A stretch of 64,000 nt of DNA, taken from positions 372,001 to 436,000 of the forward strand of contig NZ_FNBT01000002.1 of NCBI RefSeq assembly GCF_900102425.1, in the 5' to 3' direction. Shown here piece after piece: positions 1 through 64,000 of the stretch. The stretch's first letter is position 1; the number at the start of each line of letters is the position of its first letter. Source of the DNA: Blastococcus aurantiacus (GTDB taxonomy: Bacteria > Actinomycetota > Actinomycetes > Mycobacteriales > Geodermatophilaceae). A model generated the notes under the pieces. It was given only the letters and a program-made list of their open reading frames with translations. It was not told where the DNA came from and did no database searches. A program made the translations under genes and the position numbers.

Positions 1-1
1 G

Positions 2-58
2 CAGGCGGTGCACCGGCTGGTCGCCGTGACGCTTGCCGGACTGCGCCCCTCCAACTGA
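2..58 (+). CDS. C-terminal end of an upstream gene (possibly TetR-like)
   Basis: An open frame enters from the left edge and ends at TGA 56-58, giving the tail AVHRLVAVTLAGLRPSN. Only 18 codons are visible, so no domain can be assigned. The amphipathic tail resembles the last helix of TetR-type regulators, but this is a weak impression. The gene lies directly upstream of the copper genes, so a regulator would fit. Confidence 0.35.
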   Translation, partial: QAVHRLVAVTLAGLRPSN

Positions 59-140
59 CTCGCGCACCCACTCCCCACCCGCCACCAGCGGGACGACCGG
101 TTGACCCACCGCCGATCGATCGCCTCCACCCCTGGCGGGC

Positions 141-157
141 ATACCCCAGGGGGGTAC
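141..157. promoter_or_regulatory. CsoR-like operator dyad upstream of the copper ATPase
   Basis: The sequence ATACCCCAGGGGGGTAC is an imperfect dyad of ATACCCC and GGGGTAC around a 3-nt centre. It lies 44 nt before the ATPase start codon. CsoR-family copper repressors are known to bind G/C-tract dyads of the TACCCC...GGGGTA kind. A related perfect dyad lies upstream of the divergent copper-storage gene. Binding by CsoR is inference; no csoR gene is visible in the window. Confidence 0.55.
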
Positions 158-200
158 GGTGCTAGGTACGGCAGGAAAGCCGGACCGAGGAGGAGTGGTC

Positions 201-2645
201 ATGCCAGCTCAACAGCGGACGGCCGTGCTCGAGGTCGCCGGAGTGCACTGGGCGTCAGAGAAGTCGACGGTTGAGCGGCTGCTCGGTCGCCGGCCAGGCG
301 TGCTCGCAGTGGACGCCAACCCAGTCGGGCAGACGGCCACCGTCAGCTACGACCCGACGCAGACCTCGGTGACCGAGCTGGCTGCGTGGGTGCGCGAGTG
401 CGGCTACCACTGTGCCGGGCAGTCGGTTCCCCAGCACGTGTGCGACCCCGCGGCAGAGCCGAGTCGAGCACATGACCGGCAGGACCGGCAAGACGCCGAG
501 GCGGAGGCCTCCGACGCGGACCCCGGTCACGACGGTCACGACGCAGGCGGCCAGGTCGCAATGACCGCGCAGGACGCGATGGGTCACGGCGGGCACCACG
601 GCTCGATGTCGATGGCCGACATGGCCCGCGACATGCGCAACCGGTTCCTGGTCGCAGCGGTGCTCTCGGTGCCCATCCTGCTGTGGTCACCGATCGGGCG
701 GGACGTGCTCGGCTTCGACACCGCCGCCCCGTTCGGGCTGCGTGACGACGTCTTCTCGCTGGCGCTGAGCCTGCCGGTCATCTTCTGGTCGGCCTGGATT
801 TTCTTCGACGGTGCCTACCGTGCGCTCAAGGCCCGCACCCTGGACATGATGGTGCTCGTCGCCGTGGCCATCGGGGCTGGCTGGGGCTACAGCGTGGTCA
901 TCACCTTCACCGGCGGTGGCGAGGTGTTCTACGAGGCCGCGACCGTGCTGACCGCATTCGTGCTGCTCGGCCACTGGTTCGAGATGCGCGCCCGCGGCGG
1001 GGCGAACGACGCCATCCGCACCCTGCTCGAGCTGGCGCCGCCGCGCGCGGTGGTCCTCCGCGACGGCCAGCCGGTCGAGGTGCCCACCGCCGAGGTGGTC
1101 GTCGGTGACCTGCTGCTGGTCCGCCCCGGTGCGAAGGTGCCCGTCGACGGAGTCGTGGAAGACGGCGAGTCCGAGGTCGACGAGTCGATGGTGACCGGCG
1201 AAAGCCTGCCGGTGCCCAAGGCATCGGGCGGCCAGGTCATCGGCGCGTCGGTCAACACGACCGGCACGCTGCGGGTGCGGGCGACGAAAGTCGGCTCGGA
1301 CACAGCGCTGGCGCAGATCGTCGCCCTGGTCCAGCAGGCGCAGGCGTCCAAGGCGCCCGGGCAGCGACTGGCCGACCGGGCCGCGTTCTGGCTGGTCCTG
1401 GTCGCGCTCATCGGCGGCGCCCTGACGCTGGCGGTGTGGCTGGCCGTCGGGGCGTCGCTGGCGACCGCCATGCTGTTCGCGGTGACGGTCGTGGTCATCA
1501 CCTGCCCCGACGCCCTAGGCCTGGCCACCCCGACCGCCATCATGGTCGGCACCGGCCTGGGCGCCCAGCGCGGTGTGCTCTTCAAGAGCGCGACCGCGCT
1601 GGAGACCGCCGCGCACATCGCCACGGTGGCCTTCGACAAGACCGGCACCCTGACAAAGGGCGAGCCGGAGGTCACCGACGTCATCGTCGACGGAAGCGCC
1701 GTAGGCCTGGACGAGGACACCGTGCTGGCGCTGGCCGCCGCCGTGGAGCGGGAGTCCGAGCACCCTCTGGCCGCTGCGGTCGCCGCCTACGCCGCAGACC
1801 GCGCAGCGCCGGTGCTGCCCGCGACCGGGTTCCACAACGTGCCCGGACACGGAGCCATCGCACAGGTCGACGGCCGGACCGTCGCCGTGGGCAACGCCAA
1901 GCTGCTGGCCGCCGAAGGTGTCGACCTCGGGCGGCTGGGCCCCCGTCGGGACCAACTGGCCGCCGGCGGGCGTACCGCGGTGCTCGTCGCCATCGACGGG
2001 CACGCCGTCGCCGTCATCGCGCTGGCCGACGCAGCGCGCCCGAGCTCCGCAGCGGCGGTCGCGGCCTTGCACGAGGCAGGTGTCCGGGTTGTCATGATCA
2101 CCGGGGACAACGCCGCCACCGGCCGGCGCATCGGCGACACGCTCGGTATCGACGAGGTCATCGCCGAGGTCCTGCCCGCGGACAAGGCAACCAAGATCGC
2201 CGAATTGCAGGCCGGCGGCGCGAAGGTCGCCTTCGTCGGGGACGGCGTGAACGACGCTCCCGCGCTGGCCACCGCTGATGTCGGTGTCGCGATCGGCGCC
2301 GGCACCGACGTGGCCATCGAGAGCGCCGACGTGGTCCTGATGACGTCAGACCCCCTCGGTGTGCCGACGGCGCTGACCATCGGCCAGGCGACGGTGCGCA
2401 AGGAGAAGCAGAACCTCGCCTGGGCGATCACCTACAACGGGCTGGCGCTGCCGATCGCCGCCGGGGTGTTCGCCTCCTGGGGTCTGGTGCTGCGCCCGGA
2501 GATCGCGGCACTCACGATGTCGGGGTCCTCGTTCCTGGTGGCGGTGAACGCACTGCTGCTCAAGCGACTGCGGCTGCCGGGCGCACCGCCGGCACCAGCG
2601 CCGCAGGCGAACGCGGCACCCGAACCGGAGCCTGCGTCCCGCTGA
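201..2645 (+). CDS. Heavy-metal (copper) translocating P1B-type ATPase, CPD variant
   Basis: Membrane pump that exports metal, probably copper, using ATP. The 814-residue protein has the full P-type core: TGES near residue 329, the phosphorylation motif DKTGT near 478, the EHP nucleotide-binding motif near 519 and GDGVNDAP near 680. The transmembrane metal motif is CPD near 434 rather than the usual CPC. The last helices carry YNGLALP and MSGSS, which match copper-pump signatures. The N-terminal HMA-like domain lacks the CXXC pair, having GVHWASEKS at that place, and is followed by a His/Asp/Met-rich linker. ATG 201 is chosen because GAGGAG lies just upstream; an in-frame earlier start at 159 would overlap the operator. 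It heads the copper island and would be controlled by the dyad at 141-157. Confidence 0.9.
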
Positions 2646-2662
2646 CGGACACGGCACACGGA

Positions 2663-2698
2663 GGCGGCCCTCCCCGGCGAGTCACCGGGCGGGCCGCC
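2663..2698 (+). terminator. GC-rich hairpin after the copper ATPase
   Basis: GGCGGCCC at 2663-2670 pairs with GGGCCGCC at 2691-2698, and CCCGG/CCGGG pair inside. There is no T tract, so it may be a partial terminator or processing hairpin between the ATPase and the next gene. Confidence 0.4.
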
Positions 2699-2718
2699 TA
2701 CCGTGGAGCGAGAGGGGG

Positions 2719-3183
2719 GTGAGCATGGGCGCGCGGTTGTGGACAGCACTGCTGTTGCTGGGTGCGGTCGTGCTCATGCACGGGCTCCAGTGCGCCTCCG
2801 CCGACCACACCGGCGCCACCCCGTTGCTGTCCGCCGTGACCGCCGGCCACGGAAAGCCAACCGATCCGGCGGTCACCACCACGGCCGCCGCGATGCCCGT
2901 CGCCGAGCACACCGCAGCCACTCCGGCGCCCGACGCGGCGGGCAACGCGGGCACGGCCGCGCACGGCCGGAGCGTCACGGCGCCGCACAACGGCGCCGCA
3001 CACCTGTGGGCAATCTGCCTCGCCGTGCTGGCCGCTGGCCTCGCCCTGCTGTCGACCCTCGCCGGTCTGCGACTGCTGCGGCTCGGCTGGGCCGCTGCCC
3101 GTCCCGCGTTCACCCGCGCTGCCGGCTCACTACCCACGCTCCGGCCACCGGAGCTCTTTGCACTCTGCGTCCTGCGGATCTAG
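2719..3183 (+). CDS. DUF6153-like small membrane protein
   Basis: A 154-residue protein with a hydrophobic N-terminal segment (LLLLGAVVLMHGLQC), a long Ala/Thr/His-rich extracytoplasmic stretch, a second hydrophobic helix around residues 94-116 (LWAICLAVLAAGLALL) and a conserved-looking tail ending LCVLRI. This two-helix layout and the Cys-containing C-terminus resemble the DUF6153 family, which is of unknown function. The GTG at 2719 follows a G-rich ribosome site; ATG 2725 is an alternative start. Its position between the copper pump and the DUF305 lipoprotein suggests a role at the membrane in metal handling, which is inference. Confidence 0.6.
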   Translation: MSMGARLWTALLLLGAVVLMHGLQCASADHTGATPLLSAVTAGHGKPTDPAVTTTAAAMPVAEHTAATPAPDAAGNAGTAAHGRSVTAPHNGAAHLWAICLAVLAAGLALLSTLAGLRLLRLGWAAARPAFTRAAGSLPTLRPPELFALCVLRI

Positions 3184-3276
3184 GCCCAACCGTCCCACCG
3201 CCCGCCCCGCCACCCTCGTCGTGGCCCGGCGGCGGTCGTCACGCCTTCATCCCCTCCAGCAGAGAGAAGCAGAGAG

Positions 3277-3912
3277 ATGACCCGCACCACCGCACGTCTG
3301 CCCCACCTCGCCGCCGCCCTCGTCGCCAGCAGCCTCGTCCTCACCGCCTGTGGCGAGGACAGCTCCGACGCCGCCGGGGCTGGTTCTGCCAGCAGCAGCC
3401 AGCCTTCGGACAGCACCAGCGCCAGCGCCGAGACGGAGCACAACGACGCCGACATCGCCTTCGCCAGCGGCATGGTGCCGCACCACAAGGGAGCCATCGA
3501 GATGGCCCAGCTGGCTGCTGGCCGGGCCGCGGACCCCCGCGTGCTGGACCTCGCCTCCCGCATCGAGGCCGCGCAGGGGCCCGAGATCGACACCCTCAAC
3601 GGCTGGCTGGCCGAGTGGGGTGCCGCCACCGACAGCGGCATGGACCACGGCAGCATGGACCACGAAAGCGCGGACTCCGGCCACATGGGCGGCATGGACA
3701 TGGCCGCGCTGATGGACGCGACCGGCGCGGAGTTCGACCGGCTGTTCCTCGAGGAGATGGTCGTCCACCACCGCGGCGCAGTGGACATGGCCGAAGCCGA
3801 ACTGGCCGAAGGCCGCAACAGCGAGGCCCTGGCGATGGCCGAAACCATCCGCGACACCCAGGTCGGCGAGATCGCGGCGATGGAGCAACTGCTCACCGAG
3901 CTCGGCGGCTGA
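3277..3912 (+). CDS. DUF305 family lipoprotein, probable periplasm-side copper binder
   Basis: Exported lipoprotein of 211 residues. The signal peptide ends in the lipobox LTAC with Cys25 as the lipidation site. The mature part has two DUF305 half-repeats, each with a His-His motif: GMVPHHKGAIEMA near residue 66 and EMVVHHRGAVDMA near 164. Between them lies a Met/His/Asp-rich loop (GMDHGSMDHES) of a kind that binds copper. DUF305 proteins such as cyanobacterial CopM bind copper outside the membrane. An AGAGAGAAG ribosome site precedes ATG 3277. The gene is read in the same direction as the copper ATPase. Confidence 0.85.
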   Translation: MTRTTARLPHLAAALVASSLVLTACGEDSSDAAGAGSASSSQPSDSTSASAETEHNDADIAFASGMVPHHKGAIEMAQLAAGRAADPRVLDLASRIEAAQGPEIDTLNGWLAEWGAATDSGMDHGSMDHESADSGHMGGMDMAALMDATGAEFDRLFLEEMVVHHRGAVDMAEAELAEGRNSEALAMAETIRDTQVGEIAAMEQLLTELGG

Positions 3913-3994
3913 CCATTGCCGCGGCGGGGTGAGCACGGTGCTCACCCCGCCGCGGATCCGCCCGCTCTCATCCGCACCACATCTCGGAGAAGTC

Positions 3995-4861
3995 ATGCGC
4001 TCATCGCGCTACGTCCTGACCGCAGCCGCCGGCCTGGCCGCTGCGCTGACTGGCTGCTCGGACGCAGCCCCGGCGCCCGCCGACGCCGCCCCGCCCGCCG
4101 ACACCGTCGCGCTGCCACCCGGGCATGTGCATGGCCTGGCCTACGATCCCGGCGACGGCGCACTGCTTGTGGCCACACACCAGGGGCTCGTCGAAGTCGC
4201 CGACGACGGCACCGCGGCCACGCTGGGGCCGGTCATCGACCTGATGGGCTTCACCGTCACCGGATCTGACCACTACCTCGCGTCGGGTCACCCCGGGCTG
4301 CGCGTCGATCTGCCGAACCCGGTAGGGCTCATCTCCTCCACCGACGGCGGGCAGACCTGGGCGTCGGTGTCCCGGGCCGGTGAGTCGGACTTCCACGCCC
4401 TGACCGCCCTGCCCGGCGGCGGCGTGCTGGGGTTTGACGGCGCGCTGCGCCGCAGCGCCGACGGACGTGCTTGGGAGGAGCTGTCCATCCCGGCGGAGCC
4501 GCACACGCTGGCCGCCGCCCCTGACGGCGGCACCGTGCTGGCCACTACCGCCCAGGGGGTGTTGCGTTCGACCGATGCCGGCGGCAGCTGGGCAGTGGTG
4601 ACCGCTGCGCCGGTGCTTCAGGTGGCCACCTGGGCGGAGGACGGCACCACCGCGGTCGGGGTGGATCCGGAGGGCGGGGTGTGGATGAGCACCGACGCCG
4701 CAGCTACCTGGCGCCAGACCGGCGGGCTCGCTTCGGCGCCGCACGCAGTCGCGGCCACCGCCAGCGCCGGCCGCCCGCTGGAGATTGCTGTCGTGACCGA
4801 CGAGGGCCTCATGCGGTCCGTCGACGGCGGGCGCACCTTCACCCGGCTGCTCGGGTACTGA
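3995..4861 (+). CDS. Asp-box (BNR) repeat lipoprotein, F510_1955-like glycosylhydrolase family
   Basis: A 288-residue exported lipoprotein. The signal peptide ends LTGC with Cys21 as the lipid site. The rest is a predicted beta-propeller with at least five Asp-box repeats: STDGGQTW, RSADGRAW, RSTDAGGSW, STDAAATW and RSVDGGRTF. Proteins of this build are named sialidase-like or F510_1955 family glycosylhydrolases, but no sialidase active-site set is evident, so enzyme activity is doubtful. HVHGLAYDPGDG near residue 48 is the start of the propeller. ATG 3995 is chosen because it begins the signal peptide; the frame is open further upstream. Its association with copper genes suggests a surface metal-stress role. 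Confidence 0.75.
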   Translation: MRSSRYVLTAAAGLAAALTGCSDAAPAPADAAPPADTVALPPGHVHGLAYDPGDGALLVATHQGLVEVADDGTAATLGPVIDLMGFTVTGSDHYLASGHPGLRVDLPNPVGLISSTDGGQTWASVSRAGESDFHALTALPGGGVLGFDGALRRSADGRAWEELSIPAEPHTLAAAPDGGTVLATTAQGVLRSTDAGGSWAVVTAAPVLQVATWAEDGTTAVGVDPEGGVWMSTDAAATWRQTGGLASAPHAVAATASAGRPLEIAVVTDEGLMRSVDGGRTFTRLLGY

Positions 4862-4873
4862 CGCATCCGCCTC

Positions 4874-4902
4874 GCCGCCGGCCGGCATCACCGGCCGGCG
4901 GC
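4874..4902. terminator. Hairpin terminator between convergent genes
   Basis: GCCGCCGGCCGG at 4874-4885 pairs perfectly with CCGGCCGGCGGC at 4891-4902 around a 5-nt loop. It sits between the convergent Asp-box lipoprotein and copper-storage genes and can serve both strands. Confidence 0.6.
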
Positions 4903-4914
4903 CGGGCGGAACCC

Positions 4915-5322
4915 TCAGCCGAGGGAGGCGATGAGGTCGCGGCAGGCGGCCTCGCAGCGGCGGCAGGCCTCGGCGCAGATCCGGCAGTGCTCGTGCATCG
5001 ACGCGTGCTGCTCGCACTCGTCGCCGCACGCCTTGCACGCTGCCGCGCAGGCCTCCAGCACCGCCCGCGTCAGATTCGCGTCGTAGCCGGTATGCCGTGA
5101 CAGCACCCGCCCGGTGACGTCGCAGACGTCGGCGCAGTCGGCATTGGTGCGGATGCACTTGGTCAACTCGGCAACCATGTCCTCGGACAAGCAGGCATCC
5201 GCGCACGCGGTGCAAGCCTGAGCGCACTCGAAGCACGCCTCGATGCAGGCGGTCAGCTTCTCCCGCTCCACCCCGCCGAGACCCTTCGGATAGGTGTCCA
5301 GCATCTGAGCAGCGACAGTCAT
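4915..5322 (-). CDS. Four-helix bundle copper-storage protein (Csp/DUF326 type)
   Basis: A 135-residue protein with 18 cysteines, mostly in CxxxC or CxxC spacing along predicted helices (CIEACFECAQACTACADAC, then CAAACKACGDEC and CRICAEACRRCEAAC). This is the hallmark of Csp-type four-helix bundles, which store many Cu(I) ions bound by Cys thiolates inside the bundle. There is no signal peptide, so it should act in the cytosol (Csp3-like). The start at 5322 has GAGGAGG just upstream. It faces the rest of the copper island, and the perfect palindrome at 5393-5408 lies about 70 nt upstream of its start. Confidence 0.88.
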   Translation of the reverse strand: MTVAAQMLDTYPKGLGGVEREKLTACIEACFECAQACTACADACLSEDMVAELTKCIRTNADCADVCDVTGRVLSRHTGYDANLTRAVLEACAAACKACGDECEQHASMHEHCRICAEACRRCEAACRDLIASLG

Positions 5323-5392
5323 GTGACCTCCTCCTCACGCCGGCGCCGACAGCCCAGCGCTGTCACGGTTCGAACCGGCCCTGGCGTAGGTC

Positions 5393-5408
5393 TACCCACC
5401 GGTGGGTA
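5393..5408. promoter_or_regulatory. Perfect 16-bp palindrome, CsoR-like operator
   Basis: TACCCACCGGTGGGTA is a perfect inverted repeat of TACCCACC. It shares the TACCC...GGGTA ends with the dyad at 141-157 and lies upstream of the minus-strand copper-storage gene. Regulation by the same copper-sensing repressor is inferred. Confidence 0.55.
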
Positions 5409-6096
5409 TCGCGCACCGACGTCACGGGGTCGTCACCTGCCGAACGGCGTTCAGGGCTCTCGCGAGCACCGAAGTCGCAAGCGCAGCGCAGCGCAGCAGC
5501 GCGGACCCCCCATCAGGCGGTCGCAAACCGGATCCCGCGGCTCAGCGTCGGTTCGCGCCTCCAAGGCCAAGAGCGCCTCGGCCTCGTCTACTCGACCCGA
5601 CGGTCGTGCTCATCGCGGGCGGCGTCCAAGGCCCGTGGTTGCTCGCGCGCCTTCGTTATCGCCGCCGCCTGCGATTCGCCGTTCTGACCACCGCTGCCCC
5701 CGTTCGTCCAGCTGACCGACCGCCGGATCGTCACACGCCCTCTGAACACGGCCCCCGACCCGAGCGCCACCCCAGCAGCACGCCGGCACCCGCAGCCGGC
5801 GTCACCCCACCCCTCCGACCTGACACACCTCATGCATCAAGGGTTCACGTGGATTCGTTGCAACGAGTAGGCGGCGACGATCGTCGACGACGGCCAGGTG
5901 CGCGGATCGCGTGGAACTCGTCGAGTCGCCGGGGAACCACGGCGTTCGCAGTCATCCCGCAGCGCGCAGCGGGGTGCCTGCGCGAAGGTTCTGCCCGGCG
6001 ACCGCGCCGTCCCCCGTTCGCACCTTGAGATCGTCCTCGGCTGCGTGGGTGCGCCGGCGTCCGCCCTCCGTTCGATCACCCGCTATCGGCTACCGG
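5409..6096. other. Gene-poor, degraded stretch beside the integrase remnant
   Basis: No intact gene is seen. On the minus strand, about 5690 down to 5588, the frame reads a helix-like run (ITKAREQPRALDAARDEHDRR) that stops at TAG 5588-5590. Reading then resumes in another frame as DEAEALLALEARTD, as if a short coiled-coil gene had been frameshifted. Around 5830-5870 base composition is locally less GC-rich. Open frames here have no consistent codon pattern. The stretch is best read as decayed mobile-element DNA. Confidence 0.5.
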
Positions 6097-6240
6097 CTAC
6101 GAACCACGGAGGGCGTCCACCTGTTCGCGCCACTCCTGGTAGGCACGGATCCACTTCGCCGCCGCCTGACCCCCCTCGGCGTTCAACCACTCCTCGGCCT
6201 GCCTCAACTTGTTCTTGCCGCGCTTTCCGAACCGCCACCT
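6097..6240 (-). pseudogene. 3' end of an unidentified gene, cut at the integrase junction
   Basis: The minus strand reads a coherent, charged C-terminal peptide of about 47 residues, including KNKLRQAEEWLNAEGGQAA and WIRAYQEWREQVDALRGS, ending at TAG 6097-6099. Upstream the frame meets a stop at 6241-6243, exactly where the plus-strand integrase homology begins. The composition (Trp, Glu, Lys, Gln) looks like a genuine protein tail, but I do not recognise the family. It is read as the remains of a gene whose 5' part was lost in a recombination. Confidence 0.5.
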
Positions 6241-7082
6241 TCACCGATGTCGAGCTGCGGTTGCTCCGACGGTCGCACGTCGAGTCGTGGGTCAAGCAGA
6301 TGATCGCGGCCGGCCTGGCTCCGGGCACCGTCCACACCCGGGTGCAGAACGTGCGCGCCGTCCTGCGCGGCGCCGTCCGCGACCGGGTCATCGCAACCGA
6401 CCCCAGCGGCGGGGTGACACTCCCCCGCCGCCGGCGCCGCGAACACGCCATGAGCATCCCCACGCCGCCCCAGGTCGGCGCGCTGCTCCCCGCGGCCGAC
6501 GACCGGTTCGCCACCTACATCGCCATCTGCGCCTCCGGCGGCCTCCGACTCGGAGAGGCGGCTGCGCTGCAGGTCGGCGACGTCGACTTCCTCCGGCGCC
6601 GAGTGGTCATCAGCCGGCAGGTCCAGCGAGGACCCGGCGGCACGGTCGAACTGCGGGCACCCAAGCACGGCTCGGAGCGGAGGATCGTCGTCCCCGACCG
6701 GCTGCTCACCCTGCTCGCCGGGCACGTGGAGCATCACCTATCCAGCGGCGATCCGGAACGCTGGCTCTTCCCCACCCCGACCGGCACTCCGCCGCACCAG
6801 AACACCGTCGGGCACCAGTGGCGCAAGGCGACGTCAGCAGCCGGCCTGACGGGCTTGCGGCTGCACGACCTGCGGCACTTCCTCGCCTCCGGGCTCATCG
6901 CCTCCGGGTGCGACGTCGTCACCGTGCAACGGGCCCTCGGGCACGCCTCGGCGACCACGACGCTGAACCCCTACGGCCACCTCTGGCCCGACGCGGAGGA
7001 CCGCACCCGAGCCGCCACGGACGGTCTGATGTCCGCAGCGCTCGACGATCCAGCGGACCCTCTGCGGACCGGGTGGCGCTGA
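6237..7082 (+). pseudogene. N-terminally truncated tyrosine recombinase (phage/ICE integrase)
   Basis: About 281 residues of a site-specific tyrosine recombinase. It starts inside the core-binding domain (TDVELRLLRRSHVESWVK) and runs through the catalytic domain. The active-site set is complete: Arg in CASGGLRLGEA, HDLRH in LRLHDLRHFLASG, GH in RALGHASATTT and a tyrosine in NPYGHL. Relatives are usually 370-400 residues, so roughly 80-110 N-terminal residues are missing. The frame is open further 5' to 5898, but that part has no integrase character and overlaps the opposite-strand fragment. A functional protein is unlikely without the arm-binding end. Confidence 0.75.
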
Positions 7083-7089
7083 CAGACGT

Positions 7090-7110
7090 CTGGCCAGCAG
7101 ACTTGGCCAG
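7090..7110. terminator. Hairpin between integrase remnant and ychF
   Basis: CTGGCCA at 7090-7096 pairs with TGGCCAG at 7104-7110 around a 7-nt loop, between convergent genes. Confidence 0.4.
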
Positions 7111-7112
7111 GG

Positions 7113-8186
7113 TTAGACGTTGAAGCGGAACTCCACCACGTCGCCGTCGGCCATGACGTACTCCTTGCCCTCCATGCGGACCCAGCCCTTGGACTTGGCC
7201 TCGGCCATGGAGCCGGCCTCGACCAGCTGGTCGTAGGAGATGATCTCGGCCTTGATGAAGCCGCGCTGGAAGTCGGTGTGGATGACGCCGGCGGCCTGCG
7301 GGGCGGTGGCGCCGACCGGGATGGTCCAGGCGCGCGCCTCCTTGGGGCCCGCGGTCAGGTAGGTCTGCAGCCCGAGGGTGCGGAAGCCGACCTTGGCCAG
7401 CTGGTCCAGGCCAGGCTCGTTCTGCCCGATGGACTCCAGCAGCTCGGCGGCCTCCTCGGCGGGCAGCTCGATGAGCTCGGACTCGGTCTGCGCGTCGAGG
7501 AAGATCGCCTCGGCCGGGGCGACCAGGGCACGCAGCTCGTCGAGCATCCCCTCGTTCGCCAGCTCGTCGGCGTCCACGTTGAACACGTAGAGGAACGGCT
7601 TGGTGGTCATCAGGGTCAGCTCGCGCAGGGGCTCCGGGTCGACGCCGGCGGCGAACAGGGTGCGCCCCTCGTCCAGCACCTTCTGCGCCTCGAGAGCGGC
7701 GGACAGCAGAGCGGCGCGCTCCTTGTCCTTCCGCGACTCCTTCTCCAGCCGCGGGACCGCCTTCTCCAGCGTCTGCATGTCGGCCAGCACGAGCTCGGTG
7801 TTGATCGTCTCGATGTCGTCGGCCGGGCTGACCTTGCCGTCGACGTGGACGACGTCGGGGTCGGTGAACACCCGGATGACCTGGCAGATCGCGTCGCTCT
7901 CGCGGATGTTGGCGAGGAACTTGTTGCCCAGGCCCGCGCCCTCGCTGGCGCCGCGGACGATGCCGGCGATGTCGACGAACGACACGGTGGCCGGGATGAT
8001 CTTCTGGCTGCCGAAGATCTCGGCGAGCTTCTCCAGCCGGGGGTCGGGCACGCCCACGACGCCGACGTTGGGCTCGATGGTCGCGAACGGGTAGTTCGCC
8101 GCCAGCACGTCGTTCTTGGTCAGGGCGTTGAAGAGGGTCGACTTGCCGACGTTGGGCAGGCCGACGATCCCGATGGTGAGGCTCAC
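7113..8186 (-). CDS. ychF: Redox-regulated ATPase/GTPase YchF
   Basis: Universal Obg-family P-loop NTPase of 357 residues that binds the ribosome and prefers ATP. The P-loop GLPNVGKSTLFNAL lies at residues 8-21. Switch-like FVDIAGIVRGASEGAGLG is near residue 70. The usual NKxD is replaced by the NVDAD-type motif of this family near 206. The C-terminal TGS-like domain contains FRTLGLQTYLTAGPKEARAW and ends with DVVEFRFNV. Length and motifs match the family throughout. It stands alone and is unrelated to the neighbouring integrase scar. Confidence 0.97.
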   Translation of the reverse strand: MSLTIGIVGLPNVGKSTLFNALTKNDVLAANYPFATIEPNVGVVGVPDPRLEKLAEIFGSQKIIPATVSFVDIAGIVRGASEGAGLGNKFLANIRESDAICQVIRVFTDPDVVHVDGKVSPADDIETINTELVLADMQTLEKAVPRLEKESRKDKERAALLSAALEAQKVLDEGRTLFAAGVDPEPLRELTLMTTKPFLYVFNVDADELANEGMLDELRALVAPAEAIFLDAQTESELIELPAEEAAELLESIGQNEPGLDQLAKVGFRTLGLQTYLTAGPKEARAWTIPVGATAPQAAGVIHTDFQRGFIKAEIISYDQLVEAGSMAEAKSKGWVRMEGKEYVMADGDVVEFRFNV

Positions 8187-8296
8187 GGGAGGTCAGGTTA
8201 CGTGCCGCGTGCACCCGCCCCGTCCGGATGAGGCGCTGCTCCAGTTCCGCGACCGGGACGCCGACGACTGATGCGGACCAGTCGAAGGGACGTGTC

Positions 8297-9538
8297 ATGG
8301 GGAAGACCCGCACCGACGCCGAGCAGCAGATCGCCGAGCTGCTCCGGACGGCGAAGAAGTCGTTGCACCTCTCCGTGGCGTTCCTCTCCCGGCTCGACGG
8401 CACCACCCAGCACCTCGAGGTCGTGGAGTCCTCGGTGCCCTTCCTGTTCCAGGAGGGCGTCACGCAGGTCCAGGAGACGACGCTGTGCCAGGCGATCCTG
8501 GACAAGAAGCTGCCCGCGGTGATCCCGGACCTCAAGGTCCACCCCGCCGCGATGAGGCTGCCCGCGGCGCGCATGCCGCGCATCCGCAGCTACGTGTCGG
8601 TGCCCGTCACCCTCTCCGACGGCACCCTCTACGGCACGTTCTGCGCGGCCGGTCTCACCTCGGACAAGGACCTCACCAAGCGCGACAAGGCGCTGATGGA
8701 CGTCCTCGCCTCGGCCGCCTCCGTGATCATCGAGCCGCAGGTCAAGGAGACCGAGCGGCGCACCGAGATCGAGCACCGGCTGGACCCGGTCGTGGCCGGC
8801 GGCGGGCCGGCGGTCGCGCTCCAGCCCATCGTCGACCTGGGCACCGGCGTCCGCGTCGGGTCCGAGGCCCTCAGCCGCTTCCCCGCCGAGTGGGAGCGCA
8901 CGCCCGACGTCGTCTTCGCCGAGGCGCACAGCGTGGGCCGGGGCGACGAGCTCGAACTCCTCGCCCTCCGCCGCGCCGCCGAGCACCTCCAGGTCGTGGA
9001 GGGCTACGTCGCCATGAACGTCTCACCCGGCACCCTGATGACCCCGGCATTCACGGAGTTGCTCGCCGAGCTGCCCGTGGACCGGGTGCTGCTCGAGCTC
9101 TCGGAGCACGACCCCGTGGAGGACTACGACGCGCTCATGGCGGTGCTGGCGCCCTTCCGTGCGGCCGGGCTGCGGCTGGCCATCGACGACGTCGGGGCGG
9201 GCTTCTCCTCGTTGCGGCACATCGTCGTCACCTCGCCCGACGTCATCAAGATCGACCGGAGCCTGGTCACCGGCGTGGACGCCGACCCGGTCCGGAGCAT
9301 CCTCATCCGCTCGCTCGTGGACTTCGCCCGAGGACTGGGCGCCCGCGTCGTGGCCGAGGGCATCGAGACCGCCGAGGAGGCCGCCGTCCTCCGGGACCTG
9401 GCGGTCGACTACGGGCAGGGCTGGCACTTCGGCCGGCCGGCAGTGCCCGAACCGGTCGGCGCGCCGGAGCCCGAGCCGGCACCCGCGGCGCCCATCCCCG
9501 TGCCCCGCCCGCGCCGGACTCTCGCGCGCCGCACCTGA
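8297..9538 (+). CDS. GAF-EAL protein, probable cyclic-di-GMP phosphodiesterase
   Basis: A 413-residue cytosolic signalling protein. Residues about 10-150 form a GAF sensor domain (SVPFLFQEGVTQ, YVSVPVTLSDGTLYGTFCAAG). Residues about 165-390 form an EAL domain. The key EAL residues are visible: the EAL motif in GSEALSRF, Asn in MNVSPGTL, Glu in LLELSEHD, the Asp pair in AIDDVGAGFSSL, Lys in VIKIDRSL and Glu in VAEGIETAEE. These support hydrolysis of c-di-GMP, with VGAG in place of the usual FGTG. A Pro-rich tail follows. ATG 8297 is chosen for the GAAGGGA ribosome site; the frame is open from 8228. The ligand is unknown. Confidence 0.9.
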   Translation: MGKTRTDAEQQIAELLRTAKKSLHLSVAFLSRLDGTTQHLEVVESSVPFLFQEGVTQVQETTLCQAILDKKLPAVIPDLKVHPAAMRLPAARMPRIRSYVSVPVTLSDGTLYGTFCAAGLTSDKDLTKRDKALMDVLASAASVIIEPQVKETERRTEIEHRLDPVVAGGGPAVALQPIVDLGTGVRVGSEALSRFPAEWERTPDVVFAEAHSVGRGDELELLALRRAAEHLQVVEGYVAMNVSPGTLMTPAFTELLAELPVDRVLLELSEHDPVEDYDALMAVLAPFRAAGLRLAIDDVGAGFSSLRHIVVTSPDVIKIDRSLVTGVDADPVRSILIRSLVDFARGLGARVVAEGIETAEEAAVLRDLAVDYGQGWHFGRPAVPEPVGAPEPEPAPAAPIPVPRPRRTLARRT

Positions 9539-9561
9539 CCCACGGCTCCACGCGGGTGGGA

Positions 9562-10200
9562 TCAGCGCCCCGGCGACGGCAGCAGTCCGCGTTCCACCGC
9601 GACGAGCACCGCGCGCGTCCGGTCGTCGACCCCGAGCTTCGCGAAGACCCGGAGCAGGTGCGTCTTCACCGTCGCCTCGCCGATGAACAGGTCCCGGCCG
9701 ATCTCGGCGTTGGTCAGCCCCCGGGCCACCCCCGCCAGCACCTCCAGCTCCCGCGCGGTGGGCGCGTCGGCAGCCGGCGCCCGCATCCGCGACACCAGCC
9801 GGGCCGCCACCGGAGGGGCGAGCACCGTCTCGCCCCGCGCGGCCGCTCGCACGGCATCGGCCAGCTGCGGCAGCGGGGTGTCCTTGAGCAGGTAGCCGGT
9901 CGCACCCGCCTCGACGGCGCGGACGATGTCGGCGTCGGTGTCGTACGTGGTGAGCACCAGCACCCGCACGGCCGGGTGGTCGGCCGCGAGCCGGCCGGTC
10001 GCGGTGGCGCCGTCCATGCGCGGCATGCGCAGGTCCATGAGGACGACGTCCGGCGTCAGCGACGCGACCATGGCCAGCGCCTCGAGACCATCGCCGGCCT
10101 CGCCGACGACGTCGATGTCCGGCTGCGCGGCGAGCCAGCCGACGACCCCGCCGCGGACGACGGGGTGGTCGTCCACCACCAGCACCCGGATCGCGCTCAT
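9562..10200 (-). CDS. LuxR-family (NarL-type) response regulator
   Basis: A 212-residue two-component regulator. The receiver domain has the acidic pair DD at 10-11, the phospho-acceptor Asp56 in VLMDLRMP and Lys in YLLKD. The C-terminal LuxR HTH spans about 147-205 (TARELEVLAGVARGLTNAEI, TVKTHLLRVFAKLGV). Its start overlaps the end of the histidine-kinase gene by 4 bp (ATGA), so the two are translationally coupled. It probably controls the ABC exporter genes of the same operon, as is common for such sets in actinobacteria. Confidence 0.95.
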   Translation of the reverse strand: MSAIRVLVVDDHPVVRGGVVGWLAAQPDIDVVGEAGDGLEALAMVASLTPDVVLMDLRMPRMDGATATGRLAADHPAVRVLVLTTYDTDADIVRAVEAGATGYLLKDTPLPQLADAVRAAARGETVLAPPVAARLVSRMRAPAADAPTARELEVLAGVARGLTNAEIGRDLFIGEATVKTHLLRVFAKLGVDDRTRAVLVAVERGLLPSPGR

Positions 10201-11441
10201 CGGACCGGCACCCGCACCGTCACCCGGGTTCCCTCCCCGGGCACCGACCGCACGTCGACGTCGCCACCGACCTCCTGCGCCCGGTCGCGCAGGCCGGCCA
10301 GGCCCACGCCTACGGAGACGGCCGGGTCGAAGCCCACGCCGTCGTCCTCGACGTGCACCGACACCTGCGCGTCGTCCCCCGACCCGACCCGGCTCACGCG
10401 CAGCACCACCGCGCTGGCCGACGCGTGCCGGCGCACGTTCGCCAGCGCCTCCTGGGCGCCCCGCAGCAGCACGATCTCCTCGGCCCGGCTCAGGGCCGGG
10501 CCCACGCCCCCGAGCGCCGCGGTGTCCACCCGCGTGACGACGCCGGTCTCGCGGCCGAACCGCTCCGCCAGGCGCTGCAGCGCCTCCACGAGGGTCGCCG
10601 AGTCCAGCGCGACCGGCGCGAAGGCGGCGACCATGGCGCGGGCCTCGGCGAGGTTCTCCCGCGCGACCTCCTCGATGACGGCCAGCCGCTCCGCCGCGGC
10701 CGCCGGGTCGCCGGGCAGCACGGCCGCCGCGGTCTGCGCGAGGACGACGATGCTCGTGTAGCCCTGCGCCAGGGTGTCGTGCACCTCCCGGGCCAGCCGC
10801 TCCCGCTCGGCGACCATGCCCTGCTGGTGGTGCAGCGCCGCGAGCTCGGCGCGGGTGGACTCCAGCTCGAGGATCAGCGCCGCCCGCTGGTCGCTCTGCT
10901 CGAGCACGCGGTGCACCCAGATGCCCATGGCCAGGCTGAAGGCCAGCCCGACGAGGGTGGAACCGGGGCCCCACAGGGGTTCCTCGCCCCGTGTCCAGTC
11001 GACCAGCGGGCCGACCGTCGCCGCGGCGGCCAGCACGAAGGTCCACGGAACCCCCTCGCCGGCCCGCTCGACCAGGAACCACACCTGCGAGTACGCGAGG
11101 AACATCAGGAAGAGCAGCGACGGCTCGTGCCAGGCGATGACGGCCACCGCGGCGACCATGACCGCCAGGTAGCCGGTGCGCCGGCGGACGTCCCGGGAGA
11201 GCAGCGCGGGCCCGCCCATGAGGAGGTAGGCCAGCCCCCAGGCCCCGAGCGCGGTGAGGACGACGGCACGGGAGTCCCCGGCGTCGAGCGCGAGGACGTT
11301 GCCGACTGCGAGGGCGAGCAGCACCGCGAACGCCACGTGCAGGACGACGAGGGTGATCCGCCAGCCCCGCTCGGACAACGGCGGCCCGCCCGGCTCCCAC
11401 TCAGGGGAGAGCCCGGCGGGCCGCGTCGACGCCGACGTCAT
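10197..11441 (-). CDS. Sensor histidine kinase, NarL partner (HisKA_3)
   Basis: A 414-residue membrane kinase. The N-terminal half has about six hydrophobic helices (ITLVVLHVAFAVLLALAVG onward). The HisKA_3 box ERLAREVHDTLAQGYTS carries the phospho-His. The ATPase part shows the N box EALANVRRHASA, DDGVGFDP and GLAGLRDRA. ATG 11441 overlaps the permease stop codon, which excludes the longer upstream reading that enters the permease gene. It is the cognate kinase of the downstream regulator; the stimulus is not known. Confidence 0.94.
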   Translation of the reverse strand: MTSASTRPAGLSPEWEPGGPPLSERGWRITLVVLHVAFAVLLALAVGNVLALDAGDSRAVVLTALGAWGLAYLLMGGPALLSRDVRRRTGYLAVMVAAVAVIAWHEPSLLFLMFLAYSQVWFLVERAGEGVPWTFVLAAAATVGPLVDWTRGEEPLWGPGSTLVGLAFSLAMGIWVHRVLEQSDQRAALILELESTRAELAALHHQQGMVAERERLAREVHDTLAQGYTSIVVLAQTAAAVLPGDPAAAAERLAVIEEVARENLAEARAMVAAFAPVALDSATLVEALQRLAERFGRETGVVTRVDTAALGGVGPALSRAEEIVLLRGAQEALANVRRHASASAVVLRVSRVGSGDDAQVSVHVEDDGVGFDPAVSVGVGLAGLRDRAQEVGGDVDVRSVPGEGTRVTVRVPVR

Positions 11442-12307
11442 CCCTCGCCCCGGCGCCAGCGGAACGTGCGCACGCAGACCATGACGCCGATGATCACCCA
11501 TGCACCCAGTACGAGGGCAGTCCTCCCGTGCTCCCACGAGCCGGCCACCTCGCCGGCAGCCGCCGCCTCGGGCAGGAAAACCGACCGCATGCCCTGCGTG
11601 AGCCACTTGAGCGGGAACACCGCGGCGACCTGCTGCATCCAGTCCGGCAGCTCCGAGAAGACGAAGAAGACTCCGGAGAAGAACTGCAGCACGACGGAGA
11701 ACCCGGTGATCCCCGCGGACGCCGCCCGGGCGCTGCCGACGAACGCGGAGACTGCGATCCCGAGGACCGTTCCGGCGAGGACGCCGAGCAGGGCGACCCA
11801 GCCGAAGGTCAGCCATCGTCCGGCGTCGGCCGGCAGAGGGACGTCGTAGGCCACCGCGGCCACGCTCAGCAGGATGGCCAGCTGGGCCACCGTGGTCACG
11901 ACGACCTGGCCGGCCTTGCCCAGGACGTAGGCCGCCGGCGGGGTGCCGAGCACCTGCAGGCGGCCCAGGTCGCCGCGCTCGCGCTCCTCGGCGATCGCGA
12001 TACCGACCGCCTGGAAGCTGGTCAGCATGATGCCGGTCGCCGCGATGCCGGCCAGGAAGTAGTCCTCGAACCGGACGTCGGGACCCGTCGTCTCGCCGCC
12101 GAAGACCGAGCCGAAGATGACCAGCATGATCACGGGATAGGCGAAGGAGAAGACCACCTGTCCGGGGTCGCGCAGGTACAACCGCAGCTCCAGGCCGATG
12201 CGTGCCAGGCCGATGCGCAGCGCACCGGGTGGCGCCGGCCGGTCCACGGCGCGGGTGCCGGCGCGGGCGCCACCCACGGCGTCGGTCCTGTCGGTCGTCG
12301 CGGTCAT
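11438..12307 (-). CDS. ABC-2 type exporter permease (DrrB-like)
   Basis: A 289-residue integral membrane permease with about six helices: VVFSFAYPVIMLVIFGSVFG near residue 45, then a characteristic central part (LTSFQAVGIAIAEERERGDL) and four further helices. ABC-2 permeases of this type, such as DrrB, export drugs or lipids with a separate ATPase. It overlaps the ATPase gene upstream (ATGA at 12304-12307) and the kinase gene downstream, so four genes form one transcription unit. Confidence 0.93.
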   Translation of the reverse strand: MTATTDRTDAVGGARAGTRAVDRPAPPGALRIGLARIGLELRLYLRDPGQVVFSFAYPVIMLVIFGSVFGGETTGPDVRFEDYFLAGIAATGIMLTSFQAVGIAIAEERERGDLGRLQVLGTPPAAYVLGKAGQVVVTTVAQLAILLSVAAVAYDVPLPADAGRWLTFGWVALLGVLAGTVLGIAVSAFVGSARAASAGITGFSVVLQFFSGVFFVFSELPDWMQQVAAVFPLKWLTQGMRSVFLPEAAAAGEVAGSWEHGRTALVLGAWVIIGVMVCVRTFRWRRGEG

Positions 12308-13242
12308 CGGAGCACTCCCTCGTCCTCGGTGTGGCTGACGTCGGCGGGAGCCGGTGCGGCCCCGACCAGCTCGAGGTAGATCTCTTCCAGGCTCGGCCGC
12401 GTGACCGTCAGGTCCGGCAGGTCGGCCCGCGGGGCGGACGCGAGCAGGGCGCGCAGCGTCGCGGCGGGCTCGGTGGTGACGACGGTCCGGACGACGTCAC
12501 CCTCCCGCCAGCGGACGGTGGACCGTCTCCTGCGCTCACCGCCCATCCGGTCGGGCGGAGCGACGTCGACCAGGCGGCCGGCGTCGATGACCCCGACCCG
12601 GTCGGCGAGGTGGGCGGCCTCGTCCAGGTAGTGGGTGGTGAGCAGGATCGTCGTCCCGCCGTCGCGCAGCCGCTCGAGCACCGTCCAGAACTGGCGGCGG
12701 GCGACCGGGTCCAGGCCGGTGGTCGGCTCGTCCAGGAACAGCAGATCGGGCCGGCCCTGCATGCTGAGCGCCACCTCCAGGCGGCGGCGCTGGCCACCGG
12801 ACAGGGTGGCCGCACGGCGGCCGGCCGCCTCGGTGAGCCCGACCGCGGCGATCAGCTCGTCGGTGTCCTCGGCCAGCGCGTGGTAGACGGCGAAGTGGTC
12901 CAGCGTCTCGCGGACCGTCAGCGCGTCGCCCGCCCCGGTGGACTGGCCGACGACGCCGATCCGGTCGCGCCACGCCCTCCTGCCGGTGACCGGATCATCG
13001 CCCAGCACGCGCACCTCGCCCTCGTCGCGCCGGCGCAGCCCCTCCAGGATCTCGACGGTGGTCGTCTTGCCAGCGCCGTTGGGGCCGAGCAGCGCGAAGA
13101 CCTCCCCGCGGTGGACGTCGAGGTCGAGCCCGTCCACCACCGCACGTCCGGCATACCGCTTGACCAGGCCGCGCACCCGCACGGCCGGTTCGTCCGCGTG
13201 CGCCACGGCCGTGGTGCCGGGCGCCGTCCATGTCGTCGTCAT
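12304..13242 (-). CDS. ABC transporter ATP-binding protein (DrrA-like)
   Basis: A 312-residue ATPase that powers the permease encoded next to it. It has Walker A GPNGAGKTTT, signature LSGGQRRRLEVALS, Walker B LLFLDEPTTGLDP and switch His in LLTTHYLDEA. The C-terminal extension with PSLEEIYLELVG is typical of DrrA-type exporters. The first gene of the ATPase / permease / kinase / regulator operon; the substrate is unknown. Confidence 0.95.
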   Translation of the reverse strand: MTTTWTAPGTTAVAHADEPAVRVRGLVKRYAGRAVVDGLDLDVHRGEVFALLGPNGAGKTTTVEILEGLRRRDEGEVRVLGDDPVTGRRAWRDRIGVVGQSTGAGDALTVRETLDHFAVYHALAEDTDELIAAVGLTEAAGRRAATLSGGQRRRLEVALSMQGRPDLLFLDEPTTGLDPVARRQFWTVLERLRDGGTTILLTTHYLDEAAHLADRVGVIDAGRLVDVAPPDRMGGERRRRSTVRWREGDVVRTVVTTEPAATLRALLASAPRADLPDLTVTRPSLEEIYLELVGAAPAPADVSHTEDEGVLR

Positions 13243-13332
13243 GCACCGAGCCTGTCGACCCCCCGGCCGCGCCGGGACCGTCGAAGCACTGGTCCGCCGT
13301 CCACCGACCGGTGGACACGGGCCCTCCGCCGG

Positions 13333-13758
13333 TCAGCCGGGTGGTGGGAGGAGGGCCGACTCGTCGAACTCCGGACGGTCCACCGCCGCCGCGAGCCGCT
13401 GCGGCGCCAGCACGCAGTAGCTGTCGGTCAGCAGCTCCCGGACCTCGGCCCAGTCGACCCCGTCGTCCAGGCGCAGCCCGACCTCGTCACCGCGCCAGGG
13501 TGCGGCGAAGAACGGTGGTCCGGTCCGGCGCAGGGTCTCCAGCTCCAGCCCCGAGGAGCGGAAGGTGAGGACCCGGCTCGGCCCCGCGGTCCCGGCGGCC
13601 CGGGCATGGCCCTCCGGACGCCCGCCCTCGATGGTCAGCAGGTGGGCGAAGGTCCGCCCCCGCACGCGCCAGCGGGTGCCGACCCAGGCCTGCTCCTCGT
13701 AGGCCGCGGGAAGCGCCAGGGCGATCCCGCGCACGCCGGCCAGCAGTTCGCTCTCCAT
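13333..13758 (-). CDS. MmcQ/YjbR family protein
   Basis: A 141-residue small cytosolic protein. The pattern ALPAAYEEQAWVGTRWRVRGRTFAHL near residue 16, a central strand pair with WRGDEVGLRLDDGVDW, and the C-terminal SYCVLAPQRLAA match the MmcQ/YjbR fold, a CyaY-like DNA-binding-type domain of unclear function. ATG 13758 is chosen because GGAGG lies 5 nt upstream; a GTG two codons earlier (13764) is possible. It is a lone gene between the ABC operon and the divergent repair operon. Confidence 0.75.
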   Translation of the reverse strand: MESELLAGVRGIALALPAAYEEQAWVGTRWRVRGRTFAHLLTIEGGRPEGHARAAGTAGPSRVLTFRSSGLELETLRRTGPPFFAAPWRGDEVGLRLDDGVDWAEVRELLTDSYCVLAPQRLAAAVDRPEFDESALLPPPG

Positions 13759-13901
13759 CCCCACCTCCGCTCTGCATCCGTTCCCACCCTGGACGACGGG
13801 TACGACAGGCAGAACTCACCGGTCGGGGGCGTGGTGGATCCATGCACGGCGGTGTCCGAAACCCGCCGGTGCGCCCCGCCGGGGGCTGCCATGCTCGTCC
13901 C

Positions 13902-15437
13902 ATGACAGCGACGGCCGACCACGAGCACCGCTACCGGGCGGTGGCCGGCCGGGACGCGCGGTTCGACGGCTGGTTCTTCACCGCGGTGCGCACCACCGGC
14001 ATCTACTGCCGTCCGTCGTGCCCCGCCCGCACGCCCGCGCCGCACAACGTCTCTTTCTTCAGCACCGCGGCGGGAGCGCAGGCGGCCGGCTACCGCGCCT
14101 GCCGCCGCTGCCGGCCCGACGCCGCGCCCGGGTCACCCGAGTGGGACGTGCGCGCCGACGTGGTCGCCCGTGCCATGCGGCTGATCGGCGACGGCGAGGT
14201 GGAGCGCTCCGGGGTGCCCGGGCTCGCCCGGCGGCTGGGCTACTCCGAGCGCCAGTTGCACCGGCTCGTCGTCGGCGAACTCGGCGTCGGCCCGCTCGCC
14301 CTGGCACGGGCACAACGGGCGCAGACCGCGCGGGTGCTCATCGAGACCACCAACCTGCCAATGGCCGACGTCGCCTTCGCCGCGGGGTTCGCCAGCATCC
14401 GGCAGTTCAACGACACGGTCCGCGAGGTCTTCGCCGCCACGCCCACCGAGCTGCGGCGCCGTCCGTCCCCCGCCTCCGGCGGCGCCCCGGGTTCGCTGAC
14501 TCTCCGGCTGACCGCCCGCGCGCCCTACGACGCCGCCGAGGTCCTGCTCTTCCTCGGCGCCCACGCCGTCCCCGGCCTCGAGGAGTGGGACGGGAGCACC
14601 TTCTCCCGCGTCCTCGACCTGCCGCACGGGCCCGGCGTCGTGTCCCTCTCCCCGGCTCCCGACGCGGCCGCCGCGGTGAGCGCCCGGCTGCAGCTGACGC
14701 AGCTCCGCGACCTCGGGGTGGCGGTCAGCCGCTGCCGGCGGATGCTCGACCTGGACGCCGACCCCGCGGCCGTCGACGGCGTCCTCGGCGCCGACCCGGC
14801 GCTGGCCGACGTCGTGGCGCTCGCACCCGGCCGGCGGGTCCCGGGCTCCCCCGAAGCCCCCGAGCTGGCGGTCCGCGCCGTCCTCGGCCAGCAGGTCTCC
14901 GTCGCCGGTGCCCGCACGCTCACCGCGCGGCTGCTGCCCGTGGCCGGCGTCGCCCTGCCCACCCCGGTCGGCACGCTCACGCACGCCTTCCCCCGCCCCG
15001 AGGCGCTGGCCGTCGCCGACCTGGGCGGCATCGGACTGACCGGTGCGCGCCGGGCGGCGCTGCAGGCCCTGGCCACCGCCCTGGCCGACGGGGACGTCGC
15101 GCTCGACCCCGGGGCCGACCGGGAGGAGGCGCGGCGGGCGCTCCTCGCCGTCCGCGGCATCGGCCCGTGGACGGCGGCGCTGGTCGCCCTCCGCGGTCTG
15201 GCCGACCCCGACGTGTGGTTGCCCGGCGACCTGGCGTTGCGGCGCTCCCTCACCGCCCTCGGGAGCACCGACGCCGAGGCCGCCACCCGCTGGCGCCCGT
15301 GGCGCTCCTACGCCGTGATGCACCTGTGGGCGCTCGCGGCGCCCGCCTTCTTCACCCGCCCACCACACCCTGAGCGCCCTCTTCCTGACATCCCGACCAC
15401 ACCCACTGCACCTCCCCCCGGACGGAGCGCCCGATGA
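13902..15437 (+). CDS. Ada-AlkA fusion: methyl-sensing regulator / 3-methyladenine DNA glycosylase II
   Basis: A 511-residue repair protein. The N-terminal Ada zinc domain has four cysteines (IYCRPSCPAR and YRACRRCRPD), one of which takes methyl groups from phosphotriesters in Ada. An AraC-type HTH follows at about 85-185 (GLARRLGYSERQLHRLV, PMADVAFAAGFASIRQFN). The C-terminal AlkA glycosylase includes the helix-hairpin-helix LLAVRGIGPWTAALVALRG and the catalytic Asp in LPGDLALRR. It therefore joins sensing of DNA methylation with excision of alkylated bases. ATG 13902 begins the Ada domain; the longer frame from 13842 is not supported. The ogt gene overlaps its end by 4 bp. Confidence 0.93.
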   Translation: MTATADHEHRYRAVAGRDARFDGWFFTAVRTTGIYCRPSCPARTPAPHNVSFFSTAAGAQAAGYRACRRCRPDAAPGSPEWDVRADVVARAMRLIGDGEVERSGVPGLARRLGYSERQLHRLVVGELGVGPLALARAQRAQTARVLIETTNLPMADVAFAAGFASIRQFNDTVREVFAATPTELRRRPSPASGGAPGSLTLRLTARAPYDAAEVLLFLGAHAVPGLEEWDGSTFSRVLDLPHGPGVVSLSPAPDAAAAVSARLQLTQLRDLGVAVSRCRRMLDLDADPAAVDGVLGADPALADVVALAPGRRVPGSPEAPELAVRAVLGQQVSVAGARTLTARLLPVAGVALPTPVGTLTHAFPRPEALAVADLGGIGLTGARRAALQALATALADGDVALDPGADREEARRALLAVRGIGPWTAALVALRGLADPDVWLPGDLALRRSLTALGSTDAEAATRWRPWRSYAVMHLWALAAPAFFTRPPHPERPLPDIPTTPTAPPPGRSAR

Positions 15438-15967
15438 CCCCTCCCGCTGCCCGCTACGCGACCGTGGCCACACCGCCCGGTCCGTTCACCGTCGTCGTCA
15501 CCGACGAGCCCCCCGGCCCGGTGGTCCTGGCCAGCGGCTGGACCGAGGACGTCGCCGAGCTGCTGCCCGTGGTGCACCGCTCGCTGCGGCCCACCTGGGT
15601 CGAGCGCGCCGACGGGCTCCCCGTCCTCGACACCGTGGAGGCCTTCTTCGCCGGCGACGTCACGGCCATCGAAGAGGTGCCGGTGCGCCAGCGCTCCGGC
15701 CCGTTCCTCGAGGACGCCTGGGACGTCCTGCGCACCGTGCCCGCCGGGGCGCCGGACACCTACACCTCCTTCGCCGCCCGGTGCGGCCGCCCCACGGCCG
15801 TGCGGGCCGCGGCGAACGCGTGCGCCCGCAACGCGGCGGCCCTCTTCGTGCCCTGCCACCGGGTGCTCGGCTCGAGCGGCGGTCTGGGCGGCTTCCGCTG
15901 GGGGACGTCGGTCAAGCGCCAGCTCCTCGACCACGAGGCGCGGTACGCACCGGTCGCCGCGGCCTAG
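15434..15967 (+). CDS. ogt: Methylated-DNA-[protein]-cysteine S-methyltransferase
   Basis: A 177-residue suicide repair enzyme that removes O6-methyl groups from guanine. The acceptor Cys lies in VPCHRVLGSSG near residue 143, after the DNA-recognition helix RPTAVRAAANACARN. The tail GGFRWGTSVKRQLLDHE is characteristic. It overlaps the Ada-AlkA gene (ATGA at 15434-15437), making a compact alkylation-damage operon that the upstream Ada-type regulator probably controls. Confidence 0.95.
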   Translation: MTPPAARYATVATPPGPFTVVVTDEPPGPVVLASGWTEDVAELLPVVHRSLRPTWVERADGLPVLDTVEAFFAGDVTAIEEVPVRQRSGPFLEDAWDVLRTVPAGAPDTYTSFAARCGRPTAVRAAANACARNAAALFVPCHRVLGSSGGLGGFRWGTSVKRQLLDHEARYAPVAAA

Positions 15968-16013
15968 CCCCACCTCCCCCGAACTGTCGGACCCTTCCGG
16001 CAGCGTGTCCGGC

Positions 16014-17138
16014 ATGGACGCCGCTTCCCTGCTCCTCGGGCTCCTCCTGGGCGCGCTGCTCGCCACCGCCGCCACCCTCGGCGTGGTCACCCTGCTCGCC
16101 CGCCGCCGCCCCAGCGACACCGGTCTGGAGCCGGTGCACGAGTCGCTCGACCACCTCCACCGATTGCTCGCGGGAATGGAGCGGGCGCGCGCCACCGCCC
16201 ATGGCGAGCTGCGCGAGCAGATGGGCACGGTGGGCCAGAGCTCCGCGCAGCTGAAGCAGGAGACCGCCGCCCTGGTGACGGCCCTGCGCACGCCGCACGT
16301 GCGCGGCCGGTGGGGCGAGGTGCAGCTGCGGCGGGTGGTCGAGGTGGCCGGCCTGCTCGAGCACTGCGACTTCGTCGAGCAGCCCTCCGGCACCAACGAC
16401 GAGGGCGCAGGTGTCCGGCCCGACCTCGTCGTCACCCTCTCCGACGGCCGCCAGGTGGTGGTCGACGCAAAGGTGCCCTTCACCGGGTACATCGAGGCGG
16501 TCCAGGCCACCGACCAGGGGGTCCGCGACCACCGGGTCGCCGCCCACGCCCGGCAGCTGCGCGCGCACGTGGACGCACTGGCGGCCCGTCGCTACCCCAC
16601 GGCGTTCCGGCCCGCCGCCCCCTTCACGGTGCTGTTCGTCCCCTCCGACGGGTTCCTCATCACCGCGCTCGAGGCCGAGCCCGGCCTGCTCGAGTACGGC
16701 TTCTCCCGGGACGTCGTCCTGGCCACGCCCAGCACGCTGCTGGCCCTGCTGCGCACGGTGGCCTACTCCTGGCGGCAGGAGCGGCTGGCGCGGGACGCCG
16801 ACCAGGTCCTCGAGGTCGGCCGGCGCCTGCACGCCCGGCTGTCCACGCTGTCCGGGCACCTGACCCGGCTCGGCTCGGCGCTGGGCACCACGATGACCCG
16901 GTTCAACGAGACGGTCGGCTCCTACGAGCGGTCCGTCCTCACCGCAGCACGGCGGTTCGACGACCTCGGCATCGCAGAGCAGCCGGTGCCCACGCCGGAG
17001 CCCGTGGAGGCGACGGTGCGCACCCTGCGCCCGCCGGAGCCGGCCGTGGGCACCGACGCGGTCGTGCTGGACGGCGAGGACCGGTTCGAGGCGGGCCGCC
17101 GCTATGACGACGAAGGGCGGGACGGCACCCGCGGCTGA
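16014..17138 (+). CDS. rmuC: DNA recombination protein RmuC
   Basis: A 374-residue membrane-anchored, coiled-coil protein. An N-terminal helix (LLLGLLLGALLATAATLGVV) is followed by a helical stretch and the RmuC core: RGRWGEVQLRRVVEVAGL, VVVDAKVPFTGY, FTVLFVPSDGFLITAL and DVVLATPSTLLALLRTVAY. The core has a PD-(D/E)xK-like nuclease fold. RmuC limits inverted-repeat recombination in E. coli. The start is uncertain: ATG 16014 is preferred, GTG 16005 is three codons earlier and neither has a strong ribosome site. Confidence 0.92.
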   Translation: MDAASLLLGLLLGALLATAATLGVVTLLARRRPSDTGLEPVHESLDHLHRLLAGMERARATAHGELREQMGTVGQSSAQLKQETAALVTALRTPHVRGRWGEVQLRRVVEVAGLLEHCDFVEQPSGTNDEGAGVRPDLVVTLSDGRQVVVDAKVPFTGYIEAVQATDQGVRDHRVAAHARQLRAHVDALAARRYPTAFRPAAPFTVLFVPSDGFLITALEAEPGLLEYGFSRDVVLATPSTLLALLRTVAYSWRQERLARDADQVLEVGRRLHARLSTLSGHLTRLGSALGTTMTRFNETVGSYERSVLTAARRFDDLGIAEQPVPTPEPVEATVRTLRPPEPAVGTDAVVLDGEDRFEAGRRYDDEGRDGTRG

Positions 17139-17342
17139 CCCTGCTCGGGCGCGACGGGCACCGGAGGACGTCCCCGGAGTCCGTGCTGACCCGCTCGTCC
17201 CACCACTCACTCCATGTCGCCAAGTCGACACTGCCGGGGGGCGACTCGGGCCCGTCTTCCGCCCGTGTGGCAGCTCCACTCGCTACCGTGGCCAGCGAGG
17301 GACGGCCGCCCGGGCCCGACCGCGGTGGAACGGAGGTGCGCC

Positions 17343-18032
17343 ATGGCCACGGCGAGTACGGCCGATGCATGGCGGCAGGGCGGGGGCTCCCCCGACCGGT
17401 CGTTCCCCGGGTCGCGCATGCCCCGTGAGGAACGCGCCATGAACCCCGACCGCAGTGCTCGCCCGGGTCGCCCACCGGTCCCACCCCGGGGTCGCCCTGC
17501 GGACCGGCTCCGTTCCGACGTCGACCGCGGCCGCCCGGTCCCGCCGCGCCGCGAGTCCCTCCGGCCCGACCGTTCGCTCGAGCACGAGCCCGCCGGCGCC
17601 CGCCCGGCCGGTGCGCGTCCTGCCGACGCCCGTCCCGCGGGCGCGCGGGCCCGCGCCGACGCTCGCCCCGTCACCGGCGGCGGCACCGTCCGCGGCGCCG
17701 TCGCGGTGCTCGGCATGTTCCTGGTGACCCTCGCCGGCGCCGGCATCGACTCGTTCGTGGGCGTCGGGCTCGGCATGATCACGCTGGCGGCCCTGCTCGG
17801 CTCCACCGGCGTGGCCATGCTGGTGGTCCGCCGCCGCGACATGTTCTCCGTCGTCGCCTCGCCGCCGCTGGTGTTCATCGCGGTCGCCGCGCTCAACATC
17901 GCGCTGGCCCCGTCGGCCCTCTTCAACCTGCCGACGATCGCCACCCTGCTGATCCGCGGCTTCCCGACGATGGCCATGGCGGCCGGCGTGGCCGTCGTGG
18001 TCGCCGTCGGCCGGCTGATCGCCCGCCGCTGA
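17343..18032 (+). CDS. DUF6542 membrane protein with Arg/Pro/Ala-rich N-terminus
   Basis: A 229-residue protein. The first 110 residues are a disordered Arg/Pro/Asp-rich region with a short repeat (GARPAGARPADARPAGARA). The last 115 residues hold about four membrane helices (VAVLGMFLVTLAGAGIDSFV, LGMITLAALLGSTGVAMLVV, LVFIAVAALNIALAP, and a last helix ending VGRLIARR) matching DUF6542, of unknown function. ATG 17343 has GGAGGT 5 nt upstream; ATG 17439 also has a GAGGAA site and is the alternative. Translation could begin at both. Confidence 0.75.
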   Translation: MATASTADAWRQGGGSPDRSFPGSRMPREERAMNPDRSARPGRPPVPPRGRPADRLRSDVDRGRPVPPRRESLRPDRSLEHEPAGARPAGARPADARPAGARARADARPVTGGGTVRGAVAVLGMFLVTLAGAGIDSFVGVGLGMITLAALLGSTGVAMLVVRRRDMFSVVASPPLVFIAVAALNIALAPSALFNLPTIATLLIRGFPTMAMAAGVAVVVAVGRLIARR

Positions 18033-18060
18033 CCCGCACCGGATCTCCTGGCACGGACGC

Positions 18061-18099
18061 AGAAGAGCCCGTCACCGCAGTCCGGTGACGGGCTCTTCT
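18061..18099. terminator. Bidirectional hairpin terminator
   Basis: A perfect 16-bp stem (18061-18076 with 18084-18099), flanked by AGAAGAG / CTCTTCT ends, lies between the convergent DUF6542 gene and ispH. It is the clearest intrinsic terminator on this side of the window. Confidence 0.8.
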
Positions 18100-18112
18100 C
18101 GGTACCAGGTGC

Positions 18113-19081
18113 TCAGTCGCCGGTGGCCTGGGCCTTCTCGGCGCGCCGCAGCTCGTGCGGCAGCGCGAAGACGAGGCGCTCCTCGGCGGCCTTGACCGTC
18201 TCCACGTCGGCGAAGCCGCGGGCGGCCAACCAGTCCAGCACCTCGCTCACGAGGATCTCGGGCACCGAGGCACCGCTGGTGACACCCACCGTGCGCACGC
18301 CCTCGAGCCAGGCCTCGTCGATCTCCGAGGCGAAGTCGACCAGGTAGGACGCCCGGGAGCCGGCCTCGAGGGCCACCTCCACCAGGCGCACCGAGTTGGA
18401 CGAGTTCGTGGAGCCGACGACCAGCACGAGGTCGCACTCGGCGGCCATCTGCTTCACCGCCTGCTGACGGTTCTGGGTGGCGTAGCAGATGTCGTCGCTC
18501 GGCGGGGACTGCAGACCGGGGAAGCGGTTCTTCAGCTGGTCGACCGTCGCCAGGGTCTCGTCCACCGAGAGGGTGGTCTGCGACAGCCACACGACCTTCT
18601 CGGGGTCGCGGACCTGGACGTTCGCGACGTCCTCGGCGCCGTCGACGAGCTGGATGTGGGCGGGCGCCTCACCGGCGGTGCCCTCGACCTCCTCGTGCCC
18701 GCGGTGGCCGATCAGCAGGATGTCGAAGTCGTCCCGGGCGAAGCGCTTGGCCTCCTGGTGCACCTTGGTCACCAGCGGGCAGGTCGCGTCGATGGTGCGC
18801 AGCTGGCGGTCGGCCGCCTCCTGGTGCACCGCCGGGGAGACGCCGTGGGCGCTGAAGACGACGACGGAACCCTCGGGGACCTCGGTCGTCTCGTCGACGA
18901 AGATCGCGCCCCGCCGCTCCAGGGTGGCCACCACGTGCTTGTTGTGGACGATCTGCTTGCGCACGTAGACCGGCGCGCCGTGGATCTCCAGGGCGCGCTC
19001 GACCGCGACCACCGCCCGGTCCACACCGGCGCAGTAACCCCGGGGATCGGCCAGCAGGACACGTCCGCGCTGATCTGCCAT
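18113..19081 (-). CDS. ispH: 4-hydroxy-3-methylbut-2-enyl diphosphate reductase
   Basis: Last enzyme of the MEP isoprenoid pathway, an iron-sulfur protein forming IPP and DMAPP. The 322-residue sequence has the conserved cysteines that hold the cluster: GYCAGV near residue 17, DATCPLV near 100 and [11 protein letters not shown] near 198. The catalytic region [11 protein letters not shown], the Glu/His motif [10 protein letters not shown] and TSGASVPE are also present. The gene lies divergent to the Rv1109c-like gene, the same order as in Mycobacterium. Confidence 0.97.
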
Positions 19082-19206
19082 GCACCCAGCGTACGTGGGC
19101 GGAGGCGCCTGCCGGGGAGCGCGAGCGTGGTCAGGAACACCATCCGAACGGGGACCAGGGCCGGGGTGGGGGTGTCGACCTGTGATCCGTGGGGCAAGGT
19201 GACCCC

Positions 19207-20268
19207 ATGTCTCGTGAGATCCCTGAGGTTGTCCGCGCTGCTGCCGGCCTGGCCGCGACCGTCGTCGACGAGGCGCGCAGGCTGCCCGAGACGCTCCCCG
19301 GCCTGCCGGTGCGCCTCATCGGCATGGCCATGCAGCACGCGATGAAGGTGCAGCAGCAGTACGCCGGGCTCGTCGCCCGCGGCGACGAGCTGTTCACCGG
19401 GATCCGCGGTGACGCCGAGCCGGGCATGGCCACCTTCGACGACGACGGCGACGCCGCACCTGTCGAGGGATTCCGCGGGTCTGCCTTCGACCGCGCCGAC
19501 GTCGTCCCGGACGAGGTCCCCGACCGCGTGGGCGCGCAGGCCACGGTCGAGGAGTCCGTAGCGGAGGCGCCGGCCACCGAGGAGATCCTCGAGGAGCTGG
19601 CCATCGACGAGGCGATCGAGGCGGCTCCCACGCTCGAGGAGACCGCTCCCGCAGCCGCGGCGGCCGACGAAGACCTCACCGCACCCGAGGACACCGCGGT
19701 CGAGCTGCCCGTCGCCGGCGCGGCCGACATCGACGACATCCCCACCTCGGTGGACGTCCTGAACGCCGACGGCAGCGACATCACCACCGTCGACGCCGCC
19801 GTGACGGACGAGGGCATCGCCACCCCTGCGCCCGCCGACTACGCCGACACCACCGACGACGGCACCGATGTCGCCCGGGGCGACGGTCCGATCGCCGCCG
19901 AGGTGGGTGCGGACGACACCGACGCCGCCATCGCGGCGGGCGCCGCCGTGGACGCCGCCGGTGCGGGCTCGGTGGAGTCGACCGACACCGCCTCGACCGA
20001 CACCGCCTCGACCGACGCCGCCTCGACCGACGCCGCGGCCGGCGACAGCGCACCGGCGGAGGCCCCGATCGACGGCTACGACAGCTTCTCCATCGCGCAG
20101 CTGCGCGGCCGGCTCCGTGGCTACGCGCTCTCCACGGTGGCCGACCTCGTGGCCTACGAGGAGTCGGCGCAGGCCCGCCCGGACTACCTCCGCATGCTGC
20201 GCAACCGGCTGGAGAAGCTCGAGGAGCAGGCCGTCGAGTCCAGCCCGCTCGCCCCGCGCGGCGCCTGA
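19207..20268 (+). CDS. Lipid droplet-associated protein family (Rv1109c-like), with long acidic insert
   Basis: A 353-residue protein. The N-terminal 75 residues ([40 protein letters not shown]) resemble the mycobacterial Rv1109c family. The C-terminus ([35 protein letters not shown]) is a short helical domain. Between them lies about 200 residues of Asp/Glu/Ala/Thr-rich low complexity, including STDTA and STDAA repeats, which is longer than I expect in mycobacterial members. The gene order ispH / this gene / xseA / xseB is conserved in Mycobacterium and supports the call. The biological role is not clear. Confidence 0.72.
19978..20037 (+). repeat. 15-bp tandem repeat, four units, inside the Rv1109c-like gene
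   Basis: Four in-frame units of TCGACCGAC(A/G)CCGC(C/G) encode [15 protein letters not shown] and STDAA. The first pair and the second pair are almost identical, suggesting recent slippage duplication. Confidence 0.85.
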
Positions 20269-20289
20269 ACCACCCGGCGCGATGCGCCG

Positions 20290-20346
20290 GCGGTGAACCG
20301 GAGAGGCCCAGGACCATGCCGGTCCTGGGCCTCTCGGGTTCACCGG
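20290..20346 (+). terminator. Long-stem terminator after the Rv1109c-like gene
   Basis: A 15-bp perfect stem (20301-20315 with 20321-20335, loop ATGCC) is extended outwards by CGGTGAACC pairing with GGTTCACCG. It separates this gene from xseA. Confidence 0.75.
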
Positions 20347-20403
20347 TCCGAGGACCGGCACGGTCGGGCGGGGCTCGCGAAGTGGCCGTGACAGGCTGGC
20401 GGT

Positions 20404-21627
20404 GTGACCGCTCCCTCCTCCCCCGAGGCGCCGTGGCCGGTGCGGACGGTCGCACGCAAGATCGCCGACTGGATCGGCCGGCTCGGCGAGGTGTGGGTCG
20501 AGGGCCAGGTCGCGCAGCTCTCCCGGCGCGGCAACGCCGCCACCGTCTTCCTGACCCTGCGCGACCCGGTGGCCGACCTGTCCGTCCCGGTCACCTGCCA
20601 CCGGGACATCGCCGACCGTCCCGGCCTGGAGCTCACCGAGGGCGCGCGGGTGATCGTCCGCGCCCGGCCCGACTACTACGTCGCCCGCGGCTCCTTCTCG
20701 CTGCGCGCCACCGAGATCCGCGCCGTCGGCCTCGGTGAACTGCTCGCCCGCATCGAGCGCATCCGGCAGCTGCTGGCCGCCGAGGGTCTGTTCGACCGCA
20801 CCCGAAAGCGACCGCTGCCGTTCGCACCCGCCGTCGTCGGCGTCATCACCGGCCGGGACAGCGCCGCCGAACGCGACGTCCTGGTCACCGCCCGCCGCCG
20901 CTGGCCCGCCGTCCGGTTCGAGATGTACAACTGCGCCGTCCAGGGACCGCAGGCCGCGCAGAACGTCATCGACGGCCTGCGCCGGCTCGACGCTGACTCC
21001 GCCGTGGAGGTCATCGTCATCGCCCGCGGCGGCGGCTCGGTCGAGGACCTGTTGCCCTTCTCCGACGAAGGGCTGGTGCGGGCCATCGCGGCCACCCGCA
21101 CCCCGGTGGTCACCGCGGTCGGGCACGAGACCGACACGACGCTGGTCGACCACGTCGCGGACGTCCGCGCGGCCACCCCGACCGACGCCGCCCACCGGAT
21201 CGTGCCCGAGATCGGTGAGCAGCGACGGCTGGTCGAGGGGCTCCGCAGCCGCGCGCGGCACCTGGTGGCCTCGCGGGTCGAGCAGCAGGAGCGCTGGCTG
21301 GAGTCGGTCCGCACCCGTCCGGTGCTGGCCAGCCCCGACCGGCTGCTGCACGGGCGGGCCGACGACGTCGCGCAGCTGCGCACCCGCGCCCGGCGCACCG
21401 TCGTCCAGCGCGTCGACGCCGCCGAGCGCGACCTGGAGCACGCCCGGGCCCGCGTGACGGCGCTGTCGCCGGCGGCCACGCTCGCCCGGGGGTACGCGGT
21501 GATGCAACGGGCCGACGGCGCACTGGTGCGCGATCCGGCGGAGGTGACCGACGGCGAGCGCCTGCGCGTCCGGGTCAGCGGTGGCCAGCTTCCCGTCCGC
21601 GTCGACCGGCAGGATGGGGAACCGTGA
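20404..21627 (+). CDS. xseA: Exodeoxyribonuclease VII large subunit
   Basis: A 407-residue large subunit of exonuclease VII, which degrades single-stranded DNA. An N-terminal OB-fold ([21 protein letters not shown]) is followed by the catalytic domain with [52 protein letters not shown] and [13 protein letters not shown] coiled coil ends in [15 protein letters not shown] 20404 is taken as start. The stop overlaps the xseB start (GTGA). Confidence 0.96.
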
Positions 21628-21839
21628 GCGAGCAGACCGACGAGCCGACGACCACCTACGAGCAGGCGCGCGAGGAGCTCGCCGACGTCGTCCGGCGGCT
21701 GGAGGCCGGCGGGCTGACCCTCGAGGAGTCGCTGGCGCTGTGGGAGCGCGGCGAGGAGCTGGCGACGCTCTGCCAGCACTGGCTGGACCGCGCCCGGGAG
21801 CGCCTCGCCGCCGCCGCGCCGACGGACGACCAGGGCTGA
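21624..21839 (+). CDS. xseB: Exodeoxyribonuclease VII small subunit
   Basis: A 71-residue helical protein that binds the large subunit. [19 protein letters not shown] and [16 protein letters not shown] are the family signature. The GTG start at 21624 overlaps the xseA stop, so the two subunits are coupled. Confidence 0.95.
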
Positions 21840-21841
21840 GC

Positions 21842-22129
21842 TCAGGCCGGACGCCGCTCCGCCACCCCGCCCGCCGCCGACCGGGGGGACACGAGCAGCC
21901 CCGCGTCGGCCAGCGCACCGAGGACGCGGTCGGCGCGACGGCGGAGTTCGGGCAGGTCCGCGACGCCACCCCGCTCGACGAGGCAGCGGGCGATCAGGTC
22001 CCGCACCCCTGTGTCGCCGGTCGTCCCCTGCCGGACCGCGGGGACGCGGGTGACCATGCCGCACGGGCAGGATCCGCCGGCCGCCGGGGGCCGGTGGTCA
22101 CCGTGCGCGCAGACGTCGTCCTCGGGCAT
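21842..22129 (-). CDS. Small hypothetical protein with a Cys/His N-terminus
   Basis: A 95-residue protein I do not recognise. The N-terminus has CAHGDH and CPCGM, three cysteines with histidines that could bind a metal. The rest is a helical segment ([35 protein letters not shown]). ATG 22129 has GAGGAG 5 nt upstream, which favours it over the longer frame from 22249. It converges on xseB with almost no gap. Confidence 0.6.
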
Positions 22130-22271
22130 GTCGGCTCCTCGTCCGACCGGCTGCCGCGGTGGCGCCGGGCGTGCGGTGATCGTGGGGCGACCGCACGCAC
22201 GACGCCGCACGAAACCCCGCACGTCGATCAGTCGTCCGACACCCGACACGGAACCGCAACAACGCCGGCGG

Positions 22272-22913
22272 TCAGCTCTCCGCGGGGCGCACCGCGGCGG
22301 CGACGGCCCGCAGCTCGTCGTCGGTCGCCGATCCGGTGACGACCAGGACCACCTGACCCTCCTCGCGGGTCAGGGCGGTCTCTCCCCGCTCGGTGGTCAG
22401 CCGGGTCCACGGCTCGCCGGAGACGTCCGCCGTGCCCTCGTCGGTCGCGCCCTCGAGCACCGCACGCACCGGCTCGGCGCCGGCGTCGTCGCTGACGGTG
22501 AAACCGGCGAACTCCCCGGACGGGGTCAGGTAGCCGATCTCGAGCGTCACCGGTGCCCCCGCGTCGGCGAAGCCGGCGTCCGTGCGCGCGCTGGTCGGGC
22601 GGTAGTCCTCCGGCAACCCGGCCGGGGCCTGCACCTCGTAGCCGGCCCGCTCGGCGGCCAGCCGCACGGTGGCCGTCGGGTCGACCGTGCGCACGGTCTC
22701 CTCGTTGCTCGCGCGGAACGCCTGCCACGCCACGAGGAGGAGGCAGATGACGACCAGCGGGACCAGCGACCGGATCATGTTCGCCGCGCTCATCCGGTTC
22801 GCGCGCTCCACGGCCGGCGACGACGCTCCCGCCGGAAGCTGCTCCGCCACCACCGGGGACTCCGGCCGGTCGGCGGGTCGCGGGCTCGTCGGGCCGACTT
22901 CGGTCATGCACAT
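22272..22913 (-). CDS. DUF4245 domain membrane-anchored protein
   Basis: A 213-residue protein with one membrane helix near residues 49-66 ([20 protein letters not shown]) and an external C-terminal domain matching DUF4245 ([46 protein letters not shown]). In Mycobacterium the equivalent gene (Rv1100) also lies divergent to glpX, which supports the call. Two starts two codons apart are possible (22913 and 22907), neither with a clear ribosome site. Function unknown. Confidence 0.85.
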
Positions 22914-23015
22914 AGGATCGCAGGAGAGCTCCACCGCCCTGCCGCCCATGGCCGCGTCCCGGGTTCCGCCCTGCGCTCGACGGCGGTCGGGACGGGCCCC
23001 CCACCAGGAGGTCCC

Positions 23016-24065
23016 GTGTCGCTGCCCGTTCCCGAAGGCCCCGTCTCCTCGAGCGGGCGCGACTTCCGCACCGACCGCCCCGCTCCCGACCGCAACCTGG
23101 CCCTCGAGCTGGTGCGGGTGACCGAGGCCGCGGCGATGGCCGCCGGGCGCTGGGTCGGGCGGGGCGACAAGAACGGCGGTGACGGTGCCGCGGTCGACGC
23201 GATGCGGGCCCTCATCGGCACGGTGAGCATGAAGGGCGTCGTCGTCATCGGGGAGGGCGAGAAGGACGAGGCCCCGATGCTCTACAACGGCGAGCAGGTG
23301 GGTGACGGCCAGGGCCCGGAGTGCGACGTCGCCGTCGACCCCATCGACGGCACCACGCTGATGGCGAAGGGCATGCCGAACGCGATCGCCGTCATGGCGG
23401 TGGCCGACCGCGGCGCGATGTACGACCCGTCGGCGGTCTTCTACATGGAGAAGCTGGCCACCGGGCCGGCCGCCGCCGACGTCGTCGACATCACCGTGCC
23501 CGTGGCGGAGAACATCCGCCGCGTCGCCAAGGCGAAGAAGAGCTCGGTCGGCGACGTCACCGTCTGCATCCTCGACCGGCCGCGGCACGCCCAGCTGGTG
23601 CAGGAGGTCCGCGAGGCCGGCGCCCGCATCAAGTTCATCACCGACGGCGACGTCGCCAGCGCGATCGCGGCCGCCCGCGAGGGCACCGGCGTGGACCTCA
23701 TCCTCGGCATCGGCGGCACGCCGGAGGGCATCATCGCCGCCTGCGCGCTCAAGTGCATGGGCGGCACCTTCCAGGGCCGGCTCTGGCCCAAGGACGACGA
23801 GGAGCGCCAGAAGGCCCTCGACGCCGGCCACGACCTCGACCGGGTGCTGCACATCGACGACCTGGTGCGCGGCGACGTCTTCTTCGTCGCCACCGGCATC
23901 ACCGACGGCGAGCTGCTGCGCGGGGTCCAGTACCGCGCCGGCGGGTGCACCACGCAGTCGCTGGTGATGCGCTCGAAGTCGGGCACGATCCGCTCGATCG
24001 AGAGCCTGCACTCGCTGGAGAAGCTGCGCGCCTACTCCGCCGTCCCCTTCGACCGCGAGGCCTGA
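23016..24065 (+). CDS. glpX: Class II fructose-1,6-bisphosphatase
   Basis: Gluconeogenic phosphatase of 349 residues that hydrolyses fructose 1,6-bisphosphate. The metal-binding and substrate residues lie in [42 protein letters not shown] and [14 protein letters not shown] 23016 follows AGGAGG; the long open frame upstream is not coding. glpX-type enzymes are the main FBPase in actinobacteria. Confidence 0.96.
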
Positions 24066-24066
24066 G

Positions 24067-24708
24067 TCAGAGCCGCCGCTGGGCGAGCCGGTCCATGACC
24101 TGCCGCCAGCGGCTGGCCGACTCCCCGGGGGCGAGGCTGCGCAGCTTCAGGTCGCCGAACACGGTGCGGGCGTGCACGACGACCCGCGGGGTGCCGCTCA
24201 CGCGGGGCACCGGCGCGAGGTCGACCTTGCGGTCGCCGAACACGGTGCGTCCCTGGATCTCCGCGTCCACCCCCTCCGCGACGATCACGTCGACGTCGCC
24301 GAAGTACGTGGTCAGGTAGAGGTCGAGCCGGTCGGCGTCGGTGCGCAGCCCGCGCAGGTCCATCCGCACGTCGCCGAAGACGGTGGAGACCCGGAGCGGC
24401 ACCGACGGGCCGGCGAGCGTGATGTCCCCGAAGACGCTGGTCTGCTGCTCCGGGGCGCGGGTACCGACGATCTCGGCCGGCGCACCGGCCGGGAGGTCCG
24501 AGACCAGCCGGGCGAGCTCGTCCGTGGTGACCGCGGCGTAGGCGGCGCCGGCCCGCTGGCCGAACTCGTCGAGGTCGATACGCCCCTCGGCGAGCGCCGT
24601 CTGGAGCCGGGCGACCAGCGCCTCGCGGTCGGAGTCGGAGGCCCGGACGCCCGGGGCCCCGGCGTCTCCCGGGGCCGGTACGGCAGGGAGTCGTGCGTCG
24701 TCGGACAC
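24067..24708 (-). CDS. DUF1707 protein with cell-wall-stress-like beta-helical C-terminus
   Basis: A 213-residue protein. Residues about 20-75 are a DUF1707 domain (VRASDSDREALVARLQTALA, EGRIDLDEFGQRAGAAYAA). The rest contains four TVFGD or SVFGD-type repeats (TSVFGDITL, STVFGDVRMDL, TTYFGDVDV, RTVFGDRKVDL, ARTVFGDLKL), a pattern found in LiaF-like and DUF2154 proteins tied to envelope stress. There is no membrane helix. The GTG start at 24708 gives the natural DUF1707 N-terminus. It converges on glpX with 1 bp between the stops. Confidence 0.82.
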   Translation of the reverse strand: MSDDARLPAVPAPGDAGAPGVRASDSDREALVARLQTALAEGRIDLDEFGQRAGAAYAAVTTDELARLVSDLPAGAPAEIVGTRAPEQQTSVFGDITLAGPSVPLRVSTVFGDVRMDLRGLRTDADRLDLYLTTYFGDVDVIVAEGVDAEIQGRTVFGDRKVDLAPVPRVSGTPRVVVHARTVFGDLKLRSLAPGESASRWRQVMDRLAQRRL

Positions 24709-24746
24709 GACCCCGACCGTAGCCGAGACGCCGCTCGGCGGACCGG

Positions 24747-25436
24747 TCAGCTGGCCGGCGGAAAGGCGTCCACGAAGTAGACCTTCGAGGCGTCGGCGTT
24801 CGGCTGCCGGCCCGCGCAGGTGCCGCCGTACAGCTCGTAGGCGGACTCCGGTGGCGACTGCCGGTAGAGGTCGTCGCAGGCCTCCATGTCGCCGTCGTAG
24901 CACTGCTCGGCGTACTCGTCGAACTCCGGGTCGTCCCCGAGGCCCTCGGGCTCCGAGGTCGCCGCCGGGACCGAGGAGTCGCCGCCGCGCCCCCCGCTGT
25001 CGCCGTCGTCGTCGGAACCGAGCCCGACGAACAGGGCGACCGCCACCCCGGCGACGACCAGGGCGGCGAGCGCGGCCAGGACGATGGCCACCTTGTTGCC
25101 CTTCCCCGAGGTGGCCGCGCCCTGCCCCCAGGGCGGGGTGGGCGCCTGGTCCTGCGGCTGGCCATACGGGGTCTGGCCGTAGTACTGGCCGTGCTGCGGC
25201 TGCCCGTAGGGGGCCTGGCCGTACTGCGGCTGCCCGTAGGGCGCCTGTCCGTACGGCGGCTGACCGTACTGCGGCGGCCCTTGGTAGGGACCCTGCGCGC
25301 CGGGCTGCGGGCCGGCGGCGTCCGGGGCGGGCTGCCACTCGGGGTAGGGCCGGGCGGACGGTTCCGGCTGCGGGCCGGCGGGGCGGTCGCCCCCCGTGTC
25401 GGAACCACCCGGGTGCGGGTACGGCGGCTGCGACAT
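24747..25436 (-). CDS. Proline/tyrosine/glutamine-rich single-pass membrane protein
   Basis: A 229-residue protein. The cytosolic N-terminus has about nine PYGQ-type repeats ([18 protein letters not shown]). A single membrane helix follows near residue 118-140 ([20 protein letters not shown]). The external C-terminus is acidic with four cysteines ([21 protein letters not shown]). This Q/P/Y-rich plus one-helix layout is common in actinobacteria and has no known function. ATG 25436 has GAGGAG 5 nt upstream. Confidence 0.7.
25150..25275 (-). repeat. Degenerate 9-18 bp tandem repeats coding PYGQ units
   Basis: The plus strand shows repeated CTGGCCGTA / CTGCCCGTAGGG(C/G) modules that encode YGQP, YGQA and YGQT units in the minus-strand protein. 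Confidence 0.75.
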
Positions 25437-25596
25437 CGGAACTCCTCGCTCGGGCACGGGCTGCCGTCGGCGATGCTAGGGCTTCCCGATCCGGGTCGTG
25501 CCACGGTTCCGGGCCCCGACACACACCCGGGGTGCGCCGCGCCGTCCGCACTACGCTCCGCCCGACAGCCACCAACTCCTCGGAAGTGCGGTGTCC

Positions 25597-26286
25597 ATGG
25601 GCAACGACATCCATCCCACCGCGGTCATCGAGGGCGATGTGCAGCTCGGGGACCACAACACCATCGGTCCGTTCTGTCACCTGCGCGGCCCGCTCGTCAT
25701 GGGCGACGACAACCTGCTGTCCTCGCACGTCTGCATCGGACTACCGGGACAGGACACCCGCAACCCCCGGTACGACGACTCGGACAAGCGCGTCGCCATC
25801 GGCAACCGCAACACGATCCGTGAGTTCGCCTCGGTGCAGAAGGGCTGCTACGAGGACGTGACGACGATCGGCGACGACGTGTTCCTGATGCAGAGCGTCC
25901 ACGTACCCCACGACGCGCAACTGGAGGACCACGTGGTGCTCACGCCCATGGTGGCCCTGGCCGGCCTGGTCCGGGTGCTCCGGGGCGCCAACCTGGCGCT
26001 GGGGAGCGGCGTCGTCCAGGACGTCGTCGTCGGCCAGTACTCCATCGTGGCCGCGGGAGCCGTGGCCCGCCGCCACGTCCGACCGTTCACGCGTTCGATC
26101 CCCGGCAAGCCCGACAGCATCAACCACTACGCGGTCGAGAAGTTCGGCTTCGCCGAGCACGCGACCGACATCGCGGCGTACGTCCTCGAGGGTCGTACAC
26201 CGGCCCGAGGGCCGGTGCGGGACGTCGTCGAGCACTACGAGACGACCGTGCGGGACAGGGAACGATCCCGCGAGCGCCGGGGCTGA
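25597..26286 (+). CDS. LpxA-like left-handed beta-helix acyltransferase
   Basis: A 229-residue member of the hexapeptide-repeat acyltransferases. The sequence begins IHPTAVIEGDVQLGDHNTIG, and the order of elements follows LpxA (acyl-ACP:UDP-GlcNAc O-acyltransferase): RNTIREFASVQKG, a HVPHDA motif where LpxA has its catalytic His, and VALAGLVRV. The C-terminal helical part is shorter than in true LpxA. Actinobacteria lack lipid A, so it likely acylates another nucleotide sugar. ATG 25597 is used; GTG 25591 is equally possible. The deoxyaminosugar genes 1.5 kb downstream are candidate partners. Confidence 0.75.
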   Translation: MGNDIHPTAVIEGDVQLGDHNTIGPFCHLRGPLVMGDDNLLSSHVCIGLPGQDTRNPRYDDSDKRVAIGNRNTIREFASVQKGCYEDVTTIGDDVFLMQSVHVPHDAQLEDHVVLTPMVALAGLVRVLRGANLALGSGVVQDVVVGQYSIVAAGAVARRHVRPFTRSIPGKPDSINHYAVEKFGFAEHATDIAAYVLEGRTPARGPVRDVVEHYETTVRDRERSRERRG

Positions 26287-26357
26287 TCGCAGCCCGGGGC
26301 GGGGGTGTCTAGGGTCGCTGCCGGAGCACTGACACCACACCACACCGGGAGCGCACC

Positions 26358-27752
<1,395 letters not shown>

Positions 27753-27838
27753 CTCCCGCTGCGCCAGCGGGGCCCGACGACGCAACGGCGGTCGGTGTCG
27801 CGGTCCGGGTCGATGGAGCGTCTGCCGATAACAGCGGC

Positions 27839-28354
27839 GTGGCTCTCGATGAACGACGTTCCCTCGGCCCGGGCCGCCGCACCACGGACTGGAATCCTCG
27901 CCCGCAGGGTGACGGCGCCGGCTGTCGGATCGTCGATCTGCCCCGGATCACGGACCCCCGCGGCAATCTGACGATGATCGAGGGCGGCGACCACGTCCCC
28001 TTCGACATCGCCCGGGTCTACTACCTCTACGACGTCCCTGGGGGCGAGTCGCGGGGCGGCCACGCCCACCGCGACCTCCAGCAACTCATCGTCGCGGCCT
28101 CCGGCAGCTTCGACGTCGTCGTCGACGACGGCTCCCGCACAGCGCGGTTCCACCTCAACCGCTCGTACCACGGGCTGTACGTCCCCCGGCTGACCTGGCG
28201 GGAGCTCGGCAACTTCTCCTCCGGCAGCGTCTGCCTCGTGATGGCCTCGCTGCCCTACTCCGAGGACGACTACTACCGGGACTACGACGGCTTCGCCGAC
28301 GCCCGCCGGGCCGCCGAGGCGGCCGGGGAACTCGTCGCTCCGGCGCCGGCATGA
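27839..28354 (+). CDS. FdtA/QdtA-type sugar 3,4-ketoisomerase (WxcM-like cupin)
   Basis: A 171-residue cupin. The core reads DLPRITDPRGNLTMIEGG, ARVYYLYDVPGGESRGGHAH, QQLIVAASGSFDVVVDDG and YHGLYVPRLTWREL, which matches dTDP-4-keto-6-deoxyglucose 3,4-isomerases such as FdtA and QdtA. They supply the 3-keto sugar for a following aminotransferase. GTG 27839 is the only plausible start in frame, and it has no clear ribosome site; the 44 residues before the cupin are unlike the family. The next gene overlaps by 4 bp. Confidence 0.82.
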   Translation: MALDERRSLGPGRRTTDWNPRPQGDGAGCRIVDLPRITDPRGNLTMIEGGDHVPFDIARVYYLYDVPGGESRGGHAHRDLQQLIVAASGSFDVVVDDGSRTARFHLNRSYHGLYVPRLTWRELGNFSSGSVCLVMASLPYSEDDYYRDYDGFADARRAAEAAGELVAPAPA

Positions 28355-29475
28355 CCGCAGCGCCGCCCGGGCGCCTGCGGGTGCCGTTCCTGGACCTCCA
28401 GCGTCTGCACGCCGAACTGCAGGACGATCTCGACGCAGCTGCCCTTCGAGTGCTGCACAGCGACCGCGTGCTGATGGGTCCCGAGCTCGAGCGCTTCGAG
28501 CAGGCATGGGCCGCGGCGGTCGGGGCGGGGTACGCCGTCGGGGTGGGCAGCGGGCTCGACGCCCTGTCGCTCGGGCTGCGCGCCCTCGGTGTCGGCGACG
28601 GTGACGAGGTCCTCGTCCCCTCGCACACCTTCGTGGCCACCTGGCTGGCCGTCGTGCACGTCGGGGCGGTCCCGGTGCCGGTCGACGTGCTCTCCGCGGC
28701 CGGCGCCTGGGACGCCGACGCACTGGAGGACGCCGTCACCCCGCGCACCCGCGCCGTGGTGCCCGTGCACCTCTACGGGCACCCGGTCGACCTCGACGCC
28801 GTACTGCGGGTCGCCGGCCGTCACGATCTCGTCGTCCTGGACGACGCGGCGCAGGCCCACGGCGCCCGGATCGGCGGCCGGCCACTGGGCGGTCTCACGC
28901 ACGCGACGGCGTGGAGCTTCTACCCGGGCAAGAACCTGGGCGCCTTCGGTGACGGCGGTGCGGTCACCACCTCGGACCCCGTCACCGCGCAGCGGCTGCG
29001 CTCGCTGCGCAACTACGGCTCCACCGAGAAGTACCGGCACGACGAGGTCGGCTGGAACAGCCGGCTGGACGAGCTGCAGGCCGCCCTGCTGACGGTGAAG
29101 CTGACTCGGCTGTCCGAGCACAACGCCCGCCGGGACGCCGCGGCCCGACGCTACGACGAGGGCCTGGCCGGTCTGGACCTGGTCCTCCCCGAGCGGGTGC
29201 CTGGCACCGATCCCGTCTGGCACCTCTACGTCGTCCGCAGCCCGCACCGTGACCGGCTGCGCGAGCACCTCGCCGCGTACGGGGTGGAGACCCTCGTGCA
29301 CTACCCCGTGCCGCCGCACCGCCAGGGCGCCTTCGCCGGCACCGGGCTCGCCGACGCGCACCTGCCGATGGCCGACCGGCTCGCCCGCGAGGTGCTGAGC
29401 CTGCCGATGGGCCCGACCCTGCGCCGCGAGGAGCAGGGCGCGGTGATCGACGCGGTGCGCAGCTTCCGCCCCTGA
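28351..29475 (+). CDS. DegT/DnrJ/EryC1/StrS aminotransferase (FdtB/QdtB-like)
   Basis: PLP-dependent sugar aminotransferase of 374 residues. The PLP lysine lies in WSFYPGKNLGAFGDGG near residue 194. Other family motifs are GVGSGLDALSLGLRALGVG, VPVHLYGHPVD, VLDDAAQAHGA and NSRLDELQAALL. Coupled to the ketoisomerase by an ATGA overlap, it should convert the 3-keto intermediate to a dTDP-3-amino-3,6-dideoxyhexose (Fuc3N or Qui3N type). The exact stereochemistry cannot be told from sequence. Confidence 0.93.
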   Translation: MTAAPPGRLRVPFLDLQRLHAELQDDLDAAALRVLHSDRVLMGPELERFEQAWAAAVGAGYAVGVGSGLDALSLGLRALGVGDGDEVLVPSHTFVATWLAVVHVGAVPVPVDVLSAAGAWDADALEDAVTPRTRAVVPVHLYGHPVDLDAVLRVAGRHDLVVLDDAAQAHGARIGGRPLGGLTHATAWSFYPGKNLGAFGDGGAVTTSDPVTAQRLRSLRNYGSTEKYRHDEVGWNSRLDELQAALLTVKLTRLSEHNARRDAAARRYDEGLAGLDLVLPERVPGTDPVWHLYVVRSPHRDRLREHLAAYGVETLVHYPVPPHRQGAFAGTGLADAHLPMADRLAREVLSLPMGPTLRREEQGAVIDAVRSFRP

Positions 29476-29518
29476 TCCGAGCCCCAGCACCAGGCCCCTG
29501 AAGGAGACGACCACATCC

Positions 29519-30838
29519 ATGACCGGACCACTGGTCAGCATCCTGATCCCCACGTACAACGGCGAGCGCTACCTCAAGGCCGCGCTGCGCTCGGCGCGGG
29601 ACCAGAGCTACCGCAACGTCGAGATCGTCATCGGCGACGACGGCTCGATCGACAGCACTCCGTCGATCATCGCCGCGGCCGCGGCCGAGGACGACCGCAT
29701 CCGGGTGATCCGGCACGAGACCAACGTCGGTGCCTACGAGAACCTCCGGTCGGTCCTGGAGGCGGCCGGCGGCGAGTACGTGAAGTACCTGCTGCACGAC
29801 GACGTCCTCGCCACCGACTGCGTGCGCGAGCTGGTGCGCGGGCTGGAGTCGACGCCGGACGCCGCCCTGGCGTTCTCCCGTCGCTCGCTGATCGACGAGA
29901 ACGGCCGATCGCTGGGCGAGTTCCCGGCGGTCCGGGACCGGCCCGGGGCCATCGACGGCCGGGAGCTGGGCGACACCATGCTCGAGACCTGCACCAACGT
30001 GATCGGCGAGTTCACGACGGCGCTGATCCGCCGCGACGCACTCGACCCGTCGACCATCTGGGACCCGGACGGACGGCGCGTCGACGTGATCACCGACGTC
30101 AAGGTCTGGCTCGAGCTCCTCGCCAGGGGCCCGGCGTGGTTCACCCCGCGCACGCTGAGCCGGTTCCGCCAGCATCCGGGGCAGAACACGTGGAACCCGT
30201 GGATCATGGCGCGCGGCGAGCGTGACTGGGTGCGCCTCATCGACTGGGGCATCGGGCTGGGATTCCTCGCCGAGCCGGCGCAGCGCCGCACCGCCTACGC
30301 CCGGCTCCTGGACCACGCCACCCGCCGGCTGGGCACGCTCCTCGACGACCCCAACCGTGGGCCGTCCCTGGAGGCGGTCTTCCTGGCGACCGCGGCGCTC
30401 GTGGAGCTCGAGGCCGGCGGCCCGGACCACGCCGGCGGCCCGCTCTGGGCGCGGGCGCACGGACCCGCGCTGCTCGGCCGCTTCGCACAGCAGCTGGAGG
30501 TGTGGGCCCGGACCTATCCCGTCGCTCTCGCCGCCCCGGCGCTGGACGCCGCAGAGATCGGCGCGACCGTCCAGGCACTGCGCGACGTGGCGGCCGCCGG
30601 GGTGGCCGGGAAGCTCGTGATCGCGGTCCCACCGGCAGCCCTCGAGGAGGCGGTGCCGCTGGTCGAACGCGCTCTGGCCGAGGGAACCGACATCGACGTC
30701 GAGCTCGTCCCCGCCGACGACCCGGCCGCCCTGCTCGCCCACCCCTGGCTGGCCGTCGCACCACGGGCAGCCCGCTGGCACGAGGACCGGGCGGCCGCCG
30801 TGTGGTCGGTCGACGCCGGCCACGTCATCGCCGGGTGA
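29519..30838 (+). CDS. Family 2 glycosyltransferase with long C-terminal extension
   Basis: A 439-residue enzyme. Residues 1-230 form a GT-A fold: SILIPTYNGERYLKAAL, VIGDDGSIDSTPSII and the metal-binding HDDVLATDCV. A second part (about 250-439) is helical with no family I recognise. AAGGAGA precedes ATG 29519. It lies 43 bp after the aminotransferase gene and probably transfers the deoxyaminosugar made by the two genes before it, perhaps to a surface glycan or protein. Confidence 0.85.
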   Translation: MTGPLVSILIPTYNGERYLKAALRSARDQSYRNVEIVIGDDGSIDSTPSIIAAAAAEDDRIRVIRHETNVGAYENLRSVLEAAGGEYVKYLLHDDVLATDCVRELVRGLESTPDAALAFSRRSLIDENGRSLGEFPAVRDRPGAIDGRELGDTMLETCTNVIGEFTTALIRRDALDPSTIWDPDGRRVDVITDVKVWLELLARGPAWFTPRTLSRFRQHPGQNTWNPWIMARGERDWVRLIDWGIGLGFLAEPAQRRTAYARLLDHATRRLGTLLDDPNRGPSLEAVFLATAALVELEAGGPDHAGGPLWARAHGPALLGRFAQQLEVWARTYPVALAAPALDAAEIGATVQALRDVAAAGVAGKLVIAVPPAALEEAVPLVERALAEGTDIDVELVPADDPAALLAHPWLAVAPRAARWHEDRAAAVWSVDAGHVIAG

Positions 30839-30908
30839 CCGGCCAGCCGGTGGTCCGCGGGCGTGGACACCGGGCCCCGGGACCGCGACGGGGGTAGCGT
30901 CCGGATCG

Positions 30909-32198
<1,290 letters not shown>

Positions 32199-32262
32199 GA
32201 GAAGGACTTTCTCCTCCTCACCCCTCGCACGCTGGGGGCGAGCCTCTGGAGGGGGCCACGAC

Positions 32263-32304
32263 CGGGCCGGGCGGGCTCCCACCAGGGGGTTCCTGCCCGG
32301 CCCG
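32263..32304 (+). terminator. Hairpin after gltA
   Basis: CGGGCCGGGC at 32263-32272 pairs with GCCCGGCCCG at 32295-32304. A smaller hairpin, AGGAGAA/TTCTCCT, lies just at the gltA stop codon. Confidence 0.5.
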
Positions 32305-32384
32305 ATCGCTGTCCGGGACGTCGTCCCCCTACGGTGAGGGCGTCCCGCACCCGCGGAGGAGTCGCCACACCAGGAGGTCCGCCC

Positions 32385-32576
32385 ATGGCCGAGCCGCCCG
32401 GCGACGACGTCCTCGTCGTGCCGCCCATCCCGCTGGCGAGCGGCACCCTGCTCGAACCCGAGGACGACGGACCGCCCGTGCGGATCACCGGTGTCGAGGT
32501 CGTCGTGTCCACCGAGGACGGCGGCGAGCTGCGCATCCCCCTCGTCCACCGGCACGGCGCCTGGTGGGCCCCCTGA
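32385..32576 (+). CDS. Small hypothetical protein
   Basis: A 63-residue acidic protein I do not recognise. It contains VLVVPPIPLASGTLLEPEDD and ends HRHGAWWAP; it is likely beta-rich. AGGAGG lies 7 nt before ATG 32385, which strongly supports translation. Confidence 0.6.
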   Translation: MAEPPGDDVLVVPPIPLASGTLLEPEDDGPPVRITGVEVVVSTEDGGELRIPLVHRHGAWWAP

Positions 32577-32782
32577 CCGCTCCGTGACCGTCCGCACCGG
32601 CGCGGGTCCTCCTGCTCATCCTTCCGAGCGCCTCCCGAGCTTTCACCCTCACCCGGAGGGGTGAGAACGCCTCGCCCCCCTCTCCGGCGCCCCTCCCGGC
32701 ACGTCGATACGAGGTCTGAGCCCGACTGCACCCCCGCAGCGGGCCGGCCTTCGAGACGACGAGACCGCCGGGAGACGCCGCA

Positions 32783-34726
32783 GTGCCCGCACCACGCACG
32801 CCCGTCCGCTCCGCGGCCCGTCCCGCGACCCGGCCCGTCGTCGACGCCCGCGAGGCTCAGGCCCTCCGCGAGGCCATGGCCCTCCGGCAGCTCGCCGCCG
32901 CCCGTCCCGACCTGACGCCCGCCCAGCTGGCTGCCGCCCGGGCTGCCCTGGCCGCGAAGGCCGGCACGCGTCCGGCCGGCAAGCGCCCCGCCGGCAAGCG
33001 CCCCACCGCGAAGCGGCACACCACCGAGCGGTCCCCCGCCCGGACCGGCGCCGCCGCCACCGAGCGCGCCGGCTCCCGCTGGTCCTCCCGGCTGGGCGTC
33101 GTCGCCCTGGGAACTCTGCTGGTGCCGGCCCTGATCACCGTGGTGCTGCCCGGCACCACCACCCCCTCGGGCGGGCCGCTGGACGTCACCGCCCTGGCCC
33201 TCACCGCCCGCAGCTCGCTGCTGGAGGCGGCCGACGGGTACCGCGCCCTCGAGCAGACCGCCGCGCACCGCCGCGACCAGCTGGCGGAGGCGCGCGCCGC
33301 CGAGCAGTCCGCTCGCGACGCGGTCGACAGCGTCCAGCAGGTGGTCGGCACGGGCGCCGCCGACCTCTACCGCGCCACGCCCACCGCCCGCTACCCCGTG
33401 CCCAGCCTGGACGCCTCCTTCGCCGCCGGCGCGCTGGCGCAGGAGCTGGCCGCGGACGCCGACCAGGCACGCGAGGCCTCCGTGGTGCGCGCCGAACGCA
33501 GCGCCGCCGCCCTGGCCGACGCGGAGGCCCGGGTGGACCGGGCCGAGGCCGTCGCGGCCGACGCCGAGCAGGAGCTGGCCACGGCCCTCGAGCGGATGCG
33601 CGCCGAGGTCGACGACCTGAGCACCGAGGTCACCGGCCGGCTGGCCTCCCTCGGCACGATCCCCGCAGCGGGGCAGCAGCAGGAGCGCAACCAGCGGGCC
33701 GTCGCGCGCTGGCAGGGCTACCTGGCCCAGCTGACCGGCGCCGGCGTCGAGCCGCCGGCCGCCGCCGACATCGTCGACCCCACCGACCTCCCCGCCGGGC
33801 TCTCCCCCGCGCTGGACGCCGACGGCAACCCCGTTCCCGGTGTGGCCTGGGCGGTGTCGGGCAGCAGCCCGGTGACCGTGCTGCCGTCGGAGACGGTCGC
33901 CGCGGTGAGCAACGCGCTGTCCCAGCTCGGCAAGCCCTTCGTCGCCGGGTCCACCGGCCCGGAGACCTACGACTGCGGCGGCTTCACCGCTGCCTCGTGG
34001 CTCCTCGGCGGCTACGCCCTGCCCGCCACCCCCCAGCAGCAGTGGGCCACCGGCACCGCGGTGCCGCTGGACGGCCTGGAGATGGGTGACCTCGTCTTCT
34101 CCCCCGGCGGCCAGGACGTCGGCATCTACCTCGGCGACGGCGACGTGCTGGGCGCCTCGGCGGCGACGTACCAGGTGGGCATCCGTTCCGTGGCCGCCGG
34201 TTCGACCGCCGTCCGCGTGCCCGTTGCCGCGACCGGCACCCCGAACGCAGCGCTGCCCGCCGGCGGTCCGACCGGCCCGTGCGGAGCCCCGCTCGCGACG
34301 CCGGGCGGCAACAGCCCCCGCTGGGGCGGCTGGGACAACGGCGAGATCCCGACCGAGGCGCTGTGCCGCCTGGGGGTGTACCGGCACGCGCTGCGCTGCG
34401 ACGCCGCGGCGGGCTACGCCGCGATGGGCGAGGCCTACGAGGCCGAGTTCGGCACCGGGCTGTGCATCACCGACTCCTACCGCTCGCTGGCCAGCCAGGT
34501 CGATGCGTTCTCCCGCAAGCCCGCGCTGGCCGCGGTGCCGGGTACCTCCAACCACGGCTGGGCCCTCGCGGTCGACCTGTGCGGCGGGATCCACCGGAGC
34601 GGGTCCGAGCAGTGGCGCTGGATGACGGCCAACGCCGGCCGGTTCGGGTTCGTCCAGCCGGACTGGGCGGCCCCCGGCGGCGAGAAGCCGGAGCCGTGGC
34701 ACTGGGAGTTCGGCTACATCTCCTGA
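32783..34726 (+). CDS. Membrane-linked peptidoglycan hydrolase: coiled coil, degenerate NlpC/P60 and VanY (M15) domains
   Basis: A 647-residue cell-wall enzyme. A basic Lys/Arg-rich N-terminus (GKRPAGKRPTAKR) precedes one hydrophobic helix near residue 112 (VVALGTLLVPALITVVLP). A coiled coil (about 135-290) leads to an NlpC/P60-like domain at about 375-480. It keeps the Cys (TYDCGGFTAASW) but has QDVGIYLGDG where the catalytic His is normally found. A VanY-type D-Ala-D-Ala carboxypeptidase domain (about 510-647) has the zinc motifs SNHGWALAVDL and EPWHWEF with SYRSLASQ. Cell-wall peptide cleavage by the M15 part is likely. GTG/ATG choice: the start at 32783 is used. Confidence 0.85.
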   Translation: MPAPRTPVRSAARPATRPVVDAREAQALREAMALRQLAAARPDLTPAQLAAARAALAAKAGTRPAGKRPAGKRPTAKRHTTERSPARTGAAATERAGSRWSSRLGVVALGTLLVPALITVVLPGTTTPSGGPLDVTALALTARSSLLEAADGYRALEQTAAHRRDQLAEARAAEQSARDAVDSVQQVVGTGAADLYRATPTARYPVPSLDASFAAGALAQELAADADQAREASVVRAERSAAALADAEARVDRAEAVAADAEQELATALERMRAEVDDLSTEVTGRLASLGTIPAAGQQQERNQRAVARWQGYLAQLTGAGVEPPAAADIVDPTDLPAGLSPALDADGNPVPGVAWAVSGSSPVTVLPSETVAAVSNALSQLGKPFVAGSTGPETYDCGGFTAASWLLGGYALPATPQQQWATGTAVPLDGLEMGDLVFSPGGQDVGIYLGDGDVLGASAATYQVGIRSVAAGSTAVRVPVAATGTPNAALPAGGPTGPCGAPLATPGGNSPRWGGWDNGEIPTEALCRLGVYRHALRCDAAAGYAAMGEAYEAEFGTGLCITDSYRSLASQVDAFSRKPALAAVPGTSNHGWALAVDLCGGIHRSGSEQWRWMTANAGRFGFVQPDWAAPGGEKPEPWHWEFGYIS

Positions 34727-34736
34727 GCCGCAGCGG

Positions 34737-35498
34737 CTAGAGCCAGGGCAGGGTGGTCAGCCGCGCCCAGGGCAGGGTCACGTTGGCCTCGGAGGTCTCC
34801 CCCGCCAGCCGTGCGGCGACGCTCCGGCCGGCGCAGGCGACCGGCCGCTGCGGGGTGACCACCACGTGCACGTCGTCGACCGGCAGGCCGGCGTCCGCGA
34901 CGCGGGTCAGCATCCGCCCGGGCGCCGCCAGCGCGGTGGTGGCCAGCACGGGCATCGAGGTGTGCGACCACAGCGCCACCGGTCCCTCGACGTGCAGCGT
35001 CAGCTGCACATCGCCGGCCCGGGCGGTGGCGGACGAGCGGATGTCGTCCACCTGCTCGGCCGGCGCGTCGGCCAGCGGCGTCCAGACGTGGGTGAGGTCG
35101 CCGCGGCGGACCACGACCCGCCACCCGACGGCGGAGCGGGTGGCGTCGGCCCAGTCGAGCACGGCGATCCCGTCCGCGGCCGCGGCCGCGTCGGTCACGG
35201 GACGGTGGGCGATCCACGAGCGCAGGGCCGCGGTCATCGCCTCGGGGGTCGGCGCGATGCCGGCCCCGGTCATGTCGTCGGCCAGCTCGGCGAGGTCCGC
35301 GCGCATGCTGCGCTCGTCCTCCTCCACGAGGAGCACGGAGCCCGCGCCGCTGCGCCGGAGCAGCTCGACCCGCAGCCGGGGGCCGGCCACCACGGGCAGC
35401 ACCACCTCGACCACGTCCAGCAGGTCGGCGGCGTCGATCCGGGTCGGGCGCAGGCGCTGCACCAGGCCGACCGAACCGTGGCGTCCGAAGGCCGTCAC
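34737..35498 (-). CDS. Hypothetical protein
   Basis: A 253-residue protein that I do not recognise. It looks like a soluble alpha/beta protein with VVEVVLPVVAGPRLRVELL, WRVVVRRGDLTHVWTPLAD and a tail DDVHVVVTPQRPVACAG. There is no signal peptide or membrane helix. GTG 35498 overlaps the stop codon of the gene upstream by 4 bp, so the two are co-translated. It converges on the peptidoglycan hydrolase gene. Confidence 0.6.
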   Translation of the reverse strand: MTAFGRHGSVGLVQRLRPTRIDAADLLDVVEVVLPVVAGPRLRVELLRRSGAGSVLLVEEDERSMRADLAELADDMTGAGIAPTPEAMTAALRSWIAHRPVTDAAAAADGIAVLDWADATRSAVGWRVVVRRGDLTHVWTPLADAPAEQVDDIRSSATARAGDVQLTLHVEGPVALWSHTSMPVLATTALAAPGRMLTRVADAGLPVDDVHVVVTPQRPVACAGRSVAARLAGETSEANVTLPWARLTTLPWL

Positions 35499-35839
35499 GC
35501 TTCGACCCCGCTCAGCCGGGCGCGCAGGTCGTCCGGCAGCGGGCAGAGCGCGAGGACGGCGGTCAGCTCGGCGGCGCTGAGGCGTACCGGCAGCACGTCG
35601 GCGTCCCAGCCGGTCGCGAGCCGCACCCGCGCGGCGGAGGCGGGCCAGACGGCGTCCCGGGCGGCCGCGACGTGCAGCTCGGTCAGCACGTCCTGGAGCT
35701 GGATGTGCGCCACCGGGTGCACGGCCGGGTCACCGAGGGCGGCGCGGACGGCGGCGGCCAGCTGGAGGCGGTCGGGCGAGGCGAGCCAGTGCGGGACGAG
35801 GACCTCCGAGCCGGTGCCGCCGCTGGGCAGCACGCTCAT
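35495..35839 (-). CDS. Hypothetical protein, first gene of a two-gene unit
   Basis: A 114-residue protein without a recognised domain. The visible pattern is helical (SPDRLQLAAAVRAALGDPAV, QDVLTELHVAAARDAVWP) and ends in DDLRARLSGVEA. ATG 35839 gives a compact protein; the frame is open much further upstream into another gene, which is not credible. Its stop overlaps the start of the next gene (GTGA). Confidence 0.55.
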   Translation of the reverse strand: MSVLPSGGTGSEVLVPHWLASPDRLQLAAAVRAALGDPAVHPVAHIQLQDVLTELHVAAARDAVWPASAARVRLATGWDADVLPVRLSAAELTAVLALCPLPDDLRARLSGVEA

Positions 35840-36082
35840 CGGACGCCGTCCCGGGAAGACCGCCCGGCTGCCGTGCCCGACGGGACCGCGCCTGCTGTGC
35901 GGCGGGTCCGGGGGCGAGGCGTCACGACCTGGATATCGGCAGCACAGTGCCCGGATGGACCCGATCCGGGACGACGAATTGGCCCCGATCACCGACCCGG
36001 GCCGCGATCCTCCCGACAACCGGGCGTAACCGGGCGGCCGCCGAGCCGTTCCCCATGCGTAGCCGACAGCCGAGGGGCCCTC

Positions 36083-37381
36083 ATGCGCCGCGCCATCGCT
36101 CCTGCACTGACCGCCACCGCGCTCGCCGTCGTCCTGGCCGCGACGGGTGCGACCGCACCGGCCGCCGCCACCGACGAGGCCGCCGACGGTCCACGCGCGG
36201 TGATGTTCGTGGGCAACAACTGGGAAGGGACGGCGACCGTCGTCGACGCGGCCACCCACGAGCCGATCACCACGATCTCGACCATCCCCGACCGCCGGCA
36301 GCGGATGGCCGAGATCATCGCCCGGCCGGACAAGCTGGCGTTCTACCTGGCCATCCAGGCGGCCATCGGTGAGGGCCGCGCCCAGTACACCGACGACATG
36401 TACACGACGCACGACGGCCGGCTGCTGGCCGTGAGCCGGCCGAGCTTCGCCGACGTCGTCGCCATCGACCTGGCCACCGGCGAGCTGCGCTGGCGCTTCC
36501 CGATGGAGGGCTACCGCTCCGACCACATGGGCGTCTCCCCCGACGGCACCCGGCTGCTGGTCAGCGACTCGACCGCCAACAAGGTGCACGAGCTCGACTT
36601 CGCCACCGGGCGCAAGACCGGCGAGTTCCCCAGCGGCGACAGCCCGCACGAGAACAACTACACCGCCGACGGTTCGCGGGTGTTCCACGCGAGCATCGGA
36701 CGCGTCTACACACCCACCGACCGGCCCGTCGTCCGCCAGGCCTTCGACACCCTCAAGGGCGAGCAGTGGTTCCAGATCGTGCGCACCGACGGGCTCACCG
36801 TCGAGCAGCGCTGGGACATGGGCCGCGAACTCGAGGAGGCCGGCTACCCGGGCATGGCCTCGGCGGTCCGCCCGATGGCGGTGGCCCCGGACGAGCGCTA
36901 CGTCTACCTGCAGGTCTCGTTCTTCCACGGCTGGATCGAGTTCGACACCCAGGCGCCGGACGCCGACACGAGCAGCACCTACGACGGCGAGCCGGCCGTC
37001 GGCGCCGTGACCCGGGTGGTCGACCTGCCGAAGCGGACCACCGAACCCCGCGAGAAGTACGTGCTCGACTCCGCGCACCACGGCCTGGCCATCAACCCCG
37101 CGGGCACGACGCTGTGCGCGGCCGGGACCATGGACGGGTACGCGGCGATCGTCGACCGCGAGACCGGCGAGCACCGGCTGGTCGAGGTGGGCGAGAAGCC
37201 CTACTGGTCGACCAACGGCGTCGTCGGCGACGAGTGCTGGGTGTCGGTGAGCGGCACCGACGAGGTGGTCGTCATCGACTACGCCACGGCCCGTGAGATC
37301 GCCCGGATCCCGGTGGGTGACCACCCCCAGCGGGTGCGCGCCGGCGTCGTCGCCGGCGACGTGCTCACCGCCTGGGAGTAG
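36083..37381 (+). CDS. Secreted YncE-like beta-propeller protein
   Basis: A 432-residue exported protein. A signal peptide covers residues 1-29 (ALTATALAVVLAATGATAPA then AAA). The rest is a predicted seven-bladed propeller with repeats such as VAIDLATGELRWRF, GVSPDGTRLLVSDSTANKVH, GLAINPAGTTLCAAGTMDGY and VVVIDYATAREIARIPVGDHP, characteristic of the YncE / 40-residue repeat family. Such proteins bind ligands or DNA outside the cell; no catalytic residues stand out. A GAGGGG site precedes ATG 36083. Confidence 0.75.
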   Translation: MRRAIAPALTATALAVVLAATGATAPAAATDEAADGPRAVMFVGNNWEGTATVVDAATHEPITTISTIPDRRQRMAEIIARPDKLAFYLAIQAAIGEGRAQYTDDMYTTHDGRLLAVSRPSFADVVAIDLATGELRWRFPMEGYRSDHMGVSPDGTRLLVSDSTANKVHELDFATGRKTGEFPSGDSPHENNYTADGSRVFHASIGRVYTPTDRPVVRQAFDTLKGEQWFQIVRTDGLTVEQRWDMGRELEEAGYPGMASAVRPMAVAPDERYVYLQVSFFHGWIEFDTQAPDADTSSTYDGEPAVGAVTRVVDLPKRTTEPREKYVLDSAHHGLAINPAGTTLCAAGTMDGYAAIVDRETGEHRLVEVGEKPYWSTNGVVGDECWVSVSGTDEVVVIDYATAREIARIPVGDHPQRVRAGVVAGDVLTAWE

Positions 37382-37400
37382 CACCGCGCCACCGAGCGCG

Positions 37401-37442
37401 GGGAAAGTCGCCTCTCAGCGGCTCGCGAGAGGCGGATTTCCC
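37401..37442. terminator. Convergent hairpin terminator
   Basis: CGCCTCTC (37409-37416) pairs with GAGAGGCG (37427-37434), and GGGAAA pairs with TTTCCC outside. It sits between the propeller gene and the sigma-like gene, with A/T pairs at the base that can work in both directions. Confidence 0.65.
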
Positions 37443-37458
37443 AGCGGTCGGTGGGGAA

Positions 37459-38559
37459 CTACTCCGCGAGCTCGGCCAGGCGGTCCTTGAGCGCCTTCTC
37501 CACGCGGTCGGCGTAGACGTTCATGTTGCGCACCGACGTGTTGAGGTCCGAGGACAGCTGCGTCTTGGTCTGCCCACCCCAGGTGGTCAGGTACCAGGTG
37601 GCCCAGCCGAGCACGTTGGGCTGCCCGGCCCGCTGGTCGCGGCGGGCGTTCGGGTCCGGAGCACAGGCCGCGGTCAGCGCGTGGGAGAGCAGCGTCTGCT
37701 CCGCCTCGCCCATGATCTCGTCGGGCGCCTCGCCGGAGTCGGGCAGCAGGATCTCGGTGCCGTCCGGCCCGCCGTCGAGGGACTGCAGGTTGCGCAGGCC
37801 GTTGAGCGTCGCGACGGTCTGCGAGTTGCGCCGCAGGGTGGCCACGCTCTGCCCCATGTAGGCGGCGAGCTCCTTCTCGCTGGGCCGGCGCTGGTGCTCG
37901 GCGATGAAGGTGGCGATCGCCTTCTGCTGCTTGTGCTCGGTGTCGGCCGCGGTGCGCCCGTGGGCGTTGCGGCCCAGGTCGTGCACCCACTTGGACAGCT
38001 GCGTGGCCAGGAAGGCGCCGAAGGGCACCGACTTGGTCTCGTCGAACTGGCCGACGGCCTTGAGCACCCACTCGTACACCTGCTGGCCCAGGTCGTCGGG
38101 GTCGGGCAGGTGCAGCCGGATCGTGCTCATGTTCCGCTGCAGGCGCTTGAGGCTGACCGGGCCGTAGTGCCGGCACAGGTCGGCGAGGAAGTCCGGCGGG
38201 AGGTCCTTGGGCGCGCGCCGCCGGACGTCGGTCTCGGCCCGGAGGCCGACCGTCGTGCAGCCGTGCCGCGCGCACCAGGCGCGCACCCAGTCGGCGAGCA
38301 CGGACGCGGAGCCGCGGGCGCCGTCCACCCGGTAGAGGCCGTCGCCCTGGTCGTAGCTGACGGTCACGCCGTCGGGCAGGTCGGCGCGCAACTCGTCGAG
38401 CGGCAGCTCGCGGTCGACGCGGAAGTGCACCCGGTCGCGGGCGGTGATGGGCGCGAGGGCCCAGCCCTCGGCCTCGGGGATGCCGCCGAAGACCAGCGGC
38501 TGCCGGGCACGGGCGCGGGGATCGAGGGTGGACGAGGCGGTCGCGAAGATGTCGGACAC
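37459..38559 (-). CDS. Divergent sigma-70-like factor with N-terminal extension
   Basis: A 366-residue protein with sigma-factor layout but weak identity. After about 145 unmatched residues, a region 2-like segment reads DDLGQQVYEWVLKAVGQFDE followed by SVPFGAFLATQLSKWVHDLGR, which parallels the FDPSRGVPFSTYA...RGAVLDELR pattern of FliA/SigB. A region 3-like piece follows (EHQRRPSEKELAAYMGQSVA). The linker LQSLDGGPDGTEILLPDSG is similar to that in FliA. The C-terminus (TKTQLSSDLNTSVRNMNVYA) looks like the region 4 helix-turn-helix. GTG 38559 has AGGAG 5 nt upstream. It lies at the edge of the flagellar cluster. Whether it binds core RNA polymerase is unproven. Confidence 0.65.
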   Translation of the reverse strand: MSDIFATASSTLDPRARARQPLVFGGIPEAEGWALAPITARDRVHFRVDRELPLDELRADLPDGVTVSYDQGDGLYRVDGARGSASVLADWVRAWCARHGCTTVGLRAETDVRRRAPKDLPPDFLADLCRHYGPVSLKRLQRNMSTIRLHLPDPDDLGQQVYEWVLKAVGQFDETKSVPFGAFLATQLSKWVHDLGRNAHGRTAADTEHKQQKAIATFIAEHQRRPSEKELAAYMGQSVATLRRNSQTVATLNGLRNLQSLDGGPDGTEILLPDSGEAPDEIMGEAEQTLLSHALTAACAPDPNARRDQRAGQPNVLGWATWYLTTWGGQTKTQLSSDLNTSVRNMNVYADRVEKALKDRLAELAE

Positions 38560-38630
38560 CGGAACTCCTGGCACTACGGGGAAGGACAGACCTCGGGGAA
38601 GAAGGCCTGCGGAGCAGCTCGGAGGCGACG

Positions 38631-39119
38631 TCAGGCCGGGATGCGCTCCCCCGGGCCCGCGGTCCGCGGGCTCGGGACCGGCGAGCCGGCGGAGGACACC
38701 GGCAGGGCCTCGACGACGTCGGCGGCGGTGACGCCGGAGGCCGCGCGCTCGATCAGCACCGCGGCGGCGGCGCGCTCGGCGCCACTGGGCTCGGCGACGT
38801 ACACCGGCATGTGGTCGTAGAGCGAGGTGAAGACCGCGCTCACGAACGCGTAGGCGGCCTGCGCCTGCGGCGAGAACTTGGCGACGCCGGTGCGCGGACC
38901 GAGGTCCACGCCGACCGTCACCCGGACGACGCGGTCGTCCTTGCTCAGGCCGGAGACCGCGAACGCGACCTCGTCGTGCTCGGCGGCCAGCGAGGCGAGA
39001 GCCGCGAGGCACTTGCGCGTGGCACCGCGCCGCGGACGCAACTGGACGTGGACGACCACGGACTCGTGCTCGCCGCCGTGGTCGACGCCGGTCTGCGCGT
39101 TGGATGCACTGTGTTGCAT
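38631..39119 (-). CDS. Hypothetical protein beside csrA and the sigma-like gene
   Basis: A 162-residue protein I do not recognise. The central part (VVVHVQLRPRRGATRKCLAA, DDRVVRVTVGVDLGPRTGVA, AQAAYAFVSAVFTSLYDHMP) suggests a small alpha/beta domain. The C-terminal 30 residues are Pro/Ser-rich and probably disordered. No membrane segment is seen. Its position between a sigma-like gene and csrA suggests a regulatory role, which is only inference. Confidence 0.6.
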   Translation of the reverse strand: MQHSASNAQTGVDHGGEHESVVVHVQLRPRRGATRKCLAALASLAAEHDEVAFAVSGLSKDDRVVRVTVGVDLGPRTGVAKFSPQAQAAYAFVSAVFTSLYDHMPVYVAEPSGAERAAAAVLIERAASGVTAADVVEALPVSSAGSPVPSPRTAGPGERIPA

Positions 39120-39314
39120 GGTGATCGCCCCCTGTCACTTGCTTGGGGAGAAATCTGCCTCATCCCCTCGGCAACCGAGGGCACAACACTCGCCGTGTCC
39201 TACGCACGTGTCGGCCAACTCTTCGGCAGAAGTTGCCCGTGTCGCTGGCCCCACGGCGCTCGAGGGGCGGCCTTTGGCAGCGTCTGCCGAAGACAGCCCC
39301 TCGACACCGGCGGC

Positions 39315-39584
39315 TCAGGCCTGCGCGTCCTCCACCTGCTCGGCCGCCGGCTCGGCGCTGACCGGGGCGAACGCCGCCAGCGCACCGAGGCTGTCGGCAG
39401 TGACCTGGGCGGCGAGGGCGTTGGCCTCCGCGATCTGCCGGTAGACCTCCTCGCGGTGGATGGTGACCTCGCGGGGGGCCTTGAAGCCCAGGCGGACGGT
39501 GCCGCCGCGCACCTCGACGACGTGGACCTCGATGTCGTCGCCGATGCGGATGGTCTCGCCGACGCTGCGCGTGAGTGTGAGCAC
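39315..39584 (-). CDS. csrA: Carbon storage regulator, RNA-binding translational repressor
   Basis: An 89-residue protein. The first 60 residues are a canonical CsrA: MLTLTRSVGETIRIGDDIEV, VRLGFKAPREVTIHREEVY, with the RNA-contacting Arg and VTIHREE strand. The C-terminus has about 25 extra Ala/Glu-rich residues. CsrA binds GGA motifs in leader RNAs; in Bacillus it represses flagellin and is itself held by FliW. GTG 39584 has GGAGGG 6 nt upstream. fliW is the gene immediately before it. Confidence 0.93.
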   Translation of the reverse strand: MLTLTRSVGETIRIGDDIEVHVVEVRGGTVRLGFKAPREVTIHREEVYRQIAEANALAAQVTADSLGALAAFAPVSAEPAAEQVEDAQA

Positions 39585-39666
39585 GTGTACCCCTCCATGG
39601 GTGTGTGTGGTGCCGTCCGTGGCTGCCCGCGGGCGGGCGGACGGGCGGGACGCCCGTCGAAAAGTG

Positions 39667-40134
39667 TTATCGGCGCACGGGGCACCGGACCGGATGGGTG
39701 GGATCGGACAGGACGACCTGCCGCGCCCGGCGGGTGGCGGGGTTCACCACGAGCGGCGCCCGGAGGTTGGCCGTCGTCCCGGAGACGTCCCCGTCCGGCA
39801 CCGTCAGCAGGGCGTACACGCGCCCCGCCTGCACCGAGGCCAGTCCCAGCTCCGCCAGCGCCGACCCCGGGAGCACGGGGGCGTACTCCGGGAAGAAGGC
39901 GGTCGCGGGAGCCACGAGGAAGCGCGGACCGTCGGGCGCCATCGACTGGAGCCAGGACAGCAGGCCGGAGGCGTCGGCGGGCACCAGCACGAACTCCCGG
40001 TGGTCGGGGAATCCGGCCAGCGGCTCGGTCAGCTCCACGACCAGGACCGCGGGGACGGCGTCCTCGACGCGCTGGACCGGCGTGCTCGCGGGGGCGTGCG
40101 GGCGCGCGGCCAGGAGTGCCGGGGACGGCGTCAT
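39667..40134 (-). CDS. fliW: Flagellar assembly factor FliW
   Basis: A 155-residue small beta-rich protein. The signature is LTEPLAGFPDHREFVLVPAD and FPEYAPVLPGSALAELGLAS with VNPATRRARQVVLSD. FliW binds flagellin and antagonises CsrA so that flagellin synthesis matches export. GAGGAGG lies 8 nt before ATG 40134. It sits between flgL and csrA, the same functional pair as in Bacillus. Confidence 0.93.
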   Translation of the reverse strand: MTPSPALLAARPHAPASTPVQRVEDAVPAVLVVELTEPLAGFPDHREFVLVPADASGLLSWLQSMAPDGPRFLVAPATAFFPEYAPVLPGSALAELGLASVQAGRVYALLTVPDGDVSGTTANLRAPLVVNPATRRARQVVLSDPTHPVRCPVRR

Positions 40135-40183
40135 GCCGGGCACCTCCTCGGAGCGCCGGCCACGGGGGCGGGGTGGCCGGTCA

Positions 40184-41062
40184 TCAGCGGAGGTAGTCGA
40201 GCAGGGTGGGCGAGATGGACTTCGCGGTCGCGGCGAGCGCGGCCTCGTAGCCCATCTGGCGCATCTGCACGTCCATGATCGTCTTGGGGAGGTCGATGTC
40301 CTCGGCCGCGCCCAGCTGCTTGCGCAGGGTGATCTGCCGGTCGGCGTTGACCTGCTCCGCCTGGTCGAGCCGCGCGCCGCGGGCGCCGATGTCGGCGAGG
40401 GCACCGGTCATCTTCTCGAAGACCGCGTCGAGCGCCCCGAGGTCGGCGTCCAGCCCCGGCACGTTGGTGGTCAGATCGGTGGCGATGCGGCCGACGACGG
40501 CGAACAGGTCGTTCGCGCCGGTGCCGAACGCCTCCGGCCCGGTGAGGTCCACCCGCAGGAGCTCGCTGTCGGAGACCCGCCGCAGGACCTCGGCACGATC
40601 GTCACCGACGTAGTTGCCGGCGGGCCCGTAGGCGGCGTCCCCGGCCGTCACGCCCCCGAACAGGGGCCGACCCATGACCTTGGTGTTGGCCATGTTGAGC
40701 AGGCCGTCGCGCAGCGAGGCGACCTCGATGGCCAGGGCCTGCTGGCTGGCGGGTGAGCTGGCCGCGTTGTTGCCCTGGAGGGTCAGGTTCCGGACGCGCT
40801 TGACCACGTCCATCATCTCCATCAGCGTCGAGCTGCCCTGCTCGAGCCAGGACTTCGCGTCGGTGACGTTGCGGGCCTGCTGCGCGACCGACGCCTGCTC
40901 GGTCCGCGTCTGCATCGCGGTGTTGGTCCCGGTGGGCGAGTCCGACGGCCGGCTGATCGCCTTGCCGGAGGTGAGCTGCTGCTGCAGCTTGCCCAGGGCG
41001 TCGAGGTTCCGGTTGAGGCCCTGCAGGCTGGTGAGCGTGACTGCACGCTGGGTGATGCGCAC
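40184..41062 (-). CDS. flgL: Flagellar hook-filament junction protein FlgL (HAP3)
   Basis: A 292-residue flagellin-like junction protein. The N-terminal coiled-coil reads MRITQRAVTLTSLQGLNRNL and SGKAISRPSDSPTGTNTAMQ. The C-terminal helix ends PKTIMDVQMRQMGYEAALAA. It sits 5 bp after flgK and connects hook to filament. Confidence 0.94.
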   Translation of the reverse strand: MRITQRAVTLTSLQGLNRNLDALGKLQQQLTSGKAISRPSDSPTGTNTAMQTRTEQASVAQQARNVTDAKSWLEQGSSTLMEMMDVVKRVRNLTLQGNNAASSPASQQALAIEVASLRDGLLNMANTKVMGRPLFGGVTAGDAAYGPAGNYVGDDRAEVLRRVSDSELLRVDLTGPEAFGTGANDLFAVVGRIATDLTTNVPGLDADLGALDAVFEKMTGALADIGARGARLDQAEQVNADRQITLRKQLGAAEDIDLPKTIMDVQMRQMGYEAALAATAKSISPTLLDYLR

Positions 41063-41067
41063 TCAGA

Positions 41068-42474
41068 TCACAGCCCCACGCGGCCGGTGCGGTTGATCAG
41101 CACGTCGAGCATCTCGTCGATCGTGCTGACCAGCCGGCCGGCCGCGGCGTACGCGTGCTGGTACGAGAGCATGTTCGTCATCTCCTCGTCGAGGTTGACG
41201 CCGGCCACCGACTCGCGGGACGCGTCGATCTGGGTCGTGATGACCTGCTGGATCTGGACGCCGCGGTTGGCCACCGCCGCCTCGACACCGAGCTGGACGA
41301 CCAGCCTCCGGTACGTGGCGTCCGGACCACCGGCCTTGCTGCGCAGCTGGGCGATCTCGTCGGCCTTGCTGCTGTCGGTGTTCGCCGCACCCGGCAGGCC
41401 GGAGGCTGCGATCAGTGCCGGGTCGTCGAACGCCACGCGGATGTTCGATGCGTTGATGGGACTGCCGTCGGCGGACTCGAAGACGTCGATCCCCGGGTTG
41501 CCCAGCTTGTCGTAGGCGCCGGTGGTGTGGACCCCGTTGACCGCGTCCGCGAAGTCCTTCGCCAGCGCGTCCAGGTCGGACTGGTAGCTCGGGAAGATCC
41601 CGTTCATCGCCGCGAGCTGCCCCGCCGCCGTGCCGTCGGGGCGCACCGTGTGCCCGCCGACCGCGGTGACGACCCGGACCGGGGAGGTCCCGGTACCGGC
41701 CAGGTCCAGGCTGCCGGCGACCGCCAGCTTGGTGGCACTCGTCCCGCCGACCAGGGTCACGCCGCCGACGATGACGTCGACCATGCCGTCCTTGCCGTGC
41801 CGGACACTGGCGCCGGCCTGGTCCGCGAGCTTCATGACCAGCAGGTCGCGCTGGTCGACCAGCGAGTTGACCGGCAGGCTGGTCTGGTTCCCGCGCTGGA
41901 TGGCCTGGTTGAGGTCGGCGATCGACGCCGCGGCCGCGTTGACGTCGTCCACCAGGACGGTGAGGTTCTCCCGCGTCTGGTTCCACTGCGCCTTCAGCGA
42001 GGCGGAGGCGAAGTGCAGCCCGCCCACGAGCGCCTCCATCTGCTGGAGGACCTGGGCGCGCGTCGCGTCGGTGTCCGGACCGTTCGTCACGGCCTCCCAG
42101 CCGTCCCACACGTCGGCGAGCAGGCTCTGGATGCCCTGGTCACCGGGCTCGCGGAAGGCAGTCTCCACCTGCTCGAGGGCACCCGCCTCGGTGCTCAGCC
42201 GGGCGTAGTTGGCGTGCTCGGTGTGGCCGCGGCCCTCGAGGAAGGCGTCGCGGATGCGGGTGACCTGCTCGACCGAGACCCCGCCCCCGATCCCGTCGCT
42301 GGTCGAGTAGAAGGCGGGGACGGCGCTGCCGCCGATGGCCTGCATGTCGGCCCGCTGGCGGGAGTAGCCCTCGGTGTTGACGTTGGCGATGTTCTGGCCG
42401 GCCACGTCGAGTGCCCGCCGCTGCGCCCAGAGCGCCGTCGTCGCGGCGTTGAGCGCGGAGAAGGTCCCGCTCAC
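41068..42474 (-). CDS. flgK: Flagellar hook-associated protein FlgK (HAP1)
   Basis: A 468-residue junction protein. It begins SGTFSALNAATTALWAQRRA with the rod/hook motif GQNIANVNTEGYSRQ, and ends with the C-terminal pair MTNMLSYQHAYAAAGRLVST. GTG 42474 overlaps the flgN stop (GTGA), so chaperone and substrate are coupled. Longer upstream frames run through flgN in another frame and are not real. Confidence 0.94.
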   Translation of the reverse strand: MSGTFSALNAATTALWAQRRALDVAGQNIANVNTEGYSRQRADMQAIGGSAVPAFYSTSDGIGGGVSVEQVTRIRDAFLEGRGHTEHANYARLSTEAGALEQVETAFREPGDQGIQSLLADVWDGWEAVTNGPDTDATRAQVLQQMEALVGGLHFASASLKAQWNQTRENLTVLVDDVNAAAASIADLNQAIQRGNQTSLPVNSLVDQRDLLVMKLADQAGASVRHGKDGMVDVIVGGVTLVGGTSATKLAVAGSLDLAGTGTSPVRVVTAVGGHTVRPDGTAAGQLAAMNGIFPSYQSDLDALAKDFADAVNGVHTTGAYDKLGNPGIDVFESADGSPINASNIRVAFDDPALIAASGLPGAANTDSSKADEIAQLRSKAGGPDATYRRLVVQLGVEAAVANRGVQIQQVITTQIDASRESVAGVNLDEEMTNMLSYQHAYAAAGRLVSTIDEMLDVLINRTGRVGL

Positions 42475-42953
42475 AGGGCGCCGTCCAGGGTGACCGCGCG
42501 GTGGCTGCCGTCGTCGTGGCGGCCGCTGGAACCGTAGGTGCCCGTGGCGGAGCGGGTCTTCATCAGCGTGTCGCTGATGGCGGCCAGGCCGCCCTCGATC
42601 AGCTCCCGGTTGGCGTCGGACAGGCTGCGCAGGTCGGTGATGAGCACCAGCAGCGCCTCGTGGTGCTTGCCGAACAGGTCGTTCCACGGCGCCGGGGCGG
42701 CCTCGGCGACCTGCTTCAGCGACGGGTTGGCCTGCAGGCCGAGGCGCGCAGCGATGGCCTCGGTGGCCGCCGACCGCTCCACCTCGAGGGTGCGCATCTG
42801 GTCGAGGACGACCTCGATCTCGTGCGCGATGCGCGCCAGCCAGCGGGTCTTCCCGGTGACGATCAGGTACTGCTTCTCCTCCGCCTTGAACAGCAGGAGG
42901 TCCAGGAGTTCCTGTTCCCGCCACAGCAACGTCGACAGGTGCTGGTAGTCCAC
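42471..42953 (-). CDS. flgN: Flagellar export chaperone FlgN
   Basis: A 160-residue helical chaperone for FlgK and FlgL. The pattern LSTLLWREQELLDLLLFKAE, KTRWLARIAHEIEVVLDQMR and the helical remainder fit FlgN-type proteins. It is the first gene of the minus-strand flgN-flgK-flgL-fliW-csrA run. A candidate FliA-like promoter lies 76-103 nt upstream (43029-43056). Confidence 0.85.
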   Translation of the reverse strand: MDYQHLSTLLWREQELLDLLLFKAEEKQYLIVTGKTRWLARIAHEIEVVLDQMRTLEVERSAATEAIAARLGLQANPSLKQVAEAAPAPWNDLFGKHHEALLVLITDLRSLSDANRELIEGGLAAISDTLMKTRSATGTYGSSGRHDDGSHRAVTLDGAL

Positions 42954-43028
42954 GCGTCCACCGCCTCTCCGTCTCTCGTGCTGGGCGCCGCTGCGGTCGA
43001 CCCGCCCGGCGCTCCCTCGTCGGAGGTG

Positions 43029-43056
43029 GCTTCGGCACCGTTCCCGGCCCCCTCAA
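43029..43056 (-). promoter_or_regulatory. Candidate FliA-type promoter for the flgN operon (weak)
   Basis: On the minus strand TTGAG is followed after exactly 15 nt by GCCGAAGC. This resembles the TCAAG-N15-GCCGATGA sites of other flagellar operons at 5 of 8 positions in the -10 part but has a different -35. Confidence 0.35.
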
Positions 43057-43078
43057 GCCGAAGTGCGCAGCGACGTGC

Positions 43079-43106
43079 TCAAGTCGAGACCGAAAGTTGC
43101 CGATGA
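43079..43106 (+). promoter_or_regulatory. FliA-type promoter upstream of fliA
   Basis: TCAAG at 43079-43083, 15 nt, GCCGATGA at 43099-43106. The -10 part is close to the classical sigma-28 element GCCGATAA. The same pattern occurs at fliC, flgB and flbD, which suggests fliA is autoregulated. If transcription starts near 43113, the GTG at 43110 would be too early and GTG 43146 is favoured. Confidence 0.7.
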
Positions 43107-43145
43107 GCGGTGCCACCCCGGCCCGGGTCAGCCGAGAAGAGAGGC

Positions 43146-44090
43146 GTGAGCCCAGCCCGTACCTTCGCGTCCGAGCGCCCTCAGCGCGAGCGGATCCCGC
43201 TCGAACGTCCCGCCGCCGGACGCACTCCGCACCCGTCGAAGCCTCCTGTCCGGGCGCGGAGCCAGGCCGACGTCGACGCCCTGGTCACGGAGCACCTGCC
43301 GTTGGCCGCGTTCGCGGTGAACGCCGTCGCGGCCCGCATCTCGTTGCCCGCGCACGTCAGCCGGGACGACCTGCTCTCCTGCGCCCACGTGGCCCTGGTC
43401 GAGGTCGCCAGGCGCTTCGACCCCTCGGCCGGCGCCTCGTTCAGCACCTACGCCCTGGCGCGGTTGCAGGGAGCGGTGCTCGACGAGCTGCGCTCGGGCG
43501 ATTGGGCTAGCCGCTCGGTGCGCGCCGCCGCCCGCCGCACCGACGCCGCCGCCGACGCGCTCACCATCTCGCTGGGCCGGCCCCCGACGCGCGAGGAGCT
43601 GGCCGCCGCGCTGGGCGTGCCGAGCAGCGAGCTCGACAGCCTGCGGGTGGACGTCCACCGCGCGGTCATGGTGAGCATCGACGCCGAGACCGGCGCCGAC
43701 GGGAGTTCGCTCGACCTGCCGGACACCGGGGAGTCCCCCGAGCGCGCCCTGCTCCGCACCGAACGGGCGCGGTACCTGCACGAGGCGATCCGCGCGCTGC
43801 CCGACCGGCTGGACGAGGTCGTCGAGCGGAACTTCTTCGGTGACGAATCGCTGACCGACATCGCGGAGGACCTCGGCGTCACCCTCTCCCGCGTCTCGCA
43901 GATGCGGGCTCGCGCCCTCACGCTCCTCCACGCCGCCATGAGCGAGGTGTGGGACGGCAGGGCCGTACCCGCCGACGGCGGCGTGCGCGCCCGCAACCAG
44001 CAGCGCAGCTACGTCGACCGGGTCGCCGGCCGGCAGCACACCGTGCCCGGACCGCGCACCCCGTGGGCCGGGGTAGCCCGACCGGCCTGA
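43146..44090 (+). CDS. fliA: Flagellar sigma factor FliA (sigma-28)
   Basis: A 314-residue sigma factor. Region 2 reads VSRDDLLSCAHVALVEVARR, FDPSAGASFSTYALARLQGAV and LDELRSGDW. Region 3 includes LGRPPTREELAAALGVPSSE. Region 4 reads LPDRLDEVVERNFFGDESLT and EDLGVTLSRVSQMRARAL. An N-terminal Arg/Pro-rich part of about 40 residues and a C-terminal tail are extra. The start is GTG 43146 because of GAAGAGAGG upstream and the promoter at 43079; GTG 43110 is the alternative. It is divergent to flgN and central to the motility region. Confidence 0.9.
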   Translation: MSPARTFASERPQRERIPLERPAAGRTPHPSKPPVRARSQADVDALVTEHLPLAAFAVNAVAARISLPAHVSRDDLLSCAHVALVEVARRFDPSAGASFSTYALARLQGAVLDELRSGDWASRSVRAAARRTDAAADALTISLGRPPTREELAAALGVPSSELDSLRVDVHRAVMVSIDAETGADGSSLDLPDTGESPERALLRTERARYLHEAIRALPDRLDEVVERNFFGDESLTDIAEDLGVTLSRVSQMRARALTLLHAAMSEVWDGRAVPADGGVRARNQQRSYVDRVAGRQHTVPGPRTPWAGVARPA

Positions 44091-44114
44091 GGCCGGTCCC
44101 CCTCTCCCGAACGA

Positions 44115-44152
44115 CGTGGTCCCCGTACGCCTGACGGCGGACGGGGACCACG
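44115..44152. terminator. Hairpin terminator between fliA and the glycosyltransferase
   Basis: CGTGGTCCCCGT (44115-44126) pairs perfectly with ACGGGGACCACG (44141-44152). It lies between convergent genes. Confidence 0.65.
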
Positions 44153-44189
44153 GTGAACGGCCGGCGGGTGGACGGCTGGGTCGGACGAG

Positions 44190-46094
44190 CTACCCCGTCA
44201 CCAGGGCGCGGTCGGTCGTCCACAGGGCGGAGCCCAGGAGCTCGTCGACGACGTCGAGCGCGTCGGCAGAGAAGGTGAGTTCCTCACCGATCGACAGACC
44301 CGCCACCTCGGGTGCCTCCACCTCCAGGCAGAGATCCCCGCAGTCCTCGGTCGTCTGCCCCACGCTCTCGAGCACCGACGTGAGGCACGCGATGCTGGCG
44401 GCCGCGGTCGCGTCGTCGCCGGGCACCGGAGGCAGGCTGACCCGCAGGCGCGGGTGTGCCGCCGCGGTCTCGGCCAACCGCGCCATCCAGGCCTCGTGGC
44501 ACTCCCAGCCCGCGGGGACGCGGACCGCGAGCGTCGGCCGGTGGGCGGCGACGACCGCGAGGTCGTAGCGCATCCGGCGGTCGAGGAGCCCCGCGATCGG
44601 CTCGGCGAAGAACTCCGGTGCCGGGATCGTGCCCGCCGGCATGATGCGTGCGGTGAGCGCCGAGAGGCGGGCTCCGTAGCCGGGCTCCTCGATCCGTTCG
44701 GGGTACTCGTCGAGATCCGCAGGGGCCGCCGACCTGGCCAGGTCGTACACCGCCTCGAGCCCGGCGTCCCAGGCCGGGCCGGCGTTGACGGCGCGGACCT
44801 GCTCGGCGGCGTGCCGCCCCCGTCGGTGGCGCAGGTCGGGATCGGCCACCAGCTCGGCCAGCGTCGCGAAGTACTCGTCGTCGGTCCGCCCCACGTACCC
44901 CGCACCGGTCACGCCGGGGATGTCGGCGTGGTAGACGTCCCCGTACGGGATGTCCGGCTGGAGGCTGAGGGTGGGAAGCCCGGCCATGGCCGCCTCGACG
45001 AGGGCCGTTCCGCCGGTCAGCGGGTAGGAGTCCAGGTACAGGTCCATCGCCGGGAAGAGGGACTCGGGATCGGGGAGGAAGCCGAGCGGGAAGACCCGTC
45101 CCGGGAACCTCTCCCCCAGCGCCTGCCACTGTTCCGTGTCCGAGGGCCCGACGAGGTAGACCACGAGCTGGTCGAACCGCTCCAGGGCCTGCGCGAGGAT
45201 CCCGTCGAAGCCCTCCCCCCACACCGGCGACATCTTGTACGGGCTGCCCACCGACAGGGCGGCCACCTGGTCCTGCAAGCCCAGCGCCGCCCGCATCTCC
45301 TCCCGCGAGGACGACAGCGGGACGTCGGGGACGGGCAGCGCCAGCCGGGCATGCCGCTCGGGGCGGACGCCGCGGAGCTCACGGGTGACACGGAGCCCGG
45401 GTGAGCGGTTGTCCACCACGAGGTCGGCGCAGCCGAGGCCGAGCCAGAACGTGTGGTCGGCGTGGTTCTCCAGGAGCACCGGTGGCCGGCGACCGGGCAT
45501 GTTCGCGGCCGCCAGGGCGATGGCGTCCCAGGGGTGCGTGTGGAGGACGACCACGTCGGCGGCGTCCATGTGCCGGCGCAGTGCGTGCGCCCGGGCACCG
45601 AAGGTGGGGTGCGCCTCCTTGAGGTCGAAGACCTGACCTCCCGTGGACCGGGCGGCGGCCCGCAGCGGTTCGGGCGACGGCCCGCCCTGATTGGTGAGCA
45701 CGACGTCCGAGCGACGGGGATCGCGCTCGATCCACCGCCACGCGAGGCGGGTGTGCCCGCCGACGCCGTAGGTCTCGCTCAGCACGTGCAGCACACGGCC
45801 ACGGGCCCGCTGCCCGTCGATCTCGGGCGCGGGCCCCCCGGCGCGGGCGGCGGACACCACGGCGCGCTCGAGCCGCGGGTCGGCGAGCAGCCCGACGGGC
45901 GCGCACCAGGTCATGTTCCCGATCAGGGTCGCGGTCAGCAGCACCCTTTCCAGGTCGCCCTGGCGGGCGTAGGCCTCGACGACCTCCACCAGCCGGTCGT
46001 ACTGCTCGCGGTGGGCCGCGACCCGTCGCAGTGCGTCGTCGGAGACCGAACGGGCGGCGACCGGGGTGCGCGGGCCGGGGATCTGCATGGTCAT
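44190..46094 (-). CDS. GT4-like glycosyltransferase, probable flagellin modification
   Basis: A 634-residue enzyme. An N-terminal helical part (about 1-95) precedes a GT-B fold: VLHVLSETYGVGGHTRLAWR near 100, DVVVLHTHPWDAIALAAANM, VAALSVGSPYKMSP and the donor-site region LDSYPLTGGTALVEAAMAGL near 360. The last 160 residues are a separate domain. It resembles the TPR/GT proteins found in flagellar glycosylation islands, and it lies between fliA and fliC. The donor sugar is unknown. It is read away from fliC, 7 bp after the next glycosyltransferase. Confidence 0.75.
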   Translation of the reverse strand: MTMQIPGPRTPVAARSVSDDALRRVAAHREQYDRLVEVVEAYARQGDLERVLLTATLIGNMTWCAPVGLLADPRLERAVVSAARAGGPAPEIDGQRARGRVLHVLSETYGVGGHTRLAWRWIERDPRRSDVVLTNQGGPSPEPLRAAARSTGGQVFDLKEAHPTFGARAHALRRHMDAADVVVLHTHPWDAIALAAANMPGRRPPVLLENHADHTFWLGLGCADLVVDNRSPGLRVTRELRGVRPERHARLALPVPDVPLSSSREEMRAALGLQDQVAALSVGSPYKMSPVWGEGFDGILAQALERFDQLVVYLVGPSDTEQWQALGERFPGRVFPLGFLPDPESLFPAMDLYLDSYPLTGGTALVEAAMAGLPTLSLQPDIPYGDVYHADIPGVTGAGYVGRTDDEYFATLAELVADPDLRHRRGRHAAEQVRAVNAGPAWDAGLEAVYDLARSAAPADLDEYPERIEEPGYGARLSALTARIMPAGTIPAPEFFAEPIAGLLDRRMRYDLAVVAAHRPTLAVRVPAGWECHEAWMARLAETAAAHPRLRVSLPPVPGDDATAAASIACLTSVLESVGQTTEDCGDLCLEVEAPEVAGLSIGEELTFSADALDVVDELLGSALWTTDRALVTG

Positions 46095-46101
46095 GACCGG
46101 C

Positions 46102-47178
46102 TCAGGCGCCGATGCGCTGGCTGCGGACCCGGTTGTCGAGCGCCCGACGCCAGGCGTCCGCCCAGACCGGGGCGGTGTGCTCGGTCAGGTGCTGGGCGAG
46201 TACCACCTCGCGGTTGCGGGCAGCGATCTCGCGGCGGCGGTCGCCGTCGTCGATCGCCTTCGCGATGTGGTCGGCCCAATCACGGGGCCGCTTCGCCCGC
46301 ATGCCCAGGCCCAGGCGCTCGTAGTCCGGTGTGTTCGACCGGATCGGGAAGACACCGCGGGCGGCGTACTCCAGGGGCTTGAGCCAGCTCTTGGCCTCGT
46401 TGAACCGGTCGAGCCGCAGCGGGGCGATGCCCACGTCGAAGAGCTCTCCCACGGCCGAGAGGTACTCGTCCACGGTGTCCTTCCACGGCACCTCGATCGG
46501 CGGCTCCGGGAGGTGCAACCGCTGCTGGGCGTCCATGGCCTGACCGAGGATCGTGAACCGGCTCGCGCGGCGCGCGCGGTCCAGCCCCTGCTGCAGTCCC
46601 GACTCCATGGCCTGGAGGTCGTAGGGGTGGCTCGCCAGCGATCCCGTCCAGCCGACCGTGACCGTCTCCGGCTCCGGCCGGTCGTAGGCGGGGGCCAGCT
46701 CGGCGATCCGCCGGGGGATGGCGTTGGGCACCACGACGCCACGACCGTGCCGGGCGTACTCCTCCAGCAGCGCCGGGGTGGTGGCGGTGACCAGGTCCGC
46801 CTCGCGGGCGCATGCCGCGATCCAGTGCGCGACGTTGTGGTGCTGGATCGTGGCGAAGCCCATGTGCCCGTAGGCGATGCCGCTGAACAGGTCGTCGATC
46901 TCCACGACGACGGCCACGCCCTGCGCCTGGAGCAGACGCAGGATCTGCAGGGCCGGCTTCGTCTTCGGCAGCTGGAGGACCACGACGTCCGCGCCGTCCG
47001 CGTCCACCGAGATCACGTCGGAGGACTCGTCCTCGGCCGGACCGCTCATCCGCGTGGCGAGCCCGTAGCTCAGGGTGACCTGGACTTCGAGGCCCGCCTC
47101 GTTGACGGCCCGGGCGGGCTCGGTCGCCCGGTAGTACAGCGACCCCGCGAAGCGGGTCGACGACAACTTGACCTTCAT
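46102..47178 (-). CDS. GT4-family glycosyltransferase, probable flagellin modification
   Basis: A 358-residue GT-B enzyme. It reads SLYYRATEPARAVNEAGLEV, DADGADVVVLQLPKTKPALQ, VAVVVEIDDLFSGIAYGHMG, VVVPNAIPRRIAELA, VTVGWTGSLASHPYD and IAPLRLDRFNEAKSWLKPLE near residue 270, followed by YAARGVFPIRS, a typical donor-binding pair. ATG 47178 is divergent to fliC with 294 bp between the two starts. A role in decorating flagellin is inferred from position. Confidence 0.75.
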   Translation of the reverse strand: MKVKLSSTRFAGSLYYRATEPARAVNEAGLEVQVTLSYGLATRMSGPAEDESSDVISVDADGADVVVLQLPKTKPALQILRLLQAQGVAVVVEIDDLFSGIAYGHMGFATIQHHNVAHWIAACAREADLVTATTPALLEEYARHGRGVVVPNAIPRRIAELAPAYDRPEPETVTVGWTGSLASHPYDLQAMESGLQQGLDRARRASRFTILGQAMDAQQRLHLPEPPIEVPWKDTVDEYLSAVGELFDVGIAPLRLDRFNEAKSWLKPLEYAARGVFPIRSNTPDYERLGLGMRAKRPRDWADHIAKAIDDGDRRREIAARNREVVLAQHLTEHTAPVWADAWRRALDNRVRSQRIGA

Positions 47179-47374
47179 GGCCGGCGGGTGTCCTTCCGGG
47201 TCCGGGTTCACGACGCCGCCACGGTGCGGACCACACCGGGCTGGCAACGGCCCCACGCGGAGCCACCGGGCTCCCCATCGGCAGTCCCGGTGCGGGTCGA
47301 CACCGCACGATCGCGGTTCTGCGGCTGCCTCGGCCCCGTCCGGGTGAAGCAGTCGAAAAAGTCCCGGATTCGGG

Positions 47375-47402
47375 TCAAGGACCGGCGCCGGACAGCCGTA
47401 GA
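47375..47402 (+). promoter_or_regulatory. FliA-type promoter of fliC
   Basis: TCAAG at 47375-47379, exactly 15 nt, GCCGTAGA at 47395-47402. The predicted transcript starts near 47409 and has a leader of about 65 nt with four GGA motifs. Confidence 0.65.
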
Positions 47403-47427
47403 CCCCTGTGCAACACCCCGCCAGCAC

Positions 47428-47467
47428 GGATGCCAGCGGATTCAAGTAAGGCCCCGTCCAAGGAGGA
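47428..47467 (+). promoter_or_regulatory. Candidate CsrA-binding GGA motifs in the fliC leader
   Basis: GGA occurs at 47428-47430 (in GCACGGATGC, which can form a small hairpin with GGA in the loop), 47438-47440, 47462-47464 and 47465-47467. The last two are the ribosome site. CsrA dimers are known to bridge such sites and block ribosomes. Binding here is inferred. Confidence 0.45.
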
Positions 47468-47472
47468 ACCTC

Positions 47473-48309
47473 ATGGGTCTCAGCGTCAACACCAACATCG
47501 CGGCGATGAACTCGTACCGCAACCTGTCCAACACGGACAACCAGCTCAGCAAGTCGCTGGAGAAGCTCTCCTCGGGCTACCGGATCAACCGCGCCGCCGA
47601 CGACGCGGCCGGCCTGGCCATCTCCGAGGGCCTGCGCTCGCAGATCGGTGGCCTCAAGGTCGCCATCCGCAACACGCAGGACGGCGTCTCCGTCGTGCAG
47701 ACCGCTGAAGGTGCGCTCACCGAGACGCACGCCATCCTTCAGCGCATGCGCGACCTGGCGGTCCAGTCGGCGAACGGCAGCAACGACGCCAACTCGCGTT
47801 CGGCTCTCAACTCCGAGGCGACCGCGCTGAAGGACGAGCTGACCCGCATCGCCGACAAGACCACGTTCAACAACGTGAAGCTGCTCGACGGCACCTTCTC
47901 GTCGCAGAACTTCCAGGTCGGCTACGCCTCTGGTGACACCATCTCGGTGAGCATCAAGGGCTCGGCCGCCGGTTCGGGCTTCTCCGCTACGCAGCTCGGC
48001 GTCAGCGGCGTGGACCTGAGCTCGGCCAGCGGCGCGGCTGCTGCGATCGGCTCCATCGACACCGCCATCAAGACGGTCTCCACCTCGCGTGCGGACCTGG
48101 GTGCCCTGCAGAACCGGTTCGAGCACACCATCAAGAACCTGAGCGTGACCCAGGAGAACCTGCAGGCCTCCGAGTCCCGCATCCGCGACACCGACATGGC
48201 CCAGGAGATGACCAACTTCTCCCGGAACCAGATCCTGAGCCAGGCCGGTACCTCGATGCTCGCGCAGGCCAACCAGGCCTCGCAGAACATCCTGAAGCTG
48301 CTGGGCTGA
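47473..48309 (+). CDS. fliC: Flagellin
   Basis: Filament subunit of 278 residues. The N-terminal D0/D1 region reads SVNTNIAAMNSYRNLSNTDN, SSGYRINRAADDAAGLAISE and QDGVSVVQTAEGALTETHAI. The C-terminal region reads SRADLGALQNRFEHTIKNLS, ESRIRDTDMAQEMTNFSRNQ and SMLAQANQASQNILKLLG. The middle (about 150-190) is very short, so this is a minimal flagellin lacking D2/D3 domains. AAGGAGGAA precedes ATG 47473. Regulated by a FliA-like promoter and probably CsrA/FliW. Confidence 0.97.
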   Translation: MGLSVNTNIAAMNSYRNLSNTDNQLSKSLEKLSSGYRINRAADDAAGLAISEGLRSQIGGLKVAIRNTQDGVSVVQTAEGALTETHAILQRMRDLAVQSANGSNDANSRSALNSEATALKDELTRIADKTTFNNVKLLDGTFSSQNFQVGYASGDTISVSIKGSAAGSGFSATQLGVSGVDLSSASGAAAAIGSIDTAIKTVSTSRADLGALQNRFEHTIKNLSVTQENLQASESRIRDTDMAQEMTNFSRNQILSQAGTSMLAQANQASQNILKLLG

Positions 48310-48326
48310 TCCTCGCGGATCTCCTG

Positions 48327-48348
48327 AGGTGGTCCCCCGGGACCACCT
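48327..48348 (+). terminator. First hairpin after fliC
   Basis: AGGTGGTCC pairs with GGACCACCT around a 4-nt loop, 18 nt after the flagellin stop. Confidence 0.55.
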
Positions 48349-48368
48349 GAGCAGCACCCTGCACCACC

Positions 48369-48403
48369 GGTGAGGGGGGAGGCCCTGGGCCTCCCCCCTC
48401 ACC
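48369..48403 (+). terminator. Second, strong hairpin between fliC and fliD
   Basis: A 16-bp perfect stem (48369-48384 with 48388-48403) with a 3-nt loop. With the previous hairpin it probably limits readthrough from the abundant flagellin transcript into fliD. Confidence 0.7.
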
Positions 48404-48434
48404 GCGCACGGCAACCCGACACCTTGGAGGCGCA

Positions 48435-49826
48435 GTGGCCGGCATGAGCGTGGGAGGCCTGGTGTCCGGCATGGACACCGCCTCGATCATCGACGGGCTG
48501 ATCTCCGTCGAGGCGAACTCCCAGACCCTGCTCAAGCAGCGGCTGTCCGCCACCCAGTCCCAGGGCACCGCCTACCGGGCCATCAACACCCGCTTCGACG
48601 CCGTCCGCTCGGCCGCCGAGGCACTCACCAAGGACGCCGCCTGGCAGTCCGCGAAGGCGCTGAGCTCGTCGACGTCGGTCACCGCCAGCTCGGTCGGCGG
48701 CGCAACCGCGGGTTCGGTCACCTTCACCGTGGACCAGGTCGCCAAGGCGCACTCGGCGGTCAGCTCCACGACGTGGACGGCGACCGGGACCCAGACCGCC
48801 GACGACATCGACTTCGGTGCCACGACGCTCGACGTCGTCGTCGGGGGCAAGACGACCAACGTCAGCCTGGACCGCAACGGCGACGGCAAGGCCACCCTCT
48901 CCGAGGCCGCCGCGGCGATCAACGCCGCCGGTCTCGGCGTGACCGCGACCCCGCTGAAGGTCACCGACACCGGCTACCGGATGTCGCTCACCTCGACGAC
49001 CACCGGCGCCGCCTCGGCCTTCAGCGCCACCGGGTTCACGACCGCCACGCAGGGGCGCAACGCCGAGATCACCGTCGGCGACGCCGGCAGCAGCTACAGC
49101 ATGAGCTCCCCGACCAACACGTTCTCCGGGCTGATCGCCGGGACGACGATCACGGTCACCAAGCCGGAGACCGGCGTGACCGTCAACGTGACCCCCGACC
49201 CCGACGCGGTCGCCGCAAAGGTCGAGTCGCTGGTCACCGCGGTGAACGGGCTCCTCGACAGCATCTCCGCCTACACCGACGCCGACAGCGGCACCGCCTC
49301 CCTGAAGGGCGACAGCACGCTGCGCCAGCTGGCGACGCAGACCCTCGACGTCCTCGCCTTCGCCGTCGGCAGCGACGGCTCGGCCTCCAAGGTCGGGCTG
49401 CAGCTGACCAAGGACGGGCACTACACGTTCGACAAGACGAAGTTCACCGCCCAGCTCGCCGCCGACCCCACCGTGGCGCGGCGCATGTTCGACTCGGCCA
49501 CCGCGAACGGTGGCGCGGACGACGACCTGGCCACCACGGCGGACAACGGCACCACGCCGACCGGCATCGCCGCCAAGTTGCTCGCCATGGCCAAGTCGGC
49601 GACCGACACGACGATCGGGTCGCTGACCGTGCTGGCCAAGGGCACCGACACCCGGGCCAAGGAGCTCAAGGACAGCATCGCCGCCTGGGACCTCCGGCTG
49701 GAGATGCGGCGGGCGACGCTCACCCGCCAGTTCACCGCGATGGAGACCGCGCTCAGCACGATGCAGAACCAGTCCAACTGGCTGGCCTCCGCCATGAGCT
49801 CCATGTCGGGGACGAAGAAGCAGTAG
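48435..49826 (+). CDS. fliD: Flagellar cap protein FliD (HAP2)
   Basis: A 463-residue filament cap. It starts AGMSVGGLVSGMDTASIIDG and contains FTVDQVAKAHSAVSS and the C-terminal coiled coil IAAWDLRLEMRRATLTRQFT ending with ALSTMQNQSNWLASAM. GTG 48435 has GGAGG 4 nt upstream; ATG 48444 is an alternative. It is followed by fliS. Confidence 0.94.
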   Translation: MAGMSVGGLVSGMDTASIIDGLISVEANSQTLLKQRLSATQSQGTAYRAINTRFDAVRSAAEALTKDAAWQSAKALSSSTSVTASSVGGATAGSVTFTVDQVAKAHSAVSSTTWTATGTQTADDIDFGATTLDVVVGGKTTNVSLDRNGDGKATLSEAAAAINAAGLGVTATPLKVTDTGYRMSLTSTTTGAASAFSATGFTTATQGRNAEITVGDAGSSYSMSSPTNTFSGLIAGTTITVTKPETGVTVNVTPDPDAVAAKVESLVTAVNGLLDSISAYTDADSGTASLKGDSTLRQLATQTLDVLAFAVGSDGSASKVGLQLTKDGHYTFDKTKFTAQLAADPTVARRMFDSATANGGADDDLATTADNGTTPTGIAAKLLAMAKSATDTTIGSLTVLAKGTDTRAKELKDSIAAWDLRLEMRRATLTRQFTAMETALSTMQNQSNWLASAMSSMSGTKKQ

Positions 49827-49902
49827 CGCCCGACCGGCTCGTGCAGTCCGGCCGCGTCGGCCGGCCATCCCCCGCAGGACACAGATCTAGGAGTCGATCA
49901 CG

Positions 49903-50289
49903 ATGAGCAACGCGGCCCTGCGCGCTCGTTATCTCGGGAACTCGGTCACCACGGCCTCCCCGCAGCAGCTGCTGGTGATGCTCTACGACCGGCTCGCACT
50001 CGACCTCGAGCGTGCCCAGATCGCCATCGCCGACGGCGACCGCGACGAGGCCACCGCGCAGGTCCAGCACGCACAGGACATCGTGCTCGAACTGCTCGCC
50101 AGCCTGCGCGTCGACATCTGGGAGGGCGGGCCCCGCCTGGCCGCCCTCTACGACTGGCTGATCCGCGAGCTGTCGCAGGCCACCATCAAGCCGGACGCCA
50201 ACCGGATCGGCTCCTGCCGCTCGGTCGTCGAGCCGCTGCGCGATGCGTGGCGGCAGGCAGCGGCATCCCTGGCCGGCGCCCCGTCATGA
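49903..50289 (+). CDS. fliS: Flagellin export chaperone FliS
   Basis: A 128-residue helical chaperone that holds flagellin before export. Family motifs: RYLGNSVTTASPQQLLVMLY near the start and YDWLIRELSQATIKPDANRI. It lies 76 bp after fliD and overlaps the next gene by 4 bp. Confidence 0.93.
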   Translation: MSNAALRARYLGNSVTTASPQQLLVMLYDRLALDLERAQIAIADGDRDEATAQVQHAQDIVLELLASLRVDIWEGGPRLAALYDWLIRELSQATIKPDANRIGSCRSVVEPLRDAWRQAAASLAGAPS

Positions 50290-50714
50290 CCGGCCTGAGC
50301 CCGGTCGGCGGCGCCGCCACCGCAGGGTTCGGCCACAGCCCGTACGCCCCCCCGGACCCGCGCGGTCCGGCCGGCGACCGACGTGACCGGCGCGGCGCGG
50401 CGCGGGACTGGCGCCAGGCCCTCGACGAGCTCGAGGGCGACGTCCTGGACGCCCAGGAGCTTCTCGCCCGAGGTCGCGCCGAGGAGATCGCCACCTGGGG
50501 CCGGCGTGCGGAGGACTGGATTCCCCCGCACGACCTGGGGCCGCTGCCACCGGACCTCCGCGAGCGGGCCGCCCGGCTGCTCCAGCACCAGCTCGCCGTC
50601 GCCGAGCACCTGGCCGAGCGGATCACCCAGTCGCAGAAGCAGCGCGACGTCGCCGCCCGCATGTCCTACGCCCCGGCCCGGCCCGTCGCCAGCTACATCG
50701 ACCGCGGGCTCTGA
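50286..50714 (+). CDS. Unknown helical protein in the fliT position
   Basis: A 142-residue protein with an Arg/Pro/Gly-rich first 45 residues and then a helical part (DWRQALDELEGDVLDAQELL, DLRERAARLLQHQLAVAEHL, AERITQSQKQRDVAARMSY). It overlaps fliS (ATGA), as fliT does in many bacteria, and the helical build would suit a chaperone. I see no clear FliT signature, so the name is not used. Confidence 0.6.
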   Translation: MTGLSPVGGAATAGFGHSPYAPPDPRGPAGDRRDRRGAARDWRQALDELEGDVLDAQELLARGRAEEIATWGRRAEDWIPPHDLGPLPPDLRERAARLLQHQLAVAEHLAERITQSQKQRDVAARMSYAPARPVASYIDRGL

Positions 50715-50783
50715 CCGCCGCCGACCCGAACCGCACGCCCACACCTACCCAGCCCCGCCCCCGGCCCAGCCGGCGGCGGGGCT

Positions 50784-50826
50784 CTGCTTTTCCGCGGAGA
50801 AGCAGCCCGCTTTTCCGCGGAAAAGC
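50784..50826. repeat. Two tandem copies of a palindrome built on TTTTCCGCGGAAAA
   Basis: A 22-bp near-perfect palindrome at 50784-50805 (CTGCTTTTCCGCGG then AGAAGCAG) and an 18-bp perfect one at 50809-50826 (GCTTTTCCGCGGAAAAGC). They repeat with a 23-bp period and share their core TTTTCCGCGGA. They could be a terminator after the fliS unit or an operator. Confidence 0.75.
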
Positions 50827-50945
50827 AGAAGAGTTGCCAACTCCCCCGTCCCCGTCGGCCCAGGACACGGCGAGGTCACCGCCAGTCCCACCCGCCACCG
50901 CTCCCCCTCGGGGTCACACGCTTCTCTCGCGGATCACCCGGACGG

Positions 50946-50973
50946 TCAGCCGGGAGGCCCGCGCTGCCGATGA
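50946..50973 (+). promoter_or_regulatory. FliA-type promoter of the flgB operon
   Basis: TCAGC at 50946-50950, 15 nt, GCCGATGA at 50966-50973. The -10 part is identical to that of fliA; the -35 differs from TCAAG at two positions. Confidence 0.6.
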
Positions 50974-51066
50974 GGCAGGGGCACGGAGAGCAAGCCCTTT
51001 CGCCACGGATCGGCGGACCACGCACTCGTTCGCGAGTGCTTCTTCCGCCTACCCCGGAGGTCGATC

Positions 51067-51099
51067 GTGTCCCGCTCGTCCGTTCTCCCCGCTCGATGA
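51067..51099 (+). CDS. Putative 10-codon leader peptide overlapping the flgB start
   Basis: GTG 51067 is preceded at 5 nt by GGAGGT, the best ribosome site in this leader. The frame reads VSRSSVLPAR and stops at TGA 51097-51099, overlapping the flgB ATG (51096) as ATGA. flgB itself has no good ribosome site, so its translation may depend on this leader. The same GTG cannot serve flgB because the frames differ. Confidence 0.4.
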   Translation: MSRSSVLPAR

Positions 51100-51443
51100 T
51101 CGGGGAGATCACCCCCGCCGCCCTGCACGCCAGCCTCTCCGGTCTGGCCCAGCGTCAGCGGGTCACCGCCGACAACATCGCCAACATCAACACCCCGGGC
51201 TTCCTCGCCGGCCGCGTGGACTTCGAGTCCTCGCTCGCGGGCGCGCTGCGCAACGGCGAGACGCCGCAGATCAACGGGGGCACCGTCGCCCGCTCGCTGG
51301 AGCCGACCAACACCAACGGCAACAACGTGAACCTGGATGCGGAGACCCTCATCGCCACCGAGACCGGCCTGCGGTACCAGCTGGCCCTGAACGCGCTGGA
51401 CGGCAAGTACAACTCCATCCGCACGGCCCTCAGGACGCAGTGA
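51096..51443 (+). CDS. flgB: Flagellar basal-body rod protein FlgB
   Basis: A 115-residue rod subunit. It reads LHASLSGLAQRQRVTADNIA then NINTPGFLAGRVDFESSL, the rod-protein motif, and ends NALDGKYNSIRTALRTQ. ATG 51096 is the only good start for this fold, with the overlapping leader peptide upstream. Confidence 0.93.
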   Translation: MIGEITPAALHASLSGLAQRQRVTADNIANINTPGFLAGRVDFESSLAGALRNGETPQINGGTVARSLEPTNTNGNNVNLDAETLIATETGLRYQLALNALDGKYNSIRTALRTQ

Positions 51444-51445
51444 CC

Positions 51446-51850
51446 ATGGCCATCTTCGACACCTTCGGCATCTCCGGCTCGGGCCTGATGACCCACCGCA
51501 AGTGGCTGGACGCCGTCTCGGACAACATCGCCAACGTCAACACCGTGCGCCGCACGGACGAGGACGCCTTCCAGCAGCGGATGGTCGTCGCCGAGGCGGT
51601 CGAGTACGGCACCGGCGAGGGCGGCGTCCGCGTCGCCCGGGCGGAGTTCGGCAACGCCGAAGGCCGCCTGGTGTACCAGCCCGACCACCCGCTGGCCGAC
51701 GACGCCGGTTACGTGAAGTACCCCGACATCGACCTCGGGGACCAGATGTCCCAGATGATCATGGCGCAGCGCGGCTACCAGGCCAACCTCGCCGTGGTCG
51801 AGCGGGCGACCGAGGCCTACCAGGCCGCCCTGCAGCTCGGGAAGGGCTGA
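51446..51850 (+). CDS. flgC: Flagellar basal-body rod protein FlgC
   Basis: A 134-residue rod subunit: FGISGSGLMTHRKWLDAVSD, NIANVNTVRRTDEDAFQQRM and the C-terminal QMIMAQRGYQANLAVVERAT. It follows flgB after 2 bp. Confidence 0.95.
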   Translation: MAIFDTFGISGSGLMTHRKWLDAVSDNIANVNTVRRTDEDAFQQRMVVAEAVEYGTGEGGVRVARAEFGNAEGRLVYQPDHPLADDAGYVKYPDIDLGDQMSQMIMAQRGYQANLAVVERATEAYQAALQLGKG

Positions 51851-51852
51851 TC

Positions 51853-52182
51853 ATGACGTTCCCCATCGGGGCCATCCCCGGCATCGGCGCCGCCATCGGT
51901 ACCGGCGGCGTCGCCGGCATCGACAGCACGGCCGCCGTGAACGGCACCGGCGCCGTCGGCGGCGACGCGTTCTCGTCGATCCTCGCGACGTCCTTCGACC
52001 AGCTGGCCGCCACCCAGGCGACGTCCGACGGTCTGGCCGCCCAGGCCGCCACCGGCGACCTGAAGGACGTGCACGACTACATGATCGCCCGGAATGAGGC
52101 GTCGCTGGCGACCGAGATGGTCGTGGGCATCAAGAACGCGGCCGTCAGCGCCTTCAACGAGATCATGAGGATGCCCATCTGA
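51853..52182 (+). CDS. fliE: Flagellar hook-basal body complex protein FliE
   Basis: A 109-residue protein connecting MS ring and rod. The C-terminal half is diagnostic: DLKDVHDYMIARNEASLATE and VGIKNAAVSAFNEIMRMPI. The first 40 residues are Gly/Ile/Ala-rich. It follows flgC after 2 bp and its stop abuts fliF. Confidence 0.94.
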   Translation: MTFPIGAIPGIGAAIGTGGVAGIDSTAAVNGTGAVGGDAFSSILATSFDQLAATQATSDGLAAQAATGDLKDVHDYMIARNEASLATEMVVGIKNAAVSAFNEIMRMPI

Positions 52183-53774
52183 TGAACAAGGCACTCGCCG
52201 GGACGCTGGAGCGTGCCCGCTCCACGTTCGCCACGATCAGCCTGGGGCAGAAGGTCGTCATCGGCCTCCTGCTCGCCGGGCTGCTCCTCGGCGGGTTCTT
52301 CTTCTCGAGGTGGATCACCGCGCCCACGCAGGCGCCGCTGTTCTCCAACCTCGCCGCGAACGACGCTGCGGCCATCGTCGAGGAGCTGAACGCCGCCGGC
52401 GTCGCCTACGAGCTCACAGACGGTGGCCAGACGATCATGGTGGCCAAGGACGCGGTGTACGACCTCCGCCTGCAGATGAGCGGCCAGGGCCTGCCCGCGG
52501 GTCAGGACACCGGCTACGCGCTGCTGGACGAGCAGGGCATCACCACCAGCGAGTTCCAGCAGGAGGTCACCTACAAGCGCGCCCTGGAGGGCGAGCTGTC
52601 GAAGACCCTCGAGTCCCTGGACGGCGTCAACGAGGCCATCGTGAGCGTCGCGCTGCCCAAGGAGGAGGTCTTCGTGACCGACCAGGCCGAGCCGACCGCC
52701 TCGGTGCTGCTCGACCTGGCCGCCGGCACGCAGCTCTCCGGCGAGCAGATCCAGGCGGTGACGAACCTGGTCTCGTCCAGCGTGGAGAAGATGTCGCCCG
52801 AGCAGGTGACGGTCACCGACACCTCCGGCCAGGTGCTCTCCACCCCCGGCAGCGGGATCAGCGCGGCCGCCGGTGACGCCCGGTCCCAGGTGGAGATGGA
52901 CTACCAGAACCGGCTCGCCACCAACGCCCAGAAGATCCTGGACTCGGTGCTCGGCCCCAACAAGGCCGTCGTTTCCGTCCGCGCCGACGTCGACCTCGAC
53001 CAGCGCGACACCACCTCGAAGACGTACACCTACGAGGAGGGCACCCCCCCGGTCTCGGAGAGCACCACCACCGAGGACTACACCGGCGCCGGTGGTGCCC
53101 CCGTGGGTGGCGTCCTGGGCCCGGAGAACATGCCCGACGCGGCCGGCAACGCCGGTGGGGGCGACTCGAACTACACCAAGGAGTCGACCACCGCGAACAA
53201 CGCCGTCGGCGAGACCACCGAGATCACGCAGGCCGCCCCCGGTGGCCTGAACCGGCTGACCGTCTCCGTGGTCATGGACCAGGCCGTGGCGGGGAACCTG
53301 CCCCAGGCCCAGATCCAGGCCCTCGTCGAGGACGCCGTCGGGCTGGACGCGGCACGCGGCGACGCGATCACCGTGGCCGCCATGCCCTTCGACACCACCG
53401 CCGCCGACCTGGCCGCCGCGCAGATGGAGGCCGCTCGCGAGGCGGAGGCCAGCGAGGCGATGTGGTCGATGATCCGCACCGGCGGCATCGCTGCCGGCAT
53501 CGCGCTGGTCGTGCTGGTGGTGTGGCTGCGCTCGCGCAAGCGCGGCGAGCCCGAGGAGGACTACGAGCCCCTCGAGCTCACCGACGACATGCTCGCCGAG
53601 CTCGACCGCATCCGGATCTCCAGCACGCGCGAGGAGCCGATCGACAACGCGCGGGCCGAGCTGGAGGCCGCTGAGCGGCTGAAGGTCCGGAGCGAGATCT
53701 CCACGATGGTCAACGAACGCCCCGACGAGGTCGCGGCGATGCTCCGCGGCTGGTTGACGGAGAACAAGGCATGA
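52182..53774 (+). CDS. fliF: Flagellar MS-ring protein FliF
   Basis: A 530-residue membrane ring protein. N-terminal helix VVIGLLLAGLLLGGFFFSRW near 27, then the YscJ-like ring domains (APLFSNLAANDAAAIVEELN, LPKEEVFVTDQAEPTASVLL) and the C-terminal helix GGIAAGIALVVLVVWLRSRK near 440, ending in the FliG-binding tail. Walks in frame into fliG with a 4-bp overlap. Confidence 0.97.
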   Translation: MNKALAGTLERARSTFATISLGQKVVIGLLLAGLLLGGFFFSRWITAPTQAPLFSNLAANDAAAIVEELNAAGVAYELTDGGQTIMVAKDAVYDLRLQMSGQGLPAGQDTGYALLDEQGITTSEFQQEVTYKRALEGELSKTLESLDGVNEAIVSVALPKEEVFVTDQAEPTASVLLDLAAGTQLSGEQIQAVTNLVSSSVEKMSPEQVTVTDTSGQVLSTPGSGISAAAGDARSQVEMDYQNRLATNAQKILDSVLGPNKAVVSVRADVDLDQRDTTSKTYTYEEGTPPVSESTTTEDYTGAGGAPVGGVLGPENMPDAAGNAGGGDSNYTKESTTANNAVGETTEITQAAPGGLNRLTVSVVMDQAVAGNLPQAQIQALVEDAVGLDAARGDAITVAAMPFDTTAADLAAAQMEAAREAEASEAMWSMIRTGGIAAGIALVVLVVWLRSRKRGEPEEDYEPLELTDDMLAELDRIRISSTREEPIDNARAELEAAERLKVRSEISTMVNERPDEVAAMLRGWLTENKA

Positions 53775-54850
53775 CGCTCGCGGGCATGGACCAGTTGCTG
53801 GCTGCGGACGGGGCGAACCTGCCCGCTGTTCCCCCGGCTCCCGCACGGCCGGAGCTCCCCGGACTGCGCAAGGCCGCGGTCTTCCTGGCGCAGATGAGCA
53901 AGGAGGAGGCCGGCGTCCTGCTGGCCAAGCTCCGTCCGCGCGAGGTCGAGTCGCTGACCCGGGAGCTCATGCGCCTGGGCTCGGTCGAGCTCGGGGACGT
54001 GGACGAGGTGATGAACGAGTTCCACGGCCTGATGACCGCGCAGCACTTCATCGGCCGGGGCGGCGTCGAGTTCGCCCGCGAGATCCTCGCGGCGGGCCTC
54101 GGGGAGGACAAGGCGGGCGACATCCTGTCCCGCCTCAACGTCGTCTACACCGAGGTGCCGTTCGCCTCCCTGCGCAACGCGGACGTGCGGCAGCTCGTCA
54201 CGTTCCTCAAGGACGAGCACGCGCAGATCATCGCGCTGGTGCTCGCCCACCTCCCGGCGGGGCAGTCGGCCGAGGTGCTGTCGGGTTTCGCCCCCGAGCA
54301 GCAGGCCGAGGTCGCGCACCGCATCGCCACGATGGACCGCACCTCGCCGGAGATGGTCCGCCTCGTGGAGGAGGAGCTGGGCCGCCGGATGGGCTCGATC
54401 CTGGCCCACCAGGACATGTCCACCGCCGGTGGCGTCGAGGCCCTCGTCGAGATCATCAACCGCTCGCCGCGGCCCACCGAGCGCTCCATCCTCGAGTGGC
54501 TGGACAGCACCGACCCGGAGCTGGCCGACCAGGTCCGCTCGCAGATGTTCGTCTTCGAGGACATCGTCACCATCGACGACCGCTCCCTGCAGCTGGTGCT
54601 GCGCGAGGTCGAGGCCAACGACCTGGCCACGGCGCTCAAGGGTGTGCGGCCCGACGTCCGCGACAAGATCCAGCGCAACCTCTCCGAGCGCGCCGCCGAG
54701 AACCTCTCCGAGGAGATCGAGCTGCTCGGCCCGGTGCGCACGCGCACCGTCGAGGAAGCACAGGCCAAGGTCGTCGGCGTCATCCGCACGCTCGAGGAGC
54801 AGGGTGTGCTGACCATCTCGCGCGGCGGGGACGATGAGTTCGTTGCCTGA
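53771..54850 (+). CDS. fliG: Flagellar motor switch protein FliG
   Basis: A 359-residue rotor protein. It includes LRKAAVFLAQMSKEEAGVLL, EHAQIIALVLAHLPAGQSAE, the EHPQ-like region, FEDIVTIDDRSLQLVLREVE and the C-terminal charged torque helix region (VRPDVRDKIQRNLSERAAEN). It contacts MotA and switches rotation. It overlaps fliH by 17 bp. Confidence 0.97.
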   Translation: MTLAGMDQLLAADGANLPAVPPAPARPELPGLRKAAVFLAQMSKEEAGVLLAKLRPREVESLTRELMRLGSVELGDVDEVMNEFHGLMTAQHFIGRGGVEFAREILAAGLGEDKAGDILSRLNVVYTEVPFASLRNADVRQLVTFLKDEHAQIIALVLAHLPAGQSAEVLSGFAPEQQAEVAHRIATMDRTSPEMVRLVEEELGRRMGSILAHQDMSTAGGVEALVEIINRSPRPTERSILEWLDSTDPELADQVRSQMFVFEDIVTIDDRSLQLVLREVEANDLATALKGVRPDVRDKIQRNLSERAAENLSEEIELLGPVRTRTVEEAQAKVVGVIRTLEEQGVLTISRGGDDEFVA

Positions 54851-55688
54851 GCCCCGCACGAACGGCGGGGCGGCCCTGGTCGCCCCGGACTCCATGGCGG
54901 TCGTGCTGCGCAGCGCGGACGCCGGCGCACCGCCGGCCCCGCGGGCACCGCGCGAGGGCGCCGTCCTGCGCGGTGGCGCGGCGAGCAGTGCCCGCCCGTA
55001 CCGCCAGGTCGCGGACGTGCCGGCCCCCCGTCCGGAGCCCTCGCCCATCGAGCGCCGCACGACGGTCCGCCGCGCGGAGGACCAGCCCGTCGCCGGCGGC
55101 CGGCCCACCGTCCGCCTCGGGGAGGTCTACGCCGAGGAGCTCGACCGGCTGCGGCGCCAAGCCCACGCCGAGGGCTTCGCCGCGGGGCGGGTCGAGGGCA
55201 TGGCCGCGGCCGCCGAGGTGGTCGCGCAGGCCGAGCAGGCCGCCGCCGAGCGCATGGCCGAGGCGCAGCAGCGCTGGGAACGGCGGATCGCCTCGGCCAC
55301 CGCCGCCCTCGGCGCCGCTGCCGCGCGCCTCGAGGAGTCCTCCCTGCCGACCGCGGAGGACATCCGCGAGACCGTCATCGGCTCCGTGCTCACCCTGCTC
55401 GAGGACCTGCTGGGCCGGGAGCTGGCCCTGGCCGACTCCCCCGTGCTGGACGCGGTGCGCCGCGCGCTGACCCTCTGCCCCGCCGACGCGCCCGCCCTCG
55501 TGCGCGTGCACCCCGACGACCTGGCCGAAGTCCCGGCCGACGCGCTCGCCGAGCTGCCCGACCACGTCCGCGTGGTCGCCGACCCCGCGGTCGAGCGGGC
55601 CGGCGCGATCGCCGAGACCGGCTCCCGGCGCATCGACGCCCAGCTCGTCTCCGCGCTCGAGCGGGTGCAGGCGGTGCTGCTCGCATGA
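54834..55688 (+). CDS. fliH: Flagellar export apparatus protein FliH
   Basis: A 284-residue ATPase stator. A Pro/Arg-rich N-terminus of about 95 residues is followed by a helical FliH/VATPase-E-like part (LRRQAHAEGFAAGRVEGMAA, AEQAAAERMAEAQQRWERRI) and a C-terminal domain (DLAEVPADALAELPDHVRVV, ETGSRRIDAQLVSALERVQA). The 17-bp overlap with fliG and 4-bp overlap with fliI suggest tight coupling. Confidence 0.9.
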   Translation: MSSLPEPRTNGGAALVAPDSMAVVLRSADAGAPPAPRAPREGAVLRGGAASSARPYRQVADVPAPRPEPSPIERRTTVRRAEDQPVAGGRPTVRLGEVYAEELDRLRRQAHAEGFAAGRVEGMAAAAEVVAQAEQAAAERMAEAQQRWERRIASATAALGAAAARLEESSLPTAEDIRETVIGSVLTLLEDLLGRELALADSPVLDAVRRALTLCPADAPALVRVHPDDLAEVPADALAELPDHVRVVADPAVERAGAIAETGSRRIDAQLVSALERVQAVLLA

Positions 55689-57001
55689 CCCCGCCCGCCC
55701 TCCCCCTGTCGCTCCTCACCCGCGCCCGCGCGGCCGCGTCGCCCCAGGTCACCGGGGTGGTCACCGGAGCGATGGGCCTGACGCTCACCGTCGACGGAAT
55801 CGCCGCCGCCGTCGGCGACCTGGTCGAGATCAACCCCGCCACGCGGCCCCTGCTGGCCGAGGTCGTGGCCGTCGGGCGGGACCGGCTCACCTGCATGCCG
55901 CTGGGCACGCTGTCCGGCGTCCACGCCGGGGCGCCCGTGCGGGCCACCGGGATGCCGCTCCAGGTGCCGGTCGGCGAGGCGCTGCTCGGCCGCGTCCTCG
56001 ACGGGCTGGGCCGCCCGGTCGACGGCGGGCCGCCGCTGGCCTCCCGGGTCTCCTGGGTCGACCTGGCGAGCGAGACGCCGCACGCCCTGTCCCGCACCCG
56101 CGTGGAGGAGCCGCTCACCTTCGGCGTCCGCGCCCTGGACACCCTCGTCCCCTGCGGCAAGGGCCAGCGCCTGGGCATCTTCGCCGGCTCGGGCGTCGGC
56201 AAGTCCAGCCTGCTCGCTCAGATCACGCGGGGCACCGATGCCGACGTCCGCGTCATCGGCCTCATCGGCGAGCGAGGCCGTGAGGTCCGCGAGTTCCTGG
56301 AGGAGAACCTCGGCCCGGAGGGGATGGCGCGCACCGTCGTCGTCGTCGCCACCTCCGACGAGCCGCCGCTGGTCCGGCTGAAGGCCGCCTTCGTCGCCAC
56401 CCGCATCGCCGAGGCGTTCCGCGACCAGGGCCGCGACGTGCTGCTGCTCATGGACTCGATCACCCGGACCGCCATGGCCCAGCGCGAGGTCGGGCTGTCC
56501 GCGGGCGAGCCGCCGGCCACCCGCGGCTACCCGCCGAGCGTCTTCGCGATGATGCCGCAGCTGCTGGAGAAGGCCGGCACGGGCGCCGTCGGCTCCATCA
56601 CGGGGCTCTACACCGTGCTGGTCGAGGGCGACGACCACAACGAACCGATCGCCGACACCGCGCGCTCGATCCTGGACGGGCACATCGTGCTCACCCGGAA
56701 GCTCGCCACCGTCGGGCACTTCCCGGCCATCGACGTGCTGGAGTCGATCTCCCGCGTCGCCACGGCCGTCGTGCCGCCGCCGCAGATGGCCGACGCCCGC
56801 GAGATCCGCCGGCTGATGGGTGCGCTGCGCGACGTCAAAGAACTCATCGAGATCGGCGCCTACCAGGCCGGCAGCGACCCGCTGGTCGACCGGGCACGCG
56901 ACCTCGCCCCGCAGATCGAGGCCTTCCTGCAGCAGCCGATGGGTGAGTCGACGCCGACGCCCGAGGCGTGGGCGTGGCTGCAGCGGATCGTGCGGTCGTG
57001 A
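55685..57001 (+). CDS. fliI: Flagellum-specific ATPase FliI
   Basis: A 438-residue export ATPase. Walker A GIFAGSGVGKSSLLAQI, catalytic Glu in IGERGREVREFLEENLG, Walker B VLLLMDSITRTAMAQREVGL and the arginine-region ATRGYPPSVFAMMPQLLEKA. Powers type III export of rod, hook and filament proteins. Confidence 0.97.
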   Translation: MTPPALPLSLLTRARAAASPQVTGVVTGAMGLTLTVDGIAAAVGDLVEINPATRPLLAEVVAVGRDRLTCMPLGTLSGVHAGAPVRATGMPLQVPVGEALLGRVLDGLGRPVDGGPPLASRVSWVDLASETPHALSRTRVEEPLTFGVRALDTLVPCGKGQRLGIFAGSGVGKSSLLAQITRGTDADVRVIGLIGERGREVREFLEENLGPEGMARTVVVVATSDEPPLVRLKAAFVATRIAEAFRDQGRDVLLLMDSITRTAMAQREVGLSAGEPPATRGYPPSVFAMMPQLLEKAGTGAVGSITGLYTVLVEGDDHNEPIADTARSILDGHIVLTRKLATVGHFPAIDVLESISRVATAVVPPPQMADAREIRRLMGALRDVKELIEIGAYQAGSDPLVDRARDLAPQIEAFLQQPMGESTPTPEAWAWLQRIVRS

Positions 57002-57450
57002 AGAAGGCCGCCTTCCGGCTGCAGCCGGTCCTCGAGCTGCGCCGCACGCAGGAGCGCGCCGCCGCCGTGGCCTCGGCCCGCGCGGCCGCCGCGGCGTCGG
57101 ACGCGGCCCGGCGCGCGTCCGACTACGAGACGACGCTCGCCACGGCCTCGCTGCCGCGATCGCTCCCGTCCGGCGACTTCCTGGCCGCCATGACGGTGCT
57201 GCGCTTCGCCGCCACCGACGCCTCCGACGCCCGCGCCGCCGCGACCGCCGCGGCCGAGCAGGCCGAGGCGGTCCGCGCGCAGTGGACGGCGGCGGCGCAG
57301 CGCACCAAGGCGCTGGAGCGGCTGCGCGAGCGCCACCGCGAGGCCCAGCAGCACGCCGAGGCCGCCGCCGAGGAGCGCGCGGTCGACGACCTGGTGACCG
57401 GCCGCGCCGGCCGGGGAACCGCCGAGGAGGAGGTCCCGTGGACGGCCTGA
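56998..57450 (+). CDS. fliJ: Flagellar export protein FliJ
   Basis: A 150-residue coiled-coil protein of the export ATPase. It begins KKAAFRLQPVLELRRTQER and continues as an Ala/Arg/Glu-rich coiled coil. GTG 56998 overlaps the fliI stop (GTGA). Low sequence conservation is normal for FliJ; the position and coiled coil support the call. Confidence 0.85.
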   Translation: MKKAAFRLQPVLELRRTQERAAAVASARAAAAASDAARRASDYETTLATASLPRSLPSGDFLAAMTVLRFAATDASDARAAATAAAEQAEAVRAQWTAAAQRTKALERLRERHREAQQHAEAAAEERAVDDLVTGRAGRGTAEEEVPWTA

Positions 57451-58391
57451 CCGCGGTGCAGGCGCGGATCAGCGAGATCCAGTCCCGCTTCACCCCGCAG
57501 ATCGCGGCGTCCTCGTCCGGCTGGGCGTCGGCCGCTGCGGCCGCCGGCCTGGGCGGCACCACTGCCGCGTCCAGCAGCTCCGCCACGAGCGCGGCCGGGA
57601 CAGCCTCCGAGACGGCGGTCGTCGCCGAGGCGACCAAGCACCTCGGGGTCCCCTACCTCTGGGGCGGCACGGACCCCGCGAAGGGGCTGGACTGCTCCGG
57701 CCTGGTCCAGGTCGTCTTCGGCAACCTCGGCATCGACCTGCCCCGAACGTCCTCCCAGCAGGCCACCAGCGGCACCGCCGTGGCCTCGCTCGCCGACGCC
57801 CGCCCCGGCGACCTGGTCTTCTTCGACCACTCGTCGTCCCGGGCCGGCATCGACCACGTCGGCATCTACGTCGGCAACGGCAAGATGATCGCCGCGCCGC
57901 AGGCGGGCGAGGTCGTCAAGGTGCAGGACGTCGGCAACCCGACCTCCATCCGGCGGGTCCTCCCCCAGGCCGCGCCGGTCGCCGCGGCGGCAGGGGTCGG
58001 CGGGGGCGTCGCCGGCGTCCCCTACGCAAACCTGTTCACCGGCGCCGCCGGCCGCCACGGGGTCGACGCCTCGCTGCTGGCCGCCGTCGCCTCGGTCGAG
58101 TCGAACTTCGACGCCGGCGCGGTCTCCCCCGCCGGCGCCGAGGGCCTCATGCAGTTCATGCCGGCCACCGCCCGCGGCCTCGGGGTGTCCGCCCTCGACC
58201 CGGCATCGGCCGTCGACGGCGCCGCCCGCTACCTCAAGCAGCTGACCGGGCAGTTCGGCTCCACCGAGCTGGCGCTGGCCGCCTACAACGCCGGGCCGGG
58301 GACGGTGAGCCGCTACGGCGGCATCCCGCCCTACCCGGAGACCCAGAACTACGTCCGCAACGTCATGAGCAAGGCGGAGGCCTACCGATGA
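57438..58391 (+). CDS. Flagellar-operon peptidoglycan hydrolase: NlpC/P60 plus lytic transglycosylase
   Basis: A 317-residue fusion. Residues about 55-175 are an NlpC/P60 endopeptidase with Cys in GLDCSGLVQVVF and His in GIDHVGIYVGNGK. Residues about 200-315 are a soluble lytic transglycosylase: the catalytic Glu in VASVESNFDAGAVSPAGAEG, LMQFMPATARGLGV and LALAAYNAGPGTVSRYGG. There is no signal peptide, which suits export by the flagellar route. It may open the wall for the growing rod as FlgJ does elsewhere. GTG 57438 has GAGGAGG upstream and overlaps fliJ by 13 bp. Confidence 0.88.
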   Translation: MDGLTAVQARISEIQSRFTPQIAASSSGWASAAAAAGLGGTTAASSSSATSAAGTASETAVVAEATKHLGVPYLWGGTDPAKGLDCSGLVQVVFGNLGIDLPRTSSQQATSGTAVASLADARPGDLVFFDHSSSRAGIDHVGIYVGNGKMIAAPQAGEVVKVQDVGNPTSIRRVLPQAAPVAAAAGVGGGVAGVPYANLFTGAAGRHGVDASLLAAVASVESNFDAGAVSPAGAEGLMQFMPATARGLGVSALDPASAVDGAARYLKQLTGQFGSTELALAAYNAGPGTVSRYGGIPPYPETQNYVRNVMSKAEAYR

Positions 58392-59785
58392 GCGCACCCC
58401 TGATGCCGACGGCGCCCGCCGTCCGCGGGCCCTCGACCGGTGGTGCCGCGGACGCGGGCGGCGCCGAGAGCGCCGCACCGTTCGCCTCCGCGCTGGACGG
58501 CGCCCTGTCCGAGGGCCGCGGAGCGGTCGACGACGGGGCGACCGACGACGGCGGGGCGCAGGACCACGGGTCCGCGGCCACGACCGTCGTCCCCGTCGAC
58601 GCCGTGGCCGCCGGGGTGCCCGCACCCGCGGACCTCGCCGCCACGCTCTTCGCCCTCGCCCTCGGGACGTCCCAGGCCGCCGCGCAGGCGGCGGGCACCG
58701 GCGCTGCGCCCACCATCACGACCGACGGCGGCACGGTCGCCGGGGTCGCGGCCGCGGCCGCAGCACCGGCCACCGTCGCCGGAGCCGCGCCTGCCCTCGC
58801 CGTCCCGGCTCCGACCGCCACGACTGCGCCCACCGCGGCGGCGGGGGTCTCCCCGGTCCTCGCGGGCGGCGGCGCACCGGCGTCCGCGACCGGCCTGCCC
58901 GTCGACGTGGTCGTCACGTCGCCCGTGCCCGGGACGCCGGGTGCCGCAGCGGCTCCCACCGGGCCGTCCCTCGTCACGGCCGGCGCCACCGCGGCAGGCC
59001 CGACCGCGGCCTCCGCCCCGGCCGGCGTCCTCACCGAGGCGGCCACCACGGTGGCCGCGGCCGCGTCGGCCGCCGGAGCCGCGACGGCGTCGGTGTCCAC
59101 CGGCGCCGATCCGGCCGCCCCGGGCACCTCCGTGCCGGCCGGGACCGACCTGCCCGTGGCGGGCGCCGCCTCGTCGGCCGGTGCGGACACCGGAGCGGCG
59201 GGCCAGGACGCCGGCGGTACGCCGTCGGGCAGTGGATCCACCGAGCCGGTCACGACCGGGATCTCCGGCCCGGCACCCACCGGCACGGCAGCGGCCGCCG
59301 CCGACGCCGACGGCCCGACCGCCGCAGCGAGCCAGCCGGTGGCGGCGCAGGTCGCCCGGCAGGTGGCCGTCCTGCGCGGTGCACCCGACGGCTCGCACAC
59401 CATGACCCTGGTCCTCACCCCCGAGACCCTCGGGCCGGTGGAGGTCTCGGTGACCGTCACCCAGGGCACGATCGACCTGGTCCTCCGCGGGGCGCACGAG
59501 CAGAGCCGGGCCGCGCTGCTCGACGCGCTGCCCGACCTGCGCCGCGACCTCGAGTCCGCCGGCCTGGTGACCGCCAAGCTCGAGGTGTCCAAGGACAGCG
59601 GCGGGTCGTGGCTGGACCGGCACGCCGCCGGTCAGCAGGCCCAGCAGGGCTTCGGCGACCGCCCCGGGCAGCAGGGTCCGGCCGACGGTCGGTCACGACC
59701 ATGGCTGCGGCCTGCCGATAGCGGAGAGACCAGGACCGCCCCGACCACCGGATCCGGCTCGTCGGGCGTCGACGTCCGCGTCTGA
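58388..59785 (+). CDS. fliK: Flagellar hook-length control protein FliK
   Basis: A 465-residue protein. The first 320 residues are Ala/Thr/Pro/Gly-rich and probably extended, as expected of a molecular ruler. The C-terminal hook-length domain reads AQVARQVAVLRGAPDGSHTM, LVLTPETLGPVEVSVTVTQG and HEQSRAALLDALPDLRRDLE. Coupled to the hydrolase by ATGA, followed after 15 bp by flgD. Confidence 0.9.
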   Translation: MSAPLMPTAPAVRGPSTGGAADAGGAESAAPFASALDGALSEGRGAVDDGATDDGGAQDHGSAATTVVPVDAVAAGVPAPADLAATLFALALGTSQAAAQAAGTGAAPTITTDGGTVAGVAAAAAAPATVAGAAPALAVPAPTATTAPTAAAGVSPVLAGGGAPASATGLPVDVVVTSPVPGTPGAAAAPTGPSLVTAGATAAGPTAASAPAGVLTEAATTVAAAASAAGAATASVSTGADPAAPGTSVPAGTDLPVAGAASSAGADTGAAGQDAGGTPSGSGSTEPVTTGISGPAPTGTAAAAADADGPTAAASQPVAAQVARQVAVLRGAPDGSHTMTLVLTPETLGPVEVSVTVTQGTIDLVLRGAHEQSRAALLDALPDLRRDLESAGLVTAKLEVSKDSGGSWLDRHAAGQQAQQGFGDRPGQQGPADGRSRPWLRPADSGETRTAPTTGSGSSGVDVRV

Positions 59786-59800
59786 ACAGGAGACCCACCC

Positions 59801-60256
59801 ATGACGGACGCACTCAACGGCTACGGCACCGTCCCGCCGCCCTCCGCGACCCCCCAGGTCGACCGCGGGGACCAGATGGGCAAGGACACCTTCCTCAAGC
59901 TCCTGGTCGCGCAGATGCGCTACCAGGACCCCTCGAAGCCGGTGGACAGCTCGCAGATGATCGCGCAGACGGCGACCTTCACCCAGGTGGAGAAGCTCGA
60001 GCAGCTCGCCACGATGGGCGCCACGTCGCTGGTGCTCCAGGAGCACGCGGCCGCGGGCGCCATGGTCGGCCGCCAGGTCACCTACACCGACACCAACGGG
60101 GCCACCGTCACCGGCCTCGTCTCCTCCGTCCGCCTCGCCTCCGGCAAGTCCGAGGCCGTCGCCGTCGTCGACGGCAAGGACGTGCAGGTCGGCCGGATCA
60201 CCGCACTCTCCACCCCCACGCCGAGCTCAGGGACGAGCTCCTCCGCGGCGTCCTGA
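59801..60256 (+). CDS. flgD: Flagellar hook scaffold protein FlgD
   Basis: A 151-residue scaffold for hook assembly. It contains MGKDTFLKLLVAQMRYQDPS, KPVDSSQMIAQTATFTQVEK and GAMVGRQVTYTDTNGATVTG. It is shorter than enterobacterial FlgD because the C-terminal Ig/Tudor part is minimal. Confidence 0.93.
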   Translation: MTDALNGYGTVPPPSATPQVDRGDQMGKDTFLKLLVAQMRYQDPSKPVDSSQMIAQTATFTQVEKLEQLATMGATSLVLQEHAAAGAMVGRQVTYTDTNGATVTGLVSSVRLASGKSEAVAVVDGKDVQVGRITALSTPTPSSGTSSSAAS

Positions 60257-60293
60257 CCCACTTCCCCGCACGACACCCGAGGAGATCCTCCGC

Positions 60294-61562
60294 ATGCTCC
60301 GCTCCATGTTCTCCGCCATCTCCGGCCTGAAGGCCCACCAGGCGAAGATGGACGTCACCGGTAACAACATCGCCAACGTCAACACCGTCGGCTACAAGAG
60401 CAGCGCCACCGTCTTCCAGGACACGCTCTCGCAGGTCGTGCGCGCCGGTGGCGCCCCGGCCGCCGACCGCGGCGGCACGAACCCGGCCCAGATCGGCCTC
60501 GGCGTGAAGCTGGCGGCCATCACGACCAACTGGACCAACGGCGCCGCCCAGTCCACCGGCCGCTCGACCGACTTCATGATCGAGGGCGACGGCTTCTTCG
60601 TGACCCGTGGTCCCGGCGGCGAGCAGCTCTACACCCGGGCCGGCTCCTTCGACTTCGACGCCGGCGGCCGGCTGACCACCCCGGACGGCAGCATCCTCCA
60701 GGGCTGGCGGGCGGACGCGAACGGCGCCATCAACGCCAACGGGCCGATCGAGGACCTGACCGTCCCCTACGGCGCCACCGTGCCCCCGGAGCCCACCGGC
60801 AACTCCGCCCTCGGCGGCAACCTGAACTCCGCCGCTGCCGTCGGCGCGTTCGTGCAGACCCCGGTCCGCATGTACGACCAGATGGGCGTGGCCCAGCAGG
60901 TGACCTACACCTTCACGAAGCTGGCCGACAACGAGTGGCAGCTCGTCGTCAACAACGGCGACGACGACGGCAACCCCGCCACCCCGCCGCCGGCGCTGGC
61001 GCTGACCAACCCCGACGGCACCGCCTTCGACGGCGTCGTGCGGTTCGACCCGGTGAACGGCGCCATGACCGCGCCGGCCGGCCAGATCCGCTTCGCCCCC
61101 GGTGCGGTCGCATGGCCCGACCCGGTGACGATCGACCTCGAGGGCCTGACCCAGTTCGGCGGCAAGAGCGAGGTCGTGCCGACCGACGTCGACGGCTACG
61201 CACAGGGCTCCCTCCAGGGCTTCGAGCTCTCGAACGACGGCACCATCACCGGCACCTACTCCAACGGGCTCCGGCAGAACCTGGGCCAGCTGTCGATGGC
61301 GTCGTTCAACAACCCGAGCGGCCTGGAGAAGGCGGGCAACTCCTCGTTCCGGATCGCGCAGAACTCCGGCGAGGCGATGATCGGCGTCGCCGGTGCCGGC
61401 GGCCGCGGCATCCTCTCCTCCGGCGCGCTGGAGATGTCGAACGTCGACCTCTCCGAGGAGTTCACCAGCCTGATCGTCGCCCAGCGCGGCTTCCAGGCGA
61501 ACAGCCGCGTGATCAGCGCCTCCGACGAGCTCCTCGGCGACCTCGTCAACCTGAAGCGCTAG
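60294..61562 (+). CDS. flgE: Flagellar hook protein FlgE
   Basis: A 422-residue hook subunit. It begins MLRSMFSAISGLKAHQAKMD with the motif GNNIANVNTVGYKSSATVFQ and DGFFVTRG, and ends EMSNVDLSEEFTSLIVAQRG and FQANSRVISASDELLGDLVN. GAGGAGA precedes ATG 60294. Confidence 0.96.
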   Translation: MLRSMFSAISGLKAHQAKMDVTGNNIANVNTVGYKSSATVFQDTLSQVVRAGGAPAADRGGTNPAQIGLGVKLAAITTNWTNGAAQSTGRSTDFMIEGDGFFVTRGPGGEQLYTRAGSFDFDAGGRLTTPDGSILQGWRADANGAINANGPIEDLTVPYGATVPPEPTGNSALGGNLNSAAAVGAFVQTPVRMYDQMGVAQQVTYTFTKLADNEWQLVVNNGDDDGNPATPPPALALTNPDGTAFDGVVRFDPVNGAMTAPAGQIRFAPGAVAWPDPVTIDLEGLTQFGGKSEVVPTDVDGYAQGSLQGFELSNDGTITGTYSNGLRQNLGQLSMASFNNPSGLEKAGNSSFRIAQNSGEAMIGVAGAGGRGILSSGALEMSNVDLSEEFTSLIVAQRGFQANSRVISASDELLGDLVNLKR

Positions 61563-61568
61563 CCCGTC

Positions 61569-61612
61569 GCCGGTCCCGTCCGCATCCCCCGGTGGGTGTG
61601 GGCGGGACCGGC
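61569..61612 (+). terminator. Hairpin after flgE
   Basis: GCCGGTCCCG (61569-61578) pairs with CGGGACCGGC (61603-61612). It ends the flgB-flgE run just upstream of the promoter at 61654. Confidence 0.6.
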
Positions 61613-61653
61613 GGTCCGGCGCCCCCGGGTGACCGGCGCGCGCCCCGCTCGGC

Positions 61654-61681
61654 TCAAGGACCTGCTGTCCGACGCCGATGG
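61654..61681 (+). promoter_or_regulatory. FliA-type promoter of flbD-motAB
   Basis: TCAAG at 61654-61658, 15 nt, GCCGATGG at 61674-61681. Seven of eight -10 positions match fliA. It lies 78-105 nt before the flbD start. Confidence 0.68.
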
Positions 61682-61758
61682 TGACAGTGACGTTTCCCGC
61701 CCGACTCTCTCCTCCCGCCCGACCCCACCCCCGCCCCACCGAGCAAGAGGACCGTCCC

Positions 61759-62037
61759 GTGATCCGTGTGACCCGCCTGAACGGGGAGCAGTTCGCGCTC
61801 AACCCCGACCTCATCGAGCGGGTCGAGGCTCACCCCGACACCGTCGTGTTCCTGGCGGACGGCACCCGGTACGTGGTCAAGGAGACCGTGGACGAGGTGG
61901 TGCTCGAGATCCGCGAGTACCGGGCGGGCATCCTCGCGACGTCCTACGAGATGGACCGCGGCGAGTACCGCCCCGACCGGCCCGAGCTGGCCGGCATCTC
62001 CTCGGTCGTGCCCTTCCCGGGTACCGAGGAGCGCTGA
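61759..62037 (+). CDS. flbD: Flagellar FlbD (SwrD) family protein
   Basis: A 92-residue protein. The core MIRVTRLNGEQFALNPDLIE and VEAHPDTVVFLADGTRYVVK is the FlbD signature; homologue SwrD raises motor power in Bacillus. The family member usually precedes motA, as here. GTG 61759 has AAGAGG 8 nt upstream; the C-terminal tail of about 30 residues is extra. Confidence 0.9.
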   Translation: MIRVTRLNGEQFALNPDLIERVEAHPDTVVFLADGTRYVVKETVDEVVLEIREYRAGILATSYEMDRGEYRPDRPELAGISSVVPFPGTEER

Positions 62038-62040
62038 CCC

Positions 62041-62811
62041 ATGGATCCGGTCACGCTGCTCGGTTTCGGGATCTCGATCGTCGCCCTGTTCGTCTTCATG
62101 ACGCTCGAGGGCGTCGCCCCCATGGCGCTGCTGTTCCTCCCGGCGATCATTCTCGTCATCGTCGCCACCTTCGGTGCGGCGATCGCCAGCCAGACGATGG
62201 CCGACCTCAAGAAGTTGCCGTCCTGGTTCAAGATGGCGGTGGTGCCGGGCAAGGTCCCGCCGCCCACCGAGCAGATCCAGACGCTGGTGAGCCTCGCCGA
62301 GAAGGCCCGCAAGGAGGGCCTGCTGGCCCTCGAGGCCCAGGTGAAGGCCATCGAGGACCCCTTCCTCAAGCGCGGCCTGCAGATGGGCATCGACGGCACC
62401 GACCCCGAAGAGCTGCGCACCGTCCTGGAGAGCGAGATCTCGGCCAAGAAGGCCGAGGACAAGGTCGCGGCCAAGTTCATGAACGCCATGGGCGGCTACG
62501 CGCCGACCATCGGCATCCTGGGCTGCATCGTCGGCCTGATGAACGTCATGGCCAACCTGCAGAACCCGGAGACGCTCGGCCCGATGGTCTCCGCGGCGTT
62601 CATCGCCACGCTGTGGGGCGTCATGGCGGCCAACTTCTGGTTCCTGCCGATGGGCGCCAAGATCCTCCGCGTCAGCGAGCTCCAGGCCGCCCAGATGGAG
62701 CTGCTCGTCGAGGGCATCGCCGAGATCCAGGCCGGCACCAGCCCGCGCGCGGTCCGCCAGAAGCTGAACGCGCTCATCCCGCCGAGCGAGCTCGCCAAGG
62801 AAGCCGCATGA
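62041..62811 (+). CDS. motA: Flagellar motor stator protein MotA
   Basis: A 256-residue stator channel protein with four membrane helices (LLGFGISIVALFVFMTLEGV, ALLFLPAIILVIVATFGAAI, GYAPTIGILGCIVGLMNVMA, MVSAAFIATLWGVMAANFWF). The cytosolic loop between helices 2 and 3 contacts FliG. Family motif QMGIDGTDPEELRTVLESEI is present. Confidence 0.96.
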   Translation: MDPVTLLGFGISIVALFVFMTLEGVAPMALLFLPAIILVIVATFGAAIASQTMADLKKLPSWFKMAVVPGKVPPPTEQIQTLVSLAEKARKEGLLALEAQVKAIEDPFLKRGLQMGIDGTDPEELRTVLESEISAKKAEDKVAAKFMNAMGGYAPTIGILGCIVGLMNVMANLQNPETLGPMVSAAFIATLWGVMAANFWFLPMGAKILRVSELQAAQMELLVEGIAEIQAGTSPRAVRQKLNALIPPSELAKEAA

Positions 62812-63770
62812 GTGCGGGCCACGGCGGCAGCCGCCGGAAGAAGCACGAGGAGCACGAGGAGCACGAGAACCACGAACGGTGGCTGGTGTCGGCCTTCGAC
62901 ATGATGACGCTGCTCTTCGTGCTGTTCGTGGTGCTCTTCGCGATGAGCAAGGTGGACGAGCAGAAGTTCGCCGCCCTCGCGAAGGGCCTGGCCGAGAGCT
63001 TCGGCGGACCGATCACGGTGAGCCCCGGCCCCACCCCGGAGGGATCGGTCCTCGACGGCCTGCCCGGCGCCGTCGACATCGCCTCGGCCATCCCCTCGGA
63101 CCCGACGGTCTCCGAGGCCCAGGTCGACAAGGCAGCCGCAGCCGCGGCGGCCGAACGTGCCCAGCGGGTCGCCAACGAGGCGCAGGGCGCCTACGACGAG
63201 CTGGCCGCGGCCCGTGACCAGCTGGCGGCGGCGCTGGCCGAGGCCGGCTACCCCGACGCCGCGCGGTTCGAGATCGACGAGCGCGGCCTGGTGGTGCACA
63301 TCGTCGCCGACGCCGTCCTCTTCGACGCCGAGGAGGCGGTCCTGCGCCCCGAGGGCAGGGCGATCCTCACCGCCGTGGCACCCACCCTCACCGGGCTGCC
63401 CAACGTGATGCGGGTCGAGGGTCACGCCAACCACCTGCCCGTCACCCGCGGCGGCCCCTGGCCGTCGAACTGGGAGCTGTCGGGTTGGCGGGCCAGCACG
63501 GTGCTCCGGTACCTGGCCTCCGACGGCGTCCCCGAGGACCGGTTGTCCGCGGCCGGCTACTCGTCCACGAAGCCACTGGTGCCGATCTCCGACCCCGCGG
63601 CGATCAGCGTCAACCGACGCGTCGACGTCGTCGTCCTCTCCACCGCCTCGGCGGAGGCCAACGCGCTGTTGCCGGGCATCGACTCCGCCACGACCGGCGC
63701 CCCGCCGGCCGGTGCCGCACCCGCCGGCGCCGCCACCCAGGACACCACGCACGAGGAGGGCCACTCATGA
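62808..63770 (+). CDS. motB: Flagellar motor stator protein MotB
   Basis: A 320-residue stator. The N-terminus is His/Glu-rich (KKHEEHEEHENHERW). A single helix contains the ion-binding Asp31 in AFDMMTLLFVLFVVLFAMSK. A long linker leads to the OmpA-like peptidoglycan-binding domain (VEGHANHLPV, NWELSGWRASTVLRYLASDG, NRRVDVVV). Overlaps motA by 4 bp (ATGA). Proton or sodium coupling cannot be decided from sequence alone. Confidence 0.95.
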   Translation: MSAGHGGSRRKKHEEHEEHENHERWLVSAFDMMTLLFVLFVVLFAMSKVDEQKFAALAKGLAESFGGPITVSPGPTPEGSVLDGLPGAVDIASAIPSDPTVSEAQVDKAAAAAAAERAQRVANEAQGAYDELAAARDQLAAALAEAGYPDAARFEIDERGLVVHIVADAVLFDAEEAVLRPEGRAILTAVAPTLTGLPNVMRVEGHANHLPVTRGGPWPSNWELSGWRASTVLRYLASDGVPEDRLSAAGYSSTKPLVPISDPAAISVNRRVDVVVLSTASAEANALLPGIDSATTGAPPAGAAPAGAATQDTTHEEGHS

Positions 63771-64000
63771 GCAAGGACAAGGACAAGGACAAGGCGACCG
63801 AGACCGACGAGGAGGCCCCGAAGGGCAAGAAGAAGCTCTTCCTCATCATCGGCGTGGCCGTGCTGGCGATCGCCGGCGCGGCGTACTTCTTCGTCTTCTC
63901 CGGGGGCGAGGCCGAGGCGGCGGCGCCGGAGCACGGTGGCTACACCGCGCTGGAGCCCATCGCGGTCAACCTGGCGGGTGGTGGCTACCTCAAGATCGGC
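63767..64000 (+). CDS. fliL: Flagellar basal-body protein FliL (N-terminal part, cut by window end)
   Basis: The first 78 codons are visible. A Lys/Asp repeat (SKDKDKDKDKATETDEE) coded by a 6-bp tandem repeat AAGGAC precedes one membrane helix (LFLIIGVAVLAIAGAAYFFV), then the start of the periplasmic part (GGYTALEPIAVNLAGGGYLK). This is the FliL layout. ATG 63767 overlaps the motB stop (ATGA) and has GAGGAGG upstream. Confidence 0.88.
   Translation, partial: MSKDKDKDKATETDEEAPKGKKKLFLIIGVAVLAIAGAAYFFVFSGGEAEAAAPEHGGYTALEPIAVNLAGGGYLKIG

Follow-up and report, generated by a model that had tools for sequence, protein, structure and literature searches.

Conserved promoter sites with a mostly 15-nt spacer precede the flagellar units of Blastococcus aurantiacus and its relatives and are probably read by a divergent FliA sigma factor

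The sequence analyzed here (the window) is a 64-kb stretch of the genome of the soil bacterium Blastococcus aurantiacus (Geodermatophilaceae), which comprises 4.16 Mb in 18 contigs. The gene fliA (43146–44090, plus strand, with a putative GTG start) encodes a divergent sigma factor of the FliA/WhiG family in which Pfam recognizes the sigma-70 regions 2, 3, and 4. On the minus strand, flgN (42474–42953; Pfam FlgN, E 5.8e-21) heads, to judge from gene order, a leftward flgN-flgK-flgL unit. Further along the plus strand, fliC (47473–48309), preceded by the Shine-Dalgarno sequence aggagg, was recognized as a flagellin gene from its sequence; every flagellin model listed scores its product below the model's own cut-off. 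A Pfam match to FliS follows at position 49903. The rod protein gene flgB (51096–51443, plus strand; Pfam Flg_bb_rod) appears from gene order to head the basal-body and hook unit. Immediately before it lies a leader ORF of 10 codons (51067–51099, plus strand) with a GTG start and the Shine-Dalgarno sequence ggagg, whose stop overlaps the start of flgB as ATGA. A similar ORF is found in 29 of 35 genomes, the window included, and its phase relative to flgB is identical in all 29. The gene flbD (61759–62037, plus strand, GTG start; Pfam FlbD, E 2.9e-26, scanned from 61762) is followed by motA (62041–62811, plus strand; Pfam MotA_ExbB).

A sequence-only reading of this DNA had proposed that fliA, fliC, flgB, and flbD-motAB each carry a promoter-like site with exactly 15 nt between the −35 and −10 boxes, and all four were found at the positions proposed when the sequence was read again. 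The sites of fliA (43079–43106, plus strand, TCAAG-N15-GCCGATGA, with C before TCA), fliC (47375–47402, plus strand, gTCAAG-N15-GCCGTAGA), and flbD-motAB (61654–61681, plus strand, cTCAAG-N15-GCCGATGG) match TCAAG-N15-GCCGWWGR exactly. The flgB site (50946–50973, plus strand, gTCAGC-N15-GCCGATGA), with G before TCA, has the −35 box TCAGC, as had been read, two mismatches away from TCAAG. By the classes described below, the fliA site is of the late type and the flgB site of the early type. An ATG inside the −10 box opens the longest ORF at both flgB and flbD; it was rejected as the start codon in each case, since homology puts the starts downstream, at ATG 51096 and GTG 61759, and the two sites therefore lie upstream of their genes.

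The window contains three exact matches to TCAAG-N15-GCCGWWGR, while none occurred in 60 first-order Markov windows of equal length. The whole genome contains only four, namely the fliA, fliC, and flbD-motAB sites and one at C18:238452, so that a genome-wide count shows the strict sites to be nearly confined to flagellar units. With one mismatch or fewer, the genome gave 59 matches against 27 for a reversed control, and with three or fewer the window gave 152 against a shuffled mean of 68. The loosened motif is thus largely background, and the strict form alone is informative by itself.

Conservation was examined in the FlbD-anchored clusters of 35 relatives, some of them incomplete at contig ends, and in the fliM side of 20, by scanning spacers of 10 to 20 nt at one score threshold with a score modeled on the proposed motif. 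Orthologous sites recur in the family: N15 was the best spacer in 142 of 165 promoter regions (window included), while 16 had no site and seven had another spacer. By gene, N15 was found in 17 of 29 regions for fliA, 37 of 44 for fliC (every flagellin copy counted), 35 of 35 for flgB, 32 of 36 for flbD, and 21 of 21 for fliM; shuffled regions reached the threshold with any spacer in 2, 6, 6, 5, and 0 cases, respectively. The fliA site was weak or missing in the four Geodermatophilus-type regions scanned (L083, L084, L085, and L087). Where present in relatives, the sites stand at about −67 for fliA, −81 to −109 for flbD, mostly −94 to −107 for fliC (−86 in two), and mostly −145 to −181 for flgB (−90 to −126 in three). 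A set of named genomes (Blastococcus, Geodermatophilus, Modestobacter, Klenkia, and others), which overlaps in part with the genomes of the fetched clusters, gave N15 at 52 of 55 flgB, 70 of 101 fliC, and 44 of 80 fliA regions. An orthology-free count of TCAAG-N12..18-GCCGATGR in 76 family genomes was not enriched in total (237 matches against 229 in the reversed control), and only its peak at N15 stands out (81 among the 150 matches listed, with 24 at N14 and 20 at N17).

Most relatives keep a GCCGA-like −10 box at the fliA, fliC, flgB, flbD, fliM, and flgN sites, with fliC mostly having GCCGTA. In the −35 box, nearly all family sites have TCAN and most flgN sites TTGA, rather than TAAA; a single flgB site, in L091, reads TAAGG.

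The set of four units proposed at the outset is real but incomplete, since fliM, flgN-flgKL, and a membrane-protein gene carry such sites too. The fliM site lies 402 bases past the end of the window and reads TCAG(G/C/T/A)-N15-GCCGATGA in all 21 genomes, that of B. aurantiacus included. Because the GTG start stands only 7–8 nt after the −10 box, the fliM mRNA is probably leaderless. The candidate promoter of flgN(-flgK-flgL), at 43029–43056 on the minus strand, is divergent from that of fliA and reads TTGAG-N15-GCCGAAGC. Its register is kept in 26 of 29 genomes, the window included (TTGA in 23 and TCAAC in three), and differs in three; shuffled regions showed it in 6 of 2900 cases.

The fourth exact match, at C18:238452, precedes a conserved gene outside the flagellar cluster. 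Its product, of roughly 300 amino acids, is probably a multi-pass membrane protein and gave nothing above cut-off in Pfam and NCBIfam. Relatives of this protein were found in 4 of 13 stretches (L313, L314, L317, and L326), each behind the same site with 7 nt to the GTG; these stretches were picked from pattern matches, and 4 of 13 is therefore not an unbiased count. Another eight N15 sites from the matches listed (L315, L316, and L318–L323) were checked for such a relative beside them, and none was found; the site in L324 is the fliA promoter of genome G058, located on another contig.

Other candidates for membership were set aside. Among seven chemoreceptor (MCP) genes, one has a candidate, TCAAC-N14-GCCGATAG, and five are without a good site; for the seventh, in L110, the gene start lies outside the stretch compared. 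A TAAAG-N15-GCCGATGA site at C14:153642 precedes no nameable gene. A second FlbD match, seen in 34 of 76 genomes, hinted at a second flagellar set, and none of the neighboring ORFs read in this genome is flagellar.

Within the family, the sites fall into two classes, for which we use the labels early and late, borrowed from other bacteria. The base before TCA is G at all early sites (35 of 35 for flgB and 21 of 21 for fliM, or 56 of 56) and C at 77 of 82 late sites (17 of 18 for fliA, 28 of 32 for fliC, and 32 of 32 for flbD); the fliC site of the window is itself among the four fliC sites that break this rule by having G. Early units thus have GTCA, mostly GGTCA, with GCCGATGA almost invariant, while late units have mostly CTCAAG and a more variable −10 box. 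A TTCG block just upstream is common to the fliC and flbD sites. In other families of the class, leaving out f46 and f18, whose −35 box is different, C precedes TCA at 7 of 8 fliC, 25 of 28 flgB, 36 of 42 flbD, and 26 of 28 fliM sites. The difference between the classes would most likely set relative strength or timing. The consistency of the G/C division, together with the TTCG block, could also mean that early and late promoters depend on different factors, such as an additional activator acting on one of the two classes. We consider this unlikely, given that both have the same spacer and nearly the same −10 box.

For comparison outside the family, 60 clusters from 20 other families of the class were scanned. 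The same promoter type, mainly CTCA(A/G)G-N14-GCCGA, stands before many of the same genes. The observation that the −35 box is TCAAG and not TAAA therefore holds, but not as a departure, since the other families sampled have CTCA(A/G)G more often than any other form. The real peculiarity, missed by the sequence-only reading, is N15 where most of the relatives sampled have N14. The 193 non-fliA regions of other families gave N14 in 107, N15 in 11, other spacers in 24, and no site in 51, against N15 in the 142 of 165 Geodermatophilaceae regions; 14 of the 16 fliA regions of other families had no site above threshold. Shuffled other-family regions exceeded the threshold, over all spacers, in 2 of 28 cases for fliC, 6 of 49 for flgB, 3 of 60 for flbD, and 12 of 56 for fliM, which makes the fliM counts the noisiest. 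Individual families differ: f39 shows both spacings (N15 in 5 and N14 in 2 of its 11 regions), and f46 has mostly CTAAC-N14. Counts of the form CTCAGG gave N14 in 16 of 24 cases in five f13 genomes and, in Geodermatophilaceae, N14 in 14, N17 in 17, and N15 in 13 of 56.

The genome contains two sigma factors of the FliA/WhiG type, the cluster FliA and a canonical WhiG. The best match of FliA is TIGR02479 (FliA_WhiG), at 154 bits and below the cut-off of 189.6. WhiG, encoded at C12:41066 next to ORFs resembling xerC, tsf, and genes of the rpsB region, scores 389 bits to the WhiG equivalog, and the next sigma relative, at C9:158307, is of the SigB/F/G type. In a tree of 58 sequences, eleven Geodermatophilaceae FliA form one group (support 100/100), whose stem measures 1.87 changes per column. 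Their −35 recognition helix reads TLSRVSQMRARA, and the form TLSRVSQMR is present in each of the 30 fliA-containing clusters fetched and at all 80 named loci. At the position of its Leu, the FliA proteins of other families (n=43) have Glu in 36, Asp in 2, Gly in 1, and His in 4, the last all from f46, the CTAAC family. The Geodermatophilaceae proteins are further marked by two residues inserted ahead of the conserved P(A/S/G)HVSR and by RLQG in place of R(I/V)RG in region 2.4. The long branch may reflect general fast evolution. Four FliA proteins of f39 keep ESRVSQ although N15 occurs at 5 of 11 regions there, so that the helix change is neither needed for N15 nor shown to be its cause.

The difference in spacing could be read otherwise, as a −35 sequence that changed at constant distance, with the positions of CTCAGG being read one base upstream as TCAAGN and no lengthening of the spacer at all. 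The A and G of both −35 forms do align by their distance to the −10 box, and the recognition helix of FliA did change. Nevertheless, late family sites retain the C before TCA in 77 of 82 cases, which argues that the whole CTCAAG box was kept and moved, and one f39 genome (G374, stretch L263) has CTCAAG and CTAAGG at N15 with the helix unchanged. We therefore regard a change at constant distance as quite unlikely.

It is also very unlikely that the promoters are read by WhiG, the second sigma of the FliA family in this genome, either by itself or jointly with FliA. WhiG is present, and one study describes the flagellar promoter specificity, TAAA/GCCGATAA, as common to WhiG and reports RsiG in 16 of 16 Geodermatophilaceae (PMC8325347). 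However, the −35 box quoted there for WhiG is TAAA and not TCAA. In addition, four aligned WhiG copies, that of this genome and three from other families, are near-uniform in the helix, TESRICQ(L/M)HTKA. WhiG thus gives no ready reason for a family-wide change of spacer, while the cluster FliA did change on the stem of the family. Finally, that the sites are chance matches picked out of GC-rich DNA has a negligible probability: loosened patterns are abundant, as the 152 window matches illustrate, but the 60 simulated windows held no exact match, and orthologous sites at set distances in most relatives already refute it.

These sites are best interpreted as a sigma-28-type (FliA) regulon, because the strict sites are conserved, are nearly confined to flagellar units, and have a −10 box resembling GCCGATAA. 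We therefore consider it highly probable that they are promoters for RNA polymerase carrying the FliA of the same cluster, with boxes mostly one base further apart than in most of the other actinomycete families sampled; FliA binding, start sites, and operon extents are what we infer here from the sequence. On this reading, region 2 of FliA would recognize GCCGATGA and region 4 the (C/G)TCA(A/G)G box, and the units headed by flgN, fliA, fliC, flgB, flbD, and fliM would share the longer spacing. A single sigma would then activate the early flagellar genes at the same time as the late ones, and in some members of the family it would also activate the gene that encodes it. The proposal of a FliA regulon that includes the sigma gene itself thus stands as the best reading of the regulon, but the autoregulatory fliA site occurs at N15 in just 17 of 29 family regions.

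FlgM was dropped as a candidate regulator, since a search for the anti-sigma domain PF04316 found none in 76 family genomes; the same search detected it in 3 of 14 control genomes, and a divergent FlgM could escape it. The spacer and FliA comparisons suggest that the sigma and its promoters changed in concert. As to how, we offer only a tentative history, which we hold to be possible rather than probable: FliA and its promoters would have changed together in the ancestor of Geodermatophilaceae, the spacer gaining one base and the −35 helix losing its Glu, and the GTCA class would then have split off, giving an order of expression without a recognizable FlgM.

Neither the promoter type nor the idea of a single tier is new. 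Jang et al. in 2016 reportedly mapped eleven flagellar transcription starts in Actinoplanes missouriensis to the consensus CTCA(N15-17)GCCGAA and are said to have proposed one sigma for all its flagellar genes. GCCGA and a single sigma proposed for all units are alike in both systems, as is the −35 core CTCA at most late sites of the family, the early ones having GTCA; the Geodermatophilaceae form TCAAG-N15-GCCG, equivalent to TCA-N17-GCCG, falls within the Actinoplanes range of N15-17. Family f13 (by our guess Micromonosporaceae), in comparison, has mostly TCA-N16 where Geodermatophilaceae have mostly TCA-N17. The classical sigma-28 promoter, spaced as TAAAG-N14 in E. coli, also controls flagellin and motor genes, and the likeness of the −10 box to the sigma-28 element pointed out originally is borne out, the best sites being one base off GCCGATAA. 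Geodermatophilaceae differ from it in having TCAA for TAAA, one more base in the spacer, and rod and switch genes preceded by the same kind of promoter. With the WhiG-RsiG switch of Streptomyces and Rubrobacter (PMC8325347), the system shares the sigma family, and this genome has a WhiG, but in the tree the cluster FliA and the four WhiG copies are separated with 100/100 support. What seems to be new is one extra spacer base throughout the regulon in Geodermatophilaceae, together with a divergent FliA; no report of the N15 spacing was found in the portions available of the literature on this consensus or on FliA in Geodermatophilaceae.

These observations bear on the old question of how the specificity of a sigma factor and of its promoters can shift without breaking the regulon. 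The regulon described here is small and compact, with at least five orthologous promoters whose spacing most of the relatives sampled lack, so that swaps of sigma and promoters between families can test it. The motif is also a usable search tool for motility genes in Geodermatophilaceae, and has already led to one membrane-protein gene that is not part of the flagellar cluster. What deserves to be followed up is the combination, in this family, of a regulon-wide shift of the spacer and a rapidly changed sigma factor.

Just beyond the end of the window, at its position 64402, a candidate N15 FliA-type promoter for fliM (contig C13, 436402-436429) was recognized from sequence in 21 of 21 genomes, in all of which the fliM start is apparently leaderless. 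A candidate promoter of the same type also precedes a membrane-protein gene on contig C18 (238452; minus strand, 594-1493 of the fetched stretch L004), whose product could be assigned to no family by Pfam or NCBIfam. Here a GTG lies 7 nt past the -10, an arrangement repeated in four relatives, themselves picked from pattern matches.

Most of the 76 family genomes carry a flagellar cluster (FlbD found in 67), while FlgM (PF04316, a profile that a divergent FlgM could escape) was matched in none of the 76. Two FlbD matches occurred in 34 of the 76 genomes; the second FlbD-like gene of B. aurantiacus (C13, 126791-127210) lies apart from the flagellar cluster.

Between fliA and fliC, two large minus-strand ORFs (44190-47308) look, from their translations, like glycosyltransferases, possibly acting in flagellin glycosylation. 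Four relatives (L084, L092, L093, and L094) each hold three flagellin matches within the cluster.

Upstream of flgB, an ORF of 10-13 codons with a GGAGG and a GTG start was present in 29 of 35 genomes (plus strand, 51067-51099 in the window). Its stop falls on or near the flgB start, mostly as an ATGA or GTGA overlap, and its phase relative to flgB is identical in all 29, suggesting translational coupling or leader-peptide control at flgB.
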